Assembly (NCBI GenBank): GCA_030524285.1
Contig: JAUNGQ010000003.1
Span: 1-64,000 of the forward strand
Direction of reading: 5' to 3'
Length of the DNA stretch: 64,000 nucleotides
Source: Eubacteriales bacterium
Lineage (GTDB): Bacteria > Bacillota > Clostridia > Oscillospirales > Butyricicoccaceae
The notes under the pieces are model-generated. The model searched no databases. It saw nothing but the letters and a program-made list of their open reading frames with translations, and was not told the DNA's origin. The position numbers were made by a program, and so were the translations under genes. Positions 1 to 64,000 of this stretch are shown one piece after another; position 1 is the first letter of the stretch, and every line of letters begins with the position of its first letter.

Positions 1-1
1 A

Positions 2-49
2 AGGCCCTTATAGGGCCTGTGCAAGCCACCCGCTATGCGGGTGGTCTTG
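2..49. repeat. Tandem hairpins at the left edge, possible IS200/IS605-like end
   Basis: Two perfect fold-backs lie side by side. The first (2-18) has 7-base arms around TAT. The second (26-44) has 8-base arms CCACCCGC/GCGGGTGG around TAT, extended outward by CAAG/CTTG with one unpaired T at position 45. A stem with a single bulged T resembles the imperfect subterminal hairpins read by Y1 (IS200/IS605) transposases; a transcription terminator for a gene off the left edge is the alternative. No transposase is visible, so the assignment is inference. Confidence 0.4.
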
Positions 50-177
50 ACTTTAACAGAGCAGATATTGCAATAAAGAAACAGAACAATGGAAAGAAGA
101 GAAAGGTTTTACGTAGCGAGCCGTATTTTGACAGACGGAGAAAAACAATTTGATTTGTGCAAATTGTAAAAAATACA

Positions 178-206
178 TTGCGGTATCAGTAGAAGTTTGT
201 TATAAT
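178..206 (+). promoter_or_regulatory. Probable sigma-A promoter of the phosphofructokinase gene
   Basis: TTGCGG at 178-183 and a perfect TATAAT at 201-206 are separated by 17 bases. They sit about 100 bases before the phosphofructokinase start, leaving a long untranslated leader. Confidence 0.6.
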
Positions 207-306
207 AAAAACAATAATGATCTCCGACATCACAATAAGTAACCACGGCTTTCCGGATTGCGGCGCTGCGGAGAGAATAGACAGGATATCTAAGGAGGAA
301 GAAAGC

Positions 307-1470
307 ATGAAACGCGTTGGTATGTTGACGAGCGGCGGCGATTGTCAGGGTCTGAACTCTACCCTGCGAGGCGTTGCAAAGGCACTGTATGAGGAATATG
401 GCAAGGAAGTTGAGATTTATGGCTTCCGTGATGGATATAAGGGTCTGATTGAAGGAAACGTTCGCCTGATGACACCGCGTGATTTCTCCGGTATCCTGAC
501 GATCGGCGGCACCATTCTGGGTACTTCCCGTCAGCCGTTTAAAAACATGCGCGATAAGGATGAGAATGGTGTTGACAAAGTTACTAAGATGATCAAGACC
601 TACCGTGAGATGGAGCTTGACTGTCTGGTTATCCTCGGCGGCAACGGTACTACCAAGACTGCGAACCTGCTGCGCGAGGAAGGTCTGAACGTGATTTCCC
701 TCCCGAAAACCATTGATAATGACCTCTGGGGCACGGAGGTTACCTTCGGTTATCAGACCGCAATGGATATTGCCACCGACGTTATCGATAAGATCCATTC
801 TACCGCGACTTCTCATAGCCGTGTATTCCTTGTTGAAATCATGGGCCATGGCGCAGGCTGGCTGACGCTGACCGCAGGTATCGCAGGCGGCGCCGATATC
901 ATCCTGATTCCGGAAATTCCATATAATCTGGATGCTGTTGTCAACCAACTGGAAGCACGTAAGAAGAATGGCCATAGCTTTACCATCGTGGCAGTTGCAG
1001 AGGGTGCAATCTCTCAGGAAGAGGCTGCTATGTCCAAGAAGGAATTCAAGGCTGCGCGTGCTGCAATGACAGACCCGTCCATCGGCTTTAAGCTGGCTCG
1101 TGAGCTGGGCGAAAAGTGTGGCCAGGAAATCCGTGTTGTTAACCCGGGCCATTTCCAGAGAGGCGGCGGACCGGATGCATATGACCGTATTCTGACAACC
1201 CGTCTGGGTACTGGAGCTGCTCGTCTGATTAAGCATAAGCAGTATGGCAACATGGTAGCAATCCGCAACAATCAGATTGTTGCTGTTCCGTTGAGTGAAG
1301 TTGCCGGTAAGCTGAAGACCGTACCGGTTGACCATGATCTGGTACAGGCTGCACGCGATATCGGTATCAGCTTCGGTGATGAAAAGCCCGGCAAAAAGGA
1401 CAAGAAGGATAAGAAAGATAAGAAAAAGGACAAGGATAAGAAGAAGGACAAGGACGAGAAGAAAGACTGA
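307..1470 (+). CDS. pfkA: 6-phosphofructokinase (group III type) with a Lys/Asp-rich C-terminal tail
   Basis: Phosphorylates fructose 6-phosphate to fructose 1,6-bisphosphate in cytosolic glycolysis. The 387-residue protein starts at ATG 307, 8 bases after AAGGAGG; an in-frame extension to 217 lacks a ribosome site. GGDC lies near residue 11, GGNGT at 111-115 and PKTIDND at 133-139. Gly in the first nucleotide motif is typical of ATP users, while Lys in PKTIDND is typical of the PPi-type and mixed group III enzymes, so the phosphoryl donor is not certain. The last ~28 residues (360-387) are almost only Lys and Asp, which is not part of the fold. A promoter lies upstream and a hairpin follows the gene. 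Confidence 0.93.
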   Translation: MKRVGMLTSGGDCQGLNSTLRGVAKALYEEYGKEVEIYGFRDGYKGLIEGNVRLMTPRDFSGILTIGGTILGTSRQPFKNMRDKDENGVDKVTKMIKTYREMELDCLVILGGNGTTKTANLLREEGLNVISLPKTIDNDLWGTEVTFGYQTAMDIATDVIDKIHSTATSHSRVFLVEIMGHGAGWLTLTAGIAGGADIILIPEIPYNLDAVVNQLEARKKNGHSFTIVAVAEGAISQEEAAMSKKEFKAARAAMTDPSIGFKLARELGEKCGQEIRVVNPGHFQRGGGPDAYDRILTTRLGTGAARLIKHKQYGNMVAIRNNQIVAVPLSEVAGKLKTVPVDHDLVQAARDIGISFGDEKPGKKDKKDKKDKKKDKDKKKDKDEKKD

Positions 1471-1534
1471 GAAAATATCGATGTCATGCAATGCGTGTAT
1501 CGTTTCCGATCTTTCATAGGTGTTTGATAGGAAG

Positions 1535-1566
1535 AAGGGCTGCCCGGTGTTTGCCGGACAGCCCTT
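1535..1566 (+). terminator. Hairpin after the phosphofructokinase gene
   Basis: AAGGGCTG (1535-1542) pairs perfectly with CAGCCCTT (1559-1566), with an inner CCGG/CCGG pairing. No run of T follows, so termination may be weak, or this may be a processing hairpin before the next gene. Confidence 0.45.
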
Positions 1567-1589
1567 ATAGGTTATTCAGGAGGGACAAA

Positions 1590-2372
1590 ATGAAAGCGGT
1601 ATTGCTTCAGCTGCGTGTGAATAGTAGCGAAACATCAGCGCAGAGATGGGAAAGAACCGAACAGCTTTTGGCACAGCTGGAAAACAATCCGCCGGAACTG
1701 GTTGTGTTGCCGGAGCTATGGGCGGTGGGTTTCTCCAATTTTGACCGATATTCAGATGAGGCGGAACCATTGCAGGGAACAACGCTGCTGCGGCTTGCCG
1801 CATGGGCGCGCAGGCTGCATTGCCATATCCTGACCGGAAGCTTTGTGGAAAAAACACAGGATGGCATGTATAATACAATGGCGTTGTTGGATACAGACGG
1901 CTGTTTGCTGGGAACTTATCGAAAAATGCATCTGTTTGGTTTTGCTTCACGCGAACAGGAGCTGCTTCAGCCGGGACAGCAAACCAGCGTCATTGAAACT
2001 GCGTATGGAAGCTTTGGTCTGGCAACCTGCTATGACCTGCGTTTTCCAGAGCAATTCCGGGCTATGGTTGCGCGTGGTTCGATGGCATTTCTTATTTCCG
2101 CAGCATGGCCAAAGACTCGGCTGGAGGATTGGCGGCTGTTTTGCCGGGTACGTGCACTGGAAAATCAAAGCTTTTTGCTGGCGTGTAATCATGCCGGTGA
2201 TATCAACGGCTGTATCGGCGCTGGACATAGTATGATTATCTCACCTGATGGAACGATTCTGGCCGAAGCAGGTGAAACAGAAGAAATCTTGCAGCTGGAT
2301 ATTGGCCTGCGTCAAGCAGAACAGTTTCGCAGGCAGTTTCCTGCATTGCATGATCGCATCCCAATTGAATAA
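1590..2372 (+). CDS. Carbon-nitrogen hydrolase, omega-amidase/nitrilase superfamily
   Basis: A 260-residue cytosolic amidase of the nitrilase superfamily. The Glu-Lys-Cys triad is visible: Glu in LPELW (about residue 41), Lys in YRKMHLF (about 110) and Cys in CYDLRFPE (about 150). The motif context is closest to omega-amidases (YafV/NIT2), which hydrolyse 2-oxoglutaramate or 2-oxosuccinamate; exact substrate is inferred. ATG 1590 follows AGGAGG by 5 bases; the longer in-frame ORF from 1491 would run through the upstream hairpin. It may be cotranscribed with the upstream gene, and a strong terminator follows. Confidence 0.85.
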   Translation: MKAVLLQLRVNSSETSAQRWERTEQLLAQLENNPPELVVLPELWAVGFSNFDRYSDEAEPLQGTTLLRLAAWARRLHCHILTGSFVEKTQDGMYNTMALLDTDGCLLGTYRKMHLFGFASREQELLQPGQQTSVIETAYGSFGLATCYDLRFPEQFRAMVARGSMAFLISAAWPKTRLEDWRLFCRVRALENQSFLLACNHAGDINGCIGAGHSMIISPDGTILAEAGETEEILQLDIGLRQAEQFRRQFPALHDRIPIE

Positions 2373-2406
2373 AAGCGGTTGTCCGATGGTGGACAGCCAC
2401 TTTTTT
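2373..2406 (+). terminator. Rho-independent terminator after the amidase gene
   Basis: An 11-base stem with one mismatch (AGCGGTTGTCC against GGACAGCCACT) ends in six T residues at 2401-2406, directly after the amidase stop codon. Confidence 0.8.
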
Positions 2407-2469
2407 ATGCAAAAATCGGGTTTATGCGGGCTGCATAGAACAGAAATTTGGTTATTTATTCAACTTGTA

Positions 2470-2498
2470 TTTACAATGCTTTTGAAACAGGGTAAAAT
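2470..2498 (+). promoter_or_regulatory. Probable promoter of the selenium/molybdenum maturation operon
   Basis: TTTACA (2470-2475), a 17-base spacer and TAAAAT (2493-2498) lie 40 bases before selD. Confidence 0.55.
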
Positions 2499-2538
2499 GA
2501 AGCTGTAATTTCGTTATTCTGGGAAAAGGAGCACGAAA

Positions 2539-3567
2539 ATGGAAGAAAACAACAGGTTGTTTTGCAGAGGCGGCGGCTGTACGGCAAAGCTTGGCCCGGC
2601 TGTATTGGAGCGCGTGCTCTCAAAACTGCCAAAGCCGATGGATGCCAATTTACTGATTGGCTGTGAATCCTCGGATGATGCTGCGGTTTATCAGCTGACA
2701 GATGATGTTGCGGTGGTGCAGACATTGGACTTTTTTCCGCCTATGATAGAAGACCCCTATGTTTTTGGACAGATTGCCGCGGCAAATGCCCTGAGTGATG
2801 TCTGGGCGATGGGAGGGACGGTAAAAACAGCGCTCAATATCGTCTGCTTCCCGGAAAAAATGGATTTGAATATTTTGGGAACCATTATGGCTGGAGGCAG
2901 TGATAAGGTACGGGAGGCGGGAGCAAGCCTTGTTGGCGGGCATTCCATTGCAGATACAGATGTGAAATATGGCTTGTCTGTCATGGGAACCGTGCATCCG
3001 AACAAAATCCGCGCAAACAATACCTGCCGGATTGGAGATCATTTGATTCTGACAAAACCGCTCGGTGTTGGGCTCATTCTGTCGGCAAGCCGAGTTGGGC
3101 AGGCAAAGCAGGCGTGGATCGATGCCGCAGTTCAGTCGATGACAACCCTGAACCGCTGGGCGTGTGAAGCAGCCGGTGCATATGATGTACATGCTTGTAC
3201 AGATGTCACAGGCTTTGGTCTGCTTGGACATCTACGGGAAATGATACAACCTGCCTATTCGGCGGTTGTTCGGGCTTCCGGTATACCGGTTTTGGACGGC
3301 GCAAGATATTGTGCGGAAGAATGTATGCTGACAGCAGCTGCACAGCGTACCCGGAATTTCCTGCAAGGGAGGGTACGGTTTGCAATGGAGGATTTTGCGT
3401 TAGAGGAAATTCTGTTTGACCCACAGACATCAGGAGGCTTGCTCATGAGCGTTCCGGCAGAGCAGAGTGAGGCCATGCTGGAGGAAATCAGGAAATTGGG
3501 ACTTCCGTGCGGTATCATCGGAAGCATTGTACCGCGTATGGATTGTGATATTATTGTGACAGAATAA
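2539..3567 (+). CDS. selD: Selenide, water dikinase (selenophosphate synthase)
   Basis: Makes selenophosphate from selenide and ATP, the activated selenium donor. The 342-residue protein has the usual AIRS/PurM-like layout: the N-terminal GGGCTAK motif carries the catalytic Cys14 and Lys17, followed by DDAA near residue 47 and [11 protein letters not shown] near 219. The reactive position is encoded by TGT, not TGA, so this is the cysteine form. ATG 2539 follows AAAGGAG. It heads a tightly packed operon of selenium-dependent molybdenum hydroxylase (SDMH) genes and no selA, selB or selC is present in the window, so its selenium probably feeds a labile molybdenum-cofactor selenium ligand rather than selenocysteine alone. 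Confidence 0.95.
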
Positions 3568-3580
3568 GGAGAGAAAACAA

Positions 3581-4186
3581 ATGATTACAGTAAATGCATT
3601 GGGGAAGGCTTGCCCGCTGCCGGTTATTGAGGCGAAACATGCATTGGCGGAGGCTGCAAACGGTAATACCATCCATGTATTGGTGGATAATGAAATTGCA
3701 GTACAGAACCTGACTAAAATGGCAAAGCAGAAAAACTGTGCAGTCTGTGATGGCAGAACAGAAGATGGCAACTATTATGTTGATATTGTCAAGGGGGAAC
3801 AGACCATAGAAGCAGCAGATGATCCGGTTTCCTGTATGCCGATGAGCAACGACAAGACCGTTGTTGTGCTGTCGGCAGATGTTATGGGAAGCGGAAATGA
3901 TGAGCTGGGACATGCACTGATGAAGGGCTTTGTATTCGCTCTTACCCAGCTGGACCATGCACCGGATACGGTTCTGCTATATAATGGTGGTGCAAAGCTG
4001 TCCAGCGAAGTACCGGAAACCATTGCTGATTTGAAAAAGCTGGAGGAAGCAGGTACTGAAATCCTGACCTGTGGAACCTGCCTGAATTTTTATGGACTGA
4101 CAGAAAAGCTGGCAGTCGGCAGTGTGACCAATATGTATGTGATCTGTGAAACAATGGAAAATGCAGGGAAGGTTATCCGTCCATGA
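3581..4186 (+). CDS. yedF: Selenium metabolism protein YedF (TusA-DsrE fusion)
   Basis: A 201-residue two-domain protein. Residues 1-75 are a TusA/SirA domain with CPLP at 11-14, the Cys that carries persulfide or selenide in relatives. Residues ~90-200 are a DsrE-like domain with CGTC at 164-167. The family is found beside selD in SDMH clusters and is thought to deliver reduced selenium or sulfur; that role is inferred from context. It begins 13 bases after selD with AAGGAGAG and overlaps yqeB by 4 bases. Confidence 0.9.
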   Translation: MITVNALGKACPLPVIEAKHALAEAANGNTIHVLVDNEIAVQNLTKMAKQKNCAVCDGRTEDGNYYVDIVKGEQTIEAADDPVSCMPMSNDKTVVVLSADVMGSGNDELGHALMKGFVFALTQLDHAPDTVLLYNGGAKLSSEVPETIADLKKLEEAGTEILTCGTCLNFYGLTEKLAVGSVTNMYVICETMENAGKVIRP

Positions 4187-4995
4187 GCAGGCTGGTTGTT
4201 GTCCGTGGTGCAGGCGATCTTGCCAGCGGTACGATTGCACATCTGCACCGCTGTGGTTTTGCTGTGTTGGCGCTGGAATGCAGACAGCCTGCGGCAATCC
4301 GCCGCCTGGCGGCCTTTTGTGAAGCCGTTTATGATGGGACACATGTAGTGGAAGGTATCACATGCCGCAGAATAGAACAGGCATCGGAGGCATGGAATGT
4401 CATTCAAAGGAGAGAAATTCCACTGCTGGTAGATCAGACAGCTGCCTGTTTGAAGAAGTTACAGCCTGCGGCAGTTGTGGATGCTATCATTGCAAAGAAA
4501 AATATGGGTACGCATACTGGTATGGCGCCGATTGTGGTTGCACTTGGGCCGGGATTTTCCGCACCACAGGACTGTCATGCTGTTGTGGAAACCATGCGCG
4601 GGCACAATCTGGGACGGGTCATATACGAAGGCAGTGCACTGCCCAATACCGGCGTGCCGGGCGTGATTCAGGGCTATGGCATCGAGCGTGTCATACATGC
4701 GCCGGCGGCTGGCGTGATGCACTGTGTGCACCAGATTGGCGATGCGGTGGAAAAAGGCGAGGTCATCGGATATGTTGGAGAAACACCGGTATATGCCAGC
4801 CTGACCGGTGTACTGCGCGGTATCCTACGGGAAAGCTTTGCTGTGCCAAAGGGCATGAAGCTGGCCGATATTGACCCGCGGGTGGAACAGAAACAAAATT
4901 GTAGGACCATTTCAGATAAAGCACGTTGCATAGCCGGCGGAGTGATGGAAGCCTTGATGGTACTGGGGCAGCAGAAGGGAGTGTATTACATTTGA
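4183..4995 (+). CDS. yqeB: Selenium-dependent molybdenum hydroxylase system protein YqeB
   Basis: A 270-residue protein of the YqeB/EF2563 family, a marker of SDMH loci. It starts with a dinucleotide-binding-like VVRGAGDLASG motif at residues 5-15, and a THTGMAP segment lies in the middle. Its biochemical step is not established; the family is genetically tied to maturation of the selenium-containing molybdenum cofactor. ATGA overlap with yedF and TTGA overlap with the next gene suggest translational coupling. Confidence 0.88.
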   Translation: MSRLVVVRGAGDLASGTIAHLHRCGFAVLALECRQPAAIRRLAAFCEAVYDGTHVVEGITCRRIEQASEAWNVIQRREIPLLVDQTAACLKKLQPAAVVDAIIAKKNMGTHTGMAPIVVALGPGFSAPQDCHAVVETMRGHNLGRVIYEGSALPNTGVPGVIQGYGIERVIHAPAAGVMHCVHQIGDAVEKGEVIGYVGETPVYASLTGVLRGILRESFAVPKGMKLADIDPRVEQKQNCRTISDKARCIAGGVMEALMVLGQQKGVYYI

Positions 4996-6008
4996 AGCTG
5001 GTAAAAACAGAGGAAGCCGTCGGTATGGTGTTGTGTCATGATATGACGGAAATCATTCCGGGCGTAAAAAAAGGAGCAGCTTTCAAGAAGGGACATATCG
5101 TAACAGAAGAGGATATTCCACATCTGCTGGATATAGGCAAGCGCCATCTGTATGTCTGGGACTTGGATGACGGTTATGTACATGAAGATGATGCCGCACT
5201 GCGCATGGCAAAGGCCGTATGCGGCGCAAATATCAGCGGCGGTGCGCCGAGTGAGGGGAAAATCAACCTGAAAGCAGACTGTGACGGTATCTTGAAAATC
5301 AACCGGGAAGCGGTGTATGCGCTGTGTCAGGATCCGGAAATCTGTCTGGCAACCATCCGTCCGGACAGGTTCATCCGCAAGGGGAAGCAGATTGCCGGAA
5401 CACGTGTCATACCACTTGCTGTCAAGGAAGAGGTTGTCCGGCGATTTGAAGCAATCTGCGCAGAACATGCACCGGTAATCGAAGTAGTACCGCTGAAGCC
5501 GACAAAAATTGGCATTGTGACAACCGGTTCAGAAATTCAGTCCGGACGGGTCAAAGACAGCTTTGGAGGCGTTCTGCGTGCAAAGGCAAAGGAAACTGGT
5601 GCAGAGGTTATCGGACAGGTCTTGGCCGGTGATGATGTGGAGGATATTGCACAGGCAATCCGGGATTTTATTGCACAGGGAGCAACGCTGGTAGAAGTTA
5701 CCGGTGGCATGTCGGTTGACCCGGATGACCGCACACCCGCTGCAATCCGCATGGTGGCAGAGCCGGTAAGTTATGGAGCGCCGGTGTTACCGGGGGCAAT
5801 GTTCATGTTAGCGTATGTCGGCGACGTACCTGTTGTCGGTCTGCCAGGCTGTGTCATGTTTGCAAGGCGTACCATTTTCGATTTGATTGTCCCGCGTTTG
5901 ATGACAGGCGAACGGATTACGAGAGAAGATATTACAGCACAGGCCGTCGGCGGCTTATGTGAGGGCTGCGAAGTCTGCACATATCCATCCTGTGGCTTTG
6001 GCGGCTGA
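4992..6008 (+). CDS. Molybdopterin-binding (MoeA-like) protein of the SDMH cluster
   Basis: A 338-residue protein with a MoaB/MoeA-like molybdopterin-binding fold (KIGIVTTGSEIQSG near residue 175, then GGMSVDPDD and PVVGLPGC). Such proteins handle molybdopterin or molybdate insertion, but the family here lacks parts of full MoeA and is specific to YqeB-type clusters. I start it at TTG 4992, which overlaps the yqeB stop (TTGA), is preceded by AAGGGAG and gives the family's usual MKLVKTEEAVG beginning; the upstream ATG at 4926 lies inside yqeB. The C terminus is Cys-rich (CEGCEVCTYPSCGFGG), a possible metal or selenium/sulfur site. Confidence 0.85.
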   Translation: MKLVKTEEAVGMVLCHDMTEIIPGVKKGAAFKKGHIVTEEDIPHLLDIGKRHLYVWDLDDGYVHEDDAALRMAKAVCGANISGGAPSEGKINLKADCDGILKINREAVYALCQDPEICLATIRPDRFIRKGKQIAGTRVIPLAVKEEVVRRFEAICAEHAPVIEVVPLKPTKIGIVTTGSEIQSGRVKDSFGGVLRAKAKETGAEVIGQVLAGDDVEDIAQAIRDFIAQGATLVEVTGGMSVDPDDRTPAAIRMVAEPVSYGAPVLPGAMFMLAYVGDVPVVGLPGCVMFARRTIFDLIVPRLMTGERITREDITAQAVGGLCEGCEVCTYPSCGFGG

Positions 6009-6026
6009 TAGCAGGAAGGAACAGAT

Positions 6027-6950
6027 ATGGCGAAAACGGCGAAAATCACTTCGGTTTGCCGCAGTGCAGCACGCGGCACAGCAAAACAGAATATCAAAAG
6101 TTGTATGCTGGTGGAGAATTTCGGTCTGGATGGGGATGCGCATGGCGGCAACTGGCACAGACAGGTTAGTCTACTCAGTCAGGACAGCATTGATGTCTTC
6201 AATGCCCGCGGCGCAGGGGTGAAAGCCGGCGCATTTGGTGAAAACCTTGCCGTGAGCAATTTGGATTTGAAGACATTACCGGTTGGATGCCGTCTACGTA
6301 TTGGTGATGCCGCTTTGCTTGAGGTAACGCAGATTGGCAAGACATGTCATAGTTCCTGCGAGATTGCGCAGCGCATGGGCGAATGCATCATGCCGAAGGA
6401 AGGTATTTTTGCAAGGGTATTACAAGGCGGAATGGTATCTGTCGGAGATGCAGTACAAGTTATCTGGCGTGTCGCTGTGTTGACTGTCAGTGACAAAGGG
6501 GCCGCTGGATTGCGTGAGGATGAAAGCGGGCCTGCTGTCTGTCAGATGGCAGAGGAGCATGGCTATCATGTGACGTATACTGCGATTCTGCCGGATGATT
6601 TTGATGCCATTGTACAGCGGATGAAGGTATTGTGTGATGAAGATCAAGTGGATTGTATTCTGACAACCGGTGGGACAGGCTTTGCGCCCAGAGATGTGAC
6701 ACCGGAAGCGACAGAAGCGGTGATAACACGCAAAACACCGGGCATTGCAGAGGCAATGCGTGCTGGTTCCATGGCAATCACGCCGCGGGCAATGCTCAGC
6801 CGTGCTACCGCAGGAATCCGGGGAAAAACATTGATTGTCAACCTTCCGGGCAGCCCGAAGGGTGCAGTTGAAAATCTGGGATTTGTTATTGATACACTGG
6901 GGCATGGCATTGCGCTGCTCAAAGCGGCGGAAGGAGAGTGTGCGCGTTGA
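6027..6950 (+). CDS. MOSC domain - MogA/MoaB fusion protein
   Basis: A 307-residue fusion for molybdenum cofactor work. Residues 1-145 form a MOSC domain with GLDGDAHGG and a GKTCHSSC motif whose Cys is typical of sulfur-carrying MOSC proteins. Residues ~148-305 are a MogA/MoaB domain (AVLTVSDKG, TTGGTGFAPRDVTPEAT, LPGSPKGA), which adenylylates molybdopterin or binds it. ATG 6027 follows AGGAAGG. It sits between the MoeA-like gene and the desulfurase-like gene, consistent with one pathway of cofactor sulfuration/selenation. Confidence 0.9.
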   Translation: MAKTAKITSVCRSAARGTAKQNIKSCMLVENFGLDGDAHGGNWHRQVSLLSQDSIDVFNARGAGVKAGAFGENLAVSNLDLKTLPVGCRLRIGDAALLEVTQIGKTCHSSCEIAQRMGECIMPKEGIFARVLQGGMVSVGDAVQVIWRVAVLTVSDKGAAGLREDESGPAVCQMAEEHGYHVTYTAILPDDFDAIVQRMKVLCDEDQVDCILTTGGTGFAPRDVTPEATEAVITRKTPGIAEAMRAGSMAITPRAMLSRATAGIRGKTLIVNLPGSPKGAVENLGFVIDTLGHGIALLKAAEGECAR

Positions 6951-8086
6951 TTTATCTGGACAGTGCGGCAACCAGTCTGCTCAAGCCGGCTGGCGTTGCA
7001 CGGGCGATGGCAGAAGCAGTCTGCCAGCTTGGAAATGCCGGACGTGGTGCGCATGATGCTGCCTTATCTGCCTCTCGTGTGGTTTATAACACAAGGGAAA
7101 AGCTCGCAAAGCTGTTTCATGTCGGGGATCCGATGCGGGTATGTATGATGTTTAACGCAACCGATGCACTGAACACGGCAATTCATGGTTTGATTTGTCC
7201 AGGGGATCATGTCGTGACGACAGCACAGGAACACAATTCCGTTTTGCGTCCGCTGTATGGATTAGAACAGCAGGGAACAACATTGACCATTGTGCCAATG
7301 GACAAAGCAGATGGACGTGTCAGTGAGCAAGACATTGTATCAGCCATTCGGCCAGATACCCGTGCAGTTGTATGTGCCCATGCCTCCAATGTGACGGGGA
7401 ATATACTGGATATTGAAAAAATCGGAAGCTATTGCGCAAAACATGATATCTTGTTTATCGTGGATGCCGCACAGACCGCAGGTGTTTTTCCGATTGATAT
7501 GAAGCGCATGGAAATTTCTGTTTTGTGTGTTCCGGGGCATAAAGGGCTTATGGGGCCGCAGGGTACAGGCGCTCTGTGCGTCGCAGAAAATATTGCAATT
7601 TCACCGCTGCGCGTCGGTGGAAGCGGCGTGCATAGCTTTTCCCATACGCATCCGGCAGAGTATCCAACCGCACTGGAGGCCGGAACGCTGAATACACCGG
7701 GCATCGCTGGGTTATCCGCGGCGCTGGATTTTATTTTGGAAAATGGTACAGAGGCGATTCATCAGAAGGAGATGCGGCTGGCAAGGCGGTTTTATGAAGC
7801 TGTCAGCAACATGGCGGGAGTCACGATCTATGGCGACTGGAAAACAGATAATCGTACGGCAATCGTCACATTGAATCTGGATGGCTGGGATGCCGCAGAG
7901 GTCAGTGACACACTGATGCAGGAATTTGATATCTGCACCCGTGCAGGAGCACATTGTGCACCGTTGGTGCATGCAGCTTTTGGCACGCAAAACGGCGGCG
8001 CTGTCCGGTTCAGTTTTGGCTGTTATAATACAGAGGAGGACGTAGAGGCAGCTATTCAGGCAATGCAGAAATTGACGCAGGAGTGA
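6947..8086 (+). CDS. Cysteine desulfurase-like class V aminotransferase (EF2568 type)
   Basis: A 379-residue PLP enzyme. The family start MIYLDSAATS, the PLP lysine Lys199 in PGHKG and the loop cysteine Cys337 in RAGAHCAP are visible, so it should mobilise sulfur from cysteine or selenium from selenocysteine. The EF2568-type subfamily travels with SDMH genes and probably supplies the chalcogen for YedF/DUF3343. TTG 6947 (TTGA overlap with the previous stop, AAGGAG 10 bases away) is the best start; GTG 6938 lies too close to the ribosome site. Confidence 0.88.
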   Translation: MIYLDSAATSLLKPAGVARAMAEAVCQLGNAGRGAHDAALSASRVVYNTREKLAKLFHVGDPMRVCMMFNATDALNTAIHGLICPGDHVVTTAQEHNSVLRPLYGLEQQGTTLTIVPMDKADGRVSEQDIVSAIRPDTRAVVCAHASNVTGNILDIEKIGSYCAKHDILFIVDAAQTAGVFPIDMKRMEISVLCVPGHKGLMGPQGTGALCVAENIAISPLRVGGSGVHSFSHTHPAEYPTALEAGTLNTPGIAGLSAALDFILENGTEAIHQKEMRLARRFYEAVSNMAGVTIYGDWKTDNRTAIVTLNLDGWDAAEVSDTLMQEFDICTRAGAHCAPLVHAAFGTQNGGAVRFSFGCYNTEEDVEAAIQAMQKLTQE

Positions 8087-8091
8087 AGAAT

Positions 8092-8349
8092 ATGCGGCAG
8101 AAATTGCGAAGATTGATTATTACCTTTGCCACGACAGCAATGGCGTTAAAAATGGAAAAAGTCTGTCATGCATACAAAGCACCGGGCAGATTGATTCCTG
8201 TTCCAAGGGAAATCACAGCAGGCTGCGGGCTGGCATGGATGGCTGCGCCGGAGGAAAAGGAACAACTGGAGCATATCATGCAGATTGACGGCGTGATACC
8301 GCAGGAAATTCATGTGCTGGAAGGGAAAAAGAATGGAAACAGCATTTGA
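8092..8349 (+). CDS. DUF3343 protein, putative Se/S carrier
   Basis: An 85-residue protein with the DUF3343 pattern: an N-terminal strand, a conserved PGRLIPVPREI segment and a single cysteine in TAGCGLAW. The family is regarded as a putative selenium/sulfur carrier because of its gene neighbourhoods; no reaction is proven. ATG 8092 is 8 bases after AGGAG; GTG 8083 would overlap the ribosome site. Its end overlaps the xdhC start by 17 bases. Confidence 0.82.
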   Translation: MRQKLRRLIITFATTAMALKMEKVCHAYKAPGRLIPVPREITAGCGLAWMAAPEEKEQLEHIMQIDGVIPQEIHVLEGKKNGNSI

Positions 8350-9250
8350 TTTTAAGACAATTTTACAAAAGGTCAAAGCCGGACAGTCTGCCGCATGGAA
8401 GGTCTGTGTGGATGGCGTTACCTATACCCGAAATTTTCTCCCGCGGGAACGCCTGATTGTACTTGGCGGCGGACATATTGCACAGCCGTTGTGCCATTTT
8501 GCAGCAGATTTGGGCTTTGCAGTAACCGTTGTGGATGACCGCATTGCATTTGCAAATCATGCCCGTTTTCCGGAAGCGGAACAGGTGATCTGCAATGCAT
8601 TTCCGGCAGCAATCCGTTGCTTACAGGTACAGCAGGGAGATTATATTGCAATCATTACCAGAGGGCACAAGCATGATGCCATTTGCCTGCGTGAGCTTTT
8701 GCTGGGAACCATGCCGCGGTATCTTGGTATGATCGGTTCGAAACGCCGCACAACCGGGTTACTGCATCTGCTGGAGCAGGAGGGCTTTGACCGAAAGCAG
8801 CTGGATTTCATTGAAACCCCAATTGGTCTGAATATCGGGGCATTGACAAAGGAGGAAATTGCCATTGCGATTGCCGCACAGTTGGTACAGTACCGAAGGA
8901 AGGATACGGACCGTCGGGCAAAGCATTTGATCCTGCTCAATGAAGATATTGATTTTTCTGTGCTGGAATTGCTGGCAGATGACAGCGTAAAAAAGGCTGT
9001 GCTGCTGGTCTGTGAGACAGACGGCTCGACACCGGTGAAATCCGGCGCCATGATGGCGATAGATGAAAACTTCCGTCCATTTGGCAGCATTGGCGGCGGC
9101 TGCGGCGAGAGTGCAGCGATGCTGGAAGCCTTTGATCTGCTGGGAAGCGGTAAGCGCAAATACATTACTGTCGATATGAGCAATGATGTCGCAGAGGAAG
9201 AAGGCATGGTCTGCGGCGGACAAATGAAGATTTTTATTGCGGATTTGTGA
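8333..9250 (+). CDS. xdhC: XdhC-family maturation factor with swapped domain order
   Basis: XdhC proteins insert the sulfurated or selenated molybdenum cofactor into xanthine dehydrogenase-type enzymes. In this 305-residue protein the Rossmann domain comes first (ERLIVLGGGHIAQP near residue 41) and the XdhC/CoxI domain follows (LLVCETDGSTPVKSGAMM near residue 222, then GSIGGGCGE and MVCGGQM). The classical XdhC order is the reverse. ATG 8333 gives METAF and lies inside the end of the DUF3343 gene, so the two are coupled. Confidence 0.88.
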   Translation: METAFDFKTILQKVKAGQSAAWKVCVDGVTYTRNFLPRERLIVLGGGHIAQPLCHFAADLGFAVTVVDDRIAFANHARFPEAEQVICNAFPAAIRCLQVQQGDYIAIITRGHKHDAICLRELLLGTMPRYLGMIGSKRRTTGLLHLLEQEGFDRKQLDFIETPIGLNIGALTKEEIAIAIAAQLVQYRRKDTDRRAKHLILLNEDIDFSVLELLADDSVKKAVLLVCETDGSTPVKSGAMMAIDENFRPFGSIGGGCGESAAMLEAFDLLGSGKRKYITVDMSNDVAEEEGMVCGGQMKIFIADL

Positions 9251-9460
9251 TAAACATGTGATGTACACAGCGGCTTGATCGGCCGGGATTTGGAGATAAA
9301 AGTAAATGTATGGATTTTTATTATTGATACCTTTTTTCTTGATAAGATTTGGCTTGTTATCGCATATAAATGAAAAAGCCGTGCGGCGTGCAGCTTATTT
9401 TGCTCCAATGTATGGAAATGAGAATTTACTTAAATACTTAAGATTATGAGAGAAAGACGT

Positions 9461-10084
9461 ATGATACATACAGCAGCAGTGATCCTTGCGGCGGGACTGA
9501 GCCGCCGTATGGGAAATACAGACAAGTTAAAATTGTACATTGACGGTATACCGATGTACCAGCATGTGATTGCACTGGTCTGTGAGAGCAGGCTGTTTTC
9601 TGCTGTTGTTGTCGTGACCAATCAGCCGGATATTGCAGCTTTTGCGCACAGACATGGTGCACGGCCTGTGGAAAACCCGAATGCTGCACAGGGCCAGGGA
9701 AGCTCTGTGGCAGTAGGGGCATATGCCTTGCCGGAGAATACGGATTTCTGCGCTTTTCTGACGGCAGACCAGCCGTTTCTCACCAAAAAAATTTTGCAAA
9801 CACTGGTGAAAACAGCGCAGGAAACCGGAGCTATTGTTGTCCCCCGTGTACAGGGTATCCCAAAGTCACCCTGTATTTTTCCAAAACGCTTTTTCGGACA
9901 ATGCAAAGCCCTTTCCGGCGAAAAAGGCGGAAAGGGCATCTATCAGCAGCATTTGGATGAAGTGGTATGGATGGACTTTTCTGACAGCAAAGCATGGCAG
10001 GATATTGATACAGAGCGCGACTATAATGCTATGATTTCCGGCTTCTTGCCGGAAAAACACGATGCTGCACATGGAATACCGTGA
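9461..10084 (+). CDS. mocA: Molybdenum cofactor cytidylyltransferase (MocA/YgfJ)
   Basis: Transfers CMP from CTP to molybdopterin to make the MCD cofactor used by hydroxylases of the xanthine dehydrogenase family. The signature AVILAAGLSRRMG starts near residue 5 and TADQP lies in the middle. The 207-residue form from ATG 9461 fits the family; ATG 9446 adds five residues and also lacks a good ribosome site. A 210-base gap separates it from xdhC. Its last 64 bases overlap the antisense end of yqeC. Confidence 0.9.
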   Translation: MIHTAAVILAAGLSRRMGNTDKLKLYIDGIPMYQHVIALVCESRLFSAVVVVTNQPDIAAFAHRHGARPVENPNAAQGQGSSVAVGAYALPENTDFCAFLTADQPFLTKKILQTLVKTAQETGAIVVPRVQGIPKSPCIFPKRFFGQCKALSGEKGGKGIYQQHLDEVVWMDFSDSKAWQDIDTERDYNAMISGFLPEKHDAAHGIP

Positions 10085-10737
10085 ATGGACAAGCCGGAGG
10101 CAATGATCTGCGCCTGTTGACGTAAGTCTGCATTGTCACATTGGTTGAGGCATACGACAAATTTGTGCGGATAACCGGCTTTTTGACGGCATTCGAGTGC
10201 CAGACGGATGAAGTCATCCGCATCCAATAGCTTTTGTGGATGGATCGAAAACAATGGGTCCAATTCCCAGCGGTGGCAGATTTCCTGTGCAGGTTTACCC
10301 AGTGCAGATAATCCAAGTACACAGATCACGGCATCCGTTCCGAACCAGATGACCGGTTCTGTGTTGTTATGGCATTTGACTGGCAGACGCTTAGAGCCGT
10401 CTGCTTCATACAGAAAAATATCAGCAGTGTGCATTGCGGCATCTACCATCATCGAACGCGGTCCGGTGATTTTTTTGTTTCCACATGGCGTGCCGATGAC
10501 AGAAATCTGTCCGGGAATGCAGGCGGATTGAATGGAATCCAGCTGATTTTCCTCGTAGAAATGCAGGGTATCTGTATTTTCCGGCTGGAGAATATGCGTG
10601 CTAGTGGTGATAAGTACGGATTTTTTCCGCTTTCGCGCGTTCTCCGCAAGGGCATACAAAAGCGTTGTTTTGCCACCTGCACCACATAGAGCAATTGACT
10701 GTGCTCCGGTTATAGGAAGCGTGTCAAATAAGTTCAT
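10021..10737 (-). CDS. yqeC: Selenium cofactor biosynthesis protein YqeC
   Basis: A 238-residue P-loop protein of the YqeC family, another SDMH marker. GAGGKTTLL at residues 19-27 is the nucleotide-binding loop, followed by LITTSTHI and LYEADGSK. Its exact role is unknown. It is transcribed against the rest of the cassette: its start overlaps the stop of the lactonase gene by 4 bases, and its tail overlaps mocA tail-to-tail by 64 bases. Confidence 0.88.
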   Translation of the reverse strand: MNLFDTLPITGAQSIALCGAGGKTTLLYALAENARKRKKSVLITTSTHILQPENTDTLHFYEENQLDSIQSACIPGQISVIGTPCGNKKITGPRSMMVDAAMHTADIFLYEADGSKRLPVKCHNNTEPVIWFGTDAVICVLGLSALGKPAQEICHRWELDPLFSIHPQKLLDADDFIRLALECRQKAGYPHKFVVCLNQCDNADLRQQAQIIASGLSIHGIPCAASCFSGKKPEIIAL

Positions 10738-11768
10738 ATATCTATCTCAATCCACTGGGCGCAGGTTGCCTGTGGCATTTCAGTTTCACTGATTGGCTCA
10801 CAGGGAATACCCGTGTTGGGGTCTATCGGACAAATGACAATATTGTTGGAATATTGTCCGCCGATAACAGTCAATTGGCCATTGGGGGACAGGGAAAAGT
10901 TACGCGGGCCAGAGGCATAGGAAGACGTATAAACTGGCGCGCGCAATGTACCGTCTGATTGGACTGCATAAATAGCCATACAATCTGCACCGCGGCTGGA
11001 TGCATATAAACTATGTTCATCTTTTGACAAATGGATGTCCGCAGACAAGGTATCTTCCGGACGTTCCTGTGGAACACAGTCTGTGATTTGTATTTGTGTC
11101 AATATACCGGTTTGCACATTGCGCTGATAAACAAGAACCTGTGCGGAAAGCTCCGTGATGACATATACATAAATACCATCCCGGGTGTAGGTCAGATGAC
11201 GCGGGCCGGAACCGGCGGGCGTTACAATTTCCGGCTGTACAGGATTGGGAAGCAGGCTGCCATCCGGCTGAATGCAGTAATTATAAATTCGATCACTGCC
11301 GAGGTCACAAACCAGCAGGAAATGCTTGTCTGGTGAAGGAAATGCGGAGTGGATATGTGCATGATCCTGCCTCGGATGGACGCTGCCTCCTTGGTACGCA
11401 AGGATTTCACGACAGGAAGGAATACCATTTTCATCCAGTCGGAAGCGAGCGAGTTTGCCGGCGCCATATGCAGATGCGTATAACGTATTGCCGACAATGG
11501 AGAGATGGCAGAGGGTAGAATCCTCCACGGCTGGAACAGTGCTGATCGCTGTTAAATTTTTTCCATCAAAGGAAAAGGTGTGCAGCCGACTGCCTTTCCC
11601 ATTGCGTCCGACAGCATATAGCAGACCATGATGATATAGTACATAGGTTGGGCTGTAGATATCAGCTGCGCAGAGCTGCGTGAGTCTGTTATCCAGGTCG
11701 ATGGAAAAGCAGCGGACGCCGTCTGTTCCATCTGGAGATGTATAGGAACCTGTAAAGATATATTGCAT
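10734..11768 (-). CDS. Beta-propeller lactonase (6-phosphogluconolactonase family), internal start
   Basis: Read from ATG 11768, this is a complete 344-residue lactonase-family protein of the seven-bladed propeller type, starting MQYIFTGSYTSPDGTDG with repeated GPRHL and GPRNFSLSPNG blade motifs. Relatives hydrolyse 6-phosphogluconolactone in the pentose phosphate pathway. GGAGG lies 8 bases before this ATG, so separate translation is likely, although the reading frame is open upstream into a GNAT domain (see the fused ORF). Substrate is inferred from family only. yqeC follows with a 4-base overlap. Confidence 0.8.
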   Translation of the reverse strand: MQYIFTGSYTSPDGTDGVRCFSIDLDNRLTQLCAADIYSPTYVLYHHGLLYAVGRNGKGSRLHTFSFDGKNLTAISTVPAVEDSTLCHLSIVGNTLYASAYGAGKLARFRLDENGIPSCREILAYQGGSVHPRQDHAHIHSAFPSPDKHFLLVCDLGSDRIYNYCIQPDGSLLPNPVQPEIVTPAGSGPRHLTYTRDGIYVYVITELSAQVLVYQRNVQTGILTQIQITDCVPQERPEDTLSADIHLSKDEHSLYASSRGADCMAIYAVQSDGTLRAPVYTSSYASGPRNFSLSPNGQLTVIGGQYSNNIVICPIDPNTGIPCEPISETEMPQATCAQWIEIDI

Positions 11769-12281
11769 AGAAAAAGCCTCCTTTGTAGGTGTAACGTTTT
11801 TGGATGTATCCAGTACATAATGCCGGACAATGGTTTTCTGACCGCAGCTATGTATAGGTTTGGATTCGGACTGGCAGATAAAATGAAAACGCTTTAAGAT
11901 TTTTTCACTGGCAGTATTTTGGGTTATCACATCGGCGTAGATAACAGGCTGGATGTATTTCTTTTTCATAAACGCCAGCATCCATTTCACAGCAGCAGTG
12001 GCATAGCCCCGTCCCCAGACGGATTGCCTGAATTGATAGAATAACCCAAATTCTAAGGTTTTTGTATCGATACAGGGACAGCCAACAATACCAATGAAGC
12101 GATGCTGTTGAAAAACAACAAATACATCCGACTGCTGCAACCGTTCGAGTTTTTGTCTGGTCTGTTCCAGCGTATAGGGTTCCGGCGTACCGGTATACCG
12201 TATGACGGCAGGGTCAGACCACAGCTGTTGCAGATTATGCAAATACCGTATATCCAAGGCTTGATATTGTAATGCAGCCAA
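10734..12281 (-). CDS. Fused ORF: GNAT acetyltransferase followed in frame by the lactonase
   Basis: A single frame of 515 codons has no stop between an N-terminal GNAT domain (about residues 1-165, with FWGRGYATAA-like VWGRGYATAAVK and a C-terminal NTASEKILKRFHF motif) and the lactonase. TTG 12281 is placed exactly 8 bases after a perfect AGGAGG (12290-12295) and gives a typical RimJ/RimL-like N terminus; the first ATG further upstream has no such site. Two outcomes are possible: a real bifunctional protein, or a GNAT gene that has lost its stop codon while the lactonase keeps its own ribosome site. The GNAT substrate is unknown. Confidence 0.65.
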   Translation of the reverse strand: MAALQYQALDIRYLHNLQQLWSDPAVIRYTGTPEPYTLEQTRQKLERLQQSDVFVVFQQHRFIGIVGCPCIDTKTLEFGLFYQFRQSVWGRGYATAAVKWMLAFMKKKYIQPVIYADVITQNTASEKILKRFHFICQSESKPIHSCGQKTIVRHYVLDTSKNVTPTKEAFSMQYIFTGSYTSPDGTDGVRCFSIDLDNRLTQLCAADIYSPTYVLYHHGLLYAVGRNGKGSRLHTFSFDGKNLTAISTVPAVEDSTLCHLSIVGNTLYASAYGAGKLARFRLDENGIPSCREILAYQGGSVHPRQDHAHIHSAFPSPDKHFLLVCDLGSDRIYNYCIQPDGSLLPNPVQPEIVTPAGSGPRHLTYTRDGIYVYVITELSAQVLVYQRNVQTGILTQIQITDCVPQERPEDTLSADIHLSKDEHSLYASSRGADCMAIYAVQSDGTLRAPVYTSSYASGPRNFSLSPNGQLTVIGGQYSNNIVICPIDPNTGIPCEPISETEMPQATCAQWIEIDI

Positions 12282-12444
12282 ATGATCCACCTCCTGTGAA
12301 AGTATCATTTGAAACGGTGTATGATGAGGGAATATACTTTTATAGTATACCATTTCTATATTTCTATGAAAAGAAAAAGTAATCTGATTGTCAAAATTGC
12401 CGATTCTTTCCCCGTTTTTAGTGGATTTTGGGACGTTTTTCATA

Positions 12445-12473
12445 TTGACTTTCCAACGTCTGTTAGATAACAT
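12445..12473 (+). promoter_or_regulatory. Probable pckA promoter
   Basis: TTGACT (12445-12450), a 17-base spacer and TAACAT (12468-12473) lie 52 bases before the pckA start. It overlaps the upstream region of the divergent GNAT-lactonase gene. Confidence 0.5.
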
Positions 12474-12524
12474 TATATACGGACATTTAATACACTCGAT
12501 TATAGGAAAGAGGTTAAACGTAAG

Positions 12525-14129
12525 ATGACAGCAATTGATTTAAGCAAATATGGCATCACCGGAACTACCGAGATCGTTTACAATCCTTCTTACGAAATGT
12601 TATTCGAAGAGGAAACCAAGGAAGGTCTGGAAGGCTACGAAGTAGGCCAGGTTACTGAACTGGATACCGTGAACGTTATGACTGGTATTTACACCGGACG
12701 TTCCCCGAAGGACAAGTTCATCGTAATGGATGAGAATTCCAAGGATACTGTATGGTGGACTTCTGATGAGTACAAGAATGACAACCATCCGATGAGCGAG
12801 GATACTTGGCACACTGTCAAGGATATCGCTGTCAAGGAACTGTGTAACAAGAGACTTTTTGTTGTAGATGCATTCTGCGGCGCAAACAAGGATACCCGCA
12901 TGGCAATCCGTTTCATCGTTGAGGTTGCTTGGCAGGCACACTTTGTTAAGAACATGTTTATCCAGCCGACTGCAGAGGAGCTTGAAAACTTCGAGCCGGA
13001 CTTCGTTGTTTACAATGCATCCAAGGCAAAGGTTGAGAACTACAAGGAACTGGGCTTGAACTCCGAAACCTGTGTTGCATTTAACATTACCAGCCGTGAG
13101 CAGGTTATCATCAACACATGGTACGGCGGCGAGATGAAGAAGGGTATGTTCTCCATGATGAACTACTATCTGCCTTTAAAGGGCATCGCTTCCATGCACT
13201 GCTCCGCAAACACAGATATGAACGGCGAGAACACCGCTATCTTCTTTGGTCTTTCCGGCACAGGTAAGACAACACTGTCCACAGATCCCAAGCGTCTGCT
13301 GATCGGCGATGACGAGCACGGCTGGGATGACAACGGCGTGTTCAACTTTGAGGGCGGCTGCTATGCAAAGGTTATCAATCTGGACAAGGAATCTGAGCCG
13401 GATATCTACAATGCAATTAAGCGCAACGCTCTGCTGGAGAACGTTACTGTTGATGAAAACGGCAAGATCGACTTCGCTGACAAGAGCGTAACTGAGAATA
13501 CTCGTGTATCTTACCCGATCGATCACATCGAGAATATCGTACGTCCGGTTTCTTCTGCACCGGCAGCAAAGAACGTTATCTTCCTGTCTGCTGACGCATT
13601 CGGCGTACTGCCGCCGGTTTCCGTGCTGACTCCGGAGCAGACCCAGTACTACTTCCTGTCTGGCTTTACTGCTAAGCTGGCAGGCACCGAGCGCGGCATC
13701 ACTGAGCCTACTCCGACCTTCTCCGCTTGCTTTGGTCAGGCGTTCCTGGAACTGCATCCGACCAAGTATGCAGAAGAGCTGGTTAAGAAGATGGAACAGA
13801 GCGGTGCAAAGGCTTATCTGGTTAACACTGGCTGGAACGGCAGCGGCAAGCGCATCTCCATCAAGGATACCCGTGGCATCATCGATGCAATCCTGAACGG
13901 CGATATCAAGAATGCTCCGACCAAGACCATTCCGTATTTCAACTTTGAAGTTCCGACTGAGCTTCCGGGTGTTGATCCGGCAATTCTGGATCCGCGCGAT
14001 ACCTATGCTGATGCTTCCGAGTGGGAGACCAAGGCACAGGATCTGGCTCAGAGATTCGTTAAGAACTTCGCTAAGTACGAGGGCAATGAAGCTGGCAAGG
14101 CGCTGGTTGTTGCTGGCCCGCAGCTCTAA
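12525..14129 (+). CDS. pckA: Phosphoenolpyruvate carboxykinase (ATP)
   Basis: Interconverts oxaloacetate plus ATP with PEP, CO2 and ADP; in anaerobes it may run in the carboxylating direction. The 534-residue length is normal. The kinase motif [11 protein letters not shown] lies near residues 242-252, followed by [11 protein letters not shown] (metal and nucleotide site), and GRSPKDKF near residue 59 is the substrate-binding segment. ATG 12525 follows AGGAAAGAGG. It is a single-gene unit with its own promoter and terminator and codon usage typical of a highly expressed gene. Confidence 0.97.
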
Positions 14130-14185
14130 GCTGTACACGTCATCTCATCACGAGAGTTTAAGCGCATAAAATAATACGAAAAAAT

Positions 14186-14232
14186 AACAGCGAGATTGTA
14201 AACCGAAAGGTTTATCAGTCTCGCTGTTTTTT
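14186..14232 (+). terminator. Terminator shared by pckA and the convergent radical SAM gene
   Basis: AACAGCGAGA and TCTCGCTGTT pair around a 23-base loop that contains its own AAACC/GGTTT stem, followed by six T residues. On the other strand A-rich sequence also yields a T run, so it could serve both genes. Confidence 0.8.
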
Positions 14233-14236
14233 ATGT

Positions 14237-15151
14237 TTAAAGCTGTAAATCGGAAACGACACCACTTCCATCAAAATGCGGGATAAAGCTTTCACTGATG
14301 GATTCCGCATCCTGTGTCCATCCCTCCAGACCGAGCATTTCCATCAGCAAACAGGCGTCTTCATATTCGGTGTCGGTCAGACGGCGTGTCAGTTCAGGAT
14401 AACCGATCAAATTCGTACAGGGAGTAAACTGCCGCATTAAACTGACGAGTACCATATTACCCCAGCGAGATGCAATGGCACGCAGGATTTGTGCTGTATC
14501 ACCGGCAAGACCCGGCAGCATCAGATGACGGATGATCGTACCGCTTTGTAAAACACCATCCGTATCTATGACCGGGATATCCGTCTGCCGTACCATTTCC
14601 GAGATGGCCTCCACAGCGACATCAAAATAATCCGGCGCAGAAGAATAGCGCTCCGCATAATACGGGCTGAAATATTTGAAATCCGGCAGGTAAATATCAA
14701 TCATACCGTCCAGCATGTTTAATGTTTTCACAGCTTCATAGCCGCCGCAATTGTAGACAATCGGAACCGTCAGACCGCGAGAGCGTGCAAGCGGAATGGC
14801 TTTGGCAATCTGCGCAGCGTAATGTGTAGGAGTGACCAAGTCAATGTTATGCGCACCCTGTTCCTGTAAGGATAAAAATGTATCAGCCAGCCCGGAAACA
14901 TCGGTAATCTTACCTGCTCCGGCGACATCATGACCGGAGATGTCATGATTCTGACAGAACACACACCGCAGTGGACAATGGCAGAAAAAGATTGTACCTG
15001 CGCCGTTGGTGCCGGAAAGACATGGCTCTTCCCAACGATGGAGAGAAGCCAGTCCAATACGGATTTTGTCATCTGCTCCGCAATAACCGCGTTCTCCTTT
15101 GATTCGATTGACACCGCAACTGCGCGGACATAGTGTGCAGTGCTCCAGCAT
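14237..15151 (-). CDS. Radical SAM protein, PflA/PflX-like
   Basis: A 304-residue protein with an N-terminal cysteine cluster (CTLCPRSCGVNR) and the radical SAM motif CPLRCVFC (CX3CX2C) near residue 55. It resembles uncharacterised pyruvate formate-lyase activating enzyme homologues (PflX). No partner glycyl radical enzyme is nearby, so the substrate is unknown. ATG 15151 follows GGAGGAG; the 433-residue open frame upstream has no ribosome site and runs over the promoter of the next locus. Confidence 0.82.
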   Translation of the reverse strand: MLEHCTLCPRSCGVNRIKGERGYCGADDKIRIGLASLHRWEEPCLSGTNGAGTIFFCHCPLRCVFCQNHDISGHDVAGAGKITDVSGLADTFLSLQEQGAHNIDLVTPTHYAAQIAKAIPLARSRGLTVPIVYNCGGYEAVKTLNMLDGMIDIYLPDFKYFSPYYAERYSSAPDYFDVAVEAISEMVRQTDIPVIDTDGVLQSGTIIRHLMLPGLAGDTAQILRAIASRWGNMVLVSLMRQFTPCTNLIGYPELTRRLTDTEYEDACLLMEMLGLEGWTQDAESISESFIPHFDGSGVVSDLQL

Positions 15152-15226
15152 GAAAACTCCTCCTTTGTGTGGAATAGTATACCATACATTGCGCGCAAAA
15201 AACAGTAGTGCAGATTTGCAAAGAAA

Positions 15227-15293
15227 ACTTGGCAAAATATATTGACAAGAATACTTGGCATTGCTATACTGGTGATGTAAAGAAAACTTGGCA
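15227..15293 (+). promoter_or_regulatory. Promoter with three ACTTGGCA operator-like repeats
   Basis: TTGACA (15242-15247), a 17-base spacer and TATACT (15265-15270) form a near-perfect promoter. The octamer ACTTGGCA occurs three times in the same orientation: 15227-15234 before the -35, 15253-15260 inside the spacer and 15286-15293 after the -10. This is a natural arrangement for repression, presumably by the XRE protein encoded downstream (inference). Confidence 0.65.
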
Positions 15294-15313
15294 GTGAAAA
15301 GGAGGGTGCTGAT

Positions 15314-15625
15314 ATGAAAAAGGAAGATATTCTGGCAAAGAGCCGTGCAGAAAAACAGGATGAGGGCGTGGAATATGTTGCAGGGAAAGGGCGGTATTAT
15401 GGCGTTAAAGCGATGTCTGTCATGTTTCTTGCACTGATGTTGTTTAACTGGATACAGGGGCAGAAAAATGAAATCATCTTTGCCTTGTGGTGGACCTATG
15501 TAGGCTTTGAGGCTTTGGGGAAATATCAGGTAGGTCATGAAAAGGCATATCTTATCACGGCTGTATGTGGGATTACGGCAGGTATTTTGAATGCGATCAT
15601 TTACATACTTTACGTATTGGGATAA
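15314..15625 (+). CDS. Small membrane protein (DUF6442-like)
   Basis: A 103-residue protein with a charged N-terminal segment (MKKEDILAKSRAEKQDEG) followed by three hydrophobic segments at about 33-47, 53-65 and 79-101. I think it belongs to the DUF6442 group of small inner-membrane proteins found next to XRE regulators; the function is unknown. The start follows AAGGAGGG. It is first in a small operon behind the operator-rich promoter. Confidence 0.7.
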   Translation: MKKEDILAKSRAEKQDEGVEYVAGKGRYYGVKAMSVMFLALMLFNWIQGQKNEIIFALWWTYVGFEALGKYQVGHEKAYLITAVCGITAGILNAIIYILYVLG

Positions 15626-15635
15626 TAAGAAACGT

Positions 15636-15779
15636 ATGGAAATGAAAGCAGTAATAAAATATGGTTGGTTGCCGGTATTTTGGGCATTATCTGCGCTATT
15701 TTATTTTGCATTACACATATTGTTGAGGTATTATAAGAGTAGTACATGGGAAAGGGTCATACTGTGGAGCAATGGATGA
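15636..15779 (+). CDS. Very small single-span membrane protein
   Basis: A 47-residue ORF with one hydrophobic segment (about residues 9-30) and a short charged tail. It lies 10 bases after the membrane protein gene and its end overlaps the XRE gene start by 8 bases, which suggests coupling. The ribosome site is weak and I do not recognise the family. Confidence 0.45.
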   Translation: MEMKAVIKYGWLPVFWALSALFYFALHILLRYYKSSTWERVILWSNG

Positions 15780-15978
15780 CAAACTGATATTAAAAAATAA
15801 TCTCAAACAAGCGCGGGCAGAGAAAAAACTGTCGCAGAGCCAGCTTGCGGAAATGGTTGGCGTATCTCGTAATACCATCAGCTCGATTGAAACAGGACAG
15901 TTCAATCCAACGGCAAAGCTGGCGTTGATTTTATGCATTGCATTGGATAAAAAATTTGAGGAATTGTTTTATTTTTAA
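15772..15978 (+). CDS. Small XRE-family transcriptional regulator
   Basis: A 68-residue Cro/C1-type DNA-binding protein made of little more than the helix-turn-helix (SQSQLAEMVGVSRNTISSIETG, residues ~21-42). Such proteins often sit with small membrane proteins in autoregulated operons. The three ACTTGGCA boxes at the operon promoter are the obvious candidate targets, by inference. Confidence 0.85.
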   Translation: MDDKLILKNNLKQARAEKKLSQSQLAEMVGVSRNTISSIETGQFNPTAKLALILCIALDKKFEELFYF

Positions 15979-16086
15979 TGGGTTTTGAGATATATCGGTA
16001 TCATACAAAGAGCTGGGAAAAGACAGAAAAATGCGGTATACTATAAAAGGATAAAATTATACATTTGCAGAGAGGAGATTGTTGTG

Positions 16087-16398
16087 ATGGAAAAATTTAA
16101 AAACTGGTTGTTGCCGGAGGATGACGGCAGAGAAGCAGAACTGACAGCGGGACTCTTTGGTGAACTGGGTATGCTGTTGTCCTTTGTTGGTGTGGGAATT
16201 TATAATATTGTGAAAGGGAAGGACAATCAACCGCTGCTGATTGTGATACTCGGTTTTCTGGCAGGAAAGGGAATCGGAAGATTTTTGGATACGCATGATA
16301 AAAAGTATTTGCTGTCTGGCATACTGAATCTGATTTCAGGCGCATTGTATACAGCAAGCTATGTACTGGAAAACAGAGAGAATAAAGGAGAAGGATAA
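16087..16398 (+). CDS. Small hydrophobic protein of unknown function
   Basis: A 103-residue protein with hydrophobic segments at about 22-40, 47-58 and 75-92, resembling in length and layout the first membrane protein of the preceding locus but with no clear sequence match. ATG 16087 follows GAGAGGAG; the longer frame from 15985 is unsupported. Its stop is two bases before the adenine deaminase start, so the two are probably cotranscribed. Confidence 0.65.
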   Translation: MEKFKNWLLPEDDGREAELTAGLFGELGMLLSFVGVGIYNIVKGKDNQPLLIVILGFLAGKGIGRFLDTHDKKYLLSGILNLISGALYTASYVLENRENKGEG

Positions 16399-16399
16399 A

Positions 16400-18106
16400 A
16401 TGGATTTTCAGAATTTTTCTGAACTTGCGAGAGTAGCACGTGGGGAAGTACCTGCAAAAGTGGTATTCCGTGGAGGAAATGTGGTAAATGTGTTCACCGG
16501 TGAGGTGTTACAGACCTCTGTCGCGGTGACAGATGGCACAATTGTGGGGATCGGTGACCAGTATATAGGTGAAACTGAAATTGACCTGACTGGAAAATAT
16601 CTGTGTCCAGGCTTTATTGACGGACATCTGCATCTGGAATCCACCATAGTGACACCGGCTGAGTTGGTTGAACAGGCCGTAAAATGCGGTACAACCACAT
16701 ATATTGTAGACCCGCATGAGGCTGCCAATGTCAGCGGTGCGGATGGCATCGATTATATTCTGGATGAAACAGAGGATGTGCCGGCAAATGTCTTTGTCAT
16801 GATGCCGTCCTGTGTGCCATCCCTGCCGTTTGAGGACAACGGCTGCACATTTGATGCAGCAGAAATGAAACAGTATGTGGGAAATCCGCGTATCCTCGGC
16901 TTGGGAGAGGTCATGGACTATGTATCGACAGTGGGGGCAGTGCCTATGATGGTGGAAAAGCTTGCCCTGTTTGACGGGATGCCGAAGGATGGACATGCGC
17001 CGGGCCTATCCGGTCATGCGCTCAACGCCTATGTACTGGCGGGAATCACGAATGACCACGAATGCTCCAGCTTCGATGAAGTCATGGAAAAACGACGTCT
17101 GGGTATGCATATTCATGTGCGCGAGGGCAGTGCAGCACGGAACTTGGAACCGATTGTCCGTGGTATTGTGGAGACAAAGCAGGATATCAGTGGATTTTCG
17201 TTCTGTACGGATGATAAGCATATTGAGGATATCCATACAGAGGGACACATTGATTTTTGTATCCGCAAAGCCATTGCATGCGGCATGAAGCCAGTAGATG
17301 CCATTCGTATGGCAACCATCAACACAGCAAAGCAGTATAACCTGCACCATAAGCTAGGGGCAATTGCACCGGGTATGCAGGCAGATTTTGTGGTAGTGGA
17401 TGATTTGGAAAGTGTAGCTGTCAGCAGAGTTTTCCACAAGGGTATGGATGTTTCCGGTTTCCATGCACAGCCAAAGCTGCCAATGGACAGCCCGCTGCGC
17501 CAGACCGTGCACAGTCTTCCAGTACAACCAGAGCAGTTACATTTGCCTGTGGGTGAAAGCAATGCTGTGATCCGTGTGATTCCCAATGAAATTGTGACCG
17601 GACACGATACCGTGAAGCTCCCGCAGAAGGACGGTCTGTTTGTCGCAGATACCGAGTTCAGTAAAATTGCTGTTGTTGAACGGCACCACAATACCGGAAA
17701 GGTTGGTGTCGGCGCGGTTGCCGGGTTCCATATTCATGGCGGTGCCATTGCATCAACCGTTGCACACGACAGCCATAATTTATCTGTCATCGGCGACAAT
17801 GATGCAGATATGCTGCTTGCAATTGAGCATTTGCGCAAGATTGGCGGCGGCTATACGCTGGTGGAACATGGGAAGATTATCCATACCGTTCCACTGCCAA
17901 TTATGGGTCTGATGAGTGATGCAGGCTTTAACGTAGTACAGGCTGAGCTTTCTGCCATGATTGCAAAGGCGCACAAGATGGGTGTACCGGAGGGTGTTTC
18001 TCCATTGATTCTGCTTTCCTTCCTTGCATTGCCGGTTATACCGGCGTTGCGCATCACACCGCGTGGTGTCTTTGATGTGGAACAGATGCAATTTATTGAA
18101 GGATAA
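16400..18106 (+). CDS. ade: Adenine deaminase
   Basis: Hydrolyses adenine to hypoxanthine and ammonia in purine salvage or breakdown. The 568-residue protein has the amidohydrolase metal motif DGHLHLEST near residue 75, PHEAANV near 107, and the C-terminal half typical of bacterial Ade. ATG 16400 follows AAAGGAGAAGG. Hypoxanthine would be a substrate for a xanthine dehydrogenase-type molybdenum hydroxylase, which fits loosely with the SDMH maturation cassette about 6 kb away. Confidence 0.95.
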   Translation: MDFQNFSELARVARGEVPAKVVFRGGNVVNVFTGEVLQTSVAVTDGTIVGIGDQYIGETEIDLTGKYLCPGFIDGHLHLESTIVTPAELVEQAVKCGTTTYIVDPHEAANVSGADGIDYILDETEDVPANVFVMMPSCVPSLPFEDNGCTFDAAEMKQYVGNPRILGLGEVMDYVSTVGAVPMMVEKLALFDGMPKDGHAPGLSGHALNAYVLAGITNDHECSSFDEVMEKRRLGMHIHVREGSAARNLEPIVRGIVETKQDISGFSFCTDDKHIEDIHTEGHIDFCIRKAIACGMKPVDAIRMATINTAKQYNLHHKLGAIAPGMQADFVVVDDLESVAVSRVFHKGMDVSGFHAQPKLPMDSPLRQTVHSLPVQPEQLHLPVGESNAVIRVIPNEIVTGHDTVKLPQKDGLFVADTEFSKIAVVERHHNTGKVGVGAVAGFHIHGGAIASTVAHDSHNLSVIGDNDADMLLAIEHLRKIGGGYTLVEHGKIIHTVPLPIMGLMSDAGFNVVQAELSAMIAKAHKMGVPEGVSPLILLSFLALPVIPALRITPRGVFDVEQMQFIEG

Positions 18107-18117
18107 AACAAAGAAAT

Positions 18118-18170
18118 AAAAACAGCTTCTTGCCACTGATTTTTTCGTCAGCAGCAGGGAGCTGTTTTCT
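18118..18170. terminator. Terminator between ade and the convergent HAD gene
   Basis: AACAGCT (from 18121) pairs with AGCTGTT (18160-18166), with T-rich sequence after it and an A run before it, so it can act in both directions. Confidence 0.65.
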
Positions 18171-18171
18171 T

Positions 18172-18822
18172 TTATAAATTGAATAAAAATGCGTGGAGGT
18201 CATCGACAGTTTCTACAATATGCGCCGCCTGATATTCCTCTGCTTCCGCACGGGAACCAAAACCGTATAATACATATGTGCAGTCAATACCGTGCTTCCG
18301 GGCGCCGACAACATCATGCAGCCGGTCGCCAATCATTTCTACAACAGATGGATCTGGATTTCCGGCACGCTCCAATGCCATATGAACAATTTGTTCTTTT
18401 TTATCCATTTTACCGTCAAGGGTAGCGCCGCAGATCTGTTCCAGATAGGGTGTCAGCCCAAAGCGATCTGCAATACGGATCGAATACGCCTCGGGCTTGC
18501 TGGTCACCATATAACAATGTTTGCCGGCTTTTTGTAAATCAGCAAGCATTTCGGGGATGCCATCAAAAACCCGGTTTTCAAATAAACCGTCAACAGAATA
18601 ACGTGCCCGATAATCACGGACAGCCTGTCGTGCCTGTTTCTCTGTCATTCCCGTAATATGCTGAAAGCTGTCAATTAACGGAGGTCCAATAAACCGACGC
18701 AGATTTTCTTCGTCGGGATATGGCCAGTTCTGTAAATCCAATGCATGTTTGACACAGTTTAAAATACCTTCTGCGGAATCTGTAAGCGTTCCGTCAAGGT
18801 CAAAAAATAAAAATTGTTTCAT
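18172..18822 (-). CDS. HAD-family phosphatase (phosphoglycolate phosphatase-like)
   Basis: A 216-residue HAD-IA hydrolase. Motif I is FDLDGTLTDS at residues 7-16, motif II TSKPE near 109, and motif IV GDRLHDVVGA near 168. The alpha-helical cap between residues 15 and 85 matches the phosphoglycolate phosphatase/5'-nucleotidase-like group. The substrate cannot be told from sequence. Confidence 0.85.
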   Translation of the reverse strand: MKQFLFFDLDGTLTDSAEGILNCVKHALDLQNWPYPDEENLRRFIGPPLIDSFQHITGMTEKQARQAVRDYRARYSVDGLFENRVFDGIPEMLADLQKAGKHCYMVTSKPEAYSIRIADRFGLTPYLEQICGATLDGKMDKKEQIVHMALERAGNPDPSVVEMIGDRLHDVVGARKHGIDCTYVLYGFGSRAEAEEYQAAHIVETVDDLHAFLFNL

Positions 18823-18888
18823 ACGATTTCCTGCTTTTCTACGTTTTTAAACACGCTTTAGTGTATCAGATTTTCAGTGATGGTGCAA

Positions 18889-19249
18889 CTATAATTGTGG
18901 TTCCAGCTCAGCCCGAAGCTTGAGTAAAGCTTTTTTTTCAATGCGGGACACATAGGAGCGTGAGATTTTGTGTAGCTTTGCAACCTCGCGCTGTGTCAGA
19001 GGTATATGACCGTTTAATCCATACCGCAACTGGATAATTTCTTTTTCCCTCGGATTCAGAACATGCAGAGCATGGAAAATTAACTGGCTTTGATCGCTCA
19101 GGTCAATTTGTTCCAGTGCATGATCCTGAACACTCAGGACATCAATCAGGGAAAGGGAATTTCCGGTACTGTCTTGATCCATTGGTTCATCCAAAGAAAT
19201 TTCATTCGAGAGCTTTTTAGAGGAACGGAAGTACATAAGGATTTCATTT
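18889..19249 (-). CDS. sigK: sigK, 3' part (sigma-K regions 3-4), split gene
   Basis: Encodes the C-terminal half of the late mother-cell sigma factor sigma-K. Sense reading from the AAATG core gives NEILMYFRSSKK, then SLDEPMDQD, ISLIDVL-like SLIDVLSV, the region 4 motif REKEIIQLRYGL and the helix-turn-helix end ISRSYVSRIEKKAL. There is no start codon of its own: upstream of the core the frame runs into antisense-frame recombinase sequence. Together with 34470-34806 it rebuilds a 230-residue protein (693 bases, exact multiple of three). The protein is not made until the intervening 15.2 kb is removed. Confidence 0.92.
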
Positions 19250-21025
19250 GCTATCCTCACACAAAAACGGTTTTGAATTGTTAAAAGAATTGTTTTCTTC
19301 ATAGTCGATATCGGGAAATGGCTCCAGCTCGTTGATTTTTTTGCTGTACAGATTGGAAATATCGGGATATTCCATATCATCTTCCAACGCTCCGAACAAG
19401 ATAACGTGTGTATTTTGCCCATCCCAAATCACCTTACGGATTACTGTGCGGATAGCGGTCCGCTTTTGTTCAATAGTCATATTATCGATGCTGGCTTTAA
19501 AAACAGAAAGCAATTGAGAAAGAATAGTAAATTCCATGTTACTGAGTGCGTGCTGAGAGGTCAGTCCAATCAGTTCTTTTATCCGAGCATCCAATCCTTC
19601 ATATTCCAGATGCAGCTGTTCCATACGCCGGATGACATGTTCCTTTGCGCTGCTGTCATCCAGTTCTGCCAGGGAATCTACCAGAGCATCAATTCTCTTT
19701 TTTGTCTCAGTTTTCTCTTGCTTTAATTCAGTAAGTTTTTCCTCATACTGTGTACGGTTTTTGGTATAAAATCTGCGGTTTTGCCCCAACTGATCGATGA
19801 AAGTATTTTTATCATCCTCCAATGTTTTTATTTGATCGATGATCGCTGCATCCAGAGTATTTCCATTTGCATTTCTAACATTACAAAGACTGCGCTTGCT
19901 ACGCTCTTTCATTTTGCATACATAGGTGTAAATCAGATCCCCGTCAACAGTTTTCCGCTTGGACAATTTGGGGTACATTTTATTTCCACAGCGACAATAA
20001 AGCAATCCGGTCAATAATGCGTCACTGCTGCGAGGTCTGCGAAAGGTTTTGGATTTATTGTGTTCCAGAGATTCTTGTACACTGACCCAAATCTTGCCGG
20101 GAATTAGTCCGGGATGCTGACCGACAGATACAATCCATTCGCTGATGGGAAGATAAACAGTAGATTTTCCTTTGTTCTGATCTGTTCGATTATAGGCGAG
20201 TATACCATGCTGCCCATCAAATGCACTGTAGTCGGAAAACAAATCTGCATTTTTTTGCGTAAAATAGGAATAAGCAGCATTGTCTGCAATCAGGTATACA
20301 GGATTCTGCAAAATTGCTTTGATAGAAAAGCGGGTGAAGTATTTTCCGTTCTTTGTGACGATCTGGCGATTCATCAATTCGGATTCTGTCGAGGTAAGAG
20401 AATTGGTTTCAATAAAGAGATCATAAATCGTCTTGACAATCTCAGCTTCTGCGGGTATCAATTTTAGTTTACAGACTTTTTTTATCTTGCCATCTACAGT
20501 CACACGGTTGACACTCTCAGAAGCATAGCCTGTTGGCGTGGTTCCACCCAGCCAGCGTCCAGTCTTTGCCAGCTCATGCATATTGTCACGGATACGTTCT
20601 GCAATCGTTTCCCGTTCCAGTTGAGAGAATACAGATGCAATATACATCATGGCACGTCCCATTGGTGTGCTGGTATCAAACTGCTCTTTGATAGAAATAA
20701 ATGCAATACCAAAATGACATAGTTCTTCGATTAAATTTGAAAAATCACTGATATTGCGACTAATGCGGTCAAGACGATAGACAATGATGGCATTGAATTT
20801 TCGTTCCTTTGCTGCGGCCATCATCTTTTTAAAGTCGGGACGGTTCAGGTTGCCTCCGGAAAAACCCTCATCTTCATAGATTATGACAGTATTGAGCGCT
20901 TTTTCGTCGTAGTGTGCGCGAATATATTCTTTGCAGAGCTCAATTTGGTTGCCGATGCTTTCGCCTTTGCCTGTGAATTTTGACTTGCGGGAATAAATGG
21001 CAATGCGGTCTTCATTCTTTTTCAT
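19244..21025 (-). CDS. spoIVCA: Large serine recombinase (SpoIVCA-type skin excisionase)
   Basis: A 593-residue site-specific recombinase. The resolvase domain (about 1-150) has the catalytic serine Ser12 in YSRKS, then YEDEGFSGGN and VYRLDRISRN; the recombinase domain follows, with a zinc ribbon (CRCGNKMYP ... CKMKERSKRSLCN) near 350-390 and a long coiled coil around 410-500 typical of large serine integrases. ATG 21025 is 8 bases after AGGAG. It is transcribed in the same direction as sigK and its last codons run into the attachment core, so its stop codon TGA uses core bases. The obvious substrate is the sigK split site. Confidence 0.92.
   Translation of the reverse strand: MKKNEDRIAIYSRKSKFTGKGESIGNQIELCKEYIRAHYDEKALNTVIIYEDEGFSGGNLNRPDFKKMMAAAKERKFNAIIVYRLDRISRNISDFSNLIEELCHFGIAFISIKEQFDTSTPMGRAMMYIASVFSQLERETIAERIRDNMHELAKTGRWLGGTTPTGYASESVNRVTVDGKIKKVCKLKLIPAEAEIVKTIYDLFIETNSLTSTESELMNRQIVTKNGKYFTRFSIKAILQNPVYLIADNAAYSYFTQKNADLFSDYSAFDGQHGILAYNRTDQNKGKSTVYLPISEWIVSVGQHPGLIPGKIWVSVQESLEHNKSKTFRRPRSSDALLTGLLYCRCGNKMYPKLSKRKTVDGDLIYTYVCKMKERSKRSLCNVRNANGNTLDAAIIDQIKTLEDDKNTFIDQLGQNRRFYTKNRTQYEEKLTELKQEKTETKKRIDALVDSLAELDDSSAKEHVIRRMEQLHLEYEGLDARIKELIGLTSQHALSNMEFTILSQLLSVFKASIDNMTIEQKRTAIRTVIRKVIWDGQNTHVILFGALEDDMEYPDISNLYSKKINELEPFPDIDYEENNSFNNSKPFLCEDSK
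19245..19249 (-). other. Skin element attachment core at the sigK 3' part
   Basis: The 5-base core AAATG (minus strand) lies within GATAGC-AAATG-AAATCCTTATG. It is identical to the core at 34470-34474 and holds the same codon phase (AAT G). The B. subtilis skin core is the similar AATGA. The stop codon of the recombinase gene (TGA) overlaps this core. Confidence 0.8.
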
Positions 21026-21052
21026 TTGGTAGTCTCCTGACATCAAAATGTA

Positions 21053-21073
21053 ATATGATATGTGCTATCATAT
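21053..21073. promoter_or_regulatory. Perfect palindrome upstream of the recombinase gene
   Basis: ATATGATA and TATCATAT flank a 5-base centre, 28 bases before the recombinase start codon and next to its ribosome site. It may be an operator controlling recombinase expression. The rest of 21074-21318 holds AT-rich promoter-like sequence for the divergent ABC ATPase gene and nothing else I can name. Confidence 0.45.
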
Positions 21074-21318
21074 TATGAAGCAGCATGAAAATAACCATAA
21101 AATGGGATTTCGTTTGTTTTTGTGACCCGTTGATAATCGTGGACTGACTGGTTGTAATATAAATATTACGAATCGGGTCTGCGATATCAGAAAATTACCG
21201 ATATTATCAGAAATTTTATATTGTTTTAACACCTATTCAATGTTATGATTAGTTTACAAAATATATGGTTTTGGATCTCTCCCAAATACAGAACCTATTA
21301 TTTTTGGAGGAAGAAACG

Positions 21319-22413
21319 ATGGCAGGCATTACATTTACCCATGTAAACAAAACCTATCCGGGCAACGTAGAAGTTGTTCCTGATTTGAATCTTGAAATTA
21401 AAGATAAGGAATTTGTCATTCTGGTAGGACCGTCTGGCTGTGGCAAATCTACTACACTTCGTATGATTGCAGGTCTGGAAGATATCACCAGCGGCGAGTT
21501 GCGCATCGGTGATCGTGTTGTAAACGATGTAGCGCCGAAGGATCGTGACATTGCCATGGTATTCCAGAACTATGCGCTGTATCCTCATATGTCGGTTTAC
21601 AAGAACATTGCCTTTGGTCTTCAGCTGCGCAAGGTTCCCAAGGATGAAATTGACAAGAAGGTACATGAAGCAGCAAAGATCCTTGATCTGGAGCATCTTT
21701 TGGACCGTAAGCCGAAAGCGCTTTCTGGCGGCCAGCGGCAGCGTGTTGCTCTGGGACGAGCAATGGTAAGAAACCCATCGGTATTCCTGCTGGATGAACC
21801 GTTGTCCAACTTGGATGCAAAGCTGCGTACTTCCATGCGTTCGGAAATCAGCAAGCTGCATAAGAGACTGGATACTACATTTGTATATGTAACCCATGAC
21901 CAGACCGAAGCGATGACAATGGGTGATCGCATCTGTGTTATGAAGGATGGTATTATCCAGCAGTTCGACACACCACAGACATTGTATGATACGCCGTGCA
22001 ACCTGTTTGTAGCAGGATTTATCGGTTCTCCGCAGATGAACTTTATCAATGCGAAGATTGTCAGGGAAGGTTCCGGTGTCAGCGCGCAGTTTGGCGGTTT
22101 TTCTCTGCCGCTGAATGCAAGCAAGTCTGCTGCACTCAAGAACTATGTAGGCAAGGATGTTATCATTGGCATCCGTCCGGAGGACTTTGTAGAAGCAGAT
22201 CAGGCAGATGCAGGTATCATTTCCACAAAGGTAGACCTTGCAGAGCTGATGGGCTCCGAAACCAATCTGTATCTTGATTGTGCGGGGACCAAGCTGATTG
22301 CCCGTATGCCGGCTTCTGTACGTGTTGCAGAGCGTGCGCAGTATTCTCTGGCAGTTAAGCTGGATAAAATCCACGTTTTCGATATGGAGACTGAGCAGGC
22401 AATCTGCCACTAA
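21319..22413 (+). CDS. Sugar ABC transporter ATP-binding protein (MsmX/UgpC type)
   Basis: A 364-residue CUT1-family ATPase that powers oligosaccharide or polyol importers from the cytosolic side. Walker A GPSGCGKST is at 37-45, the Q-loop FQNYALYPHMS follows, LSGGQRQR is near 135 and Walker B VFLLDEPLSNLDAKLR near 155; a C-terminal MalK-like OB domain completes it. ATG 21319 follows TTGGAGGAAG. No permease or binding protein is present in the element, so it may act as a shared multi-sugar ATPase for importers encoded elsewhere. Confidence 0.93.
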   Translation: MAGITFTHVNKTYPGNVEVVPDLNLEIKDKEFVILVGPSGCGKSTTLRMIAGLEDITSGELRIGDRVVNDVAPKDRDIAMVFQNYALYPHMSVYKNIAFGLQLRKVPKDEIDKKVHEAAKILDLEHLLDRKPKALSGGQRQRVALGRAMVRNPSVFLLDEPLSNLDAKLRTSMRSEISKLHKRLDTTFVYVTHDQTEAMTMGDRICVMKDGIIQQFDTPQTLYDTPCNLFVAGFIGSPQMNFINAKIVREGSGVSAQFGGFSLPLNASKSAALKNYVGKDVIIGIRPEDFVEADQADAGIISTKVDLAELMGSETNLYLDCAGTKLIARMPASVRVAERAQYSLAVKLDKIHVFDMETEQAICH

Positions 22414-22418
22414 AGCAT

Positions 22419-23342
22419 ATGAAGTGGATTTTTGAGCGTGGGAAGCCAGCGGATTTTTACGAATATTCTGATAGCTCCAACTCAAAAAAGTTAACACCAA
22501 TAAGCTCCGATGAAACCATTCGGGGCTTATTGGCAGTTTCTGCTGCAATTCGGCTGGGGCTGGAGAATGCAGAGACTTTCACAGTACAAATGGAAGAGCC
22601 GGAAAATTTACTGCTGATTACAACAGAGCGCGGACAGCTTGAGCTGAACGGCTCCGGGCAGGACTGGAAGCTTTTCGGAGGACAGGTTATTATGCTTCAG
22701 CCCTCTGATATGCCCTGCCAGTTGACTGGCGGGGAGAAAAGTACGGTTATCCTGCTTTCATGTACCGGCACACTGGTGCATCAAATCCTTGCGGAAAAGC
22801 TGAAAGATGGCAGAATCTTTTGCCACGACGGTGCGGCTTATATCATACAAACGCTTCATGCGTTGAAGCAGGACGAAACAATGCCGGAGGATATTTCTGT
22901 TGCAATCTATCGCCTGCTGCTCAAGCTGTATGTTTCCGCAGACTGGTACAAAGAGAGTAAGGGCTATCCGTTGCTGGTACAGACTGCAATTGAGATCATC
23001 CATCATGAATTTGCAATGCTGGACGGTGTTGAAGAGATTGCGGACAGGCTTGGTATAACGTCAAATCATTTGATCCGGCTGTTTTCGGCAACTGTGGGTG
23101 TTTCACCGGGAAAATATTTAAAGCGCAGAAAGCTGGAATGTGCAAGTCAGCTTCTGGTACAACCAGAGATGAATGTGACTTTGGCAGCTGCCTTATCCGG
23201 ATTTTCAGAAGCAAACTATTTTTCAAAAATATTTCGGCGGGAATTTGGTGTGACACCCCGTCAATATCGGGAATCACATTGTCCCATTGTAATTACAGAT
23301 AGCATTATCAAACAACTACTTGATGAGTCTGCCCTTTGGTAG
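22419..23342 (+). CDS. AraC-family transcriptional regulator
   Basis: A 307-residue regulator with an N-terminal cupin-like sensing region (LLLITTERGQLELNG, residues ~65-100) and two C-terminal helix-turn-helix motifs (VEEIADRLGITSNHLIRLF and the SGFSEANYFSKIFRREFG signature near 265-285). It begins 5 bases after the ABC ATPase gene and probably shares its transcript, so control of carbohydrate uptake is likely. The ribosome site is poor, which makes the start uncertain. Confidence 0.85.
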   Translation: MKWIFERGKPADFYEYSDSSNSKKLTPISSDETIRGLLAVSAAIRLGLENAETFTVQMEEPENLLLITTERGQLELNGSGQDWKLFGGQVIMLQPSDMPCQLTGGEKSTVILLSCTGTLVHQILAEKLKDGRIFCHDGAAYIIQTLHALKQDETMPEDISVAIYRLLLKLYVSADWYKESKGYPLLVQTAIEIIHHEFAMLDGVEEIADRLGITSNHLIRLFSATVGVSPGKYLKRRKLECASQLLVQPEMNVTLAAALSGFSEANYFSKIFRREFGVTPRQYRESHCPIVITDSIIKQLLDESALW

Positions 23343-23481
23343 CCTAATACAGCGGTATGAGCCGCGCTATTTTGTACATGGTCATACACATTTGAATTAT
23401 GGTATGCATATCCAGCGTTGCATTCAGGTTGGTAAAACAACCATTGTGAACGCATATGAACGATATTTTTTACAGCTTTGA
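23323..23481 (+). pseudogene. C-terminal remnant of a metallophosphoesterase
   Basis: A 52-codon frame overlapping the end of the AraC gene reads SLIQRYEPRYFVHGHTHLNYG and ends VGKTTIVNAYERYFLQL. The metal-binding GHTH motif plus the VNAYERY ending is the C terminus of a calcineurin-like phosphoesterase; the first three quarters of the gene are missing. It looks like a scar of an earlier insertion or deletion within the element. Confidence 0.65.
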
Positions 23482-23606
23482 TGCGGATTTATCACCGAAT
23501 TTTGGTGTGAAAAGAAAGTCAACAATTCATTATGCATAGGCAATATTTCGTAAATATTCAGTAATATCAGACAGCTCCTCCTTCATAAATTCCAAATGGT
23601 GGGGAG

Positions 23607-23825
23607 GTGCGTGGTATTAGAAGAAGTGCTCCGATTCATATCATAATTCATTATCCGAAAACAGAAGCGGGAAAGTGTGAATTGACACGGAGAGTGGCCG
23701 ATATCCATGCTGATATGGTAAACCGACATATTCAAAAATTGAATTGTCCATCAGAACAGAAAATTGCATTATTGGATGCCGTGATTGAAGCAGCATCAAA
23801 AGAGAAAGGCGGACAGACCGAGTGA
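23607..23825 (+). CDS. Small conserved-looking protein, possibly frameshifted
   Basis: A 72-codon frame from GTG 23607, with IHIIIHYPKTEAGK, HADMVNRHIQKL and PSEQKIALLDAVIEAA. The composition looks like a true small helical protein; I associate similar sequences with mobile elements of gut Firmicutes but cannot prove it. The first codons are doubtful: another frame from GTG 23611 with better spacing to GGGGAG reads VVLEEVLRFIS then stops, so the original start may have been lost by a frameshift. The flanking stretches 23482-23606 and 23826-23930 show nothing recognisable. Confidence 0.5.
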   Translation: MRGIRRSAPIHIIIHYPKTEAGKCELTRRVADIHADMVNRHIQKLNCPSEQKIALLDAVIEAASKEKGGQTE

Positions 23826-23930
23826 GGTTTGTCTGCCTTCTTTTGTTTGCTCTAGCACGAACAATCATCGGATTTTATATGAAGCGCTATGTCCAAAAAT
23901 AGGGCGGAAAAATTTGTGAAAAACATACAA

Positions 23931-23958
23931 TTGACAAATTGTAACAGAAGAATATAAT
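23931..23958 (+). promoter_or_regulatory. Strong promoter of the sorbitol (gut) operon
   Basis: Perfect TTGACA (23931-23936) and TATAAT (23953-23958) hexamers are spaced by 16 bases. They lie about 260 bases before gutF, leaving a long leader in which regulation by GutR/GutM or attenuation could act. Confidence 0.7.
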
Positions 23959-24044
23959 ATAATTACATTTATAAAATAATTTATAAAAGTTAAGTTGTAA
24001 GGTCAATGTGCACAAATAGCGAGAGGAGTATTTACATAAATTTG

Positions 24045-24062
24045 AAAATCGTGCACGATTTT
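24045..24062. promoter_or_regulatory. 18-base perfect palindrome in the gut operon leader
   Basis: AAAATCGTG is followed directly by its reverse complement CACGATTTT, with one more T after it. A related GTGCAC core occurs at 24008-24013. It may be a regulator site or a small hairpin. A weak TTG-started frame of 34 codons (24042-24146) crosses it; I do not call it a gene. Confidence 0.5.
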
Positions 24063-24219
24063 TCCGGCGAATGGAAAACAGATGAACGAATGTATTTCCA
24101 AACAGCTGCAAAAGGCGGCATTAAATTTGGACAGGTTCCGACGTAGAATGAGTTCAACGAAAAGGTCATAACGTAAAGCAAACGCAGGATGACCAAATAT
24201 GAAAGAGGAGGAAGTTTCG

Positions 24220-25020
24220 ATGAATCAAAACTGGTTGGAATTGGAGGACAAGGTTGTCATTGTAACTGGCGGTGCATCCGGTATCGGAAAGCACGTTGTG
24301 GATACGCTGACGAAGGTTGGTGCACAAGCAGTTGTTGTCGATATGAATGTTGAAACAGGTGCAGAGCTGGACGGCGCTTACTGTGTACAATGCAATGTGA
24401 CCGACAGCGCAAGTGTACAGGCAATGGCAGATACTGTTGTAGCAAAGTTTGGACGGATTGATGCGCTGGTAAATAATGCAGGCATTAACCTGCCGCGTCT
24501 GCTTGTCGATGTTGTCGGTGAAAAGCCGCAATATGAATTGAATGATGAATCATTCAACAAGATGTTTGCCGTCAATGTGAAGGGTGTATTTTTGTGTGCA
24601 CAGGCTTGTGCAAAGCAGATGCTGAAGCAGGGAAAGGGCGTTATCGTTAATATGTCTTCGGAATCGGGCAAGGAAGGCTCGCAGGGACAGTCCGCATATT
24701 CTGCAACCAAGGGTGCGGTTGACAGCTTTACTCGTTCGTGGGCAAAGGAGCTTGGCAAATACAATATTCGAGTGCTGGCTTGTGCACCAGGCATTATGGA
24801 AGCTACCGGACTGCGCACCGCAGCATATAATGAAGCGCTTGCATATACCCGCGGCTGTAAGCCGGAGGATTTGTCCACAGATTACAGCAAGGTTATTCCA
24901 ATGGGACGTGACGGCAAGCTGGATGAGGTTGGCGATCTGGTAGCTTATCTGGTATCTGACCGAGCAAGCTACATTGCAGGTACAACAATCAATATTTCCG
25001 GAGGTAAGTCACGCGGCTGA
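24220..25020 (+). CDS. gutF: Sorbitol-6-phosphate 2-dehydrogenase
   Basis: A 266-residue short-chain dehydrogenase that oxidises sorbitol 6-phosphate to fructose 6-phosphate with NAD. TGGASGIG (residues ~16-23) is the cofactor loop, NNAG lies near 85, and YSATK gives the catalytic Tyr/Lys near 160. Assignment to sorbitol 6-phosphate rests on the surrounding glucitol PTS genes. ATG 24220 follows GAGGAGG; the longer start at 24199 precedes that site. First gene of the gut operon. Confidence 0.9.
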   Translation: MNQNWLELEDKVVIVTGGASGIGKHVVDTLTKVGAQAVVVDMNVETGAELDGAYCVQCNVTDSASVQAMADTVVAKFGRIDALVNNAGINLPRLLVDVVGEKPQYELNDESFNKMFAVNVKGVFLCAQACAKQMLKQGKGVIVNMSSESGKEGSQGQSAYSATKGAVDSFTRSWAKELGKYNIRVLACAPGIMEATGLRTAAYNEALAYTRGCKPEDLSTDYSKVIPMGRDGKLDEVGDLVAYLVSDRASYIAGTTINISGGKSRG

Positions 25021-25048
25021 TAGAACCAAAGAAAGGAGCGCTGGCAAG

Positions 25049-26968
25049 GTGAAGAGTTTGTTTCATGACAACCGCATAGCAAACATACTACAATTTCTGC
25101 GAAAGACGCCGGAAGTAACAGTCAGCGCTCTGGCTTCCCGATTGGGTGTAAGCGAACGGACTGTACGCAATGATATCAAGCAGATCAATCAGGAACTACA
25201 GGATTGTGCCGTGATTGATGGCGTACAGGGGAAATATAGTCTACGGATTTTTCAGGCAGAACGCTTCCGTGAAATCTTTTCCGAAATGATTCAGGCGGAT
25301 GAATTTCTCAACTCATCCCGGAACCGTATGGATTATATGTTTGGCAGGCTGATGCGTTCGGATGAACCATTGCTGACCGACGAGCTGGCGTATGAAATGA
25401 ATGTCGGACGTACAACCCTGATGAGTGATCTGAAAAAACTGCGGGAGGAAATTGAGGACTATCAGCTAAAAATCATCGGTAAAACGAGTAAAGGACTGAT
25501 GCTACACGGCACGGAAACCAATATCCGCAAATATGTTCTAAATGGTGTATATGCATCCGTTTATCAGGAATATCCATTGGATCAGGAAATTATCGAGGAA
25601 ATTCAGAAGACTTTTTCGTTGCATTCCTTTGAGAAAAGTGTGCGGGATTCCTTTGAACAGTTTACAACGCTGATGCTGGATCGCTTTCTGACAGGACACT
25701 ATATTGGACTGCTGCCGCAGCGATATTACAATCTGACAGCACGTGCGGAATTTGCCGTCATTGACCAGCTTGTTGACCGGTTTTCGCAGATATTACATAT
25801 CCGAATTCCGATTGAAGAAAAGCTGTTTGTCTTTCTCCCCATTGCAGGAATGCGGACACCGGCAGATATTCAGGATATGCGTTCGATTGAACTGGATGAC
25901 ACTGTCCGGCCGTTGATGCGGAAAATCCTGCGTCGGGTTAAGATGGAAATGGATATTACCATCCAAAGCGGTGAATTTACAGAAGAATTTTTATATCATC
26001 TGATGTTCATGATGAATCGGCTTCGGTTTCATGTCCCGTTAAAGAACCCTATGCTGGAGGATTTGAGAGAAAAATATCCGCTTGCCTATAAAATGGCGGG
26101 AATTGCCGCACAGGTTGTGCAGGAGGAATATCAGTTGATTGTCACAGAGGATGAACGCGGCTATCTGGCATCCTACTTCGGTGTTTTTCTGACAGAAACG
26201 GATTTGAAGCAGGAAAAACCGTTTCAGGTTGCAGTGGTTTGTGGAACCGGACGGGTTACGGCGCGGCTTGTTGCTGTACAGTTGAAAAAAATTCTGGATA
26301 GCTCAGCACAGATACAGCTTTTTGCCGATGAAAAGGTCAATCAGGAGCTGTTGGATGAATTTGATATTGTGCTGACAACAGTGGATTTGCCGTGCTCCTG
26401 TGATCGCCCGATTATCCGTATTCATGAAATATTCAATGAACGTGAACTGCTGCATAAAATCGAAAAAGCAAGGTATTGGGATCAAATCAAAGTACCGGTA
26501 CTGGATAACAACTGGTTTGTTATGAGTGCGTTGCTGGATGAGAGCCGATTCTTTGTTTTGAAAGAACCGGACAATTATCAGTCTGCGATAGATTATATGG
26601 TAAACAGTCTGATAGCAAGCGGGCAGGTGGATGACCGGTTTGCAGAGCGGTTACGGGAACGGGAGCAAAAAGGTACGATGGTGTTTGACCATTCAGTAGC
26701 AATTCCGCACAGTATACAGTATGCCAGTGACAAGCTGATGCTCTCGATCGGCGTATTTCCACAGGCTGTTCAATATGGGGATCATGATATCCGTGTGATT
26801 TTCCTGATCGGACTTCCGTCTCAGGTGGAAGCAGATGATAATCTGTTGATCCGCGTTTATGATGAAATTATCAGTATAACCAAGGATGAGGAGCTGCTAC
26901 ATAAAATTGCTTCGGCAGATTCCTTCTCGGCATTGCTCCGTGTGCTGTATCGGCACATTGGAGAATAA
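25049..26968 (+). CDS. gutR: PTS-controlled transcriptional activator of the sorbitol operon (GutR)
   Basis: A 639-residue BglG/MtlR-type regulator. Order: N-terminal HTH (VSALASRLGVSERTVRNDI, about 25-43), a second HTH-like region near 110, two PTS regulatory domains (about 170-385), an EIIB-like domain with a CGTGRVTARL loop (about 400-480) and a C-terminal EIIA-like domain with His554 in VAIPHS. Phosphorylation by HPr/EII components should tune activity to sorbitol flux. I place the start at GTG 25049, 10 bases after AAAGGAG; the frame upstream overlaps gutF. Confidence 0.88.
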   Translation: MKSLFHDNRIANILQFLRKTPEVTVSALASRLGVSERTVRNDIKQINQELQDCAVIDGVQGKYSLRIFQAERFREIFSEMIQADEFLNSSRNRMDYMFGRLMRSDEPLLTDELAYEMNVGRTTLMSDLKKLREEIEDYQLKIIGKTSKGLMLHGTETNIRKYVLNGVYASVYQEYPLDQEIIEEIQKTFSLHSFEKSVRDSFEQFTTLMLDRFLTGHYIGLLPQRYYNLTARAEFAVIDQLVDRFSQILHIRIPIEEKLFVFLPIAGMRTPADIQDMRSIELDDTVRPLMRKILRRVKMEMDITIQSGEFTEEFLYHLMFMMNRLRFHVPLKNPMLEDLREKYPLAYKMAGIAAQVVQEEYQLIVTEDERGYLASYFGVFLTETDLKQEKPFQVAVVCGTGRVTARLVAVQLKKILDSSAQIQLFADEKVNQELLDEFDIVLTTVDLPCSCDRPIIRIHEIFNERELLHKIEKARYWDQIKVPVLDNNWFVMSALLDESRFFVLKEPDNYQSAIDYMVNSLIASGQVDDRFAERLREREQKGTMVFDHSVAIPHSIQYASDKLMLSIGVFPQAVQYGDHDIRVIFLIGLPSQVEADDNLLIRVYDEIISITKDEELLHKIASADSFSALLRVLYRHIGE

Positions 26969-26997
26969 TAAACATACCACGGAACGGAGGAACAGAA

Positions 26998-27450
26998 ATG
27001 ATAAAACTGGCATTGGTTGTTGCAGCAGCATTTGTGCTGCAAATCATCCTGAGTATGAATCAAATGCGGCATTTTTCCAGTGAATTTGTCAAACTACGGC
27101 GGCAGGGAAAGGTAGCCTGCGGACGCAAGGCAGGCGGCTTCCACGCCGGAGCAATCGTGATGTTTCTAATCGATGATAACGGCGTGATTCAGACCGCGCG
27201 TAAGCTAGAAGGCGTTACCTGTTTGGCGCGTGTTCACGAGCTGCATGGCTTTCAAGGCAGGCAAATTGCAGAGCTGACAGAAGAGGATGGGCCGAAAGGT
27301 CATCGTAATCTGAAAAAGGCGATTGCAGATGCTGCACTGACCTATCGGAAGTATACGGCAGGCGAAGTTATTCCAGAACCGCCATCCCCATTCCAGAAGG
27401 TAGGACGTTCCGTGGGAGGTATTTTTACAAAAAAATCAACTGCAAAATAA
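26998..27450 (+). CDS. gutM: Glucitol operon activator GutM
   Basis: A 150-residue protein with an N-terminal membrane segment (residues 2-19) and the GutM/SrlM body (GRKAGGFHAGAIVMFLID, then ARVHELHGFQGR). GutM homologues assist transcription of sorbitol genes in enterobacteria and lactobacilli; the mechanism is not known. The start follows ACGGAGG. It lies between gutR and the PTS genes as in other glucitol operons. Confidence 0.88.
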   Translation: MIKLALVVAAAFVLQIILSMNQMRHFSSEFVKLRRQGKVACGRKAGGFHAGAIVMFLIDDNGVIQTARKLEGVTCLARVHELHGFQGRQIAELTEEDGPKGHRNLKKAIADAALTYRKYTAGEVIPEPPSPFQKVGRSVGGIFTKKSTAK

Positions 27451-27465
27451 GAAAGGTGGAACATT

Positions 27466-28020
27466 ATGGACTTCATTGTTAATTTAGCATCAGGTTTCAT
27501 GAATCTGTTTTCCCTCGGTGGTGAACAGTTTGTAAGCTGGGTAACCGGCATTATCCCAACCATTGTTATGCTGCTGGTTCTGATGAATGCAATCATCGCA
27601 CTGGTAGGTGACGAAGCAATCGCGAAGCTGGCGCGTGTCTGCACCGGCAATCCGATTCTGCGGTATGCGGTGCTCCCGTTTGTCTCTGCATTTATGCTGG
27701 GCAACCCGATGGCGCTTTCTATCGGCAAGTTCATGCCGGAATTCTATAAGCCATGCTACTATGCATCCGCAACGTATCACTGCCATACCAACAGCGGTAT
27801 TTTTCCACATATCAATGCATCTGAAATTTTCATTTATCTCGGCATTGCAAACGGCATTACCCAGCTGGGGCTGGATACCACACCGTTGGCAATCCGTTAT
27901 CTGCTGGTAGGTATTGTCTGCAACTTTATCTCCGGCTGGGCAACTGAATTTACCACAAAGCTGGTTGAGAAGCAGCAGGGTAAGAGGCTGAGCCGTGAGC
28001 TCAAGGTAGCAGCACACTAA
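27466..28020 (+). CDS. srlA: PTS glucitol/sorbitol transporter subunit IIC
   Basis: A 184-residue integral membrane protein of the glucitol PTS (EIIC, GutA/SrlA), with four or five hydrophobic spans and the family segment [21 protein letters not shown]. Together with SrlE it forms the sorbitol channel. AAAGGTGG precedes the ATG, and srlE follows after 14 bases. Confidence 0.92.
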
Positions 28021-28034
28021 GGAGGAACGACAAA

Positions 28035-29051
28035 ATGGCTGAATATAGATCCATCAAGGTTGAAAGAGGTTCCGGCGGATTTGGCGGTCCTCTGGTTATT
28101 ACACCGACAGAAAAGCGCAATAAGGTTATGTACATAACCGGCGGCGGAGCTGCACCGGAATGCCTCAATAAGATTGTTGAACTAACCGGTTTGATTCCGG
28201 TAAATGGCTTTAAGACCAACTGTCCGGAGGATGAACTGGCGCTGGTTATTATTGACTGTGGCGGCACACTGCGCTGCGGTATCTACCCGAAGAAGCGGAT
28301 CCCAACAATCAATACCAATCCGGTTGGCAAGTCCGGCCCGCTCGCACAGTTTATCACAGAAGACATTTATGTTTCCGGCGTTACCTCCAAGCAGGTTTCT
28401 CTGGCTGACGGCACAGAAGCTCCGGCTCCGGCAGCAGAGCCTGCTGAAGAAAAGAAGGACGAAGGCGTGAAGTTTACCGCTGATAGGAAGGTTTCCGAAA
28501 CGCTGGCAGCACAGGAGAAAAAGAGCTTCGTTACCGTCATTGGCCTGGGCGTAGGCAAGGTTGTCAACACCTTCTATCAGGCGGCGCGCGATGCCATTCA
28601 GACGTGTATTACTACGTTGCTCCCGTTCATGGCATTCGTTTCCATGCTCATCGGTATCATCAATGGTTCCGGCTTTGGCGATGCCTTTGCATCCATTCTG
28701 ACACCGTTAGCTGGTAATATTGTTGGTCTGATCATCCTGGGCATTATCTGTTCCATTCCTGGCCTGTCTGCACTGCTTGGCCCTGGCGCAGTTATTGCAC
28801 AGATTGTCGGCACACTGGTTGGCGCTGAAATCGGAAAGGGCAACATTGCACCGCAGCTGGCTCTTCCGGCACTGTTTGCAATCAATACACAGGGCGCATG
28901 CGACTTTATCCCGGTTGGTCTGGGTCTGGCAGAGGCTGAGACAGAAACCATTGAGGTTGGTGTTCTGTCAGTTATGTACTCACGATTCCTCACCGGCTGG
29001 ATCCGTGTCCTGATTGCATATGCTGCAAGCTTCGGCCTGTACGCAGCATAA
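28035..29051 (+). CDS. srlE: PTS glucitol/sorbitol transporter subunit IIBC
   Basis: A 338-residue EIIBC protein. Residues 1-120 form the cytosolic IIB domain, with the candidate phosphocysteine in [11 protein letters not shown]; a linker rich in Ala/Pro/Glu (about 115-150) joins it to the C-terminal membrane domain (about 165-338) with [14 protein letters not shown] and [21 protein letters not shown]. It receives phosphate from SrlB and passes it to incoming sorbitol. Start ATG 28035 after AAGGAGG. Confidence 0.92.
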
Positions 29052-29119
29052 TTCACATCATTTCACCCATTACATCAATCACACTGCCTATCCAATCTTC
29101 TTTTTCAATTCTCTACATG

Positions 29120-29170
29120 GCGGCATCCGGAACTTTCCGACGGATGCCGCAGCCCGGAACTTTTTCCGGG
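29120..29170 (+). terminator. Two tandem hairpins between srlE and srlB
   Basis: GCGGCATCCG/CGGATGCCGC (29120-29129 and 29141-29150, perfect) is followed by CCCGGAA/TTCCGGG (29153-29159 and 29164-29170). T-rich loops but no final T run. They may lower read-through, protect the upstream mRNA end, or set the ratio of EIIBC to EIIA. Confidence 0.5.
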
Positions 29171-29260
29171 TTGTCTGAACAGGAAAATCGTTGTGATTTC
29201 CTGCTGAGGCGACTCGAAAAACGATATTATGTTGGAAATACAGATACAGGAGGATGTATT

Positions 29261-29626
29261 ATGAAAGTCATTTATGAAAATCAGGTTAAAGCGCTGGGCG
29301 TAAGTGTGGAAGAGTTTAAGGATGCAGGCATGCTGATTATTTTCGGTGATAATGCACCGGAAGAAATCCGTGATTACTGTTATTCTGTCAGCGTTAATCC
29401 AATTCATGGTACGATTGCAGCAGGACAGACACTAAAGTTTGATAACAACGAGTACAAGATCACCGCTGTTGGCAGTGAAGCGCCAGTAACACTTGCCGGA
29501 TTGGGGCACTGTACTGTCAATTTCAGCGGACAGACAACAGTTGATCTGCCGGGTACGATTTATGTGGAAAACAAGCCGCAGCCGGAGATTCAGGTGGGTA
29601 CTGTCATCCAGATTGTGGAGAATTGA
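29261..29626 (+). CDS. srlB: PTS glucitol/sorbitol transporter subunit IIA
   Basis: A 121-residue cytosolic EIIA-Gut (MKVIYENQVKALG start, KITAVGSEAPVTLAGLGH and DLPGTIYVE motifs). It takes phosphate from HPr, with a histidine in the NPIHG segment near residue 45 as a candidate acceptor. ATG 29261 follows AGGAGG; the ORF upstream to 29117 consists of hairpin sequence. An HPr paralogue is encoded 3.4 kb downstream in the same element. Confidence 0.92.
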   Translation: MKVIYENQVKALGVSVEEFKDAGMLIIFGDNAPEEIRDYCYSVSVNPIHGTIAAGQTLKFDNNEYKITAVGSEAPVTLAGLGHCTVNFSGQTTVDLPGTIYVENKPQPEIQVGTVIQIVEN

Positions 29627-29668
29627 TAAGCTGTGATCGTGAAAATTTGAGTGGAATTTCCTCTACAA

Positions 29669-29689
29669 GGCTCCATCTTAGAGGGAGCC
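29669..29689 (+). other. Small hairpin between srlB and pgi
   Basis: GGCTCC and GGAGCC pair around a 9-base loop within a GC-rich patch (29661-29712) between srlB and pgi. It could be a weak terminator or a fragment of a dispersed repeat; no T run follows. Confidence 0.35.
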
Positions 29690-29765
29690 GCCTGTGCTTT
29701 AGCGTGGACAGAGGGAGTCGATAAAAACTTTGTGGCATAAATTTATAGAAGAGGAGAATGGAGAA

Positions 29766-31109
29766 ATGATTAAGCTGAACATCAAGAACGCAGGACTGCG
29801 TGCAGGCGAACTGGAAAAGATGAAGCCGATTGTAGGTACTGCGTATCAGACATTGATGGAACGTTCCGGTGCAGGAGCAGAAATGCTGGGCTGGCTGAAC
29901 CTGCCGAATGAGTACGATAAGGAAGAGTTTGACCGCATCAAGGAAGCCGCAAAACGTATTCAGAAGCAGAGTGATGTGCTGGTTTCCATTGGAATCGGCG
30001 GCAGCTATCTGGGTGCACGTGCAGGCATTGAGTTTACCAAAGGGCCGTTTGCAAATCAGATGGCAGGCAAGGGAGATGGCGTAGAGGTTTACTTTGCAGG
30101 CAGTAATATCAGCTCGGATTATGTGCAGAATATCATGGATATCATCGGTGAGCGTGATTTTTCCGTCAATGTCATTTCCAAATCCGGTACAACGACAGAA
30201 CCGGCGGTGGCGTTCCGCCTGTTCAAGGAGAAGCTGGAGGAAAAGTATGGAAAAGAAGGCGCAAAGTCCCGCATTTATGCAACGACCGATGCCAGGAAGG
30301 GTGCACTGCGCGGTCTGGCAATTGAGGAAGGCTATGAAACCTTTGTTGTACCGGATGCTACTGGTGGACGTTTCTCCTGTCTGACTGCGGTAGGTTTGCT
30401 CCCGATGGCAGCAGCAGGCATGGACATTGACGCAGTTATGAAGGGCTGTGGCGATGCATGTGAGAAGTATAACAATCCGGATCTCATGACCAACGACACC
30501 ATGCTGTATGCTGCGCTGCGCTTCCTGATGCTGATGAAGGGGAAGAGCATAGAAATTCTGGCAAACTATGAGCCGTCTCTGACCATGTTTGGTGAGTGGT
30601 ATAAGCAGCTGATGGCAGAATCCGAAGGTAAGGACGGAAAGGGCGTGTTCCCGGTGTCTGCAAACTTCTCCACGGATCTGCACTCCATCGGACAGTTCAT
30701 TCAGGATGGTGCACGCACCATGTTTGAAACCGTTCTGTGGGTTGAGGAATCCCGTCAGGATCTGATTGTACCGTATGACCCGGCGAATGTAGATGGCTTG
30801 AACTTTGCTTCCGGTAAAACCATGCAGTATATGAATGAAAAGGCAATGAAGGGCACGCTGCTGGCGCATGTTGACGGCGGTGTTCCAAATCTGATTATTA
30901 CAGTTGATAAACTGAATGATTATACCTTTGGTGAAATGGTATACTTCTTCTGGAAGAGCCTTGCGCTTTCCGGCTATATGATCGGTGTCAATCCGTTTGA
31001 CCAGCCGGGTGTTGAGGCATACAAGAAGAATATGTTTGCACTGCTGGGCAAGCCGGGGTATGAGGACATGAAAGAAGCATTGGAGAGCCGGTTGGAAAAT
31101 CTGAATTAA
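29766..31109 (+). CDS. pgi: Glucose-6-phosphate isomerase
   Basis: Interconverts fructose 6-phosphate and glucose 6-phosphate. The 447-residue protein is the short Firmicutes/Thermotoga-type Pgi with [14 protein letters not shown] near residue 77, [11 protein letters not shown] near 139, the catalytic Glu region FGEWYKQL near 278 and the [12 protein letters not shown] end. ATG 29766 follows GAAGAGGAGAATGGAG. Its position after the sorbitol genes lets fructose 6-phosphate made by GutF move to glucose 6-phosphate. It lies inside the excisable sigK element, an unusual place for a central enzyme. Confidence 0.96.
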
Positions 31110-31193
31110 CCACATATGAACCTTTCAACTTGTTCTACTCTCTACATCTGTCAAAGCTGTGTACTTGCATGGCTTTGGCAATCAAGAAAAGCA

Positions 31194-31222
31194 TTGCTTT
31201 TTTGAAACACAAGAGTTATAAT
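31194..31222 (+). promoter_or_regulatory. Probable promoter of the ROK-HAD-HPr operon
   Basis: TTGCTT (31194-31199), a 17-base spacer and a perfect TATAAT (31217-31222) lie 36 bases before the ROK start codon. Confidence 0.55.
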
Positions 31223-31258
31223 ACTTTAATAAAAGACTTTTGTAATGAGAGGGATTCT

Positions 31259-32404
31259 ATGACATCAGGTAATGCGGGGAAAAAGCAAAATCAATATCGG
31301 ATCCTTCAACTTCTGTGGAAAGAAGGAACATTGACACGGCAGGATATCGCACAGAAATTGAATCTGAGTATGCCGACAACCCTGCAAAATACCAATGAAC
31401 TGCTGGAATATGGGATACTACAGGAATGCGGTGCAATGGAATCCACCGGCGGGCGAAGGGCAAAGAAGCTTGTATTAAATGAAAATTTTGGCCTAGGGCT
31501 GGGCATTGACATTGCGCTACAGCATGTTGAGCTGGTCATTACCAATCTGCATGGACGCGTGATGATACAGGATACGTTGCCACTTATCTTTCGGGACGAA
31601 ATAGAATGGTATCATGCATTTCAACAGGGACTGCATACATTTCTTCACGACAATGACGTTGAAACAGCTCGAATTATTGGAGCAGGGCTTTCCTTTCCCG
31701 GAATCATAGATGGTGAAGCGGAGCAGATTATCCGATCCCATATTTTCCAGCTCGAGCATGTCAGTCTGGATCGATTCAAAAAATGTATCCCGTTTCCATT
31801 GATAGCTGCCAATGATGCAAACTGTGTATGCTTTGCCGAACGGAGCGTAGAACACACGACATACTTGTATCTTTCGCTCAATGAATCGGTTGGCGGGGCA
31901 ATGATGCTAGATAGCAGGCTGGAATTGGGGGATACATGGCAGAAAGGGGAAATCGGGCATATGTTGCTCTTTCCAGGAGGAAAGCAGTGCTATTGTGGCA
32001 AGCATGGCTGTGCAGACCCATACCTATCTCCCAATGCTTTACGGAAGGAAGGGCAGAGCTTGGACGATTTCTTCATGAAGGTGGAGCAGGGGGATGTGGA
32101 CTCCTGTAAACGCTGGGATGAATATATGGATCATCTGGCAATTATGGTGACCAACTTGCGTATGCTGTGTGATGAAGATATTATAATCGGCGGTGTGGTT
32201 GGAACGTATATGAAGCCGTACATGGAACAGCTCAATGCAAAAGCTGCGCAATATGACCGGTTTGCCCGTGATGTGGATTATATTTATCCATGTACAAGAA
32301 AAACGCATGCATTTGCTGCCGGAGCATCCATGATTGCAATGGAGCGTTACGGCAGCCGTTTACTGGACGATAATATGCTGATGAAGTTGAGGAAAAAATC
32401 ATGA
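31259..32404 (+). CDS. ROK-family transcriptional regulator (NagC/XylR type)
   Basis: A 381-residue protein with an N-terminal winged helix (about 15-65; LTRQDIAQKLNLSMPTTLQNTNELL) and a C-terminal ROK sugar-kinase-like domain (IGAGLSFPGIIDG, AANDANC, KGEIGHMLL) with the zinc motif CYCGKHGC near residue 246. It probably senses a sugar or sugar phosphate and represses the element's sugar genes (inference). ATG 31259 follows GAGAGGG; the extension to 31130 spans the promoter and is rejected. Confidence 0.9.
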   Translation: MTSGNAGKKQNQYRILQLLWKEGTLTRQDIAQKLNLSMPTTLQNTNELLEYGILQECGAMESTGGRRAKKLVLNENFGLGLGIDIALQHVELVITNLHGRVMIQDTLPLIFRDEIEWYHAFQQGLHTFLHDNDVETARIIGAGLSFPGIIDGEAEQIIRSHIFQLEHVSLDRFKKCIPFPLIAANDANCVCFAERSVEHTTYLYLSLNESVGGAMMLDSRLELGDTWQKGEIGHMLLFPGGKQCYCGKHGCADPYLSPNALRKEGQSLDDFFMKVEQGDVDSCKRWDEYMDHLAIMVTNLRMLCDEDIIIGGVVGTYMKPYMEQLNAKAAQYDRFARDVDYIYPCTRKTHAFAAGASMIAMERYGSRLLDDNMLMKLRKKS

Positions 32405-33051
32405 AATTAGGCGCAATATTTGATATGGATGGACTGCTTTTCGATACAGAACGTCTGTATCAGGAAAATTGGATTGTAGTTGCAAAGGAATTTGGTCAGC
32501 AGCCGCATCCCGATTTTCCGAAAGCAATTTGTGGAACCAGCGGAATCCATGCACAGGAAGTCGTATATAACCACTATCCTACTGTAGATGCAGCAGCTTT
32601 TATTCAAAGCTGTATTGATAAGGTGAACAGAATTTTGCAGAATTCTATACCTGAAAAGCCGGGAATCCATGAAATATTAAGTTATTTGCATGAAAAAGGT
32701 GTCCGAATTGCCGTTGCCAGTAGCAGCGTGAAGCCAATGGTGGACCATAATCTGAAATTGGCGGGCATTTCACAGTATTTTGATGTTGTTGTCAGTGGAC
32801 AGGAGGTGATGTATGGCAAACCGGAACCGGATATTTTTCTGTTAGCCGCAAAGAAGCTGGGACTTTCTTCTATGGATTGTTATGTATTTGAAGATGGTAT
32901 CAACGGTGTGCGTGCTGGTATTGCAGCCGGATGTGCAACAATTATGATACCTGATTTAACACAACCAACGGAAGAGTTACGTTCTGCCTGTGCAGGCATT
33001 TACAGTAGTCTGCTTGAAGCGAAGATAGCTTTGGAGCAGGGAGAAATTTAA
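32401..33051 (+). CDS. HAD-family hydrolase, beta-phosphoglucomutase-like
   Basis: A 216-residue HAD-IA protein: motif I FDMDGLLFDTE (7-17), motif II ASSSVKP near 102, Lys in YGKPEPDIF near 140 and motif IV FEDGINGVRAG near 162. This group includes beta-phosphoglucomutases and sugar-phosphate phosphatases; the substrate is not decided. Its ATG overlaps the ROK stop (ATGA), implying coupled expression with that regulator. Confidence 0.87.
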   Translation: MKLGAIFDMDGLLFDTERLYQENWIVVAKEFGQQPHPDFPKAICGTSGIHAQEVVYNHYPTVDAAAFIQSCIDKVNRILQNSIPEKPGIHEILSYLHEKGVRIAVASSSVKPMVDHNLKLAGISQYFDVVVSGQEVMYGKPEPDIFLLAAKKLGLSSMDCYVFEDGINGVRAGIAAGCATIMIPDLTQPTEELRSACAGIYSSLLEAKIALEQGEI

Positions 33052-33070
33052 TTGATAAGGAGAGAGCAAT

Positions 33071-33328
33071 ATGAAGAGTTTTACATTTACCATTACAGAT
33101 CCGGAAGGCTTCCATGCCCGTCCAGCAGGTATGTTTGTCAAGGAAGCAAAAAAATTCCCGTGCACAACAACCGTGATTAAGGGTGGTAGATGTGCAAATG
33201 CAAGCAAAATGTTTACCTTAATGGGACTTGGCATCAAGGGTGGCCAGGAGATTACTGTTGAAACAGAAGGTGAGCAGGAAGCAGAAGCAGCTGCTGCACT
33301 GGAAGCATTCCTGAAGGCAAATCTGTAA
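33071..33328 (+). CDS. HPr-family phosphocarrier paralogue
   Basis: An 85-residue PTS phosphocarrier. His15 in GFHARPAG is the phosphate-accepting residue from enzyme I. The regulatory serine region differs: ANASKMFTLMGLG gives Ser45 and Lys46 where the HPrK/P target Ser46 is expected, so catabolite-repression control by HPr kinase may be lost. Located with the sorbitol PTS, it may be a dedicated HPr for this element. Start after AAGGAGAG, 19 bases after the HAD gene. Confidence 0.9.
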   Translation: MKSFTFTITDPEGFHARPAGMFVKEAKKFPCTTTVIKGGRCANASKMFTLMGLGIKGGQEITVETEGEQEAEAAAALEAFLKANL

Positions 33329-33505
33329 GTTTGTCTATTTCATTCTATTATTTTATTTATTCCCAAAGAGTGCCTGTTCCTGTCAACAGGGGCAGACCCG
33401 AAAGAAATGATGTTTCAGAGATTCTGATTTCTGGAAAAATATAAAACAATTACAGGAACAACGTACATAACACATTGGCTTGTAAAGCAATACAGGCAAT
33501 AAAAA

Positions 33506-33558
33506 GACCTCTTATCACTGGCATGAGATGCCGAGGGATAAGAGGTCATAATTTTTTT
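33506..33558 (+). terminator. Strong terminator after the HPr gene
   Basis: GACCTCTTATC (33506-33516) pairs perfectly with GATAAGAGGTC (33537-33547), with an inner GGCAT/ATGCC stem, followed by T7 at 33552-33558. The preceding 33329-33505 shows no gene. Confidence 0.85.
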
Positions 33559-33591
33559 CAGGATTGTAAGACGCCGGGTACTGTGGTTGGA

Positions 33592-34248
33592 TTATAACTT
33601 GGAATAGCCAAAGGAATTGACCATCGCTTCCACAGGTATCTTTTTCTGGCAGTAAGGGCAGGAATGACCATCGTAGGATGCATAGCCCGGAATATCATCA
33701 CTGGTAAAGATGGTGTTGACCGGAACATCATCCATATGTTTCACTGCGCTGAAAATGGTAGCGACGCCTCGGATCAAACCGCCGTAGTATCCCATGCATT
33801 CAATACCACGACGAATGCTGATACCGGTTGTGACGGAGGCCATGAGCAGAATCACATTTTTTCCACGGACCATTGGCTCGACATTTTCACGGAAGAACAG
33901 CTGACTATTCGCAGTACGCTCTGGATTGATAACATAGATCGTCTGGTGCTTATTGCGGATGGAATGTCCGGCGTTTTTCAATTCCTGCGCAAGGAATGTA
34001 CCAATGACATCTGTACCGTCCAAACATACAATGGTGTCAATTGGGATTGGGCTGTCGGCATATTGCTGTGCCAGAATATGCGCACATTGAGAAGCTTCAC
34101 TCAAACGGGACTTGATGGTTGTCAAATCAATATAATAATTGATATGCGAGTGGTTGGTAACAAAATGTCCCGGAATAGCCTTGAGAGGTACCATTTTACT
34201 GTACTTTCTTGACGGATACTTGATGATTCTGGATTCTAATGTGCTCAT
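33592..34248 (-). CDS. Phosphoribosyltransferase-like protein (OPRT-related)
   Basis: A 218-residue protein related to orotate phosphoribosyltransferase-type PRTases: CLDGTDVIGTFLAQEL near residue 76 and VILLMASVTTGISIRRGIE near 135 at the PRPP-loop position, where the usual acidic pair is replaced (LMASVTTG). A CPYCQKK pair near the C terminus follows. Because the acidic PRPP-binding residues are missing it may bind rather than transfer; the role is unknown. ATG 34248 follows GGAGGAG. It is the last cargo gene before the sigK 5' part. Confidence 0.75.
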   Translation of the reverse strand: MSTLESRIIKYPSRKYSKMVPLKAIPGHFVTNHSHINYYIDLTTIKSRLSEASQCAHILAQQYADSPIPIDTIVCLDGTDVIGTFLAQELKNAGHSIRNKHQTIYVINPERTANSQLFFRENVEPMVRGKNVILLMASVTTGISIRRGIECMGYYGGLIRGVATIFSAVKHMDDVPVNTIFTSDDIPGYASYDGHSCPYCQKKIPVEAMVNSFGYSKL

Positions 34249-34332
34249 ATGCTCCTCCTTTGCCGACATATACAATACATCTGATCTGATTTGGCAATTC
34301 TCACATTTTTGTGCGTGTCAAACTCTATAATT

Positions 34333-34806
34333 CTATGTATAGTATACAATGAAGTTGAGAAACATGCAAGCATATCTGGAAAAAAAGTCAGGCTTCTGCG
34401 TTATTTCTATCACATTATGAAAAGGCCTGTTACAGAGTATCGAAGAGAAAACCATTTGTGATAGCATAGCATTTTCAATACAACGGGAAATATAAGTAGC
34501 CAGCCTTACATTTTTCTCAGGGTTAAAGGTTGAAACACCTTTGATCAGCCCAATGGTTCCAATGGAAATCAGATCATCGGAATCCGCAGCAGTGGAGTAA
34601 TATTTTTTTACAATGTGTGCAACCAGACGCAGATTATGTTCAATAAGCGTTTCTCGTGCTTTGGCATCACCCTGTAGCATGGACTGAATGCAGACTGCCT
34701 CCTGCTCGGCGCTGAGTGGACGAGGGAATGAACCACCCGGGGAGGAGACACGCAGGATACAGAAAGCAGCGCTGCACAAAAGAAATGTAGAAATAGAAAA
34801 CAGCAT
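34333..34806 (-). CDS. sigK: sigK, 5' part (pro-sequence and sigma region 2), split gene
   Basis: Encodes the N-terminal half of pro-sigma-K. From ATG 34806 it reads a hydrophobic pro-sequence (SISTFLLCSAAFCIL), then the cleavage-region-like FPRPLSAEQE, NLRLVAHIVKK and the region 2 motif DLISIGTIGLIKG through RCIEN. At the AAATG core (34470-34474) the true gene is interrupted; the unrearranged frame runs a further 45 codons into the element and stops at 34333. Joined at the core to 18889-19244 it continues RCIENEILMYF, exactly as in intact sigma-K proteins. A GGACAA box at 34853-34859 could be a SpoIIID site (weak inference). Confidence 0.9.
   Translation of the reverse strand: MLFSISTFLLCSAAFCILRVSSPGGSFPRPLSAEQEAVCIQSMLQGDAKARETLIEHNLRLVAHIVKKYYSTAADSDDLISIGTIGLIKGVSTFNPEKNVRLATYISRCIENAMLSQMVFSSILCNRPFHNVIEITQKPDFFSRYACMFLNFIVYYT
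34470..34474 (-). other. Skin element attachment core at the sigK 5' part
   Basis: Core AAATG (minus strand) in the context TGTATTGA-AAATG-CTATGCTATCAC. The element-side arm GCTAT(C) is the inverse of the (G)ATAGC arm at the other end, so the excised circle would carry ATAGC-AAAT-GCTAT, a palindrome centred on the core. Confidence 0.8.
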
Positions 34807-34886
34807 CAAATCATCCTTCCCATTTGGAATATTGCAGCATATGCAATACTTTTTTGTCCGGTGACAAAGGATTGTAAATTTGAACC

Positions 34887-34921
34887 AAAAAAAGCTGCTG
34901 CCCTGTAAAAAAGGCAGCAGC
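34887..34921 (-). terminator. Terminator of the symporter gene, upstream of sigK
   Basis: GCTGCTGCC (34894-34902) and GGCAGCAGC (34913-34921) form a perfect 9-base stem; on the minus strand seven T residues follow. It insulates sigK from the upstream gene, so sigK must have its own promoter in 34807-34886. Confidence 0.85.
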
Positions 34922-34934
34922 ACATGTATTACGA

Positions 34935-36329
34935 TTAAAATAGACCGATGGATTGTAGCAGCAGAATCAGCAACAGGATCGGAGCGACAAACTTAATCAT
35001 GATAATATAAAGCGTTTTTCGCTGGAATTTGAATTTTCCCTGTGTCACCTCATCGATGATAACACTCGGCTTGACAACCCAGCCAATCAAGATACAGGTC
35101 AGGAAAGCAACCAATGGCATGAAGACATTGTTGCTGATATAATCCATGATATCCAGAATCTGACCTACGGTACCATTTGGCAGTGTTAGTTCAAAATAGA
35201 GCTTATTATAGCCGAGGCAGACAATGATACCCATAATCAGCGTATAGATCGCTACAAAAACAGAAGCTTTTTTTCTGGATAATCCAAAGGCATCCATCAG
35301 GCTGGATACAATTGCTTCCATGACAGAAACGGAAGAAGTGACTGCGGCGAAAGAAACAATAAGAAAGAATACCAGACCGATGATTTTTCCGATACCGCCC
35401 ATTGCCAGAAATACCTTCGGAAGGGAAACAAAAATCAGACCCGGTCCGGCGGACATACCGTCAATACCCATGAAGCAGAATACAGCTGGAATAATCATCA
35501 AACCCGCCAGCAGGGCAATGCTGGTATCAAAAATCTCAATTTGGTTGATAGAAGTCATCAAATTGGTTTCCTTACGTGCATACGAACCATAAGCAACCAT
35601 GATACCCATTGCTACACTGATGGAGAAGAACAGCTGACCCATGGCATCCATAATAACAATCATGAGCTGTTTCAGCGTTACACCCGTAAAATCGGGTACA
35701 AGATAAATCTTTAAGCCCTCCAGACCGGTTCTTGTCACGCCTTCTGCATCGGTATGCTGCAAGGTCAAGGAGAAGAGGGAAATACCGATTACCATGACAA
35801 CCAGAATTGGCATCAGGATTTTGCTGTACTTTTCAATGCCCTTTTCAACGCCACAGATAATAATAAACGAAGTAATTGCAAAGTAAATCAACATCCAGAT
35901 CATCGGTTCTGTCGGCGCTGTAATAAAGGATGTAAAATATCCGTCTTCAGCAGCGGCAACGTTTTGACCAGTAACATAAACGGAAAGATATTTGAATACC
36001 CAGCCACCAATGGAACAATAATACGGCAGAATGATAGTTGGTACAAGACATGCTAAAATACCAATACCACGCCATTTGGGGTGGATTTTTCCATAAGCAG
36101 TTAACGGACTTTGCCGGGTTTTTCTACCGATTGCAATCTCCGTTGTCAGCAATGCAAAGCCAAAGGTTAATGCTAGAATCAAATAGCATAAAATGAACAG
36201 GCCACCGCCGTCCTTAGCGGCCAGATATGGAAATCTCCATATATTGCCCAAACCGACAGCGCTGCCGGCAGCAGCCATAATAAAGCCTAGCTGGCCGGAA
36301 AAGCTGCTGCGCTTTTTCTCTTTTCCCAT
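34935..36329 (-). CDS. Sodium-dependent transporter (neurotransmitter:sodium symporter family)
   Basis: A 464-residue membrane protein with about eleven spans, the shorter prokaryotic NSS form. The first helix signature FIMAAAGSAVGLGNIWRFPYLA (residues 16-37) holds the sodium and substrate site. Relatives such as LeuT and MhsT take up amino acids, so an amino acid is the likely substrate, not identified here. It is a single-gene unit with its own terminator. Confidence 0.92.
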   Translation of the reverse strand: MGKEKKRSSFSGQLGFIMAAAGSAVGLGNIWRFPYLAAKDGGGLFILCYLILALTFGFALLTTEIAIGRKTRQSPLTAYGKIHPKWRGIGILACLVPTIILPYYCSIGGWVFKYLSVYVTGQNVAAAEDGYFTSFITAPTEPMIWMLIYFAITSFIIICGVEKGIEKYSKILMPILVVMVIGISLFSLTLQHTDAEGVTRTGLEGLKIYLVPDFTGVTLKQLMIVIMDAMGQLFFSISVAMGIMVAYGSYARKETNLMTSINQIEIFDTSIALLAGLMIIPAVFCFMGIDGMSAGPGLIFVSLPKVFLAMGGIGKIIGLVFFLIVSFAAVTSSVSVMEAIVSSLMDAFGLSRKKASVFVAIYTLIMGIIVCLGYNKLYFELTLPNGTVGQILDIMDYISNNVFMPLVAFLTCILIGWVVKPSVIIDEVTQGKFKFQRKTLYIIMIKFVAPILLLILLLQSIGLF

Positions 36330-36545
36330 AATACTTTTACACTCCTATTTTTATTTTGTTCGCGAAGTGAACTATAACTTTATTTATTATACATGATGTC
36401 AACCGTGTTGTAAATCGAATTGTAATATTATTTATCCGTATGGAAATTTGTACTATATTCCTGTTTGAAAGCGGGCGCTCTACGATACGCAGGTTGAAAC
36501 ATGTGTCTTTTCCGGTTACACTTGTCATGTAAGGAGCGTGAAAAA

Positions 36546-37130
36546 ATGAACAATTATGTTACGGGAGCAGTTATCAAAAAGCTCCGTGAAAAAAAGAAAA
36601 TGACGCAGTCACAGCTGGCGGAACAGCTTTGTGTCAGTGATAAGACAATTTCAAAATGGGAAACCTGTAAGGGATTTCCGGATATCTCACTGCTGGAGCC
36701 ATTGGCGAAAGCCTTGCATATTTCTGTGCCGGAGCTGCTGGCAGGGGAACAGATTATCAATACGAACCGAGCGGCAAATATTTTGCGTTCTTCTATTTAT
36801 GTTTGCCCGATCTGTGGAAATATCCTGCATACGGCGGGAAATGCAATGGTGTCCTGCTGTGGAATCACCTTGCCGCCATTGGAAGCGGAGGAAGCAGATC
36901 AAGCACATGATGTGCAGTGTGAAGTGATAGAACATGAATTGTATGTTACTTCTCTACATGAAATGACAAAAAAGCATCATCTTTCCTTTATCGCTTATGC
37001 CACAGCAAATCGGTTTGAGATGGTCAAGCTGTATCCTGAAGCAAATGCGGAAGCACGGTTTTTCTCGCGCGGTAGAGGTATGCTGTACTGGTATTGCAAT
37101 CATCACGGGCTGTTCCGCCGTAGGGTATAA
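36546..37130 (+). CDS. XRE regulator fused to a superoxide-reductase-like domain
   Basis: A 194-residue protein. Residues 6-60 are an XRE helix-turn-helix (MTQSQLAEQLCVSDKTISKWE). Then a desulforedoxin-like cysteine set (CPICG and SCCG, about 83-106) and a C-terminal region like neelaredoxin/superoxide reductase: HEMTKKHHLSF, LYPEANAEARF and YCNHHGLF, where His, His, Cys and His match iron ligands of that family. It may be a transcription factor sensing iron or reactive oxygen; the sensor role is inference. ATG 36546 is preceded by AAGGAGCG. Confidence 0.8.
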   Translation: MNNYVTGAVIKKLREKKKMTQSQLAEQLCVSDKTISKWETCKGFPDISLLEPLAKALHISVPELLAGEQIINTNRAANILRSSIYVCPICGNILHTAGNAMVSCCGITLPPLEAEEADQAHDVQCEVIEHELYVTSLHEMTKKHHLSFIAYATANRFEMVKLYPEANAEARFFSRGRGMLYWYCNHHGLFRRRV

Positions 37131-37152
37131 TTTCTCATTATAAAAAAGAAAG

Positions 37153-37206
37153 ATTTTCCATGCTATGGAAAATAGCAAAGAGCAGCCAGAAAAGGCTGCT
37201 CTTTGC
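37153..37206. terminator. Double hairpin between convergent genes
   Basis: ATTTTCCAT/ATGGAAAAT (37153-37161, 37165-37173) is followed by a perfect 13-base stem GCAAAGAGCAGCC/GGCTGCTCTTTGC (37175-37187, 37194-37206). It lies between the XRE-SOR gene and the convergent purF-like gene. Confidence 0.75.
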
Positions 37207-37231
37207 TGTTATATGTTCGAGAATTCGATCC

Positions 37232-38641
37232 TTATTCGCGTCCATCCCAGCAATAGGTGCACATATTTTCTTTCGGAATGCCGACAGCTTCCAGCATATC
37301 ATCCAGACGGTTATAACGCAGAGAGGTGAAGTTTAGTTCCTTGCGGATTTCTTCAATCATCTGCTCATATTTGGGAGATTCCGGATCTGTATATTGCTGT
37401 AGAACTTCGTCGGAAGGATTTTCTGTGCCTTCCAGACGTGCAATGACACGACGGGTAATCAAATCCATTTCAGATGAGGAGCGGGAGAAATTCAGATATT
37501 TACAGCCATATACCAGCGGCGGACATGCCGGACGGATATGGACTTCCTTAGCGCCGCTCTGGTACAGGAATTCTGTTGTTTCGCGAAGCTGTGTACCGCG
37601 TACAATAGAGTCATCAATCAACAGCAGGCTCTTGTCCTTAATCAAATCATGAACCGCAATCAGCTTCATCTTTGCAATCAAATTACGTTTGCTCTGTATT
37701 GTCGGCATAAAGGAACGCGGCCAAGTTGGTGTATACTTGATAAATGGGCGGGAGAATGGGATACCGGAAGCATTGGCATAGCCCACGGCATGTGCGATAC
37801 CGGAGTCTGGCACACCGGCAACAATATCCGGCTTTACGTTATCGCGCATCGCCATTTTTTCGCCGCAATGGTAACGCATTTCTTCAACGTTGACGCCCTC
37901 GTAGGAGCTGGAAGGATAGCCATAATAAACCCACAAAAAGGTGCAGATTTTCATCTTTTTGCCCGGCGCTAGCAGTGTTTTTACGCCATCTGGTGTGACA
38001 ATATCGATTTCCCCCGGTCCAAGCTCCTGAAAGGGCTGATAGCCAAGGTTCTGGAAGGCAAAATCTTCAAAAGTAACGCAGTAAGCTTCCTCTTTTTTGC
38101 CGAGAACAACTGGTGTTCTGCCGTATTTATCACGTGCGGCATAAATTCCCTTTGGTGTCAGCAACAGCAGAGAAAGGGAGCCGTCAATCAGTTCCAGCGC
38201 ATAGCGGATACCGTCAATAAGATTTTCCTTTTGATTAATGATTGCTGCCACAAGTTCCGTTGGGTTAACATCGCCGCCGCTCATTTCCAAAAAATGTGAA
38301 TTGCCGTTTCCAAAAATAGAATTGACAATTTCATCTGTATTGTTGATCTTGCTGACGGTTGTAATAGCATAGGTACCGTGATGGGAACGGACGATCAAAG
38401 GCTGTGGCTCATAGTCCGAAATACATCCAATACCCATGGAACCTTTCATGGTCTGGACATCCTTGTCAAATTTGGTACGGAACGGGGCGTTTTCGATGTT
38501 ATGAATGGCGCGGTCAAAACCATTTTCTCCATACGTTGCCATACCGCCACGGCGGGTTCCCAGATGGGAATGATAGTCTATTCCAAAGAACAGATCAAAT
38601 ACGCAGTCTTCCTTGGAAGCTACGCCGAAAAATCCACCCAT
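37232..38641 (-). CDS. PurF-like amidophosphoribosyltransferase without the N-terminal Cys
   Basis: A 469-residue homologue of glutamine PRPP amidotransferase. The glutaminase-like N domain starts MGGFFG where true PurF starts with the nucleophile Cys after Met; the GTRRGGMATY segment follows. The C-terminal PRTase domain is intact, with the PRPP loop LLLIDDSIVRGTQL near 345. Without Cys it should not hydrolyse glutamine and may use ammonia or act in another role. Late cysteines (YGCKYLNF, NMCTYCWDG) recall the Fe-S type PurF. ATG 38641 follows GGAGG. No other purine genes are adjacent. Confidence 0.82.
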   Translation of the reverse strand: MGGFFGVASKEDCVFDLFFGIDYHSHLGTRRGGMATYGENGFDRAIHNIENAPFRTKFDKDVQTMKGSMGIGCISDYEPQPLIVRSHHGTYAITTVSKINNTDEIVNSIFGNGNSHFLEMSGGDVNPTELVAAIINQKENLIDGIRYALELIDGSLSLLLLTPKGIYAARDKYGRTPVVLGKKEEAYCVTFEDFAFQNLGYQPFQELGPGEIDIVTPDGVKTLLAPGKKMKICTFLWVYYGYPSSSYEGVNVEEMRYHCGEKMAMRDNVKPDIVAGVPDSGIAHAVGYANASGIPFSRPFIKYTPTWPRSFMPTIQSKRNLIAKMKLIAVHDLIKDKSLLLIDDSIVRGTQLRETTEFLYQSGAKEVHIRPACPPLVYGCKYLNFSRSSSEMDLITRRVIARLEGTENPSDEVLQQYTDPESPKYEQMIEEIRKELNFTSLRYNRLDDMLEAVGIPKENMCTYCWDGRE

Positions 38642-38830
38642 GTATATCCTCCTTATAATGTTAATGAACAAATTTTTCTATGATAAGTATAACACAAAAA
38701 ATCTATTTTGCAGGCGAATATGAAAAAAAAACCAAATTTTTTCAAAAGAAAACAAAATGACCCAAGAAATCCGGTCAGGAACCGGCTCTCAGGCCAATTG
38801 CTTTTGTTATGTAGAGAGATAAAATACGAT

Positions 38831-39217
38831 TTAAAAATGCGCCGTATCGTCATCAAATGTGTCGTCATGCGACATGAATTCACGATTGACAACATGCTTT
38901 GCTTCACGCTGCTGCTCCACCAGTTCGGAAAGCTGTTCTTTTACCTGACGAGGATTTTTGACGTTTACAATATCAAAATTGCCCATAGATTTATCAGCGG
39001 AATAGCAATGTATGGTTCCCAGACCAAAAATACGCTGTAAAAAAGAGCGACTCAGGGAAATATCCATAATACGGTACAGGCGTACTTCGTCCTCATGTTT
39101 ACCAAGCAAACCAGTTTCAATAAACAGACGGTCGCTGGAAAAACTGTATTTCGTAAAGGTCCAAGGCAGACCGCAGAAAATGCGTTTTCTATCAGACCAA
39201 ATAATGTGTCTATCCAT
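38831..39217 (-). CDS. Bacterial PH-domain protein
   Basis: A 128-residue soluble protein resembling YdbS/bPH2 domains (KYSFSSDRLFIETGLLGKHEDEVRLYRIMDI pattern of beta strands, residues ~23-60), with a charged helical tail (KEQLSELVEQQREAKH). Partner and function are unknown. It is a separate gene 190 bases upstream of the PurF-like gene on the same strand. Confidence 0.7.
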   Translation of the reverse strand: MDRHIIWSDRKRIFCGLPWTFTKYSFSSDRLFIETGLLGKHEDEVRLYRIMDISLSRSFLQRIFGLGTIHCYSADKSMGNFDIVNVKNPRQVKEQLSELVEQQREAKHVVNREFMSHDDTFDDDTAHF

Positions 39218-39295
39218 ATAATACCCTCCTGTTCTGGATATAGATAATATGTTTATTGTATCAGAACAGAGCGTAAAAATCTACTGGAAAAGACA

Positions 39296-41320
39296 TCAAG
39301 CAGCTGTATTTCCCATGTGATTCCTGTCACGGGCCGGGATATCTCCGCCATTCATGTCGCCAGAGCTTCCATAGATATAACCATTCATCTGAATTTCTAT
39401 GGATTCCGAACCGGCTGTTAGTGTATAAGTGCCGTTTTCGGTAATATCGGAAGAACTGATCAGGATGCATTGGAAGTCAATCTCTGGCGTATAGCTGACA
39501 ATGATATTGCCACTGCTGTCTGTGAGTGTGATTTCTGTACCAGCAGACTGGGTGGAAGACAGATCACAATGAATTGCTCCCTGTGTGGAATCCGAGTCAA
39601 AATTCACCTCCATACCGGAGGCACCAGCTGCCACAACAGTACCGCCGGTAACTGTGCCAGAGGTGGTGTAATCCAAAGAGCCATTACCGCCGTTAATCGG
39701 AGCATTGATATAGGTTGTACCGCCGGAAATCAATAGAAAACCATTGGAATCCAGACCGTCACCATCTGCCTTTACTGTCAAAGCGCCACCGGAAATAGTA
39801 ATACCTATGTCAGAATCCTCCGCAAAATCATTCTGTCCCCAGCGTCCGTCGATACTGGAGCTGTCGCTGCCGCCGGCTGCATTCAAACCATCATCTGAGG
39901 CAGTCAGGTCAATGGAACCGCCGGAAATGGTGATTTCACTTGCTTCGATTCCCTCATAGCTATCTGAAATTGTGATGTTACCATCAGAGATGTTCAGGGA
40001 AGCATCTGCATGCATGCCGTCATCCCCGGAGGAAAGGGTAAAGGTGCCGTTGGAAATGGATAGGGAACCATTGGTATGCAGTGCATCATCTGCGGAATCA
40101 ATATGGAATGTGCCGCCCGAGATGACAATGGCAGTGTCAGCCTTTAAGCCTTTATAGGAATCGGAAGCCGTTGTTGTTTCTGTGTCAGCATCGGATTCAG
40201 CAGTTGTCTGTGCATCTTGCTCCGTCGGAGGTTGCTGCTGATTTGGGGAGCCTCGATCTGTTGGAATATTTTCATCAGAAGGGACATTTTTCGGAAGATT
40301 ATCCCCGTTTCCGGCTGCATTCCCGTCAGGTATCTGATCGAATGCTTCCACGGCATCATCCGGCATTTGCGCAGGCGTACCATCAGAAGGATGCTGGAGT
40401 GCGCCGAAGCCCTGACCGGTAAATTCACCCTGCTGCACCTTTGTAGCATTGGAACTGCCACCACCAGTTGTCAGATTTAGTGTACCGTCGAGAACGGCAA
40501 TATAATTGGATGCATCAAGGGCATCATTGCTGCTGGTAATATTTAGTGTTCCATCGCTGATATAGATAAAGCCCTTTTCTGTATCATCGGTATTTTCAGA
40601 GTGGATACCATCGGTATCACTTGTAATGGTGATCGTGCCATCAGCAATGCGCACGCTGTCCTTACCGGAAATACCCTGCTTTGCAGCAGTGATATGGTAA
40701 GCGCCACTGGTAATTTTCAGGTCATCCTTGGAGACAATGCCATGTGCTGTGGCGCAAGCAACTGAAAGGGAACCATTACCATTTAACGTTACATCTGCTT
40801 TTGAAAAGATTGTTCCATCTATGTTACTTTCTTCGCCTGAATCAGAGAAATCTCCGGTGACTTCCAGCGTATTTTCAGAATCCGCAGTCGTTGTCACAAA
40901 AACTTTGTCTGCTTCCCGGATATACAATGCCGCAGTTGTGCTGTTGGAAACGGAGGTATTGTCCAGAACCAATTGGACCTTTTCGGTATCGCTTACCTCG
41001 ACGATAATCTGACCATTAGAAAGTGTTCCTGTCAGCAGATATGTACCTTCTTTGGTAATGGTAATGATATTGTCTTCTATGGTAACGCCATCACCATTTG
41101 CATTGGAAGCATCATCGCGGAGTGTAACTGTGACGTAATTGGAGTAATCGGTTTCAAAATCTCGATCTGTGAACATTTCTGATGGGGGAGAGAGGAGGTT
41201 AGTATCTACAGATGACGCAGCATTGCCGGAGCCAGAATCTTCTGTCGGGCTACTGGAACAGCCTGTACAGCTCAAGCAAAAGAAAGCTGTAAGCAGCATA
41301 GCAATTGTTTTGTTTCGCAT
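39296..41320 (-). CDS. Large Ser/Asp/Gly-rich lipoprotein with beta-helix-like repeats (DUF4353-type)
   Basis: A 674-residue exported lipoprotein: signal peptide with a lipobox ending SCTGC at about residue 21. Most of the rest is a series of short repeats of the kind ISGGTFHIDSADDALHTNG, ISNGTFTLSSGDDGMHAD and ISDGTLNITSSNDALDASN, typical of carbohydrate-binding-domain-containing (DUF4353) surface proteins that likely fold as a right-handed beta helix; a Pro/Gln/Thr-rich insert (about 335-400) interrupts them. ATG 41320 follows GAGG. It is third in an operon with VTC and DUF4956 genes. Ligand unknown. Confidence 0.82.
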   Translation of the reverse strand: MRNKTIAMLLTAFFCLSCTGCSSSPTEDSGSGNAASSVDTNLLSPPSEMFTDRDFETDYSNYVTVTLRDDASNANGDGVTIEDNIITITKEGTYLLTGTLSNGQIIVEVSDTEKVQLVLDNTSVSNSTTAALYIREADKVFVTTTADSENTLEVTGDFSDSGEESNIDGTIFSKADVTLNGNGSLSVACATAHGIVSKDDLKITSGAYHITAAKQGISGKDSVRIADGTITITSDTDGIHSENTDDTEKGFIYISDGTLNITSSNDALDASNYIAVLDGTLNLTTGGGSSNATKVQQGEFTGQGFGALQHPSDGTPAQMPDDAVEAFDQIPDGNAAGNGDNLPKNVPSDENIPTDRGSPNQQQPPTEQDAQTTAESDADTETTTASDSYKGLKADTAIVISGGTFHIDSADDALHTNGSLSISNGTFTLSSGDDGMHADASLNISDGNITISDSYEGIEASEITISGGSIDLTASDDGLNAAGGSDSSSIDGRWGQNDFAEDSDIGITISGGALTVKADGDGLDSNGFLLISGGTTYINAPINGGNGSLDYTTSGTVTGGTVVAAGASGMEVNFDSDSTQGAIHCDLSSTQSAGTEITLTDSSGNIIVSYTPEIDFQCILISSSDITENGTYTLTAGSESIEIQMNGYIYGSSGDMNGGDIPARDRNHMGNTAA

Positions 41321-41336
41321 AAAGGATACCTCACAA

Positions 41337-42050
41337 TCAAAGCTCAAAGATTTCATTTGACTGGATAGATAGGCTGATTTCCAGATTACCGTTGCGGCAG
41401 CGCAGGTCATCAATGAACTGCTTTTCCAACCCGGTTTCCCGCAGCGTGATATTATATGTCAATCGATTCAAACTTCCCAGATTGGTGGTTTTTACCCGGA
41501 TGAGCCTGGCGTCTGTTGTATATTGTAGCATTAGGTCGTCAAAGATGCCAGTATAATTCAAATCCTCTGGAACCGTGATGTTCAGCGTTTTTTTCAACTC
41601 AGAAGATTTTCCTTCACCAAAGTGAATCAGGGTATAAAGCAGGCTCACCAAACACATGATGACAGCAAACAGAATTGCGAATATCGGATATCCCATTCCA
41701 CAGGCAAGTCCGACTGCCATAGCAAGGAAAACTGCGCCGATTTCTCGCGCTGTACCGGGAACCGAACGGAAACGGACAAGAGAAAAGGTACCGGCAACTG
41801 CAACACCTGCGCCAAGGCTTCCGCTGACCATCATAATGACAACACTGACAATTGCCGGAAGCATAGCAAGTGTTACAACAAAGCTTTTGGTATACGTGGA
41901 GCGATACATGTAAACAATTGCCGTCAATGCACCGAGAAACAGCGCCGCAGCAATGCTGATAATAAAATCAGAAAGATGGATACTGCTTTCCACAGTGGAA
42001 AACAGTCCGGAAAAAAGAGAATCAAGCACAACCAATACCTCTGCTTTCAT
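41337..42050 (-). CDS. DUF4956 membrane protein
   Basis: A 237-residue protein with four or five membrane spans in residues 10-145 and the family segment FSLVRFRSVPGTAREIGAVF (89-108), then a cytosolic C-terminal domain. DUF4956 proteins are repeatedly encoded next to VTC-domain genes, suggesting a joint membrane system for polyphosphate or a related polymer; function is unproven. It overlaps the VTC gene by 29 bases. Confidence 0.85.
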   Translation of the reverse strand: MKAEVLVVLDSLFSGLFSTVESSIHLSDFIISIAAALFLGALTAIVYMYRSTYTKSFVVTLAMLPAIVSVVIMMVSGSLGAGVAVAGTFSLVRFRSVPGTAREIGAVFLAMAVGLACGMGYPIFAILFAVIMCLVSLLYTLIHFGEGKSSELKKTLNITVPEDLNYTGIFDDLMLQYTTDARLIRVKTTNLGSLNRLTYNITLRETGLEKQFIDDLRCRNGNLEISLSIQSNEIFEL

Positions 42051-42744
42051 ATAATTTTTCTGTCAGGATGGACTGATATGCCCTGCCATATTTGGAAAAG
42101 GATGTCTGGCGGATTTCTGCCTCACCCAATATAGCAACCAGCCAGAGCGGGATTGCGGACTCGGATTTGATTTCACATAGGGCTTGACCCGGTAAAAGAA
42201 GCGGTGTTCCGCCGGGCTGTGCGGTCAAATATAGATCATCCTGCCGCCAACAGATATTCTTATCAAATGTGATACGAAGGGAAGCATCTGTTTTGGAGAA
42301 ATATGCAGTGCGGTCATAGCTCAGATGTATCTTAGGTTCCAGATTTTGATAGAAGGTATAAAAATATATGATTTCGCGTGCAATCTGACTGTATGGCTTC
42401 AAATTTGTTTTTCCACTGAGGAAATCCATTGCCTCTTGTTCTGTCAGAGAAATCCGGCGTTTATAAACAATACCGTCATATTTCTTTTTCAACTCCAGAA
42501 AGACCTGCGATGCATGTTGGACTGTACCATAGCTTCTGACACGGAGCTTTTCTTTGTAGACAGGCTTTTCCAATGAATGGCGAATCAGGCGGAAATCAGG
42601 CGTATCATAATAAATATTGCATATTGTACTCTCACCATGCGGGTCAGGCAGCATTCGCTCTTCAAATGCGCGCTCCAGTAAGGTGCGTTGCTGCTCATCT
42701 ACCAAAAACTTTGCTTCATGACGTTCAAAAACATGATTGACCAT
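42022..42744 (-). CDS. VTC-domain (polyphosphate polymerase-like) protein
   Basis: A 240-residue protein with the VTC tunnel domain: FERHEAKFLVD at the N terminus, YYDTPDFRLIRHSLEKPVYKEKLRVRSYG, ELKKKYDGIVYKRR, and late CEIKSE. Basic and acidic residues of the tunnel fold (KEKLRVR, ELKKK, YKRR, EIK) are present. In yeast Vtc4 this fold makes polyphosphate from ATP; bacterial members are inferred relatives. First gene of the VTC-DUF4956-lipoprotein operon. Confidence 0.85.
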   Translation of the reverse strand: MVNHVFERHEAKFLVDEQQRTLLERAFEERMLPDPHGESTICNIYYDTPDFRLIRHSLEKPVYKEKLRVRSYGTVQHASQVFLELKKKYDGIVYKRRISLTEQEAMDFLSGKTNLKPYSQIAREIIYFYTFYQNLEPKIHLSYDRTAYFSKTDASLRITFDKNICWRQDDLYLTAQPGGTPLLLPGQALCEIKSESAIPLWLVAILGEAEIRQTSFSKYGRAYQSILTEKLYESRGIGCA

Positions 42745-42891
42745 GCTGATCCTCCTATGTAAAATTTATGTAAAAAATGTACTGCATATATTAAAACAGC
42801 ATGAAACGCATATAATGTGAATGAAGCGTGGAAATTACGTGAATTATTGTGAAGATTGTGTGTAGCAGAGGATATTGTTCTGTTGTATAGG

Positions 42892-42915
42892 AAAAACCGC
42901 CCGAAGGCGGTTTTT
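42892..42915 (-). terminator. Terminator of the lysozyme-SLH gene
   Basis: AAAAACCGCC-CGAA-GGCGGTTTTT is a perfect 10-base stem with a CGAA loop and works on either strand; on the minus strand it follows the GH25-SLH gene. Confidence 0.8.
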
Positions 42916-42941
42916 GGGTTTAAGATTTTATTGTGAGCACA

Positions 42942-44411
42942 TTATTCTGTTTTTTCCATCAGTGAGGCGGCGATACCGGTCAGGTACTCCATCAATATCT
43001 GTGCGCATTCTGCACGTGTTGTTGTACCGCGTGGCGCGAGTGTTGCGGCCGTGCGTCCGGAAACAATTTTGTTTGCAACAGCCCACTGCATCGGCGTGAC
43101 GGCATAGCCGGAAACAGAGGATGCATCTGTATAGCTCGACAGATCATCCAGCGTACTGACATCAATTTGATTGTTCTGAGAGAAACGATACAGTACAGAT
43201 ACAAGCTGTTCACGGGTGATAATGTCATTTACACCGAAGGTGCGATCGCCATAGCCCTGCATGATGTTGTTTTCTGCTGCCCACATAACCGCATCAGTAT
43301 ACCACCGTTTGTCTTGAATGTCGGAGAAGGTATTGGAATAGGTAACAGAAGGGCTTCCAGCGAAGCTGTATAAAATCTGCGCCATCATCGTGCGGGTCAG
43401 AGAGAGTGACGGCGAGAACAGCGTATCGGATGTACCAATCATCAGGTTGTTGGTGGAAACATATTCTACAGCCTTGGCATACCATGCAGAAGAGGAAACG
43501 TCTGCAAAGTTGATGGATGGCGTTGGTTTTTCCCAAGGAGCGGTTTCCCCCTGATAGAAACAGAAATTGCAGTCCGTATTGGCGCTGATACCATCCACTT
43601 TACCTTCAGAAGAATACTGCCAGTATTGATAGGAACCGGCATATTGTGTGTCTTGTGTGTAATTCGCAAGCCAGATCTGAGCCGCCTGACTGAGCTGCTC
43701 GGCATCATAGTTGCGCTCAAAGTAATTTTTGCTGGTATACAGCATTGGTTCATAGCCCGCAGCGCGGATTGTCTCACAGAATGCAAGGGCATTTTGCGTC
43801 ATTTCTTCTTTGGAAAGATCAGACAGAGCCAATCTACCGTTTTCATAAAACTCGAGATCTGCAATAATCGGAAGCTGGATATCGTAGGAAGCGATACGAT
43901 CTAAGGCAAAATTCGCCTCTTCGATTGCTTCATCGCGGGTCAATGCCTGACTGACTACATAAACACCAACCGGGATACCGGCGTCAATTGCACCTTCCAT
44001 GTATGTGGTAAATTTAGGGTCCTGATAGAGCGCATGACCGGGTAATAATTCGGTATCGGCATAACGCTTGCCAACCTGAATTATGGCAAAATCAATGCCG
44101 TCATTTTTTACTTTTGTCCAGTTGATATCATAATTCCATTTGGAGACATCAATGCCGTGTGCAACATTGTAGCCAGACGGAACCTGATAGGTTAGCTGTG
44201 TATATTTACTGTAAAGCGCGGTTTTATTGTTGGCAAAAATCTTGCTGAACACATCCTCATCGGAAAGAGAGGCATCTGCTGATTGTGCACTTTGTACGGA
44301 AGGAATTGTAGCTGGTTCAGTTGTCTGGATGGTATCGGCTGCAAGCACAGAGGGCAACGAGCCTGCTGTGCAGCAGAGCGCCAGAACAAGGGAAATCAGT
44401 CGTTTCTTCAT
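42942..44411 (-). CDS. Secreted GH25 lysozyme with three SLH domains
   Basis: A 489-residue exported cell-wall hydrolase. Signal peptide 1-24 (ALCCTAGSLPSVLA), a linker, a GH25 muramidase domain (about 80-275; HGIDVSKWNYDINW, then IIADLEFYENG with the catalytic acids), and three S-layer homology repeats (about 290-480; FADVSSSAWYAKAVEY, FSDIQDKRWYTDAVMW, then a third) that anchor proteins to pyruvylated wall polymer. It probably remodels peptidoglycan. ATG 44411 follows GGAGG. Confidence 0.93.
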   Translation of the reverse strand: MKKRLISLVLALCCTAGSLPSVLAADTIQTTEPATIPSVQSAQSADASLSDEDVFSKIFANNKTALYSKYTQLTYQVPSGYNVAHGIDVSKWNYDINWTKVKNDGIDFAIIQVGKRYADTELLPGHALYQDPKFTTYMEGAIDAGIPVGVYVVSQALTRDEAIEEANFALDRIASYDIQLPIIADLEFYENGRLALSDLSKEEMTQNALAFCETIRAAGYEPMLYTSKNYFERNYDAEQLSQAAQIWLANYTQDTQYAGSYQYWQYSSEGKVDGISANTDCNFCFYQGETAPWEKPTPSINFADVSSSAWYAKAVEYVSTNNLMIGTSDTLFSPSLSLTRTMMAQILYSFAGSPSVTYSNTFSDIQDKRWYTDAVMWAAENNIMQGYGDRTFGVNDIITREQLVSVLYRFSQNNQIDVSTLDDLSSYTDASSVSGYAVTPMQWAVANKIVSGRTAATLAPRGTTTRAECAQILMEYLTGIAASLMEKTE

Positions 44412-44560
44412 GAGAATCCTCCTTTTTGTCATTTGTAACCAATTTGTAATCTATTGCCTATTATGCCATAGATTATCAACGAAAGCAAGCATATTATGAA
44501 AAATAAGCTCGAAAATAGATAAAAATTATGTATTTTTGCAAAATAAACCAGTATTTTGCA

Positions 44561-44593
44561 AAAAAATAACGGCACCACGAAGTGTGGTGCCGC
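44561..44593 (-). terminator. Terminator of the FHA-RodA/FtsW-PBP operon
   Basis: CGGCACCAC (44571-44579) and GTGGTGCCG (44585-44593) pair perfectly; on the minus strand a T-rich stretch (TTATTTTTTT) follows. Confidence 0.8.
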
Positions 44594-44605
44594 GCCGCCT
44601 GTCCT

Positions 44606-46009
44606 TTAATCTTCCACGGAAGAAGAGGATTTGTTTGCATCATATGTTACAAGAGCGTCATAAATCTGATCGACAGAATTTTTGTAATAAATACCATCTT
44701 CATATTGATCTGCTGCCATGACAACAACGATATATTTCGGTGTATTGCCGTTGTCAGCATCAATTGCGCCGGATACAATCCATGCATTTGTACTGGTGCC
44801 AGTCTGGGCAGTACCGGTCTTGGCTGCAACAGTCCAACCGTCTGGACCGATGTAATCAAAGCCATAATGTCTGGCAGCGCCTTCCATCGCAGAAACAACC
44901 TTTTGTGCAGTTTCCGCAGAAGTGACTTGGGTCAGTACTTCCGGCGTATCCGTATACTCATCCGAGGTAGTGCCGTTGCCGGATACCATGGATTTAATCA
45001 TATACGGTTTCAGCATATTGCCGTCATTCAGGATTGCTTGGCATGCCATTGCCATATAGAGTGGTGTAACCTCTGTCTTGCCCTGACCGAAAGCAATGGA
45101 GCCGATTACCTCATCGCGTTCATCCTCAAAATCAAGGTTGGAGTTTAACGTTGTGAAGTCCAGCTCGATATTCTCACCCAGCTTGAACTTTTCAAGGCTT
45201 TGCCGCAAATTATCAGGGCCCATTTCAAGTGCCTTCGTGATAAAGTACACATTCGAGGAATAATAAATTGCATCATCCAGATCAATGTTGCCAAAGGAAC
45301 GGCTGTTATAGTTTGTAATTGTCTGACCATTTTTAAAGGTATAAGAGCCTTGGTCATGGACTGTCGTACCGTCTACGCCGTTGTCGATAACAGCACAGGC
45401 TGAAATAATTTTGAAATCGGAACCGGGAGCAAACGTAGATTTATAGGCATTTGGCAGGAACAAGCCGGTTTTCTGGCTGTATTCTGACCAATTGTCTTCC
45501 AACTGTGACGGGATAAATGTCGGGGTAGATGCAAGAGCAAGGATTTCACCGGTCTGTGCATCCAAAACAACAGAAGCAGCGTTCGGAAGATCAGAAATAG
45601 CCGCATATGCTGATTGCTGTAAATCAGCATCCAGCGTAATAGTGATATCATGACCGCGTTTGTTCTCCGAGGTACTTTTACTCGAAATCAGCTCAGAATT
45701 GAATTTGTTTTCCAGTCCGGTAGTGCCATAGATCGGAGAAAAATATCCGGTTACGGTAGAAAAAGCACGTTCATAATCGGAATTGTAGATACGGTCACCG
45801 TTGACTTTTTCCGAGGAATTCAATAGTGTACCATTGCGGTCATAAATCGAACCGCGGACATAAGTACGCTGTTTGGTTTCCTGCGCAGCAGCCTCACGGC
45901 TCTCCGGATTGCCCAGCGTCGTCCACACCAGTCCGGTTGCGACTGCGATTGCGCATACCAAAAATGCGGTCTGAATGCACTGTACGCGCCTTTTGAAGCT
46001 TGGAATCAT
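44606..46009 (-). CDS. Penicillin-binding protein transpeptidase (class B)
   Basis: A 467-residue class B PBP with an N-terminal membrane anchor (about 13-32) and the transpeptidase domain: active-site SXXK in PGSDFKII near residue 197, SSN near 252 and KTGTA near 395. It crosslinks peptidoglycan together with the SEDS protein encoded upstream. It lacks a PASTA region and is shorter than FtsI. Its ATG lies inside the end of the SEDS gene (116-base overlap), and its nearest AAGGAGGG is 13 bases away. Confidence 0.9.
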   Translation of the reverse strand: MIPSFKRRVQCIQTAFLVCAIAVATGLVWTTLGNPESREAAAQETKQRTYVRGSIYDRNGTLLNSSEKVNGDRIYNSDYERAFSTVTGYFSPIYGTTGLENKFNSELISSKSTSENKRGHDITITLDADLQQSAYAAISDLPNAASVVLDAQTGEILALASTPTFIPSQLEDNWSEYSQKTGLFLPNAYKSTFAPGSDFKIISACAVIDNGVDGTTVHDQGSYTFKNGQTITNYNSRSFGNIDLDDAIYYSSNVYFITKALEMGPDNLRQSLEKFKLGENIELDFTTLNSNLDFEDERDEVIGSIAFGQGKTEVTPLYMAMACQAILNDGNMLKPYMIKSMVSGNGTTSDEYTDTPEVLTQVTSAETAQKVVSAMEGAARHYGFDYIGPDGWTVAAKTGTAQTGTSTNAWIVSGAIDADNGNTPKYIVVVMAADQYEDGIYYKNSVDQIYDALVTYDANKSSSSVED

Positions 46010-47369
46010 AGCTGGAATAGTCCCTCCTTCCGTTCCAGAGGTTTCCGGCGGAAATCACGAGGATGACCGCCAATATGATAAAGGTTGTCATAAGCGAAGT
46101 ACCGCCGCGGGAAATGAGCGGCAATGTAATACCGGTCAGCGGGAACATACCGATGGAGCCACCGATAATAATAAATGCCTGTAAAATCAGCTGAAAACAC
46201 AGACCAGCGCAAACAGCCTGATGATACCGGTCCGGACAATGGAAATAAATGCGGGTACCACGGATCAGCAACAGGCCGAACAGGATACAAACGGTCAGTG
46301 CAATGATCAGGCCACAGCGTTCTGTCAGGGCAGGGAAAACCATGTCGTTGGTTGGATTGGACAACGGTGTTGTGGTGTCACTGCCAAACAGATTGGAATT
46401 TAGCAAAGCTTTGCGAGCCTGTAGAATCTGATAGCTGGCACCCTGTGGATCAATACTCGGATCGAGCCAGACCGCAAAACGGTTGACAATTTTATTGACC
46501 TGATTCAATATAAATTGCATTGGGCCGAAATTGCTGGAGCCACCGGTAATTTTCAGAAGTGATAAACAGCATGCTGCTGCTGCCGCACCGGCTGCGATCA
46601 GAATACTGAAAACCGAAGCAAATACTTTAATATCCGGTACGAACAGAAACAGAAAGCAAAGAAAGGTACACAGGATCAGAAGGAAGGTACCAAACTCGCC
46701 CTGAATGCCAAGGAATCCCAGATTCATCAGGGTCACAATAATCGATACCCAGATACGTTTTTTCCCTGGCTGATTTTTGGTACAAAGCAGACCTGCCATG
46801 ACCAATACATAGATAATTTTATTAAATTCTGACGGCTGAACAGACATACCGCCAACGCTGATCCAGTTGCGCACACCACCGCCTACAGCAGCGCCGAGAA
46901 CCAGTGTGGCAAGATACAGAAAAATGGATACGGCAATCAGGAATGTAGTGCCGCGTGCCGATGCAATATGCGGACCCGGAAATACCTTATAGGTAAAGCC
47001 GGCAATCAGTGCAGCAGCAGCGGACAGCACGTAAATAATCATCAGAGATGTAGGGCGTCCATCCTCTTTCATCAGCATACACTGAATCATGGTGCCAAAG
47101 GTCAGAAGCATAGCGGCATCCAGAAAAAACGGTACGTCGGCATGCATCCGGCGGACAAAAAACCAGCCGCCATAGGTAATGACTGCCAGCGGAATCATCA
47201 TATAAAAATATGCGGTGCCGCGCCCGCTTACCATAACTGTAAGCAGAGAAACCAGCTGGAACAGAATAAACAGTACAAGCGTTTGTGCGCCGAGATACTT
47301 TTGGTCTGAACGAGCCGGTTCCTTCATTTTCATCTTTGGTGCTTTTTTGGAAAAATTTTTTTTGGCCAT
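45894..47369 (-). CDS. FtsW/RodA/SpoVE-family SEDS protein
   Basis: A 491-residue membrane glycosyltransferase of the SEDS family with about ten to twelve spans. Family motifs include RNWISVGGMSVQPSEFNKI near 185 and the ending GMFPLTGITLPLISRGGTSLM near 420. It polymerises lipid II with the partner PBP. I use ATG 47369; the extended ribosome site GGAGGTGAT at the end of the FHA gene is 10 bases upstream. The last ~38 residues are highly charged and overlap the PBP start. Confidence 0.9.
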   Translation of the reverse strand: MAKKNFSKKAPKMKMKEPARSDQKYLGAQTLVLFILFQLVSLLTVMVSGRGTAYFYMMIPLAVITYGGWFFVRRMHADVPFFLDAAMLLTFGTMIQCMLMKEDGRPTSLMIIYVLSAAAALIAGFTYKVFPGPHIASARGTTFLIAVSIFLYLATLVLGAAVGGGVRNWISVGGMSVQPSEFNKIIYVLVMAGLLCTKNQPGKKRIWVSIIVTLMNLGFLGIQGEFGTFLLILCTFLCFLFLFVPDIKVFASVFSILIAAGAAAAACCLSLLKITGGSSNFGPMQFILNQVNKIVNRFAVWLDPSIDPQGASYQILQARKALLNSNLFGSDTTTPLSNPTNDMVFPALTERCGLIIALTVCILFGLLLIRGTRIYFHCPDRYHQAVCAGLCFQLILQAFIIIGGSIGMFPLTGITLPLISRGGTSLMTTFIILAVILVISAGNLWNGRRDYSSYDSKLQKARTVHSDRIFGMRNRSRNRTGVDDAGQSGEP

Positions 47370-47380
47370 AACGGTCTGAA

Positions 47381-47860
47381 TCACCTCCGGATAAACTGTG
47401 TATCATCGGATACGTCATCTATCGCACGTTCAATCTGCAAAACTGTAGTACCGAGCTGGATACGCTCACCGCCAACAATTGCGATTTCAGAACGGGGAAC
47501 CTTATTTACAATTGTACCGTTGAGGGAGCCAAGATCGCGGAGGCAAACCTGCCCGTTTTTGCGGAACAGTTCTGCGTGCTGACGAGATACAGTGGAATCT
47601 GTAATGATCAGATCATTGTCGTTGCGACTGCCGATGGTAAATGGATAATGTGTAACCGGCACACGGCGGCCCACATATACCAGAAAGAACTCAATCGGTG
47701 TCTGAGAAGCAGGCTTCGCAGGGGTTTTTTCCGGCTTTTTGGGATCTGGCTTTGCTTCCGTAGAAGGCTGGTCAGAAGTCGCAAAACGGTTTGCTTTTAC
47801 TATAATAAGTAATGCCAGAATAATAATAACGGCGATCAAGATCGGTTTTAAAAAACTCAT
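47381..47860 (-). CDS. Membrane-anchored FHA-domain protein
   Basis: A 159-residue protein with an N-terminal membrane segment (residues 5-20), a Pro/Lys-rich linker (about 30-55) and a cytosolic FHA domain (FTIGSRNDNDLII, STVSRQHAELF, LGSLNGTIVN) that binds phosphothreonine. It likely couples Ser/Thr kinase signals to the SEDS-PBP pair that follows in the operon, as in FHA-RodA-PbpA loci of Gram-positives. ATG 47860 follows GGAGG. Confidence 0.9.
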   Translation of the reverse strand: MSFLKPILIAVIIILALLIIVKANRFATSDQPSTEAKPDPKKPEKTPAKPASQTPIEFFLVYVGRRVPVTHYPFTIGSRNDNDLIITDSTVSRQHAELFRKNGQVCLRDLGSLNGTIVNKVPRSEIAIVGGERIQLGTTVLQIERAIDDVSDDTQFIRR

Positions 47861-48048
47861 AGGTATTCCTCCTGTGCTCTTCATATTATAGCATAAAAAA
47901 TCAAATTGCAAATAGTTTTTGTAAAATATATCGAGAATACTTGAAAATTGAAGTTTTGTTTACAAATTAGCTGAGGATTTTTTTGATAAATTAGGCAAAA
48001 CGATTAAAAAAACAGCAATGACCTAACAAATCCTTAACACTTGATGGC

Positions 48049-48077
48049 TTGTTTCAGATGCAGACGGTTGTTATAAT
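48049..48077 (+). promoter_or_regulatory. Probable promoter of the KdpDE-like pair
   Basis: TTGTTT (48049-48054), a 17-base spacer and a perfect TATAAT (48072-48077), 61 bases before the kinase start. Confidence 0.6.
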
Positions 48078-48138
48078 AAAAGATAATCTGTCGAAAAAAC
48101 ACAAGCCTGTGAAGTGGACAGGAAAGGAGATAACGTTT

Positions 48139-49668
48139 ATGAGTACGAATGGAAAGGAAAAAAAGCGAAAACGCTTTCATATAAACCGGCGCAATGTACT
48201 GGATTTCTTTAGCACAGTGGCAATTATCCTTGTAGCAGTTGGTGCGTCCACGCTGCTGGTCAAGCTCAGCAGCAGCTCAGCTAATGTTGCAGCTGTGTTT
48301 ACACTGGCAGTCCTGCTGGTAGCACGCATGACAGAAGGGTATGGATGGGGGATTCTGGCATCCGTCATCGGTGTATTTGCAGTAAATTATGCTTTCACAG
48401 CTCCATATTATAAGTTTAATTTTACAACGGCTGGATATCCCGTTATTTTTATATCATTGCTGCTGATTGCGGTTATTACCAGTGCTTCAACCGGAAATGT
48501 AAAGCAGCAGGCACGCCGTGCGCGTGCCAGTGAGCAGCGTGTACGCAGGTTGTATGATTTTTCTCAGCAGCTTGCCAGCGCACATAATGGGGAACAGATG
48601 ATCCAGCTCACCATGCAGTATCTGCATGAGCAGCTCGACTGCCCGGTGCTGTATTTAAAGAAAGCAGACGACATAGCTAAAAATGAAGAGCTGATGTGCG
48701 GAGAAATAGGTGGATTTGTTTCGGCCTCAATTGAGCATACTGCGGTTTGCGATTGCTTTGACAAGATATGTGATACCGGTGCAGGAACAACCTATGCACC
48801 ATTTGCACAATTCCGATATATTCCACTGACCTGTGGCAGAAATATGCTTGGCTGTGTCGGCTTGCTGTTGCGTGACCGCAAGGTGGCAGATGAAACCTTT
48901 GAGCATGTCCGTGCGATTCTGGCGCAGACCGGTATTTCTCTCGAACGGCAGATGCTTGCGGAGGAACGGAATCGGGCAGCAATGGCAGCAGACCGTGAGA
49001 AGCTGCGAAACAATTTGCTGCGGACTATTTCTCATGATCTGCGTACACCGTTGACTGGTATTATCGGCGCATCGGCGGCGATTGAGGAAAATGGGGAGCA
49101 GATTGGACGTGTGGAAACCCAAAAGCTTGCTGCTGATATTCATGAGGATGCGGAATGGCTGCTGCGGATGGTGGAAAACCTGCTTTCTGTTACAAGAGTT
49201 TCTCAGACGACAGAATTGAAAAAGTCAGTAGAACCGGCAGAAGAGGTTATTGCAGAGGCTGTTTTGCGCTGCAAAAAACGTTTTCCAGATGCACAGGTCC
49301 GTGTCCAGCTTCCGGAGGAAATGCTGTTTATTCCAATGGATGTTACGTTAATTGTACAGGTACTGATTAATCTGATTGAAAATGCGATCCGTTATGCCGG
49401 AACGCCAATTGATATCAGTTTACGGCGTAATGGAAATACGGCAGAATTTTTGGTACGGGATTTTGGACCGGGAATTGAGGGAAGCACAAAGGATACGCTG
49501 TTTGAATCTGCACAGGTGCAGACGGATAGCAGACGCGGCGGTTTGGGAATCGGGCTAACGCTTTGCCGTTCCATTATTACGGCGCATGGCGGAACGATTT
49601 CACAAAGAAATCATCTGGATGGCGGCGCTCAGTTTGTATTCACTTTGCCACTGGAGGAGGAAGCATGA
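48139..49668 (+). CDS. KdpD-like sensor histidine kinase lacking the N-terminal KdpD/Usp domains
   Basis: A 509-residue kinase. Four hydrophobic spans (about 20-110; DUF4118 type, as in KdpD) are followed by a GAF-like region, the HisKA box with phospho-His in ISHDLRTPLTG near residue 300, and HATPase motifs NLIENAIRYAG, DFGPGI and GLGIGLTLC. The classical cytosolic KdpD domain before the membrane region is absent. ATG 48139 follows AAGGAG. Overlaps its response regulator by 4 bases. The signal is probably K+ or turgor by homology only. Confidence 0.88.
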   Translation: MSTNGKEKKRKRFHINRRNVLDFFSTVAIILVAVGASTLLVKLSSSSANVAAVFTLAVLLVARMTEGYGWGILASVIGVFAVNYAFTAPYYKFNFTTAGYPVIFISLLLIAVITSASTGNVKQQARRARASEQRVRRLYDFSQQLASAHNGEQMIQLTMQYLHEQLDCPVLYLKKADDIAKNEELMCGEIGGFVSASIEHTAVCDCFDKICDTGAGTTYAPFAQFRYIPLTCGRNMLGCVGLLLRDRKVADETFEHVRAILAQTGISLERQMLAEERNRAAMAADREKLRNNLLRTISHDLRTPLTGIIGASAAIEENGEQIGRVETQKLAADIHEDAEWLLRMVENLLSVTRVSQTTELKKSVEPAEEVIAEAVLRCKKRFPDAQVRVQLPEEMLFIPMDVTLIVQVLINLIENAIRYAGTPIDISLRRNGNTAEFLVRDFGPGIEGSTKDTLFESAQVQTDSRRGGLGIGLTLCRSIITAHGGTISQRNHLDGGAQFVFTLPLEEEA

Positions 49669-50363
49669 ACAAGGAAACAATTTTAATTGTAGAAGATGAG
49701 CAGCCGATTGCCCATGTACTGACAACTGTGCTTTCAGCCAATGGATATCATACATTACAGGCAGAAACTGGCAGTCTTGCACGTTCTATTATCAATTCAC
49801 ATTGTCCGAATCTGATTTTGCTGGATCTTGGTTTGCCGGATATGGATGGCCTGGAGCTGCTGCGCTGGCTCAGGAGCTGGTCCGGCGTCCCGGTTCTGGT
49901 TGTATCTGCACGGGAAGAGGAACTGCAAAAGGTTGAGGCGCTGGATTTGGGGGCAGACGATTATATTACCAAACCATTTGGTACTTCCGAGCTGTTAGCA
50001 CGTATTCGGACTGCACTGCGCCATCAGGCGAAGCTGGATTCCGGTGATGATTTGCCACGCGGCAGTTATACTGTAAAAGACCTGACAGTGGATTTTGAGC
50101 GCCGTCAGGTGACTGTAGCAGGGCAGTTGATTCATTTGACCCAGATCGAATATAAAATCGTAGAGCTGATTGCACGCCGTCCAGGCCGTGTGTTGACCTA
50201 TGACTATATTATCAGCCGTATCTGGGGTCCATATGCCACGGATAACAACCGCATTCTGCGCGTCAACATGGCGCATATCCGGCGCAAGCTGGAACAGAAC
50301 CCGGCGGAGCCATATTATATCCGAACGGAAATTGGTGTGGGCTACCGTATGGCGGAAGAATAA
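49665..50363 (+). CDS. KdpE-like response regulator (OmpR family)
   Basis: A 232-residue regulator with a receiver domain (EDEQP near 10, phospho-Asp in LLDLGLPDMDG near 55, YITKPFG near 103) and a C-terminal winged helix (HLTQIEYKIVELIARRPGRVLTYDYI). KdpE family membership comes from the LTQIEYKIV/HIRRKLE signatures and the partner kinase. No kdpFABC pump genes are in the window, so targets are unknown. Start after GGAGGAGG. Confidence 0.9.
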   Translation: MNKETILIVEDEQPIAHVLTTVLSANGYHTLQAETGSLARSIINSHCPNLILLDLGLPDMDGLELLRWLRSWSGVPVLVVSAREEELQKVEALDLGADDYITKPFGTSELLARIRTALRHQAKLDSGDDLPRGSYTVKDLTVDFERRQVTVAGQLIHLTQIEYKIVELIARRPGRVLTYDYIISRIWGPYATDNNRILRVNMAHIRRKLEQNPAEPYYIRTEIGVGYRMAEE

Positions 50364-50380
50364 GCGTAAAACATGGAAAA

Positions 50381-50415
50381 AAACCTGAGCGGACAAACTA
50401 TCCACTCAGGTTTTT
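50381..50415 (+). terminator. Terminator after the response regulator
   Basis: AAACCTGAG-C-GGA pairs with TCC-A-CTCAGGTTT and ends in a T run; it can also stop the convergent gene on the other strand. Confidence 0.8.
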
Positions 50416-50416
50416 G

Positions 50417-50824
50417 TTATCCCATATGTATATATCCGAGGGAAAGCTCGGGCTTTTCATGCACAATCAGCAAAATTTTGATATGCGGCTTTTCCATTTT
50501 CAGCCGAATCCGCTTGATATAAACATGATATCGGTATTTTTCCACATAATGATGATAGGTTTTGGAATCTTTTTCACTTAGCCTGCCGATTTCCTCGCCG
50601 TTTTCCGTGATAACAGTGCAGTTGGAGCCGTTGGAATCGCAGATAATAAATACCGGCTGTCCCTTGGTGCAGGAATCGATGATTTGCCGACGTGATTTTT
50701 TGCCTGTGCCCTTTAGCTTCCAGACAAGGCGGACATCGCCATTGACAGCAGGGGCAGGAATCTGCACTCCTGTTTGTTCATAAACTGCCTGCACATGTTT
50801 TTCACGCAGTTCGGATTGTTCCAT
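50417..50824 (-). CDS. Protein of unknown function
   Basis: A 135-residue basic protein. The centre (GQPVFIICDSNGSNCTVITENGEEIGRLSEKD) has the look of a small beta-rich HIRAN-like module, and the C-terminal third is rich in Lys/Arg/His (KYRYHVYIKRIRLKME). No confident family. Single gene between the Kdp-like pair and pdxS. Confidence 0.6.
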   Translation of the reverse strand: MEQSELREKHVQAVYEQTGVQIPAPAVNGDVRLVWKLKGTGKKSRRQIIDSCTKGQPVFIICDSNGSNCTVITENGEEIGRLSEKDSKTYHHYVEKYRYHVYIKRIRLKMEKPHIKILLIVHEKPELSLGYIHMG

Positions 50825-51050
50825 TGCAGCATCCTCCGTTCCCTGTTGCTAACTGTTTATTATCATACCATATTTTTTATATGCAATCAATGTTTGCAGG
50901 ATAAAATCATGAAAGATGCAAGATAAACTGTGCTGAGAAAAAATATAAAAATTGGATATTTATTAATATACAGTTTGTAGTATACTAATATCAAAGTGAA
51001 ATCGCGCGATCTTTCCAATCATAAATTCATTATATTTGCGAGGGATTCTT

Positions 51051-51923
51051 ATGTCTGAACGTTATGAATTGAATAAACAGTTGGCACAGATGCTAAAAGG
51101 CGGCGTTATTATGGATGTTACAACGCCGGAACAGGCAAAAATTGCAGAACAGGCAGGCGCATGCGCCGTCATGGCTCTGGAACGCATTCCTGCGGATATC
51201 CGTGCAGCGGGTGGTGTATCCCGCATGAGTGACCCGAAAATGATTAAGGGTATTCAGCAGGCAGTCAGCATTCCGGTTATGGCGAAGGTCCGTATTGGAC
51301 ATATTGCAGAAGCACAGATTTTGCAGGCAATTGAGATTGATTACATTGATGAGTCTGAAGTGCTGTCGCCGGCAGACGATATCTATCACATTGATAAAAC
51401 AAAATTTGACGTACCGTTTGTCTGCGGTGCGCGCGACCTTGGGGAAGCGCTGCGTCGTATCGCTGAGGGAGCCTCCATGATCCGTACCAAGGGTGAACCG
51501 GGCACTGGCGATGTTGTACAGGCAGTGCGCCATATGCGCAAGATGATGCAGGAAATCCGCAGAGTTTCTTCCATGCAGGAAGATGAACTGTATGAAGCGG
51601 CGAAGCAGCTACAGGTTCCATATGACTTGCTCAAGCAGGTAAAGGAAACCGGACGCCTGCCGGTTGTTAACTTTGCAGCAGGCGGCGTAGCAACACCTGC
51701 GGATGCGGCGCTGATGATGCAGCTTGGCGCAGAGGGCGTTTTTGTCGGTTCTGGTATCTTCAAATCGGGTGATCCGGCAAAGCGTGCAGCTGCTATTGTA
51801 CAGGCAGTTACGAATTACAATGATCCGTATAAGCTGGCCGAGCTGTCAGAGGATTTAGGTGAAGCAATGGTTGGTATCAATCCGCAGGAAATCCGTCTGA
51901 TTATGGAGGAACGCGGACAATGA
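51051..51923 (+). CDS. pdxS: Pyridoxal 5'-phosphate synthase subunit PdxS
   Basis: A 290-residue TIM-barrel synthase that makes PLP from ribose 5-phosphate, glyceraldehyde 3-phosphate and ammonia from PdxT. Family motifs [33 protein letters not shown] and [12 protein letters not shown] are intact, with the catalytic lysines in VMAKVRIG and [14 protein letters not shown] 51051 follows GAGGGA. PLP is needed by several window enzymes (cysK, the desulfurase). Confidence 0.97.
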
Positions 51924-52498
51924 TCATCGGTGTTCTTGCATTACAGGGGGCCTTTGTCGAGCATGAGCAACGGCTGGAGGAATTGGGCGCACAGTCTGTC
52001 CAGCTCCGTTGTGCAGAGGACTTGCAACAGTCGCTCGATGGCTTGATTCTGCCGGGGGGAGAATCGACTGTAATGGGAAAGCTGCTGCGGGAGCTGGATA
52101 TGCTGGAACCGATCCGGGAGAAGATTCGGTCCGGTTTGCCGGTATTGGGAACGTGTGCAGGCTTGTTGCTGCTGGCAGAAACAATAGAAAATGACAGCAG
52201 AAAGCATCTGGCCACGATGTCCATGACAGCAAGCCGGAATGCATACGGCAGACAGCTGGGAAGCTTTTATACGGAGCAGCGTTTTGCAGATGACAAAATT
52301 ATCCCGATGACCTTCATCCGTGCGCCATATATCAAAGATGTTGGCGAAGGGGTTTCGGTATTGGCTTCTGTAGATGGAAGAATTGTTGCTGCAAGACAGA
52401 GAAACCAGCTGGTGACAGCATTCCATCCGGAGCTGAATGACGATACCACTGTTCATGCATATTTTCTAAGTATGGTATCAGAATATAAAGAAGGATAA
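51920..52498 (+). CDS. pdxT: Pyridoxal 5'-phosphate synthase glutaminase subunit PdxT
   Basis: A 192-residue class I glutaminase that channels ammonia to PdxS. GALALQGAF-like [11 protein letters not shown] at the start, LPGGEST near 46, the nucleophile Cys in [12 protein letters not shown] near 78 and FHPEL near 167 are all present. Its ATG overlaps the pdxS stop by 4 bases. Confidence 0.97.
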
Positions 52499-52501
52499 TT
52501 T

Positions 52502-52525
52502 GAGCCGGGAATGTATTCCCGGCTC
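52502..52525. terminator. Palindromic hairpin between pdxT and the convergent gene
   Basis: GAGCCGGGAAT and ATTCCCGGCTC pair perfectly with only two bases between, so the effective loop opens the inner A/T pairs. No T run follows; a role as a shared terminator is likely but weak. Confidence 0.6.
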
Positions 52526-52533
52526 AGCCTGTA

Positions 52534-52959
52534 TTACAGGAATTTCTTCATCTGGTCAATGTTTGCCTGTTCGGTTGCAAGCAGCTTGTTTGCAAGGCTG
52601 GTAACGGCATGGTCCTTGACATCGCATTCCCGGATAGTCTGCATACTCTTTGTGACACCCATGGTATTGCCTTGAATCATCATGTCGGCAATATTGGACT
52701 GGGAGGAGTCCATCATGGTTTTCAGGCCTGAGGACAGCTCACTGGACCATTTTGCAAAGGTGCCAACATCCTCTGGTTTGCCGCCATGCTTGTTGAGCAG
52801 TTTGTCTGCGGAGTCATGGATTTTATTGTATTCTGTCCGCTGCTGCTCCAACGCCTGACGGAATGTGCCGTCTGCATACTGGATCACGGAATTGATGCCA
52901 TCCACGCCCATTTCTGTGGTCTGTCGGATATGGTTGAGCAATGTGCATTCGTCTTTCAT
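52534..52959 (-). CDS. Predicted helical-bundle protein of unknown function
   Basis: A 141-residue, almost entirely helical protein (HIRQTTEMGVDGINSVI, ALEQQRTEYNKIHDSADKLL, NKLLATEQANIDQMKKFL) with no membrane segment. The layout suggests a ferritin-like or coat-protein-like four-helix bundle but no metal motif is clear. ATG 52959 with GAGGTG upstream. It is separated by a terminator from cysK. Confidence 0.65.
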   Translation of the reverse strand: MKDECTLLNHIRQTTEMGVDGINSVIQYADGTFRQALEQQRTEYNKIHDSADKLLNKHGGKPEDVGTFAKWSSELSSGLKTMMDSSQSNIADMMIQGNTMGVTKSMQTIRECDVKDHAVTSLANKLLATEQANIDQMKKFL

Positions 52960-53020
52960 GTGTTTCACCTCAGAAAAAGTATCCGCAGGGGAGAGATGAT
53001 TTATGTATGCGGGGAATGAG

Positions 53021-53054
53021 AAAAAGTCCCGTATGTGCAAAACACATACGGGAC
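53021..53054 (-). terminator. Terminator of cysK
   Basis: GTCCCGTATGTG (53026-53037) and CACATACGGGAC (53043-53054) form a perfect 12-base stem, followed on the minus strand by five T residues. Confidence 0.85.
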
Positions 53055-53075
53055 AAGCTATATCTGCAATTTGAT

Positions 53076-54005
53076 TTATTCGTCAAATAGCGGTGTGCTG
53101 AAATAACGCTCGGCTGTATCCGGAAGAACCGTGACAACTGTTTTTCCTGGCCCAAGTTTTTTGGCAAGTTTACGTGCAGCTGCAACATTGGTGCCGCTGG
53201 AAATACCGCACATCAAACCTTCCAGCCTTGCAAGATCCTTGGAGGTCTGAATTGCCTCCTCATCCGTTACAATGTAAATATCATCGTAAATTCCGGTATT
53301 CAGAATATCCGGAATCAGGCCGTCACCGATACCCATCTGTAAATGCGTACCAACTGTACCGCCGGCCAAAATCGCTGCATTTTGCGGTTCAACAGCCCAA
53401 ATTGTCATATTTGGATTCTTTTGCTTCAATACTTCGCCAATGCCGGTGATGGTGCCGCCAGTACCAATACCGGAGCAGAAGCCATCAATCGGGCCATCCA
53501 CCTGTGCAAGAATTTCCAGTGCAGTCTGGCTGCGGTGTACTGCCGGATTTGCCGGATTGGCAAATTGCTGTGGAACAAAAACCTTTGGATTTTCTGCCGC
53601 CATACGCAGTGCGGTCTGTAAACATTCATCAATACATTTTCCGATATCACCGTCATCATGAATTAGAATAACCTCTGCGCCGTAGTGGCGAACAAGCTTA
53701 CGACGTTCTTCGCTGACAGAATCCGGCATGATGATAATGGTTTGATAGCCGCGTACCGCGCCAATCAATGCAAGACCGATTCCCTGGTTGCCGCTGGTTG
53801 GCTCAACGATGATGGAATCTGGGCCAATCAGCCCTTTTTCCTCTGCATCGGCGATCATATTGAAAGCCGTACGGGTTTTAATGGAACCGCCTACGTTCAG
53901 ACCCTCAAACTTTACCAGAATTTGCGCGCTGTCCGGATCAGTCATACGGCTCAGGCGGATAATCGGCGTATGTCCCATTGCCTCAAGTACATTGTTGTAT
54001 ATCAT
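53076..54005 (-). CDS. cysK: Cysteine synthase (O-acetylserine sulfhydrylase)
   Basis: A 309-residue PLP enzyme making cysteine from O-acetylserine and sulfide. The PLP lysine sits in GGSIKTRTA near residue 40, the TSGNQGIG loop near 68 binds substrate and GTGGT near 175 holds the phosphate. ATG 54005 follows GAGG; the upstream in-frame extension has no support. Cysteine is also the likely feedstock of the desulfurase-like enzyme in the Se/Mo cassette. Confidence 0.94.
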   Translation of the reverse strand: MIYNNVLEAMGHTPIIRLSRMTDPDSAQILVKFEGLNVGGSIKTRTAFNMIADAEEKGLIGPDSIIVEPTSGNQGIGLALIGAVRGYQTIIIMPDSVSEERRKLVRHYGAEVILIHDDGDIGKCIDECLQTALRMAAENPKVFVPQQFANPANPAVHRSQTALEILAQVDGPIDGFCSGIGTGGTITGIGEVLKQKNPNMTIWAVEPQNAAILAGGTVGTHLQMGIGDGLIPDILNTGIYDDIYIVTDEEAIQTSKDLARLEGLMCGISSGTNVAAARKLAKKLGPGKTVVTVLPDTAERYFSTPLFDE

Positions 54006-54129
54006 TGCTGCCCATCCTCTATTATAAGCCTGCGAAAGGCAATCCGCAGACAAAATTCGTTGTGCTGTAACACCGAAAAGATATTATACCGTATTTTCAT
54101 AGATAATGCAATGAAAACGTTTGCGGCAA

Positions 54130-55497
54130 TTAAGTGCTTTCCTCATTTTCGTCTGCCGAATCGGAATCTACGGCTACCTCCCCATGGGCCTTGGCATAGG
54201 CTGTATCATATGTCGTCGGAATGGTTTTTTCGATTAGATAGTTGCCAAAAGCATTCTCTGCAATACTGTGCAGATGCGAGACGCTCATATCCACTCTGCC
54301 GGAAAGGGCATGTGAGTTGGACAGGGATTCGGTATAATCGTCCATTGGAATGACACGATAACCGCGCCAGCCGGAATTAAAGTAGCAAACAAGCGGCATG
54401 ACGCCCGGATTTTCTACAACAACCGTACCATCGGTTTTGCGGGTCAGCGTTACTTGCAGCATTGCTTCTACCATAGTTGCAGATTTATCCTGTGCGGAGA
54501 TAAAGTTACCGGTGGAATAGATACAAAACGCTCGGTTGCCATTTTCAGACTCTACCCAGTCACATGGCTGGCAGACATGTGGATGACCGCCAATAATTAA
54601 GGTAGCGCCGTTTTCTGTCAGAAATTCAGCAAGCTCCTCCTGCTCTTCGTTTTCGACATCTTGATATTCTTCTCCCCAGTGCATGACAACAACAACTGCA
54701 TCACATTTTTTCTTGACAGCTGCCATTTCTTTAGCGATTGTATCCTTATCAATTAGGGATACCAGATCAGGGTTATTATCTGGAAGGGAATATCCATTCA
54801 GGCCATAGGTATACGCGAGGAAGCCGATTTTCATACCATTGCGCTCCACATAGCGAATTTCAGCGCGATCTTTGGCGTCTCTTGCAATACCGATGCGGAT
54901 CACATCGTCATCCGCGTGGGAATCCCAAAAATCCAATGTATCATATACGGCATCTGAACCGGAATCCATAGCATGGTTGTTTGCGTGGCAGATGACATCA
55001 AAACCGGTATCAATCAGTGCCTCACCACATGCCTGCGGAGTATTGAAGCTTGGATATCCGGAAGGTTCACCGGTACCCAGTGGGGATTCCTGATTGATGA
55101 ATGCTATATCGGCAGCTTCTACATATGGCTTGATTTCCTCATAAAATGGTATAAAATCATAGGTGCCATCTCCATTGGAAGCGTCCTTTAACAAGGTGTT
55201 ATGGATCAGGTTGTCACCAACTGCAATCAGCGAAACACTGGCAGGCTCGTAGACTGTTTTTTTCTTCTTTTCCGTCTGTGTAATAACGGAAGATACCTGT
55301 TGTGCAGAGCCGTTTCCTGCATCTGTGCCGGAATTGGAAAATTGATGCGTGAGTGCGCGGATGGCCCAAACAATAACAACAAGAACAATCAGCAAACAGA
55401 CTATTGTGAGAGCAAGCCGTCTGCGGCGGCGTCTGCGAATTTTCTCCCTTTGTGCGGCTGATACCCGCTTACGGGGCTTTTGGGGGTTCTGTGACAT
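54130..55497 (-). CDS. CapA-family metallophosphatase-like protein, membrane-anchored
   Basis: A 455-residue protein with a strongly basic N terminus (REKIRRRRRRRLAL), a single membrane span (about 28-48) and an extracellular CapA/PGA_cap domain (SLIAVGDNLIHN near 90, NQESPLG, HANNHAMD near 170, MHWGEEY and GGHPHVCQP near 300). CapA proteins take part in polyglutamate capsule export, but many free-standing homologues have no known role. Start follows GAGG-like purines. Confidence 0.88.
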   Translation of the reverse strand: MSQNPQKPRKRVSAAQREKIRRRRRRRLALTIVCLLIVLVVIVWAIRALTHQFSNSGTDAGNGSAQQVSSVITQTEKKKKTVYEPASVSLIAVGDNLIHNTLLKDASNGDGTYDFIPFYEEIKPYVEAADIAFINQESPLGTGEPSGYPSFNTPQACGEALIDTGFDVICHANNHAMDSGSDAVYDTLDFWDSHADDDVIRIGIARDAKDRAEIRYVERNGMKIGFLAYTYGLNGYSLPDNNPDLVSLIDKDTIAKEMAAVKKKCDAVVVVMHWGEEYQDVENEEQEELAEFLTENGATLIIGGHPHVCQPCDWVESENGNRAFCIYSTGNFISAQDKSATMVEAMLQVTLTRKTDGTVVVENPGVMPLVCYFNSGWRGYRVIPMDDYTESLSNSHALSGRVDMSVSHLHSIAENAFGNYLIEKTIPTTYDTAYAKAHGEVAVDSDSADENEEST

Positions 55498-55615
55498 TTT
55501 TCATTCTCCTCTCTTTACTGTCCATTTTAGTTTGACAATAATCGACAGGATTGTCAAGAAATATTTTGATTATTGTGCAAATATAGGATGGCATGGCAAA
55601 ATTCCCGACAGATGG

Positions 55616-55644
55616 TTGACTTTTTTACGGAAGTGCTTTACGAT
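55616..55644 (+). promoter_or_regulatory. Probable promoter of the pyrophosphatase gene
   Basis: TTGACT (55616-55621), a 17-base spacer and TACGAT (55639-55644), 48 bases before the start codon. Confidence 0.5.
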
Positions 55645-55692
55645 TAATTTGTGGAATGAGGAAAGGGTTTTTTACCTACGGAGGAAGTGTAC

Positions 55693-57357
55693 ATGATTTT
55701 GAAAAATGCAATGCAAAGGAAGATATGTGTAATTGGACATAAAAACCCCGATACAGATTCAATTTGTTCTGCAATTGCCTATTCGCATCTGAAAAATATG
55801 ATATCAGACCGTGAATATGAGCCGCGCAGGGCGGGTGAAATCAATCAGGAAACCGCCTTTGTTCTGAACCGGTTTCATATGAAGGCGCCACAGAATTGTC
55901 TGGATGTACATGCAACAGTAAGTGATATCGATATCCGTTATATTGATGGCGTGGATAGCAAGATGACCCTGCGCAGTGCATGGGAAACCATGCGAGACAA
56001 AGATATCACAACACTGCCAATTACAACAGATGATAACAAGCTGGATGGCCTGATTACCTTGAAACGTCTGGCTATGGCAAACATGGACAGTCTGGACCCA
56101 CATGCAGTAGCGAATGCCACTACACCGATCAGCAATATTGTGGAAACTCTGCAGGGAACCCTGATTACCGGCTCCAGTGAAATGGTTATTGATGAGGGAA
56201 AAATTGTCATTGCAGCAGGAAGCCCGGAAGCAATGGAAAATATGGTTGACCCAGGTGATATTGTATTGGTTGCAAACCGGTACGAAGCACAGCTCTGCGC
56301 TATTGAGCTGGAGGCCGCGTGCCTTGTTGTATGCATGACACCCAATATTGCGAAAACTATCATTAAAATTGCAAAGGAACATAATTGTACTGTCATCAGT
56401 ACACCGTATGATACCTATGCCGCTTCCTGCCTGATTAACCAGAGTATTCCGATCCGGCATCCGATGGCAAAAACCATGATAAGCTTTCAGCTCTCAACAC
56501 CGATTGAAGAGGCAAAGAAGGTCATGGGACAGGTGCGCCACAATTATTTCCCGGTTGTTGATAAGGAAGGCTATTATCAGGGTGTTATCTCCCGTCGTAA
56601 TCTGTTGAATTTGAAGCGCAAGCAGCTGATTCTGGTAGATCATAATGAGAAGACACAATGTGTAGATGGCTTCGAGGAGGCAGATATTCTGGAAATCATT
56701 GACCATCACCGTATTGGCAGTTTGGAAACCAGCGGTCCGGTATACTTCCGAAACCATCCGGTAGGCTGCACGGCAACGATTATTTATCAGATGTATTTGG
56801 AAAATGGTGTGGAAATCGAGCCGGATATGGCAGGCATCCTGTGCAGTGCAATCCTGTCGGATACGTTGATTTTCCGTTCTCCAACCTGCACATCGCAGGA
56901 CGAATATGCAGCCCGTCAGCTGGCACAGATTGCCGGTATTGAGGTGGAAGAGTTTGCAAAGGAAATGTTTGAAGCCGGGGAAAATCTGGAGGGCAAAACA
57001 CCGGGACAGATTTTAATGCAGGATTATAAAATATTTGTCAGCAGCAATAAGCTGCGTTTCGGTGTTGGACAGGGCAGCTATGTCAGCGGCAAAAACCGTG
57101 AAACAGCGAAGGAAATGCTTGCAGGAGCCCTGGAGGAAATCATGAAGGATCAGCACATTGATATGATTTTTTATCTTGTCACCAATATTCTGGATCAGTC
57201 TAGCGAGGTGCTGTTTGCCGGAAAGGATGCCGATGTTACGCTGGAAAATGCATTCCGCTGTGAAGTGAAGCGGGGAGAGCCGCTGCTGCTACACGGTGTT
57301 GTTTCACGTAAAAAGCAGTTCATTCCGTCCATGCTCAGTGCAATGCAAAATCAGTAA
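55693..57357 (+). CDS. ppaC: Manganese-dependent inorganic pyrophosphatase with CBS and DRTGG domains
   Basis: A 554-residue family II pyrophosphatase. The DHH catalytic core (VIGHKNPDTDS near residue 10) is split by a regulatory insert (about 70-300) of two CBS domains around a DRTGG domain, then resumes with IIDHHRIGS and ends in the DHHA2 domain with the SRKKQFIPS substrate motif. In studied relatives CBS/DRTGG modules bind AMP/ADP/ApnA and control activity. It drives biosynthesis by removing PPi, notable beside a phosphofructokinase of uncertain donor. ATG 55693 is 8 bases after GGAGG. Confidence 0.94.
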   Translation: MILKNAMQRKICVIGHKNPDTDSICSAIAYSHLKNMISDREYEPRRAGEINQETAFVLNRFHMKAPQNCLDVHATVSDIDIRYIDGVDSKMTLRSAWETMRDKDITTLPITTDDNKLDGLITLKRLAMANMDSLDPHAVANATTPISNIVETLQGTLITGSSEMVIDEGKIVIAAGSPEAMENMVDPGDIVLVANRYEAQLCAIELEAACLVVCMTPNIAKTIIKIAKEHNCTVISTPYDTYAASCLINQSIPIRHPMAKTMISFQLSTPIEEAKKVMGQVRHNYFPVVDKEGYYQGVISRRNLLNLKRKQLILVDHNEKTQCVDGFEEADILEIIDHHRIGSLETSGPVYFRNHPVGCTATIIYQMYLENGVEIEPDMAGILCSAILSDTLIFRSPTCTSQDEYAARQLAQIAGIEVEEFAKEMFEAGENLEGKTPGQILMQDYKIFVSSNKLRFGVGQGSYVSGKNRETAKEMLAGALEEIMKDQHIDMIFYLVTNILDQSSEVLFAGKDADVTLENAFRCEVKRGEPLLLHGVVSRKKQFIPSMLSAMQNQ

Positions 57358-57419
57358 TACTGGAGATATACTCATACATAAGTATACTTTCTGAATTTAA
57401 TGATGAAATATAGTGATTC

Positions 57420-57450
57420 ATGAGAGTGCATTTTGCACTCTCATTTTTTT
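57420..57450 (+). terminator. Terminator of the pyrophosphatase gene
   Basis: ATGAGAGTGCA and TGCACTCTCAT pair perfectly around a TT loop and are followed by seven T residues. Confidence 0.85.
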
Positions 57451-57512
57451 GCAAAATGAAAAGCCATAAGACATCATCTCATGGCTTTCAGATTATTACG
57501 TTTTTCTATTCG

Positions 57513-58070
57513 TTAATCGTCCATACCGAAACGATTCTCCAGACGATCCTCTGCGTCGTCCAGCATATCTTCCAGTTTTTCAAGCTCCCGATCCTGCTTT
57601 CGGAAGTCCGTATAGTTTAATGTACCTTGACGGTATTGGGCTTCCAAATTGTCCTCAAATATATCCAGTTCGCGGTCAAGTGCGTCCAGAGCAGATTTCT
57701 GCTCGAAAAACAGGGTTTGGTTTTCGTTCGCTGTTCCGGTAGGCTTCGTGGCATCTGCGTTGGAAACAGCCTCGGTTACCTTGCTGGAGAGCGTGTTCAT
57801 GTCGCTTGGCTGCGTGTCGGCGCTGGTGTCGGCGGATGTGTCAGTGTTTGCGTTGGTAGCAGCATCGTCAGCGGTTGTACTGCTGTCTGCTGTAGTATTT
57901 TCGGAACCGGTATTTTTGCCATCGTCGGTTGTCTGCTGCATATCCGCAATCTGCTGTTCCAGTTGATTGATCTGTTTTTCTAACTCCTGCTCACGACTGC
58001 TGTTTCCACAGCCGGTCAGCAGGACGGTTAGCACGGTGATGGAAAGAAGCATCATCAAATATTTTTTCAT
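57513..58070 (-). CDS. Lipoprotein with coiled-coil ends and a Thr/Asp-rich middle
   Basis: A 185-residue lipoprotein: lipobox LLTGC at residues 17-21, a short coiled coil (EQELEKQINQLEQQIADMQQ, 27-46), a low-complexity Thr/Ala/Asp segment (about 47-110) and an acidic C-terminal coiled coil (DRELEKLEDMLDDAEDRLE). I do not recognise a family. It is a single gene beside tRNA-Ser. Confidence 0.8.
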   Translation of the reverse strand: MKKYLMMLLSITVLTVLLTGCGNSSREQELEKQINQLEQQIADMQQTTDDGKNTGSENTTADSSTTADDAATNANTDTSADTSADTQPSDMNTLSSKVTEAVSNADATKPTGTANENQTLFFEQKSALDALDRELDIFEDNLEAQYRQGTLNYTDFRKQDRELEKLEDMLDDAEDRLENRFGMDD

Positions 58071-58176
58071 GGTAAAACCTCGCTTTCTTTATTTGAATAT
58101 ATCATTTGTCCTCTATGATTTTATCATACCATATGGGTGGGAATATTTGCAATGGGATTGTTGTTTGCTTTCATAG

Positions 58177-58223
58177 AAAAAGAGCTAATCATTTACTCTA
58201 AGCACAAAGTAAATGACTAGCTC
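58177..58223 (-). terminator. Strong terminator directly after tRNA-Ser
   Basis: A 16-base stem (58182-58197 with 58208-58223, one G-U pair) followed on the minus strand by TTTTTC, three bases beyond the encoded CCA. Confidence 0.85.
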
Positions 58224-58225
58224 AG

Positions 58226-58314
58226 TGGCGGAGAGGATGGGATTCGAACCCATGTGCGATTGCTCGCAAACTGATTTCGAGTCAGCCCCGTTATGACCAC
58301 TTCGATACCTCTCC
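58226..58314 (-). tRNA. tRNA-Ser (anticodon CGA)
   Basis: An 89-base type II tRNA. GGAGAGG at the 5' end pairs with CCTCTCC, then discriminator G and an encoded CCA. The anticodon loop CTCGAAA gives anticodon CGA at 58277-58279, reading UCG. The long variable arm (GCGAGCAATCGC) is the serine hallmark, and the T arm reads GGGTTCGAATCCC. Confidence 0.96.
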
Positions 58315-58389
58315 ATATCAATTCAAGCAGTTCCAAAGAAGAAACTGCTTGAACAGTATACAACAATTATTTTGATCCGTCAAGGAAAA

Positions 58390-58761
58390 TTATCTCTTTT
58401 CCCGTAGAACAGCGCGCATACGCTCAATTGTCAACGGGCTTACAATATGTTCAATGCGGCAGGCATCGGTTTCAGCCGTTACTGCATCAATAGAAAGGAT
58501 AGTCATCAAGAATTCCTTGATTAGGACATGACGATCATAAATTTCATTCGCACGCTTGCGTCCTGCATCGGTCAGCTGGATGGTACCATATAATTCCTGA
58601 TCTACCAGCCCGGCTTTTTTGAGCACTCCCATTGCACGGGTAACACTCGGTTTGGAATAGCCCAGTTCATTTGCAATGTCAACAGCGCGGACTGTACCAT
58701 TGCGCATTTCAAGTAAAAGTATAGTTTCCAGATAATTTTCTCCGGATTCTTGAATTTTCAT
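58390..58761 (-). CDS. mntR: MntR/DtxR-family metal-dependent regulator
   Basis: A 123-residue winged-helix regulator (ENYLETILLL, VRAVDIANELGYSKPSVTRAM, then QLTDAGRKRANEIYDRH) with the dimerisation region and the metal-site segment CRIEHIVSP; it ends without the SH3-like domain of DtxR, as in MntR. It probably senses manganese or iron and represses uptake genes. ATG 58761 follows GGTG. Its promoter and a 12-base inverted site lie just upstream; no metal transporter gene is adjacent. Confidence 0.88.
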   Translation of the reverse strand: MKIQESGENYLETILLLEMRNGTVRAVDIANELGYSKPSVTRAMGVLKKAGLVDQELYGTIQLTDAGRKRANEIYDRHVLIKEFLMTILSIDAVTAETDACRIEHIVSPLTIERMRAVLREKR

Positions 58762-58778
58762 GTATTCACCGCCTTGTT

Positions 58779-58876
58779 TTTTACTGGAAAGTATCCTTAT
58801 TATAGCATGATTTTTGTGAAATGACAACAAATTACGGAATTTTTCATGGAGGAAAAAGATAAAGTTTCCAGTAAAA
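58779..58876. promoter_or_regulatory. mntR promoter with inverted operator-like sites
   Basis: The minus-strand promoter is TTGTCA (58822-58827), 17 bases, TATAAT (58799-58804). TTTTACTGGAAA (58779-58790) lies where transcription starts and its exact reverse complement TTTCCAGTAAAA lies at 58865-58876, upstream of the -35. The pair brackets the promoter, as expected for autoregulation (inference). Confidence 0.6.
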
Positions 58877-59081
58877 GAATTTGTAAAGAAGGGTGTTTGA
58901 AGAGGTAGCGCTTGCCTCGTGGTTTATTTGGCGATTTTTTCTGCATAACATTGCGAAAATGGCAAAACTATGGTATGCTTATAATGTTTTTCAACATCTC
59001 TTTTCTAAGAGGCGTCAGAAAAATGAAACAAAAATGCATCGCATATCTGTAAATATGTCATGTTATTGGAGAGGAAATACA

Positions 59082-60728
59082 ATGGATTACAATCGTTTGG
59101 CACAGCTGCTGTTCCCGGAGGTTACAGAAACACCGGAAGAGGTAGAGGCGCGTTATCCTGCCCGTGATTTGCCGGAGGGAGCAAAGGTAACCCGTATGGC
59201 GCCGAGCCCGACAGGCTTTATGCATCTGGGTAATTTATTTGGCGCAGTTGTTGATGAACGTCTGGCGCACCAGTCAGGCGGCGTATTTTATCTGCGTATT
59301 GAGGATACCGACAAAAAGCGTGAGGTAGAGGGCGGCGTAGAGCTGATTCTGAAGACCTTCCAAAATTTTGGACTGCCGTTTGATGAAGGCGCAACCATTG
59401 ACGGTGACAATGGTGCATATGGACCGTACCGTCAGAGCAAGCGTGCTGCTATTTACCATGTCTTTGTCAAGGATCTGGTTCAACGCGGTTATGCATATCC
59501 GTGCTTCTGTACCGAGGAGGAGCTTGCAGAGATGCACGCCCAGCAGGAAGCAAATAAGGAAAACTTCGGTTATTATGGCAAGTACGCAAAATATCGTGAC
59601 TGTTCACTGGAGGAGATTGAACGCCGTCTGGCGGCAGGCGAAAGCTATGTTGTACGCTTCCGTTCTCCGGGCAGCATTGAAAATAAAGTGCGTCACACCG
59701 ATTTGGTCAAGGGCAATTTGGAACTGACGGAGAACAATCAGGATATTGTTCTGCTCAAATCCGATGGCATCCCAACCTATCATTTTGCACACATTGTAGA
59801 TGACCATCTGATGCATACCACTCATGTTGTACGCGGTGAAGAGTGGCTGGCAACGCTGCCGGTACATTTGCAGCTGTTTGATATTATGGGCTGGAAGCGG
59901 CCGAAGTATGTGCATACCGCACAGCTGATGAAGATGGATGGCGGTTCCAAGCGAAAGCTGTCCAAACGAAAGGACCCGGAGCTGGCCCTGTCATATTATT
60001 ATCAGCAGGGAATTCCGGTACCGGCTGTGATGGAATATCTGATGACACTGCTCAATTCTAACTTTGAGGAATGGCGCAGGGCAAATCAGACTGCGGATAT
60101 CAATGATTTCCCGTTCAGTCCAAAAAAGATGAGCGTTTCCGGTTCGCTGTTTGACATGGAAAAACTGCGTGATGTCAGCAAAAATGTGATCTCCCGCATG
60201 AATGCAGAAGAGGTTTATGACTACGTTTCCAAGTGGAGCGCAGATTATGATCCGGAATTCCATACGATGTTCGTCCGTGAGCCGGAGCTGACAAAGAAAT
60301 TCCTTGCTATTGGTCGAGGCGGCAAGAAACCGCGTAAGGATTTTGCTTTCTGGAGTGAAGTGAAGGCATATATGGACTTCATGTTCCCAGAGCTGTTCCA
60401 GCCGGATTATTCCGGTATGCCGGAAAGCGCAAAGGACGATGCCAAAGCAATTCTGACTGAGTATCAGGAGATATATGATCCGGCAGACGAAATGTCTGTC
60501 TGGTTTGATAAAGTCAAAGCGTTGGCTGACAAGCATGGCTTTGCACCGGAAACCAAGCTGTATAAGAAGAATCCGGAAGCGTATAAGGGACCGGTTGGCG
60601 ATGTTTCCATGGTGCTGCGTGTCGCAGTATGCGGACGCACCAATGCGCCGGATCTATATTCTGTTATGCAGCTGATGCGTGTTGAGGAAATTAACCGCCG
60701 CTTACAGGCTGCTTGTGATGCACTGTAA
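59082..60728 (+). CDS. gltX: Glutamate-tRNA ligase
   Basis: A 548-residue class Ic synthetase. The HIGH-like segment MAPSPTGFMHLGNLFG is near residues 38-53, a CFC zinc-knuckle-like motif near 145, and the KMSKS-like KLSKRKD near 294. ATG 59082 follows GGAGAGG; the 64-codon upstream extension is unsupported. glnS follows 52 bases later, so both amide-family synthetases are made together. Confidence 0.93.
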   Translation: MDYNRLAQLLFPEVTETPEEVEARYPARDLPEGAKVTRMAPSPTGFMHLGNLFGAVVDERLAHQSGGVFYLRIEDTDKKREVEGGVELILKTFQNFGLPFDEGATIDGDNGAYGPYRQSKRAAIYHVFVKDLVQRGYAYPCFCTEEELAEMHAQQEANKENFGYYGKYAKYRDCSLEEIERRLAAGESYVVRFRSPGSIENKVRHTDLVKGNLELTENNQDIVLLKSDGIPTYHFAHIVDDHLMHTTHVVRGEEWLATLPVHLQLFDIMGWKRPKYVHTAQLMKMDGGSKRKLSKRKDPELALSYYYQQGIPVPAVMEYLMTLLNSNFEEWRRANQTADINDFPFSPKKMSVSGSLFDMEKLRDVSKNVISRMNAEEVYDYVSKWSADYDPEFHTMFVREPELTKKFLAIGRGGKKPRKDFAFWSEVKAYMDFMFPELFQPDYSGMPESAKDDAKAILTEYQEIYDPADEMSVWFDKVKALADKHGFAPETKLYKKNPEAYKGPVGDVSMVLRVAVCGRTNAPDLYSVMQLMRVEEINRRLQAACDAL

Positions 60729-60780
60729 TCAGAAAATATAACAATTGAATTCCAAAATAATAAGGAAAAGGGGAAATACA

Positions 60781-62457
60781 ATGGAGTTTGCATCTAATTT
60801 TCTGCATGAGATTATAGATGAAGACATTGCAAATGGACTGAACGAACGGATTCATACACGGTTCCCACCGGAGCCGAATGGATATCTTCATATTGGTTCC
60901 GCCAAAGCAATCTATATTAACTGGTCCGTTGCGCAGAAGTATAACGGCCTGTTCAATCTGCGTTTCGATGATACGAATCCGGTGCGTGAGGATGATGAAT
61001 ATGTACAGTCTATTTTGCAGGATGTTGCATGGCTGACCGGTTCTGAACCGTCCGGCGGTATTTTCTATGGTTCGGATTATTTTGAAAAGTGTTATGAATG
61101 TGCTGTTTATCTGATTCAGCAGGGTAAGGCATATGTCTGCGACTTGAATCAGGATGAAATGCGTGAATATCGCGGTACACTGACCGAGCCGGGAAAGAAC
61201 AGCCCATATCGTGACCGTTCTGTTGAGGAAAATCTCAAGCTGTTCGAGGAAATGCGTGCAGGCAAGTACGAAAAGGGTGCGAAGACCCTGCGTGCGAAGA
61301 TTGATATGGCTTCCCCGAATATGAATATGCGTGACCCGGCAATCTACCGTATCGTGTATGCTACCCATCATCGTATCGGCGATAAGTGGTGCATTTATCC
61401 GTTGTATGATTTTGCGCATCCGATTCAGGACGCAATGGAGCATATTACCCATTCCATGTGTTCCATCGAATTTAAAAATCATCGTCCGCTGTATGAGTGG
61501 GTTGTAGACAACTGCGCGCCGTGTCTGCCATCTCATCCAAAGCAGAGGGAATTTGCACGCCTGAATGTGACCAATACCGTCATGTCCAAGCGTTATCTGC
61601 GTGAGTTGGTAGAAACCGGCAGGGTGGATGGCTGGGATGACCCGCGTATGCCAACACTGTGCGGTTTGCGCCGCCGTGGCTATACACCGTCTGCAATTCT
61701 AGAATTTGTTACCCGCGCCGGTGTTTCAACAACCGACAGTCTGGTTGACATCAAGCTGCTGGAATACTGTATCCGTGACGAGCTGAATACGACAGCATTG
61801 CGCCGCATGGCAGTTACCGAGCCAATCAAGCTGGTTATCACCAATTATCCGGAAGATAAAGAAGAGATGTTTGAAATTGCAAACAATCCGAAGGATGAAA
61901 GTACAGGTGTGCGGCAGGTTCCGTTTACCCGTGAGCTGTGGATTGAAAAGAGTGACTTCGCTGTGGTTCCGCCTCCGAAGTTCAGACGCCTCAAGCCGGG
62001 CGGCGAGGTTCGCCTGATGGGCGCTTATATTGTCAAGTGCAATGAAGTGATTCAGGATGGGGATGGCAATGTTGTCGAGGTACGCTGCACAGCGGATCTG
62101 GAAGCAGGTAACGGCAATCCATTAGATGGACGTAAGGTGCGCGGTAATATTCATTGGGTATCTGCAAAGTATGCCATTGATGCAGATCTGAACCTGTACG
62201 ATAATCTGTTTACACTGGAAAACACGGGTTCTGTACCGGAGGGCGCCAATTATCTGGATTATTTGAATCCGCAGTCCAAGCAGCAGCTGACCGGCTGCAA
62301 GTTGGAGCCGTCGATTGCCGACGTACCGGCAGATACCCGGATGCAGTTTGTCCGTATGGGATATTATATTCAGGACAGCAAGCCGTCAGAAGCTGGCAGA
62401 CTGTGCTTTAACCGTATTGTCTCGCTGAAGGATGGCTTCAAGCCGGATAAAAAGTAA
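60781..62457 (+). CDS. glnS: Glutamine-tRNA ligase
   Basis: A 558-residue class Ic synthetase charging tRNA-Gln directly. RFPPEPNGYLHIGSAKAI near 27-45 is the HIGH region, LRFDDTNP follows, VMSKRYLREL near 270 is KMSKS, and the C-terminal anticodon-binding beta barrels are intact. Direct GlnRS is not universal in Firmicutes, most of which use GatCAB. ATG 60781 follows AAAGGGG. Confidence 0.95.
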   Translation: MEFASNFLHEIIDEDIANGLNERIHTRFPPEPNGYLHIGSAKAIYINWSVAQKYNGLFNLRFDDTNPVREDDEYVQSILQDVAWLTGSEPSGGIFYGSDYFEKCYECAVYLIQQGKAYVCDLNQDEMREYRGTLTEPGKNSPYRDRSVEENLKLFEEMRAGKYEKGAKTLRAKIDMASPNMNMRDPAIYRIVYATHHRIGDKWCIYPLYDFAHPIQDAMEHITHSMCSIEFKNHRPLYEWVVDNCAPCLPSHPKQREFARLNVTNTVMSKRYLRELVETGRVDGWDDPRMPTLCGLRRRGYTPSAILEFVTRAGVSTTDSLVDIKLLEYCIRDELNTTALRRMAVTEPIKLVITNYPEDKEEMFEIANNPKDESTGVRQVPFTRELWIEKSDFAVVPPPKFRRLKPGGEVRLMGAYIVKCNEVIQDGDGNVVEVRCTADLEAGNGNPLDGRKVRGNIHWVSAKYAIDADLNLYDNLFTLENTGSVPEGANYLDYLNPQSKQQLTGCKLEPSIADVPADTRMQFVRMGYYIQDSKPSEAGRLCFNRIVSLKDGFKPDKK

Positions 62458-62467
62458 AACCAATTTG

Positions 62468-62507
62468 ACAGGGATGGTAACAAAACATTACCATCCCTGT
62501 TATTTTT
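62468..62507 (+). terminator. Terminator of gltX-glnS
   Basis: ACAGGGATGGTAA (62468-62480) and TTACCATCCCTGT (62488-62500) form a perfect 13-base stem followed by TATTTTT. Confidence 0.88.
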
Positions 62508-62635
62508 AGAAAAATAATTGTGAAAAAAATAACAATTACTCTTGATGTTGTATAAAAGAAGGAGTAAAATAGAGCTATTCTAATGAACCCGAACAATTCC
62601 AATGAATATGGAACAAGAAAGGAAGCGAGTGTAAG

Positions 62636-63412
62636 ATGGCATATGTTACGTTAGAGCAGAAGGGATCGGTTGGTATTATTACCATGAACCATCCGGAAAC
62701 ACTGAATGCACTGAATGGTGAAACCCTGATGGATTTATCCGCTGTGCTTGATGAGGTAGAAGCAAACGACGAAATTCTGGCAGTTATTATTACTGGCGCA
62801 GGCCGCGCTTTCGTGGCAGGTGCTGATATCAGCCAGATGGCAACCATGTCTGCTTATGAAGCAAAGCAGTTCGGCGCGCTGGGCAATCAGATATTCCTCA
62901 AGGTTGAGCACCTGACCAAGCCGACAATTGCTGCAATCAACGGCTTTGCGTTGGGCGGTGGCTGTGAGCTGGCTATGTCCTGTGATATCCGCATTGCAAG
63001 TGAAAAGGCAAAGTTTGGTCAGCCAGAGGTTGGTCTGGGCATCACACCGGGCTTTGGCGGTACCCAGAGACTGCCGCGAATTGTCGGTGTTTCTAATGCA
63101 ATGGAGCTGATTCTGACTGCACGTACCATCAAGGCTGACGAGGCGAAGGAAATTGGTTTGGTCAGCAAGGTTTATGCACCGGAAGAGCTGATGGACAAGG
63201 CGATTGAGCTGGCAAATCTGATTACATCGCAGGCACAGATTGCTGTACGTGAATCCAAGGCAGCAATCCGCCGTGGTATGCAGGCGGATATCTATACCGG
63301 CGCTGCATATGAGAATGAGGCGTTTGGTCTGTGCTTCTCCACAGAGGACCAGAAAGATGCAATGAAGGCTTTTGTGAATAAGGAAAAGCTGAATGGCTTC
63401 AAGAATCGATGA
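62636..63412 (+). CDS. crt: Enoyl-CoA hydratase / crotonase (3-hydroxybutyryl-CoA dehydratase type)
   Basis: A 258-residue crotonase-fold protein. The oxyanion-hole segments AFVAGADISQM (about 62-72) and NGFALGGGCELA (about 101-112) and the two catalytic glutamates, in GGCELAMSCD and GQPEVGLGITPGFGG, are all present. In butyrate producers this enzyme dehydrates 3-hydroxybutyryl-CoA to crotonyl-CoA; that substrate is the usual one for Clostridia but other butyrate genes (bcd, etf, hbd, thl) are not in the window. Confidence 0.9.
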   Translation: MAYVTLEQKGSVGIITMNHPETLNALNGETLMDLSAVLDEVEANDEILAVIITGAGRAFVAGADISQMATMSAYEAKQFGALGNQIFLKVEHLTKPTIAAINGFALGGGCELAMSCDIRIASEKAKFGQPEVGLGITPGFGGTQRLPRIVGVSNAMELILTARTIKADEAKEIGLVSKVYAPEELMDKAIELANLITSQAQIAVRESKAAIRRGMQADIYTGAAYENEAFGLCFSTEDQKDAMKAFVNKEKLNGFKNR

Positions 63413-63434
63413 TTCAAACGGATTAAGAGAAAAG

Positions 63435-63468
63435 AACAGCGCCTTCCTTTATGGAAAGCGCTGTTTTT
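63435..63468. terminator. Terminator between crt and uppP
   Basis: AACAGCGC-C-TTCC pairs with GGAA-A-GCGCTGTT and is followed by a T run; convergent genes on both sides can share it. Confidence 0.8.
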
Positions 63469-63493
63469 CGTACAGTGAAATGTTACGTTTACT

Positions 63494-64000
63494 TTATGCC
63501 AGCACACCAAAGTAGAGCAGCACGAGGATACCAAGGACAATGCGATACCAGCCGAATACTTTAAAGTCATGCTTGCGGATGTAATTCATGAAGAATCGGA
63601 TAACAACGAGAGAAACCACGAAAGCTGTAATTGTACCTACCAGCATAACGCCGATTTCTGCACTTGTATAAGCCAGGCCGTACTTTAACATTTTCAGTCC
63701 GCTTGCACCCAGCATGACCGGAATGGCAAGGAAGAAGGAAAATTCTGCGGCAACTGAACGTTCGCAGCCGAGAAATACTGCGCCGAGAATGGTGGAACCG
63801 GAACGGGATGTACCTGGGATCAGAGACAGCATCTGGAACACGCCAATGAGGAATGCTTTGCGGAAAGAAAGCTTTTCCAAAGAGGTTGTTGTCGGATGTG
63901 GATTGGAATTTTCCAGAATAATGAACAGGATACCATAGGCAATGAGGGCAACGGCAATCACCAACGGACCGTACAGAAGGTCATGAATCAGATCATCCAA
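63494..64000 (-). CDS. uppP: Undecaprenyl-diphosphatase UppP, 5' end cut by the window edge
   Basis: The last 168 residues of a UppP/BacA membrane phosphatase that recycles undecaprenyl pyrophosphate for cell-wall synthesis. The second active motif PGTSRSGSTI is present, followed by several membrane spans; the N-terminal part with the first motif lies past 64000. The TTG at the edge is an internal Leu codon, not a start. Confidence 0.92.
   Translation of the reverse strand: MDDLIHDLLYGPLVIAVALIAYGILFIILENSNPHPTTTSLEKLSFRKAFLIGVFQMLSLIPGTSRSGSTILGAVFLGCERSVAAEFSFFLAIPVMLGASGLKMLKYGLAYTSAEIGVMLVGTITAFVVSLVVIRFFMNYIRKHDFKVFGWYRIVLGILVLLYFGVLA

Follow-up and report, generated by a model that had tools for sequence, protein, structure and literature searches.

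A 15,225-bp sigK-intervening element with a serine recombinase and a sorbitol operon, likely excised from the mother cell during sporulation

Results

The sigK gene is split around intact element ends

The window analyzed here is a stretch of 64,000 nucleotides from a Eubacteriales bacterium of the Butyricicoccaceae (GenBank assembly GCA_030524285.1, contig JAUNGQ010000003.1, positions 1 to 64,000). Its sigK coding sequence lies in two pieces on the same strand, in a frame that is restored on joining. In profile searches, positions 34453-34806(-) correspond to SigK profile positions 1-116 and positions 18904-19266(-) to 108-227. A 5-bp core, AAATG, is present in two copies (34474-34470 and 19249-19245) spaced by 15,225 bp, in agreement with a sequence-only reading of this DNA that had placed the halves about 15.2 kb apart on one strand. 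Joining the halves at the core by script gave an ORF of 230 aa, which aligns with the intact sigK of the sister genome G003 over 693/693 nt with 0 gaps and 77.5% identity. The features of the locus are collected in Table 1.

Table 1. Features of the sigK-intervening element and its borders
Feature	Coordinates	Strand	Evidence or remark
3′ half of sigK	18889..19249	-	TIGR02846 108-226; own SigK HMM 108-227
Large serine recombinase (integrase), up to 600 aa	19244..21046	-	Pfam, alignment, tree; catalytic Y-S-R motif intact
attR arm GAGGATAGCAAATG, core AAATG at 19249-19245	19245..19258	-	TGA within it is the recombinase stop codon
MsmK/UgpC-type sugar ABC ATPase	21265..22413	+	NCBIfam; only close copy found in draft genome (genus search)
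AraC-family regulator	22419..23342	+	Pfam; in two sisters, too, msmK is followed by an AraC gene
σE-like promoter ATA-N17-CATA upstream of ORF72	23564..23587	+	Motif pattern
ORF72, small conserved 72-aa ORF, candidate recombination directionality factor (RDF)	23607..23825	+	Predicted start ATT at 23616
gutF, sorbitol-6-phosphate dehydrogenase-type SDR	24199..25020	+	NCBIfam PRK06171, above cut-off
gutR, PRD/EIIA-type regulator	24974..26968	+	Pfam
gutM	26998..27450	+	Pfam GutM
srlA, sorbitol PTS EIIC	27466..28020	+	Pfam/NCBIfam; single copy in draft genome
srlE, sorbitol PTS EIIBC	28035..29051	+	Pfam/NCBIfam
srlB, sorbitol PTS EIIA	29117..29626	+	Pfam/NCBIfam
pgi paralogue	29730..31109	+	Second pgi on contig C23
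ROK-family regulator	31130..32404	+	Pfam/NCBIfam
HAD-family phosphatase	32401..33051	+	Pfam/NCBIfam
HPr paralogue	33071..33328	+	Two further HPr genes on C8, C19
Phosphoribosyltransferase-like ORF	33592..34275	-	Weak PyrE-family match, TIGR01367 E 3e-10, below cut-off; no Pfam match
attL arm AAATGCTATGCTATCACA, core AAATG at 34474-34470	34457..34474	-	Similar motif at N-half junction of relatives
5′ half of sigK (SigK positions 1 to ~112)	34470..34806	-	TIGR02846 2-116; own SigK HMM 1-116

At both junctions the direct core repeats are accompanied by inverted arms, and attP is near-palindromic. Within the window the att-arm motifs occur at the two sigK junctions and nowhere else, and a scan with them revealed no att remnant inside the element that could mark a shorter unit. 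The match of the right arm is by itself of little weight, because the 14-base motif with ≤2 mismatches was also matched in 48/100 shuffles. The core is shorter than the minimum length of our repeat search, which returned no core. These observations speak for a skin-type (sigK-intervening) unit whose ends and recombinase are both intact.

The recombinase belongs to a large sigK-inserted family

The recombinase ORF contains Resolvase, Recombinase and Zn-ribbon domains (Pfam); it stands at one end of the element, as had been read from the sequence, and is intact and inside it, abutting the 3′ half of sigK. At 78 of the 80 best loci from named genomes, the recombinase is followed on its own strand by the 3′ half of sigK, within 300 bp in 75 of them, and the right junction lies within two mismatches of GAGGATAGCAAATGA in 72/78. 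At three of the 78 loci (L132, L135 and L176), the 3′ half lies 1.4-4.5 kb past the recombinase match. On a recombinase tree of 163 rows, the sigK label needs three changes, compared with a mean of 54.6 after shuffling. All 14 isolate-titled genomes show the SigK signal as separate N and C parts, plus one full-length SigE-type match. The locus is no one-off but one member of a large family.

The cargo is metabolic

Searches of Pfam and NCBIfam bore out the earlier assignment of sorbitol genes, pgi, HPr, a sugar ABC ATPase and regulators or phosphatases to the interval. The order is msmK-araC, then gutF-gutR-gutM-srlA-srlE-srlB-pgi-ROK-HAD-HPr; ORF72 and the phosphoribosyltransferase-like ORF were absent from the genes named by the sequence-only reading. 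That reading had also found no phage genes. Indeed, no phage structural, packaging or lysis gene is recognizable among the element genes of the window, all of which have other assignments apart from ORF72 and the weak phosphoribosyltransferase match, and a comparison of the interval with 50,697 phage records gave a single match of 66 bases. Relaxase or conjugation genes are likewise missing among these genes in Pfam and NCBIfam.

The proposal that mother-cell differentiation would remove a carbon-use pathway stands in part. Glycolysis would be kept, because a second pgi and two HPr genes lie elsewhere in the genome, but excision would remove the only sorbitol PTS detected and the only close MsmK of the draft genome. 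Such single-copy statements are provisional, since the draft comprises 1.56 Mb and is 73% complete.

No second full-length SigK was found in this draft by profile search, and an intact copy elsewhere had been raised as a sign that the split gene is a relic. The sole full-length match of the SigE/SigK type starts at profile position 19, as do the SigE-class proteins of sister species, and adjoins another sporulation-type σ factor gene, presumably encoding SigG according to the usual gene order. The host genome carries further sporulation genes, other sporulation-type σ factor genes included. A search for an excised or empty-site allele of this species found none: among 8,000 candidates scored of 5.8 billion proteins, the best intact one shared 87% identity with the rejoined SigK, and a general attP pattern gave 0 matches in viral contigs. 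Genome G058, in which a full SigK accompanies an attL-type N half, was considered as a mixture of excised and integrated forms and rejected: the aligned stretch covers 182 bases and is only 72% identical.

The sorbitol operon is native to the genus

Comparison of the locus in sister species of the genus revealed an uninterrupted sigK in 9/11. In the sister G005, sigK is split at the same place by an insert whose recombinase is 58-60% identical to ours and whose two ends hold genes other than those found here; in G009 (65% complete), no sigK was seen. The sorbitol operon is present in 10/12 genus genomes, in neighborhoods that differ between sisters, and gutF, srlA and srlE of the window are 84-90% identical to those of the four closest. 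In all seven sisters counted as having both, the operon and the intact sigK lie on different contigs. This count leaves out G005, whose separate operon contig may still belong to the unseen interior of its sigK insert, and G009, in which no sigK was seen. An arrival of the operon from outside together with the element was set aside in view of its divergence and its distribution in the genus, which make it genus-native. With sigK whole and the operon elsewhere in 7/7 sisters, and the sole sorbitol PTS of the draft located here, a native operon has therefore moved into the element. This move need not be adaptive, since the operon shifts place between sisters anyway.

ORF72 is a candidate excision factor

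ORF72 has 69 protein homologues and no Pfam domain, and was found in 20/20 complete elements examined, in every one on the strand opposite to the recombinase. Its predicted structure is a two-helix hairpin and nothing more. The predicted start column of the family often reads ATC or ATT; an AUU start codon is known from infC. The σE consensus consists of ATA and CATA with ~17 bp between them, and a corresponding motif (ATA-N16-18-CATA) was found in 11 of 28 ORF72 upstream regions (500 shuffles: mean 0.66, largest 4, a control that ignores relatedness); the strict motif is missing from the remaining 17. In short elements, ORF72 lies within about 0.5 kb of attL in nine of ten cases; in the window, the distances are 2.6 kb to the recombinase and 10.6 kb to attL. 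The F. longum element contains two copies. A horizontal gain of ORF72 from Clostridia was considered and set aside: within the GTDB phylum of the window, ORF72 was found in 2/398 genomes sampled, that of the window included, too few for its origin to be deduced. Based on co-occurrence, strand, promoter and size, we regard ORF72 as the best candidate for the excision factor.

Relatives at the same site carry other cargo

Mobilizable-looking elements at the same sigK site, such as those of Holdemania, Tyzzerella An114 and An169, share the recombinase clade, the att sites and ORF72 with the window element, but include genes for MobA/MobL relaxase, RepA and DnaC-like proteins according to protein clusters and tallies, whereas the window element has none of these. 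The sampled cargo of the relatives comprises relaxase and replication genes without phage structural genes among the families listed; the PHROG tallies list 25 of 114 matching families in one case and 25 of 62 in the other, which leaves room for rarer phage genes in relatives. Metabolic cargo also occurs, namely a shikimate cluster in L152 and sugar-phosphorylase and molybdoenzyme genes in others.

Discussion

Comparison with known intervening elements

What is known of programmed DNA loss at sporulation genes concerns mainly prophage-like DNA that is excised. We compared the window element with characterized systems. It resembles skinCd of C. difficile in the interrupted sigK and in the recombinase gene (CD1231 in skinCd) next to the 3′ part, and ORF72 resembles the skinCd RDF CD1234, a 72-aa protein under σE/SpoIIID control, in size and in its σE-like promoter, a likeness of length and promoter type only; skinCd, however, is prophage-like with 19 genes, where our element carries a sorbitol operon (PMC5025042). 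With the B. subtilis skin it shares the split sigK, a core of 5 bp (AATGA in skin, AAATG here) and a large serine recombinase (SpoIVCA in skin), and the 64-aa RDF Skr has its candidate counterpart in ORF72 by size only. The B. subtilis element differs in its many phage genes and in a recombinase at the 5′ half, oriented opposite to that half (PMC6957869, PMC12607644, PMC10745906).

The sequence-only reading took the skin elements of B. subtilis and C. difficile to be phage-derived. This holds for the skin of B. subtilis but is no rule for sigK inserts: the B. subtilis skin itself carries an ars operon as accessory cargo (PMC12607644), and a 22-kb sigK island of B. cereus biovar anthracis is non-prophage like our element and was excised in sporulation in that study, although it differs in its restriction-modification cargo, the recombinase at the 5′ half and the insertion at sigK position 195 (PMC10745906). 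The gin element of B. cereus, with recombinase GirC and RDF GirX, is another non-prophage intervening element, but it interrupts gerE, and the available part of its description mentions no metabolic cargo (PMC5595907). Non-phage sigK inserts and skin cargo of restriction-modification or ars genes are therefore already in print, whereas among open-licence PMC papers we came across no catabolic or biosynthetic operon within a sigK element.

Alternative explanations

The element could derive from a prophage that decayed as cargo took the place of its phage genes. Its recombinase is distantly akin to phage integrases (about 40% identity) and 3/80 viral-contig loci carry a sigK 3′ half, but the closest recombinase relatives are chromosomal sigK elements, and neither the element genes of the window nor the sampled families of relatives include phage structural genes, which makes this origin improbable. 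We consider it a shade less probable still that sigK is a fixed relic in a lineage that no longer completes sporulation, so that the cargo landed in a dead gene. The excised allele was found neither among protein candidates nor by the attP pattern, and the genome is incomplete; against this stand the intact state of both sigK halves, recombinase, ORF72 and both att arms, the other sporulation-type σ factor genes of the host, and the 14/14 isolate-titled genomes with a split sigK and no second full-length copy.

Very unlikely, in our view, is a binning or assembly error that placed the operon into an element holding other genes. The assembly is a draft, sister operons have differing neighborhoods and the clade includes longer inserts, yet the outer flanks follow the order of sisters (sigK-HAD-ade as in G003 and others, SNF-sigK as in G005), so that two coordinated misjoins would be needed; moreover, the joins show no GC step and the operon is no near-copy of any sister genome compared. 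More room is left for ORF72 being another conserved element gene and no RDF, with excision driven by the recombinase alone or by a host factor. ORF72 lacks shown homology to any proven RDF, its prediction yields only the hairpin, and it is duplicated in F. longum. Its presence in every complete element examined, opposite to the recombinase and in some behind a σE-like promoter, argues against this, as does the need for a second small factor for excision in both B. subtilis and C. difficile (PMC6957869, PMC5025042), and we hold it to be rather doubtful.

A model for excision and its implications

We favor the reading of the locus as a sigK-intervening element that carries a serine recombinase, a predicted excision factor and the sole sorbitol operon detected in the draft, and that would likely leave the mother-cell chromosome during sporulation, so that sigK is rebuilt. 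In this model, mother-cell σE would activate ORF72 through the σE-like promoter, and ORF72, acting as RDF, would let the recombinase recombine attL with attR. The excised circle would take the sorbitol and msmK genes with it and be lost along with the mother cell, while the forespore would retain the integrated copy, including the operon. The captured single-copy operon may in turn tie the element to its host, because curing would presumably cost the use of sorbitol.

For spore-forming Clostridia and their kin, we tentatively propose that the sigK site may serve as a developmentally disposable compartment of the chromosome, used by one recombinase clade with an RDF starting at AUC or AUU under σE control and filled with native, sometimes single-copy, metabolic operons; each sporulating mother cell would delete part of its own metabolism, which the spore line keeps. 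The interval that would be excised here contains ordinary metabolic genes of the host, drawn from the gene stock of the genus, and other species have other metabolic cargo at the same site. This gives the persistence of sigK inserts a testable rationale: cargo needed by the host would bind it to the element, and, with precise excision limited to a terminal cell, insertion would be nearly free. The family also provides a set of recombinases and candidate RDFs with known att sites, several of them in cultured species, and in ORF72 a possible example of an excision factor with a conserved non-AUG start.

The split sigK gene and its recombinase

The sequence-only reading had described sigma-K as two same-strand halves 15.2 kb apart with a large serine recombinase at one end of the element, and both statements hold. 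The halves lie on the minus strand, and a 5-bp core, AAATG, is present at each junction (34474-34470 and 19249-19245), at a spacing of 15,225 bp. If joined at AAATG, they give a 230-aa frame whose alignment to the intact sigK of the sister genome G003 is gapless over 693/693 nt. In a search of a 5.8-billion-protein database (8,000 candidates scored), the best intact protein found is equal in length to rejoined SigK but 87% identical; this makes joining at the core plausible, but no empty-site allele of the window species was seen. The catalytic motif of the recombinase is invariant in an alignment of five sequences. Its final codons and stop overlap attR, the junction in the 3' sigK half, and the stop codon spans the attR core (window 19244-19249). 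On the predicted circle, the recombinase frame would extend by 13 residues. Within the window, both att motifs are confined to the sigK junctions.

Features of the sigK element and its flanking gene halves
Feature	Position	Strand	Description
SigK N-terminal part	34453-34806	minus	SigK profile positions 1-116
SigK C-terminal part	18904-19266	minus	SigK profile positions 108-227
Large serine recombinase	19244-21046	minus	Three domains typical of large serine recombinases
ORF72	23607-23825	plus	69 protein homologues, 48-104 aa
Cargo, plus-strand order		plus	MsmK/UgpC-type ATPase, AraC regulator, ORF72 (72 aa), gutF, gutR, gutM, srlA, srlE, srlB, pgi, ROK, HAD, HPr
Phosphoribosyltransferase-like ORF		minus	After HPr, last of cargo

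A comparison of the locus in sister genomes for whole genes or different cargo, as proposed earlier, found both. Nine of the 11 sisters carry an uninterrupted sigK, and none was found in G009, a genome that is 65% complete. In G005, sigK is split at the same point as in the window; the recombinase of the G005 element is 58-60% identical to that of the window, and the visible ends of the insert hold different genes (by eye, one for a P-type metal ATPase and one for a sugar symporter). Across the GTDB family, the recombinase occurs at E <= 1e-90 in 7/87 genomes, the window included. One of the family genomes, G051, has its sigK halves ~78 kb apart with a recombinase against the 3' half (contig C1:194379-272465; L103-L107). 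The draft genome G058 combines a full SigK with a SigK N-part of attL type (contigs C178 and C185), and the two are only 72% identical over the aligned stretch.

A recombinase clade associated with sigK

We sampled the clade as the best 80 of at least 540 related loci from a named-genome scan with five recombinases, and searched for the sigK 3' half with a SigK profile derived from 32 uninterrupted sequences of the family. This half lies downstream of the recombinase and on the same strand in 78/80 of these best loci, at a distance of at most 300 bp in 75; the profile showed none at L150 and L167. At three loci (L132, L135 and L176), the 3' half lies 1.4-4.5 kb past the recombinase match, unlike at the other 75/78, and there may be a nested insert there. 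The right junction differs from GAGGATAGCAAATGA by no more than two mismatches in 72/78 loci, and most left junctions show GAAAATGCTATCCTMTC or near-variants. Combined, left and right junctions form a near-palindromic attP (the circle site) centred on AAATG, which fits the expectation for serine integrases.

On a 163-row tree, a quick one with some long branches, the sigK label changes three times, compared with a shuffled mean of 54.6, and 0/500 shuffles were as low. By record title, the 84 sigK-labelled rows comprise 25 Oscillospiraceae, 20 Lachnospiraceae, many unplaced Clostridia and one Erysipelotrichaceae (Holdemania). On viral contigs, a 3' sigK half is present at 3/80 loci, and most of the others are integrases of ~36-47% identity; the recombinase of one viral-contig locus, L202, is 65% identical, with the contig ending inside it. 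Another viral contig carries a SigK N-part (L200:9671-10030) opposite in strand to the integrase, together with an ORF72 homologue.

All 14 isolate-titled genomes have one full-length match, taken as SigE, plus separate SigK N and C parts, with two C parts in one of them. Both parts are on a single contig in 9/14, 4.8 to 41 kb apart. Cultured commensals whose two SigK parts share a contig include Mediterraneibacter agrestimuris DSM 111629 (4.8 kb), Sellimonas caecigallum SW451 (~25 kb) and Tyzzerella sp. An114 (~20 kb). The genome of locus L131 (G486) has one N-part and two C-parts, one of the latter with two internal stops. In Faecalibacterium longum (L338-L340), 41 kb separate the sigK parts, and one element has two ORF72-family copies. 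Faecalibacterium is usually called non-sporulating.

ORF72, a candidate excision factor

ORF72 was found in every one of 20 complete elements (10 short ones from named-genome loci, eight whole ones from isolates, the window element and that of G051, where the match is weak at 33%, E 2e-6), in each case encoded on the other strand from the recombinase. No Pfam domain was detected in any of its 69 homologues, and its predicted fold is a two-helix hairpin. A sigmaE-like motif, ATA-N16-18-CATA, precedes ORF72 in 11/28 copies (that of the window reads ATATCAGACAGCTCCTCCTTCATA); shuffling gave 0.66 on average and 4 at most. The motif also precedes 5/9 isolate copies, two of the nine being repeat rows from the set of 28.

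The aligned start position reads ATC or ATT in 23 of 32 distinct copies, ATG in eight and TTG in one; in the window it is ATT at 23616. Copies with ATC/ATT at this position come from the window, from L118-L191 and from isolate elements. A Shine-Dalgarno-like GGGAGG often precedes this position, and at L147 an in-frame TGA lies two codons upstream, with no standard start in between. The conserved ATC/ATT is a candidate for non-AUG initiation, and a weak start of this kind would suit a gene that needs to stay off during growth. We regard ORF72 as a candidate excision factor, comparable in size to the recombination directionality factors CD1234 of C. difficile, described as 72 aa and controlled by sigmaE and SpoIIID (PMC5025042), and Skr of B. 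subtilis, described as 64 aa (PMC6957869); the likeness is one of size and, for CD1234, of promoter type.

Origin of the cargo

No phage, relaxase or conjugation families occur among the cargo genes of the window element, and 50,697 phage records gave a single 66-base match to the interval. The sorbitol EIIC is single-copy in each of 10/12 genus genomes, the window included. From gutF to ROK, gene order in the fetched sister stretches is collinear with the window as far as the contigs extend, with pgi, HAD and HPr variably present. In all seven sisters having both (G001, G003, G004, G006, G007, G008 and G010), the operon and an intact sigK are on separate contigs. Its neighbourhood varies among sisters (L309-L318), which have little flanking sequence in common; the main shared neighbour is a 45% symporter pair in G001 and G006. 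Against the four closest sisters, the operon core (gutF, srlA, srlE) shows 84-90% DNA identity and the flanking genes 72-84%, and the window core is a near-copy of none of them. The only close copy of MsmK in the window genome is that in the element; 5/11 sisters have a close homologue, and in two of these msmK is followed by an AraC gene that shares 40-42% identity with its counterpart in the window. Genes native to the genus have thus ended up within the element.

Cargo of related elements

A Pfam scan covered 127 of 254 cargo proteins (170-900 aa, beside recombinases). ABC ATPases and histidine kinases were the commonest families, followed by IstB/DnaC-like, MobA/MobL and DUF4143, and GH94 had two members. 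No capsid, tail, portal or terminase family was among the 25 listed of 114 matching PHROG families for this cargo, nor among the 25 listed of 62 for the eight whole isolate elements (125 of 142 proteins covered), in which relaxase, RepA, glycosyltransferases, GH94, GH1 and GH31 are present. A complete sigK element of 10.9 kb in an MAG of the Oscillospiraceae (L152:888-11793) holds a shikimate-pathway cluster, in which aroB, aroC and DAHP synthase exceed the NCBIfam cut-offs and the matches to aroE-aroK, aroA and prephenate dehydrogenase fall short of them. The G051 insert (55/63 proteins scanned) contains aldehyde ferredoxin oxidoreductase, molybdopterin genes, PFL-like genes and sugar-type ABC genes. 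Metabolic cargo thus recurs in relatives' sigK elements, some of which look mobilisable.

Relation to known elements and proposed mechanism

By structure, the window element is a sigK-intervening element, and it lacks the characteristics of a prophage or of a conjugative or mobilisable element. Published accounts describe a non-phage, sporulation-excised sigK island with restriction-modification in B. cereus biovar anthracis (PMC10745906), a non-prophage element, gin, in gerE (PMC5595907) and an ars operon aboard B. subtilis skin (PMC12607644). In the open-licence PMC literature, we found no report of such an element that carries a catabolic or biosynthetic operon native to its host.

From the anatomy of the element and two studied systems, we infer the following course. 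The recombinase would integrate the element by joining attP to attB within sigK. During growth, the split sigK would persist with the cargo in normal use. Once a cell sporulates, ORF72 would be switched on by sigmaE on the mother-cell side, enabling the recombinase to recombine attL with attR; sigK would be rebuilt and the circle would disappear along with the mother cell, while the forespore would retain the element. The window genome has a second pgi on contig C23 and two further HPr genes on C8 and C19, so the cell would keep both glycolysis and the general PTS after excision. Judged from a draft that is 73% complete, excision would cost the cell its sorbitol PTS and MsmK.
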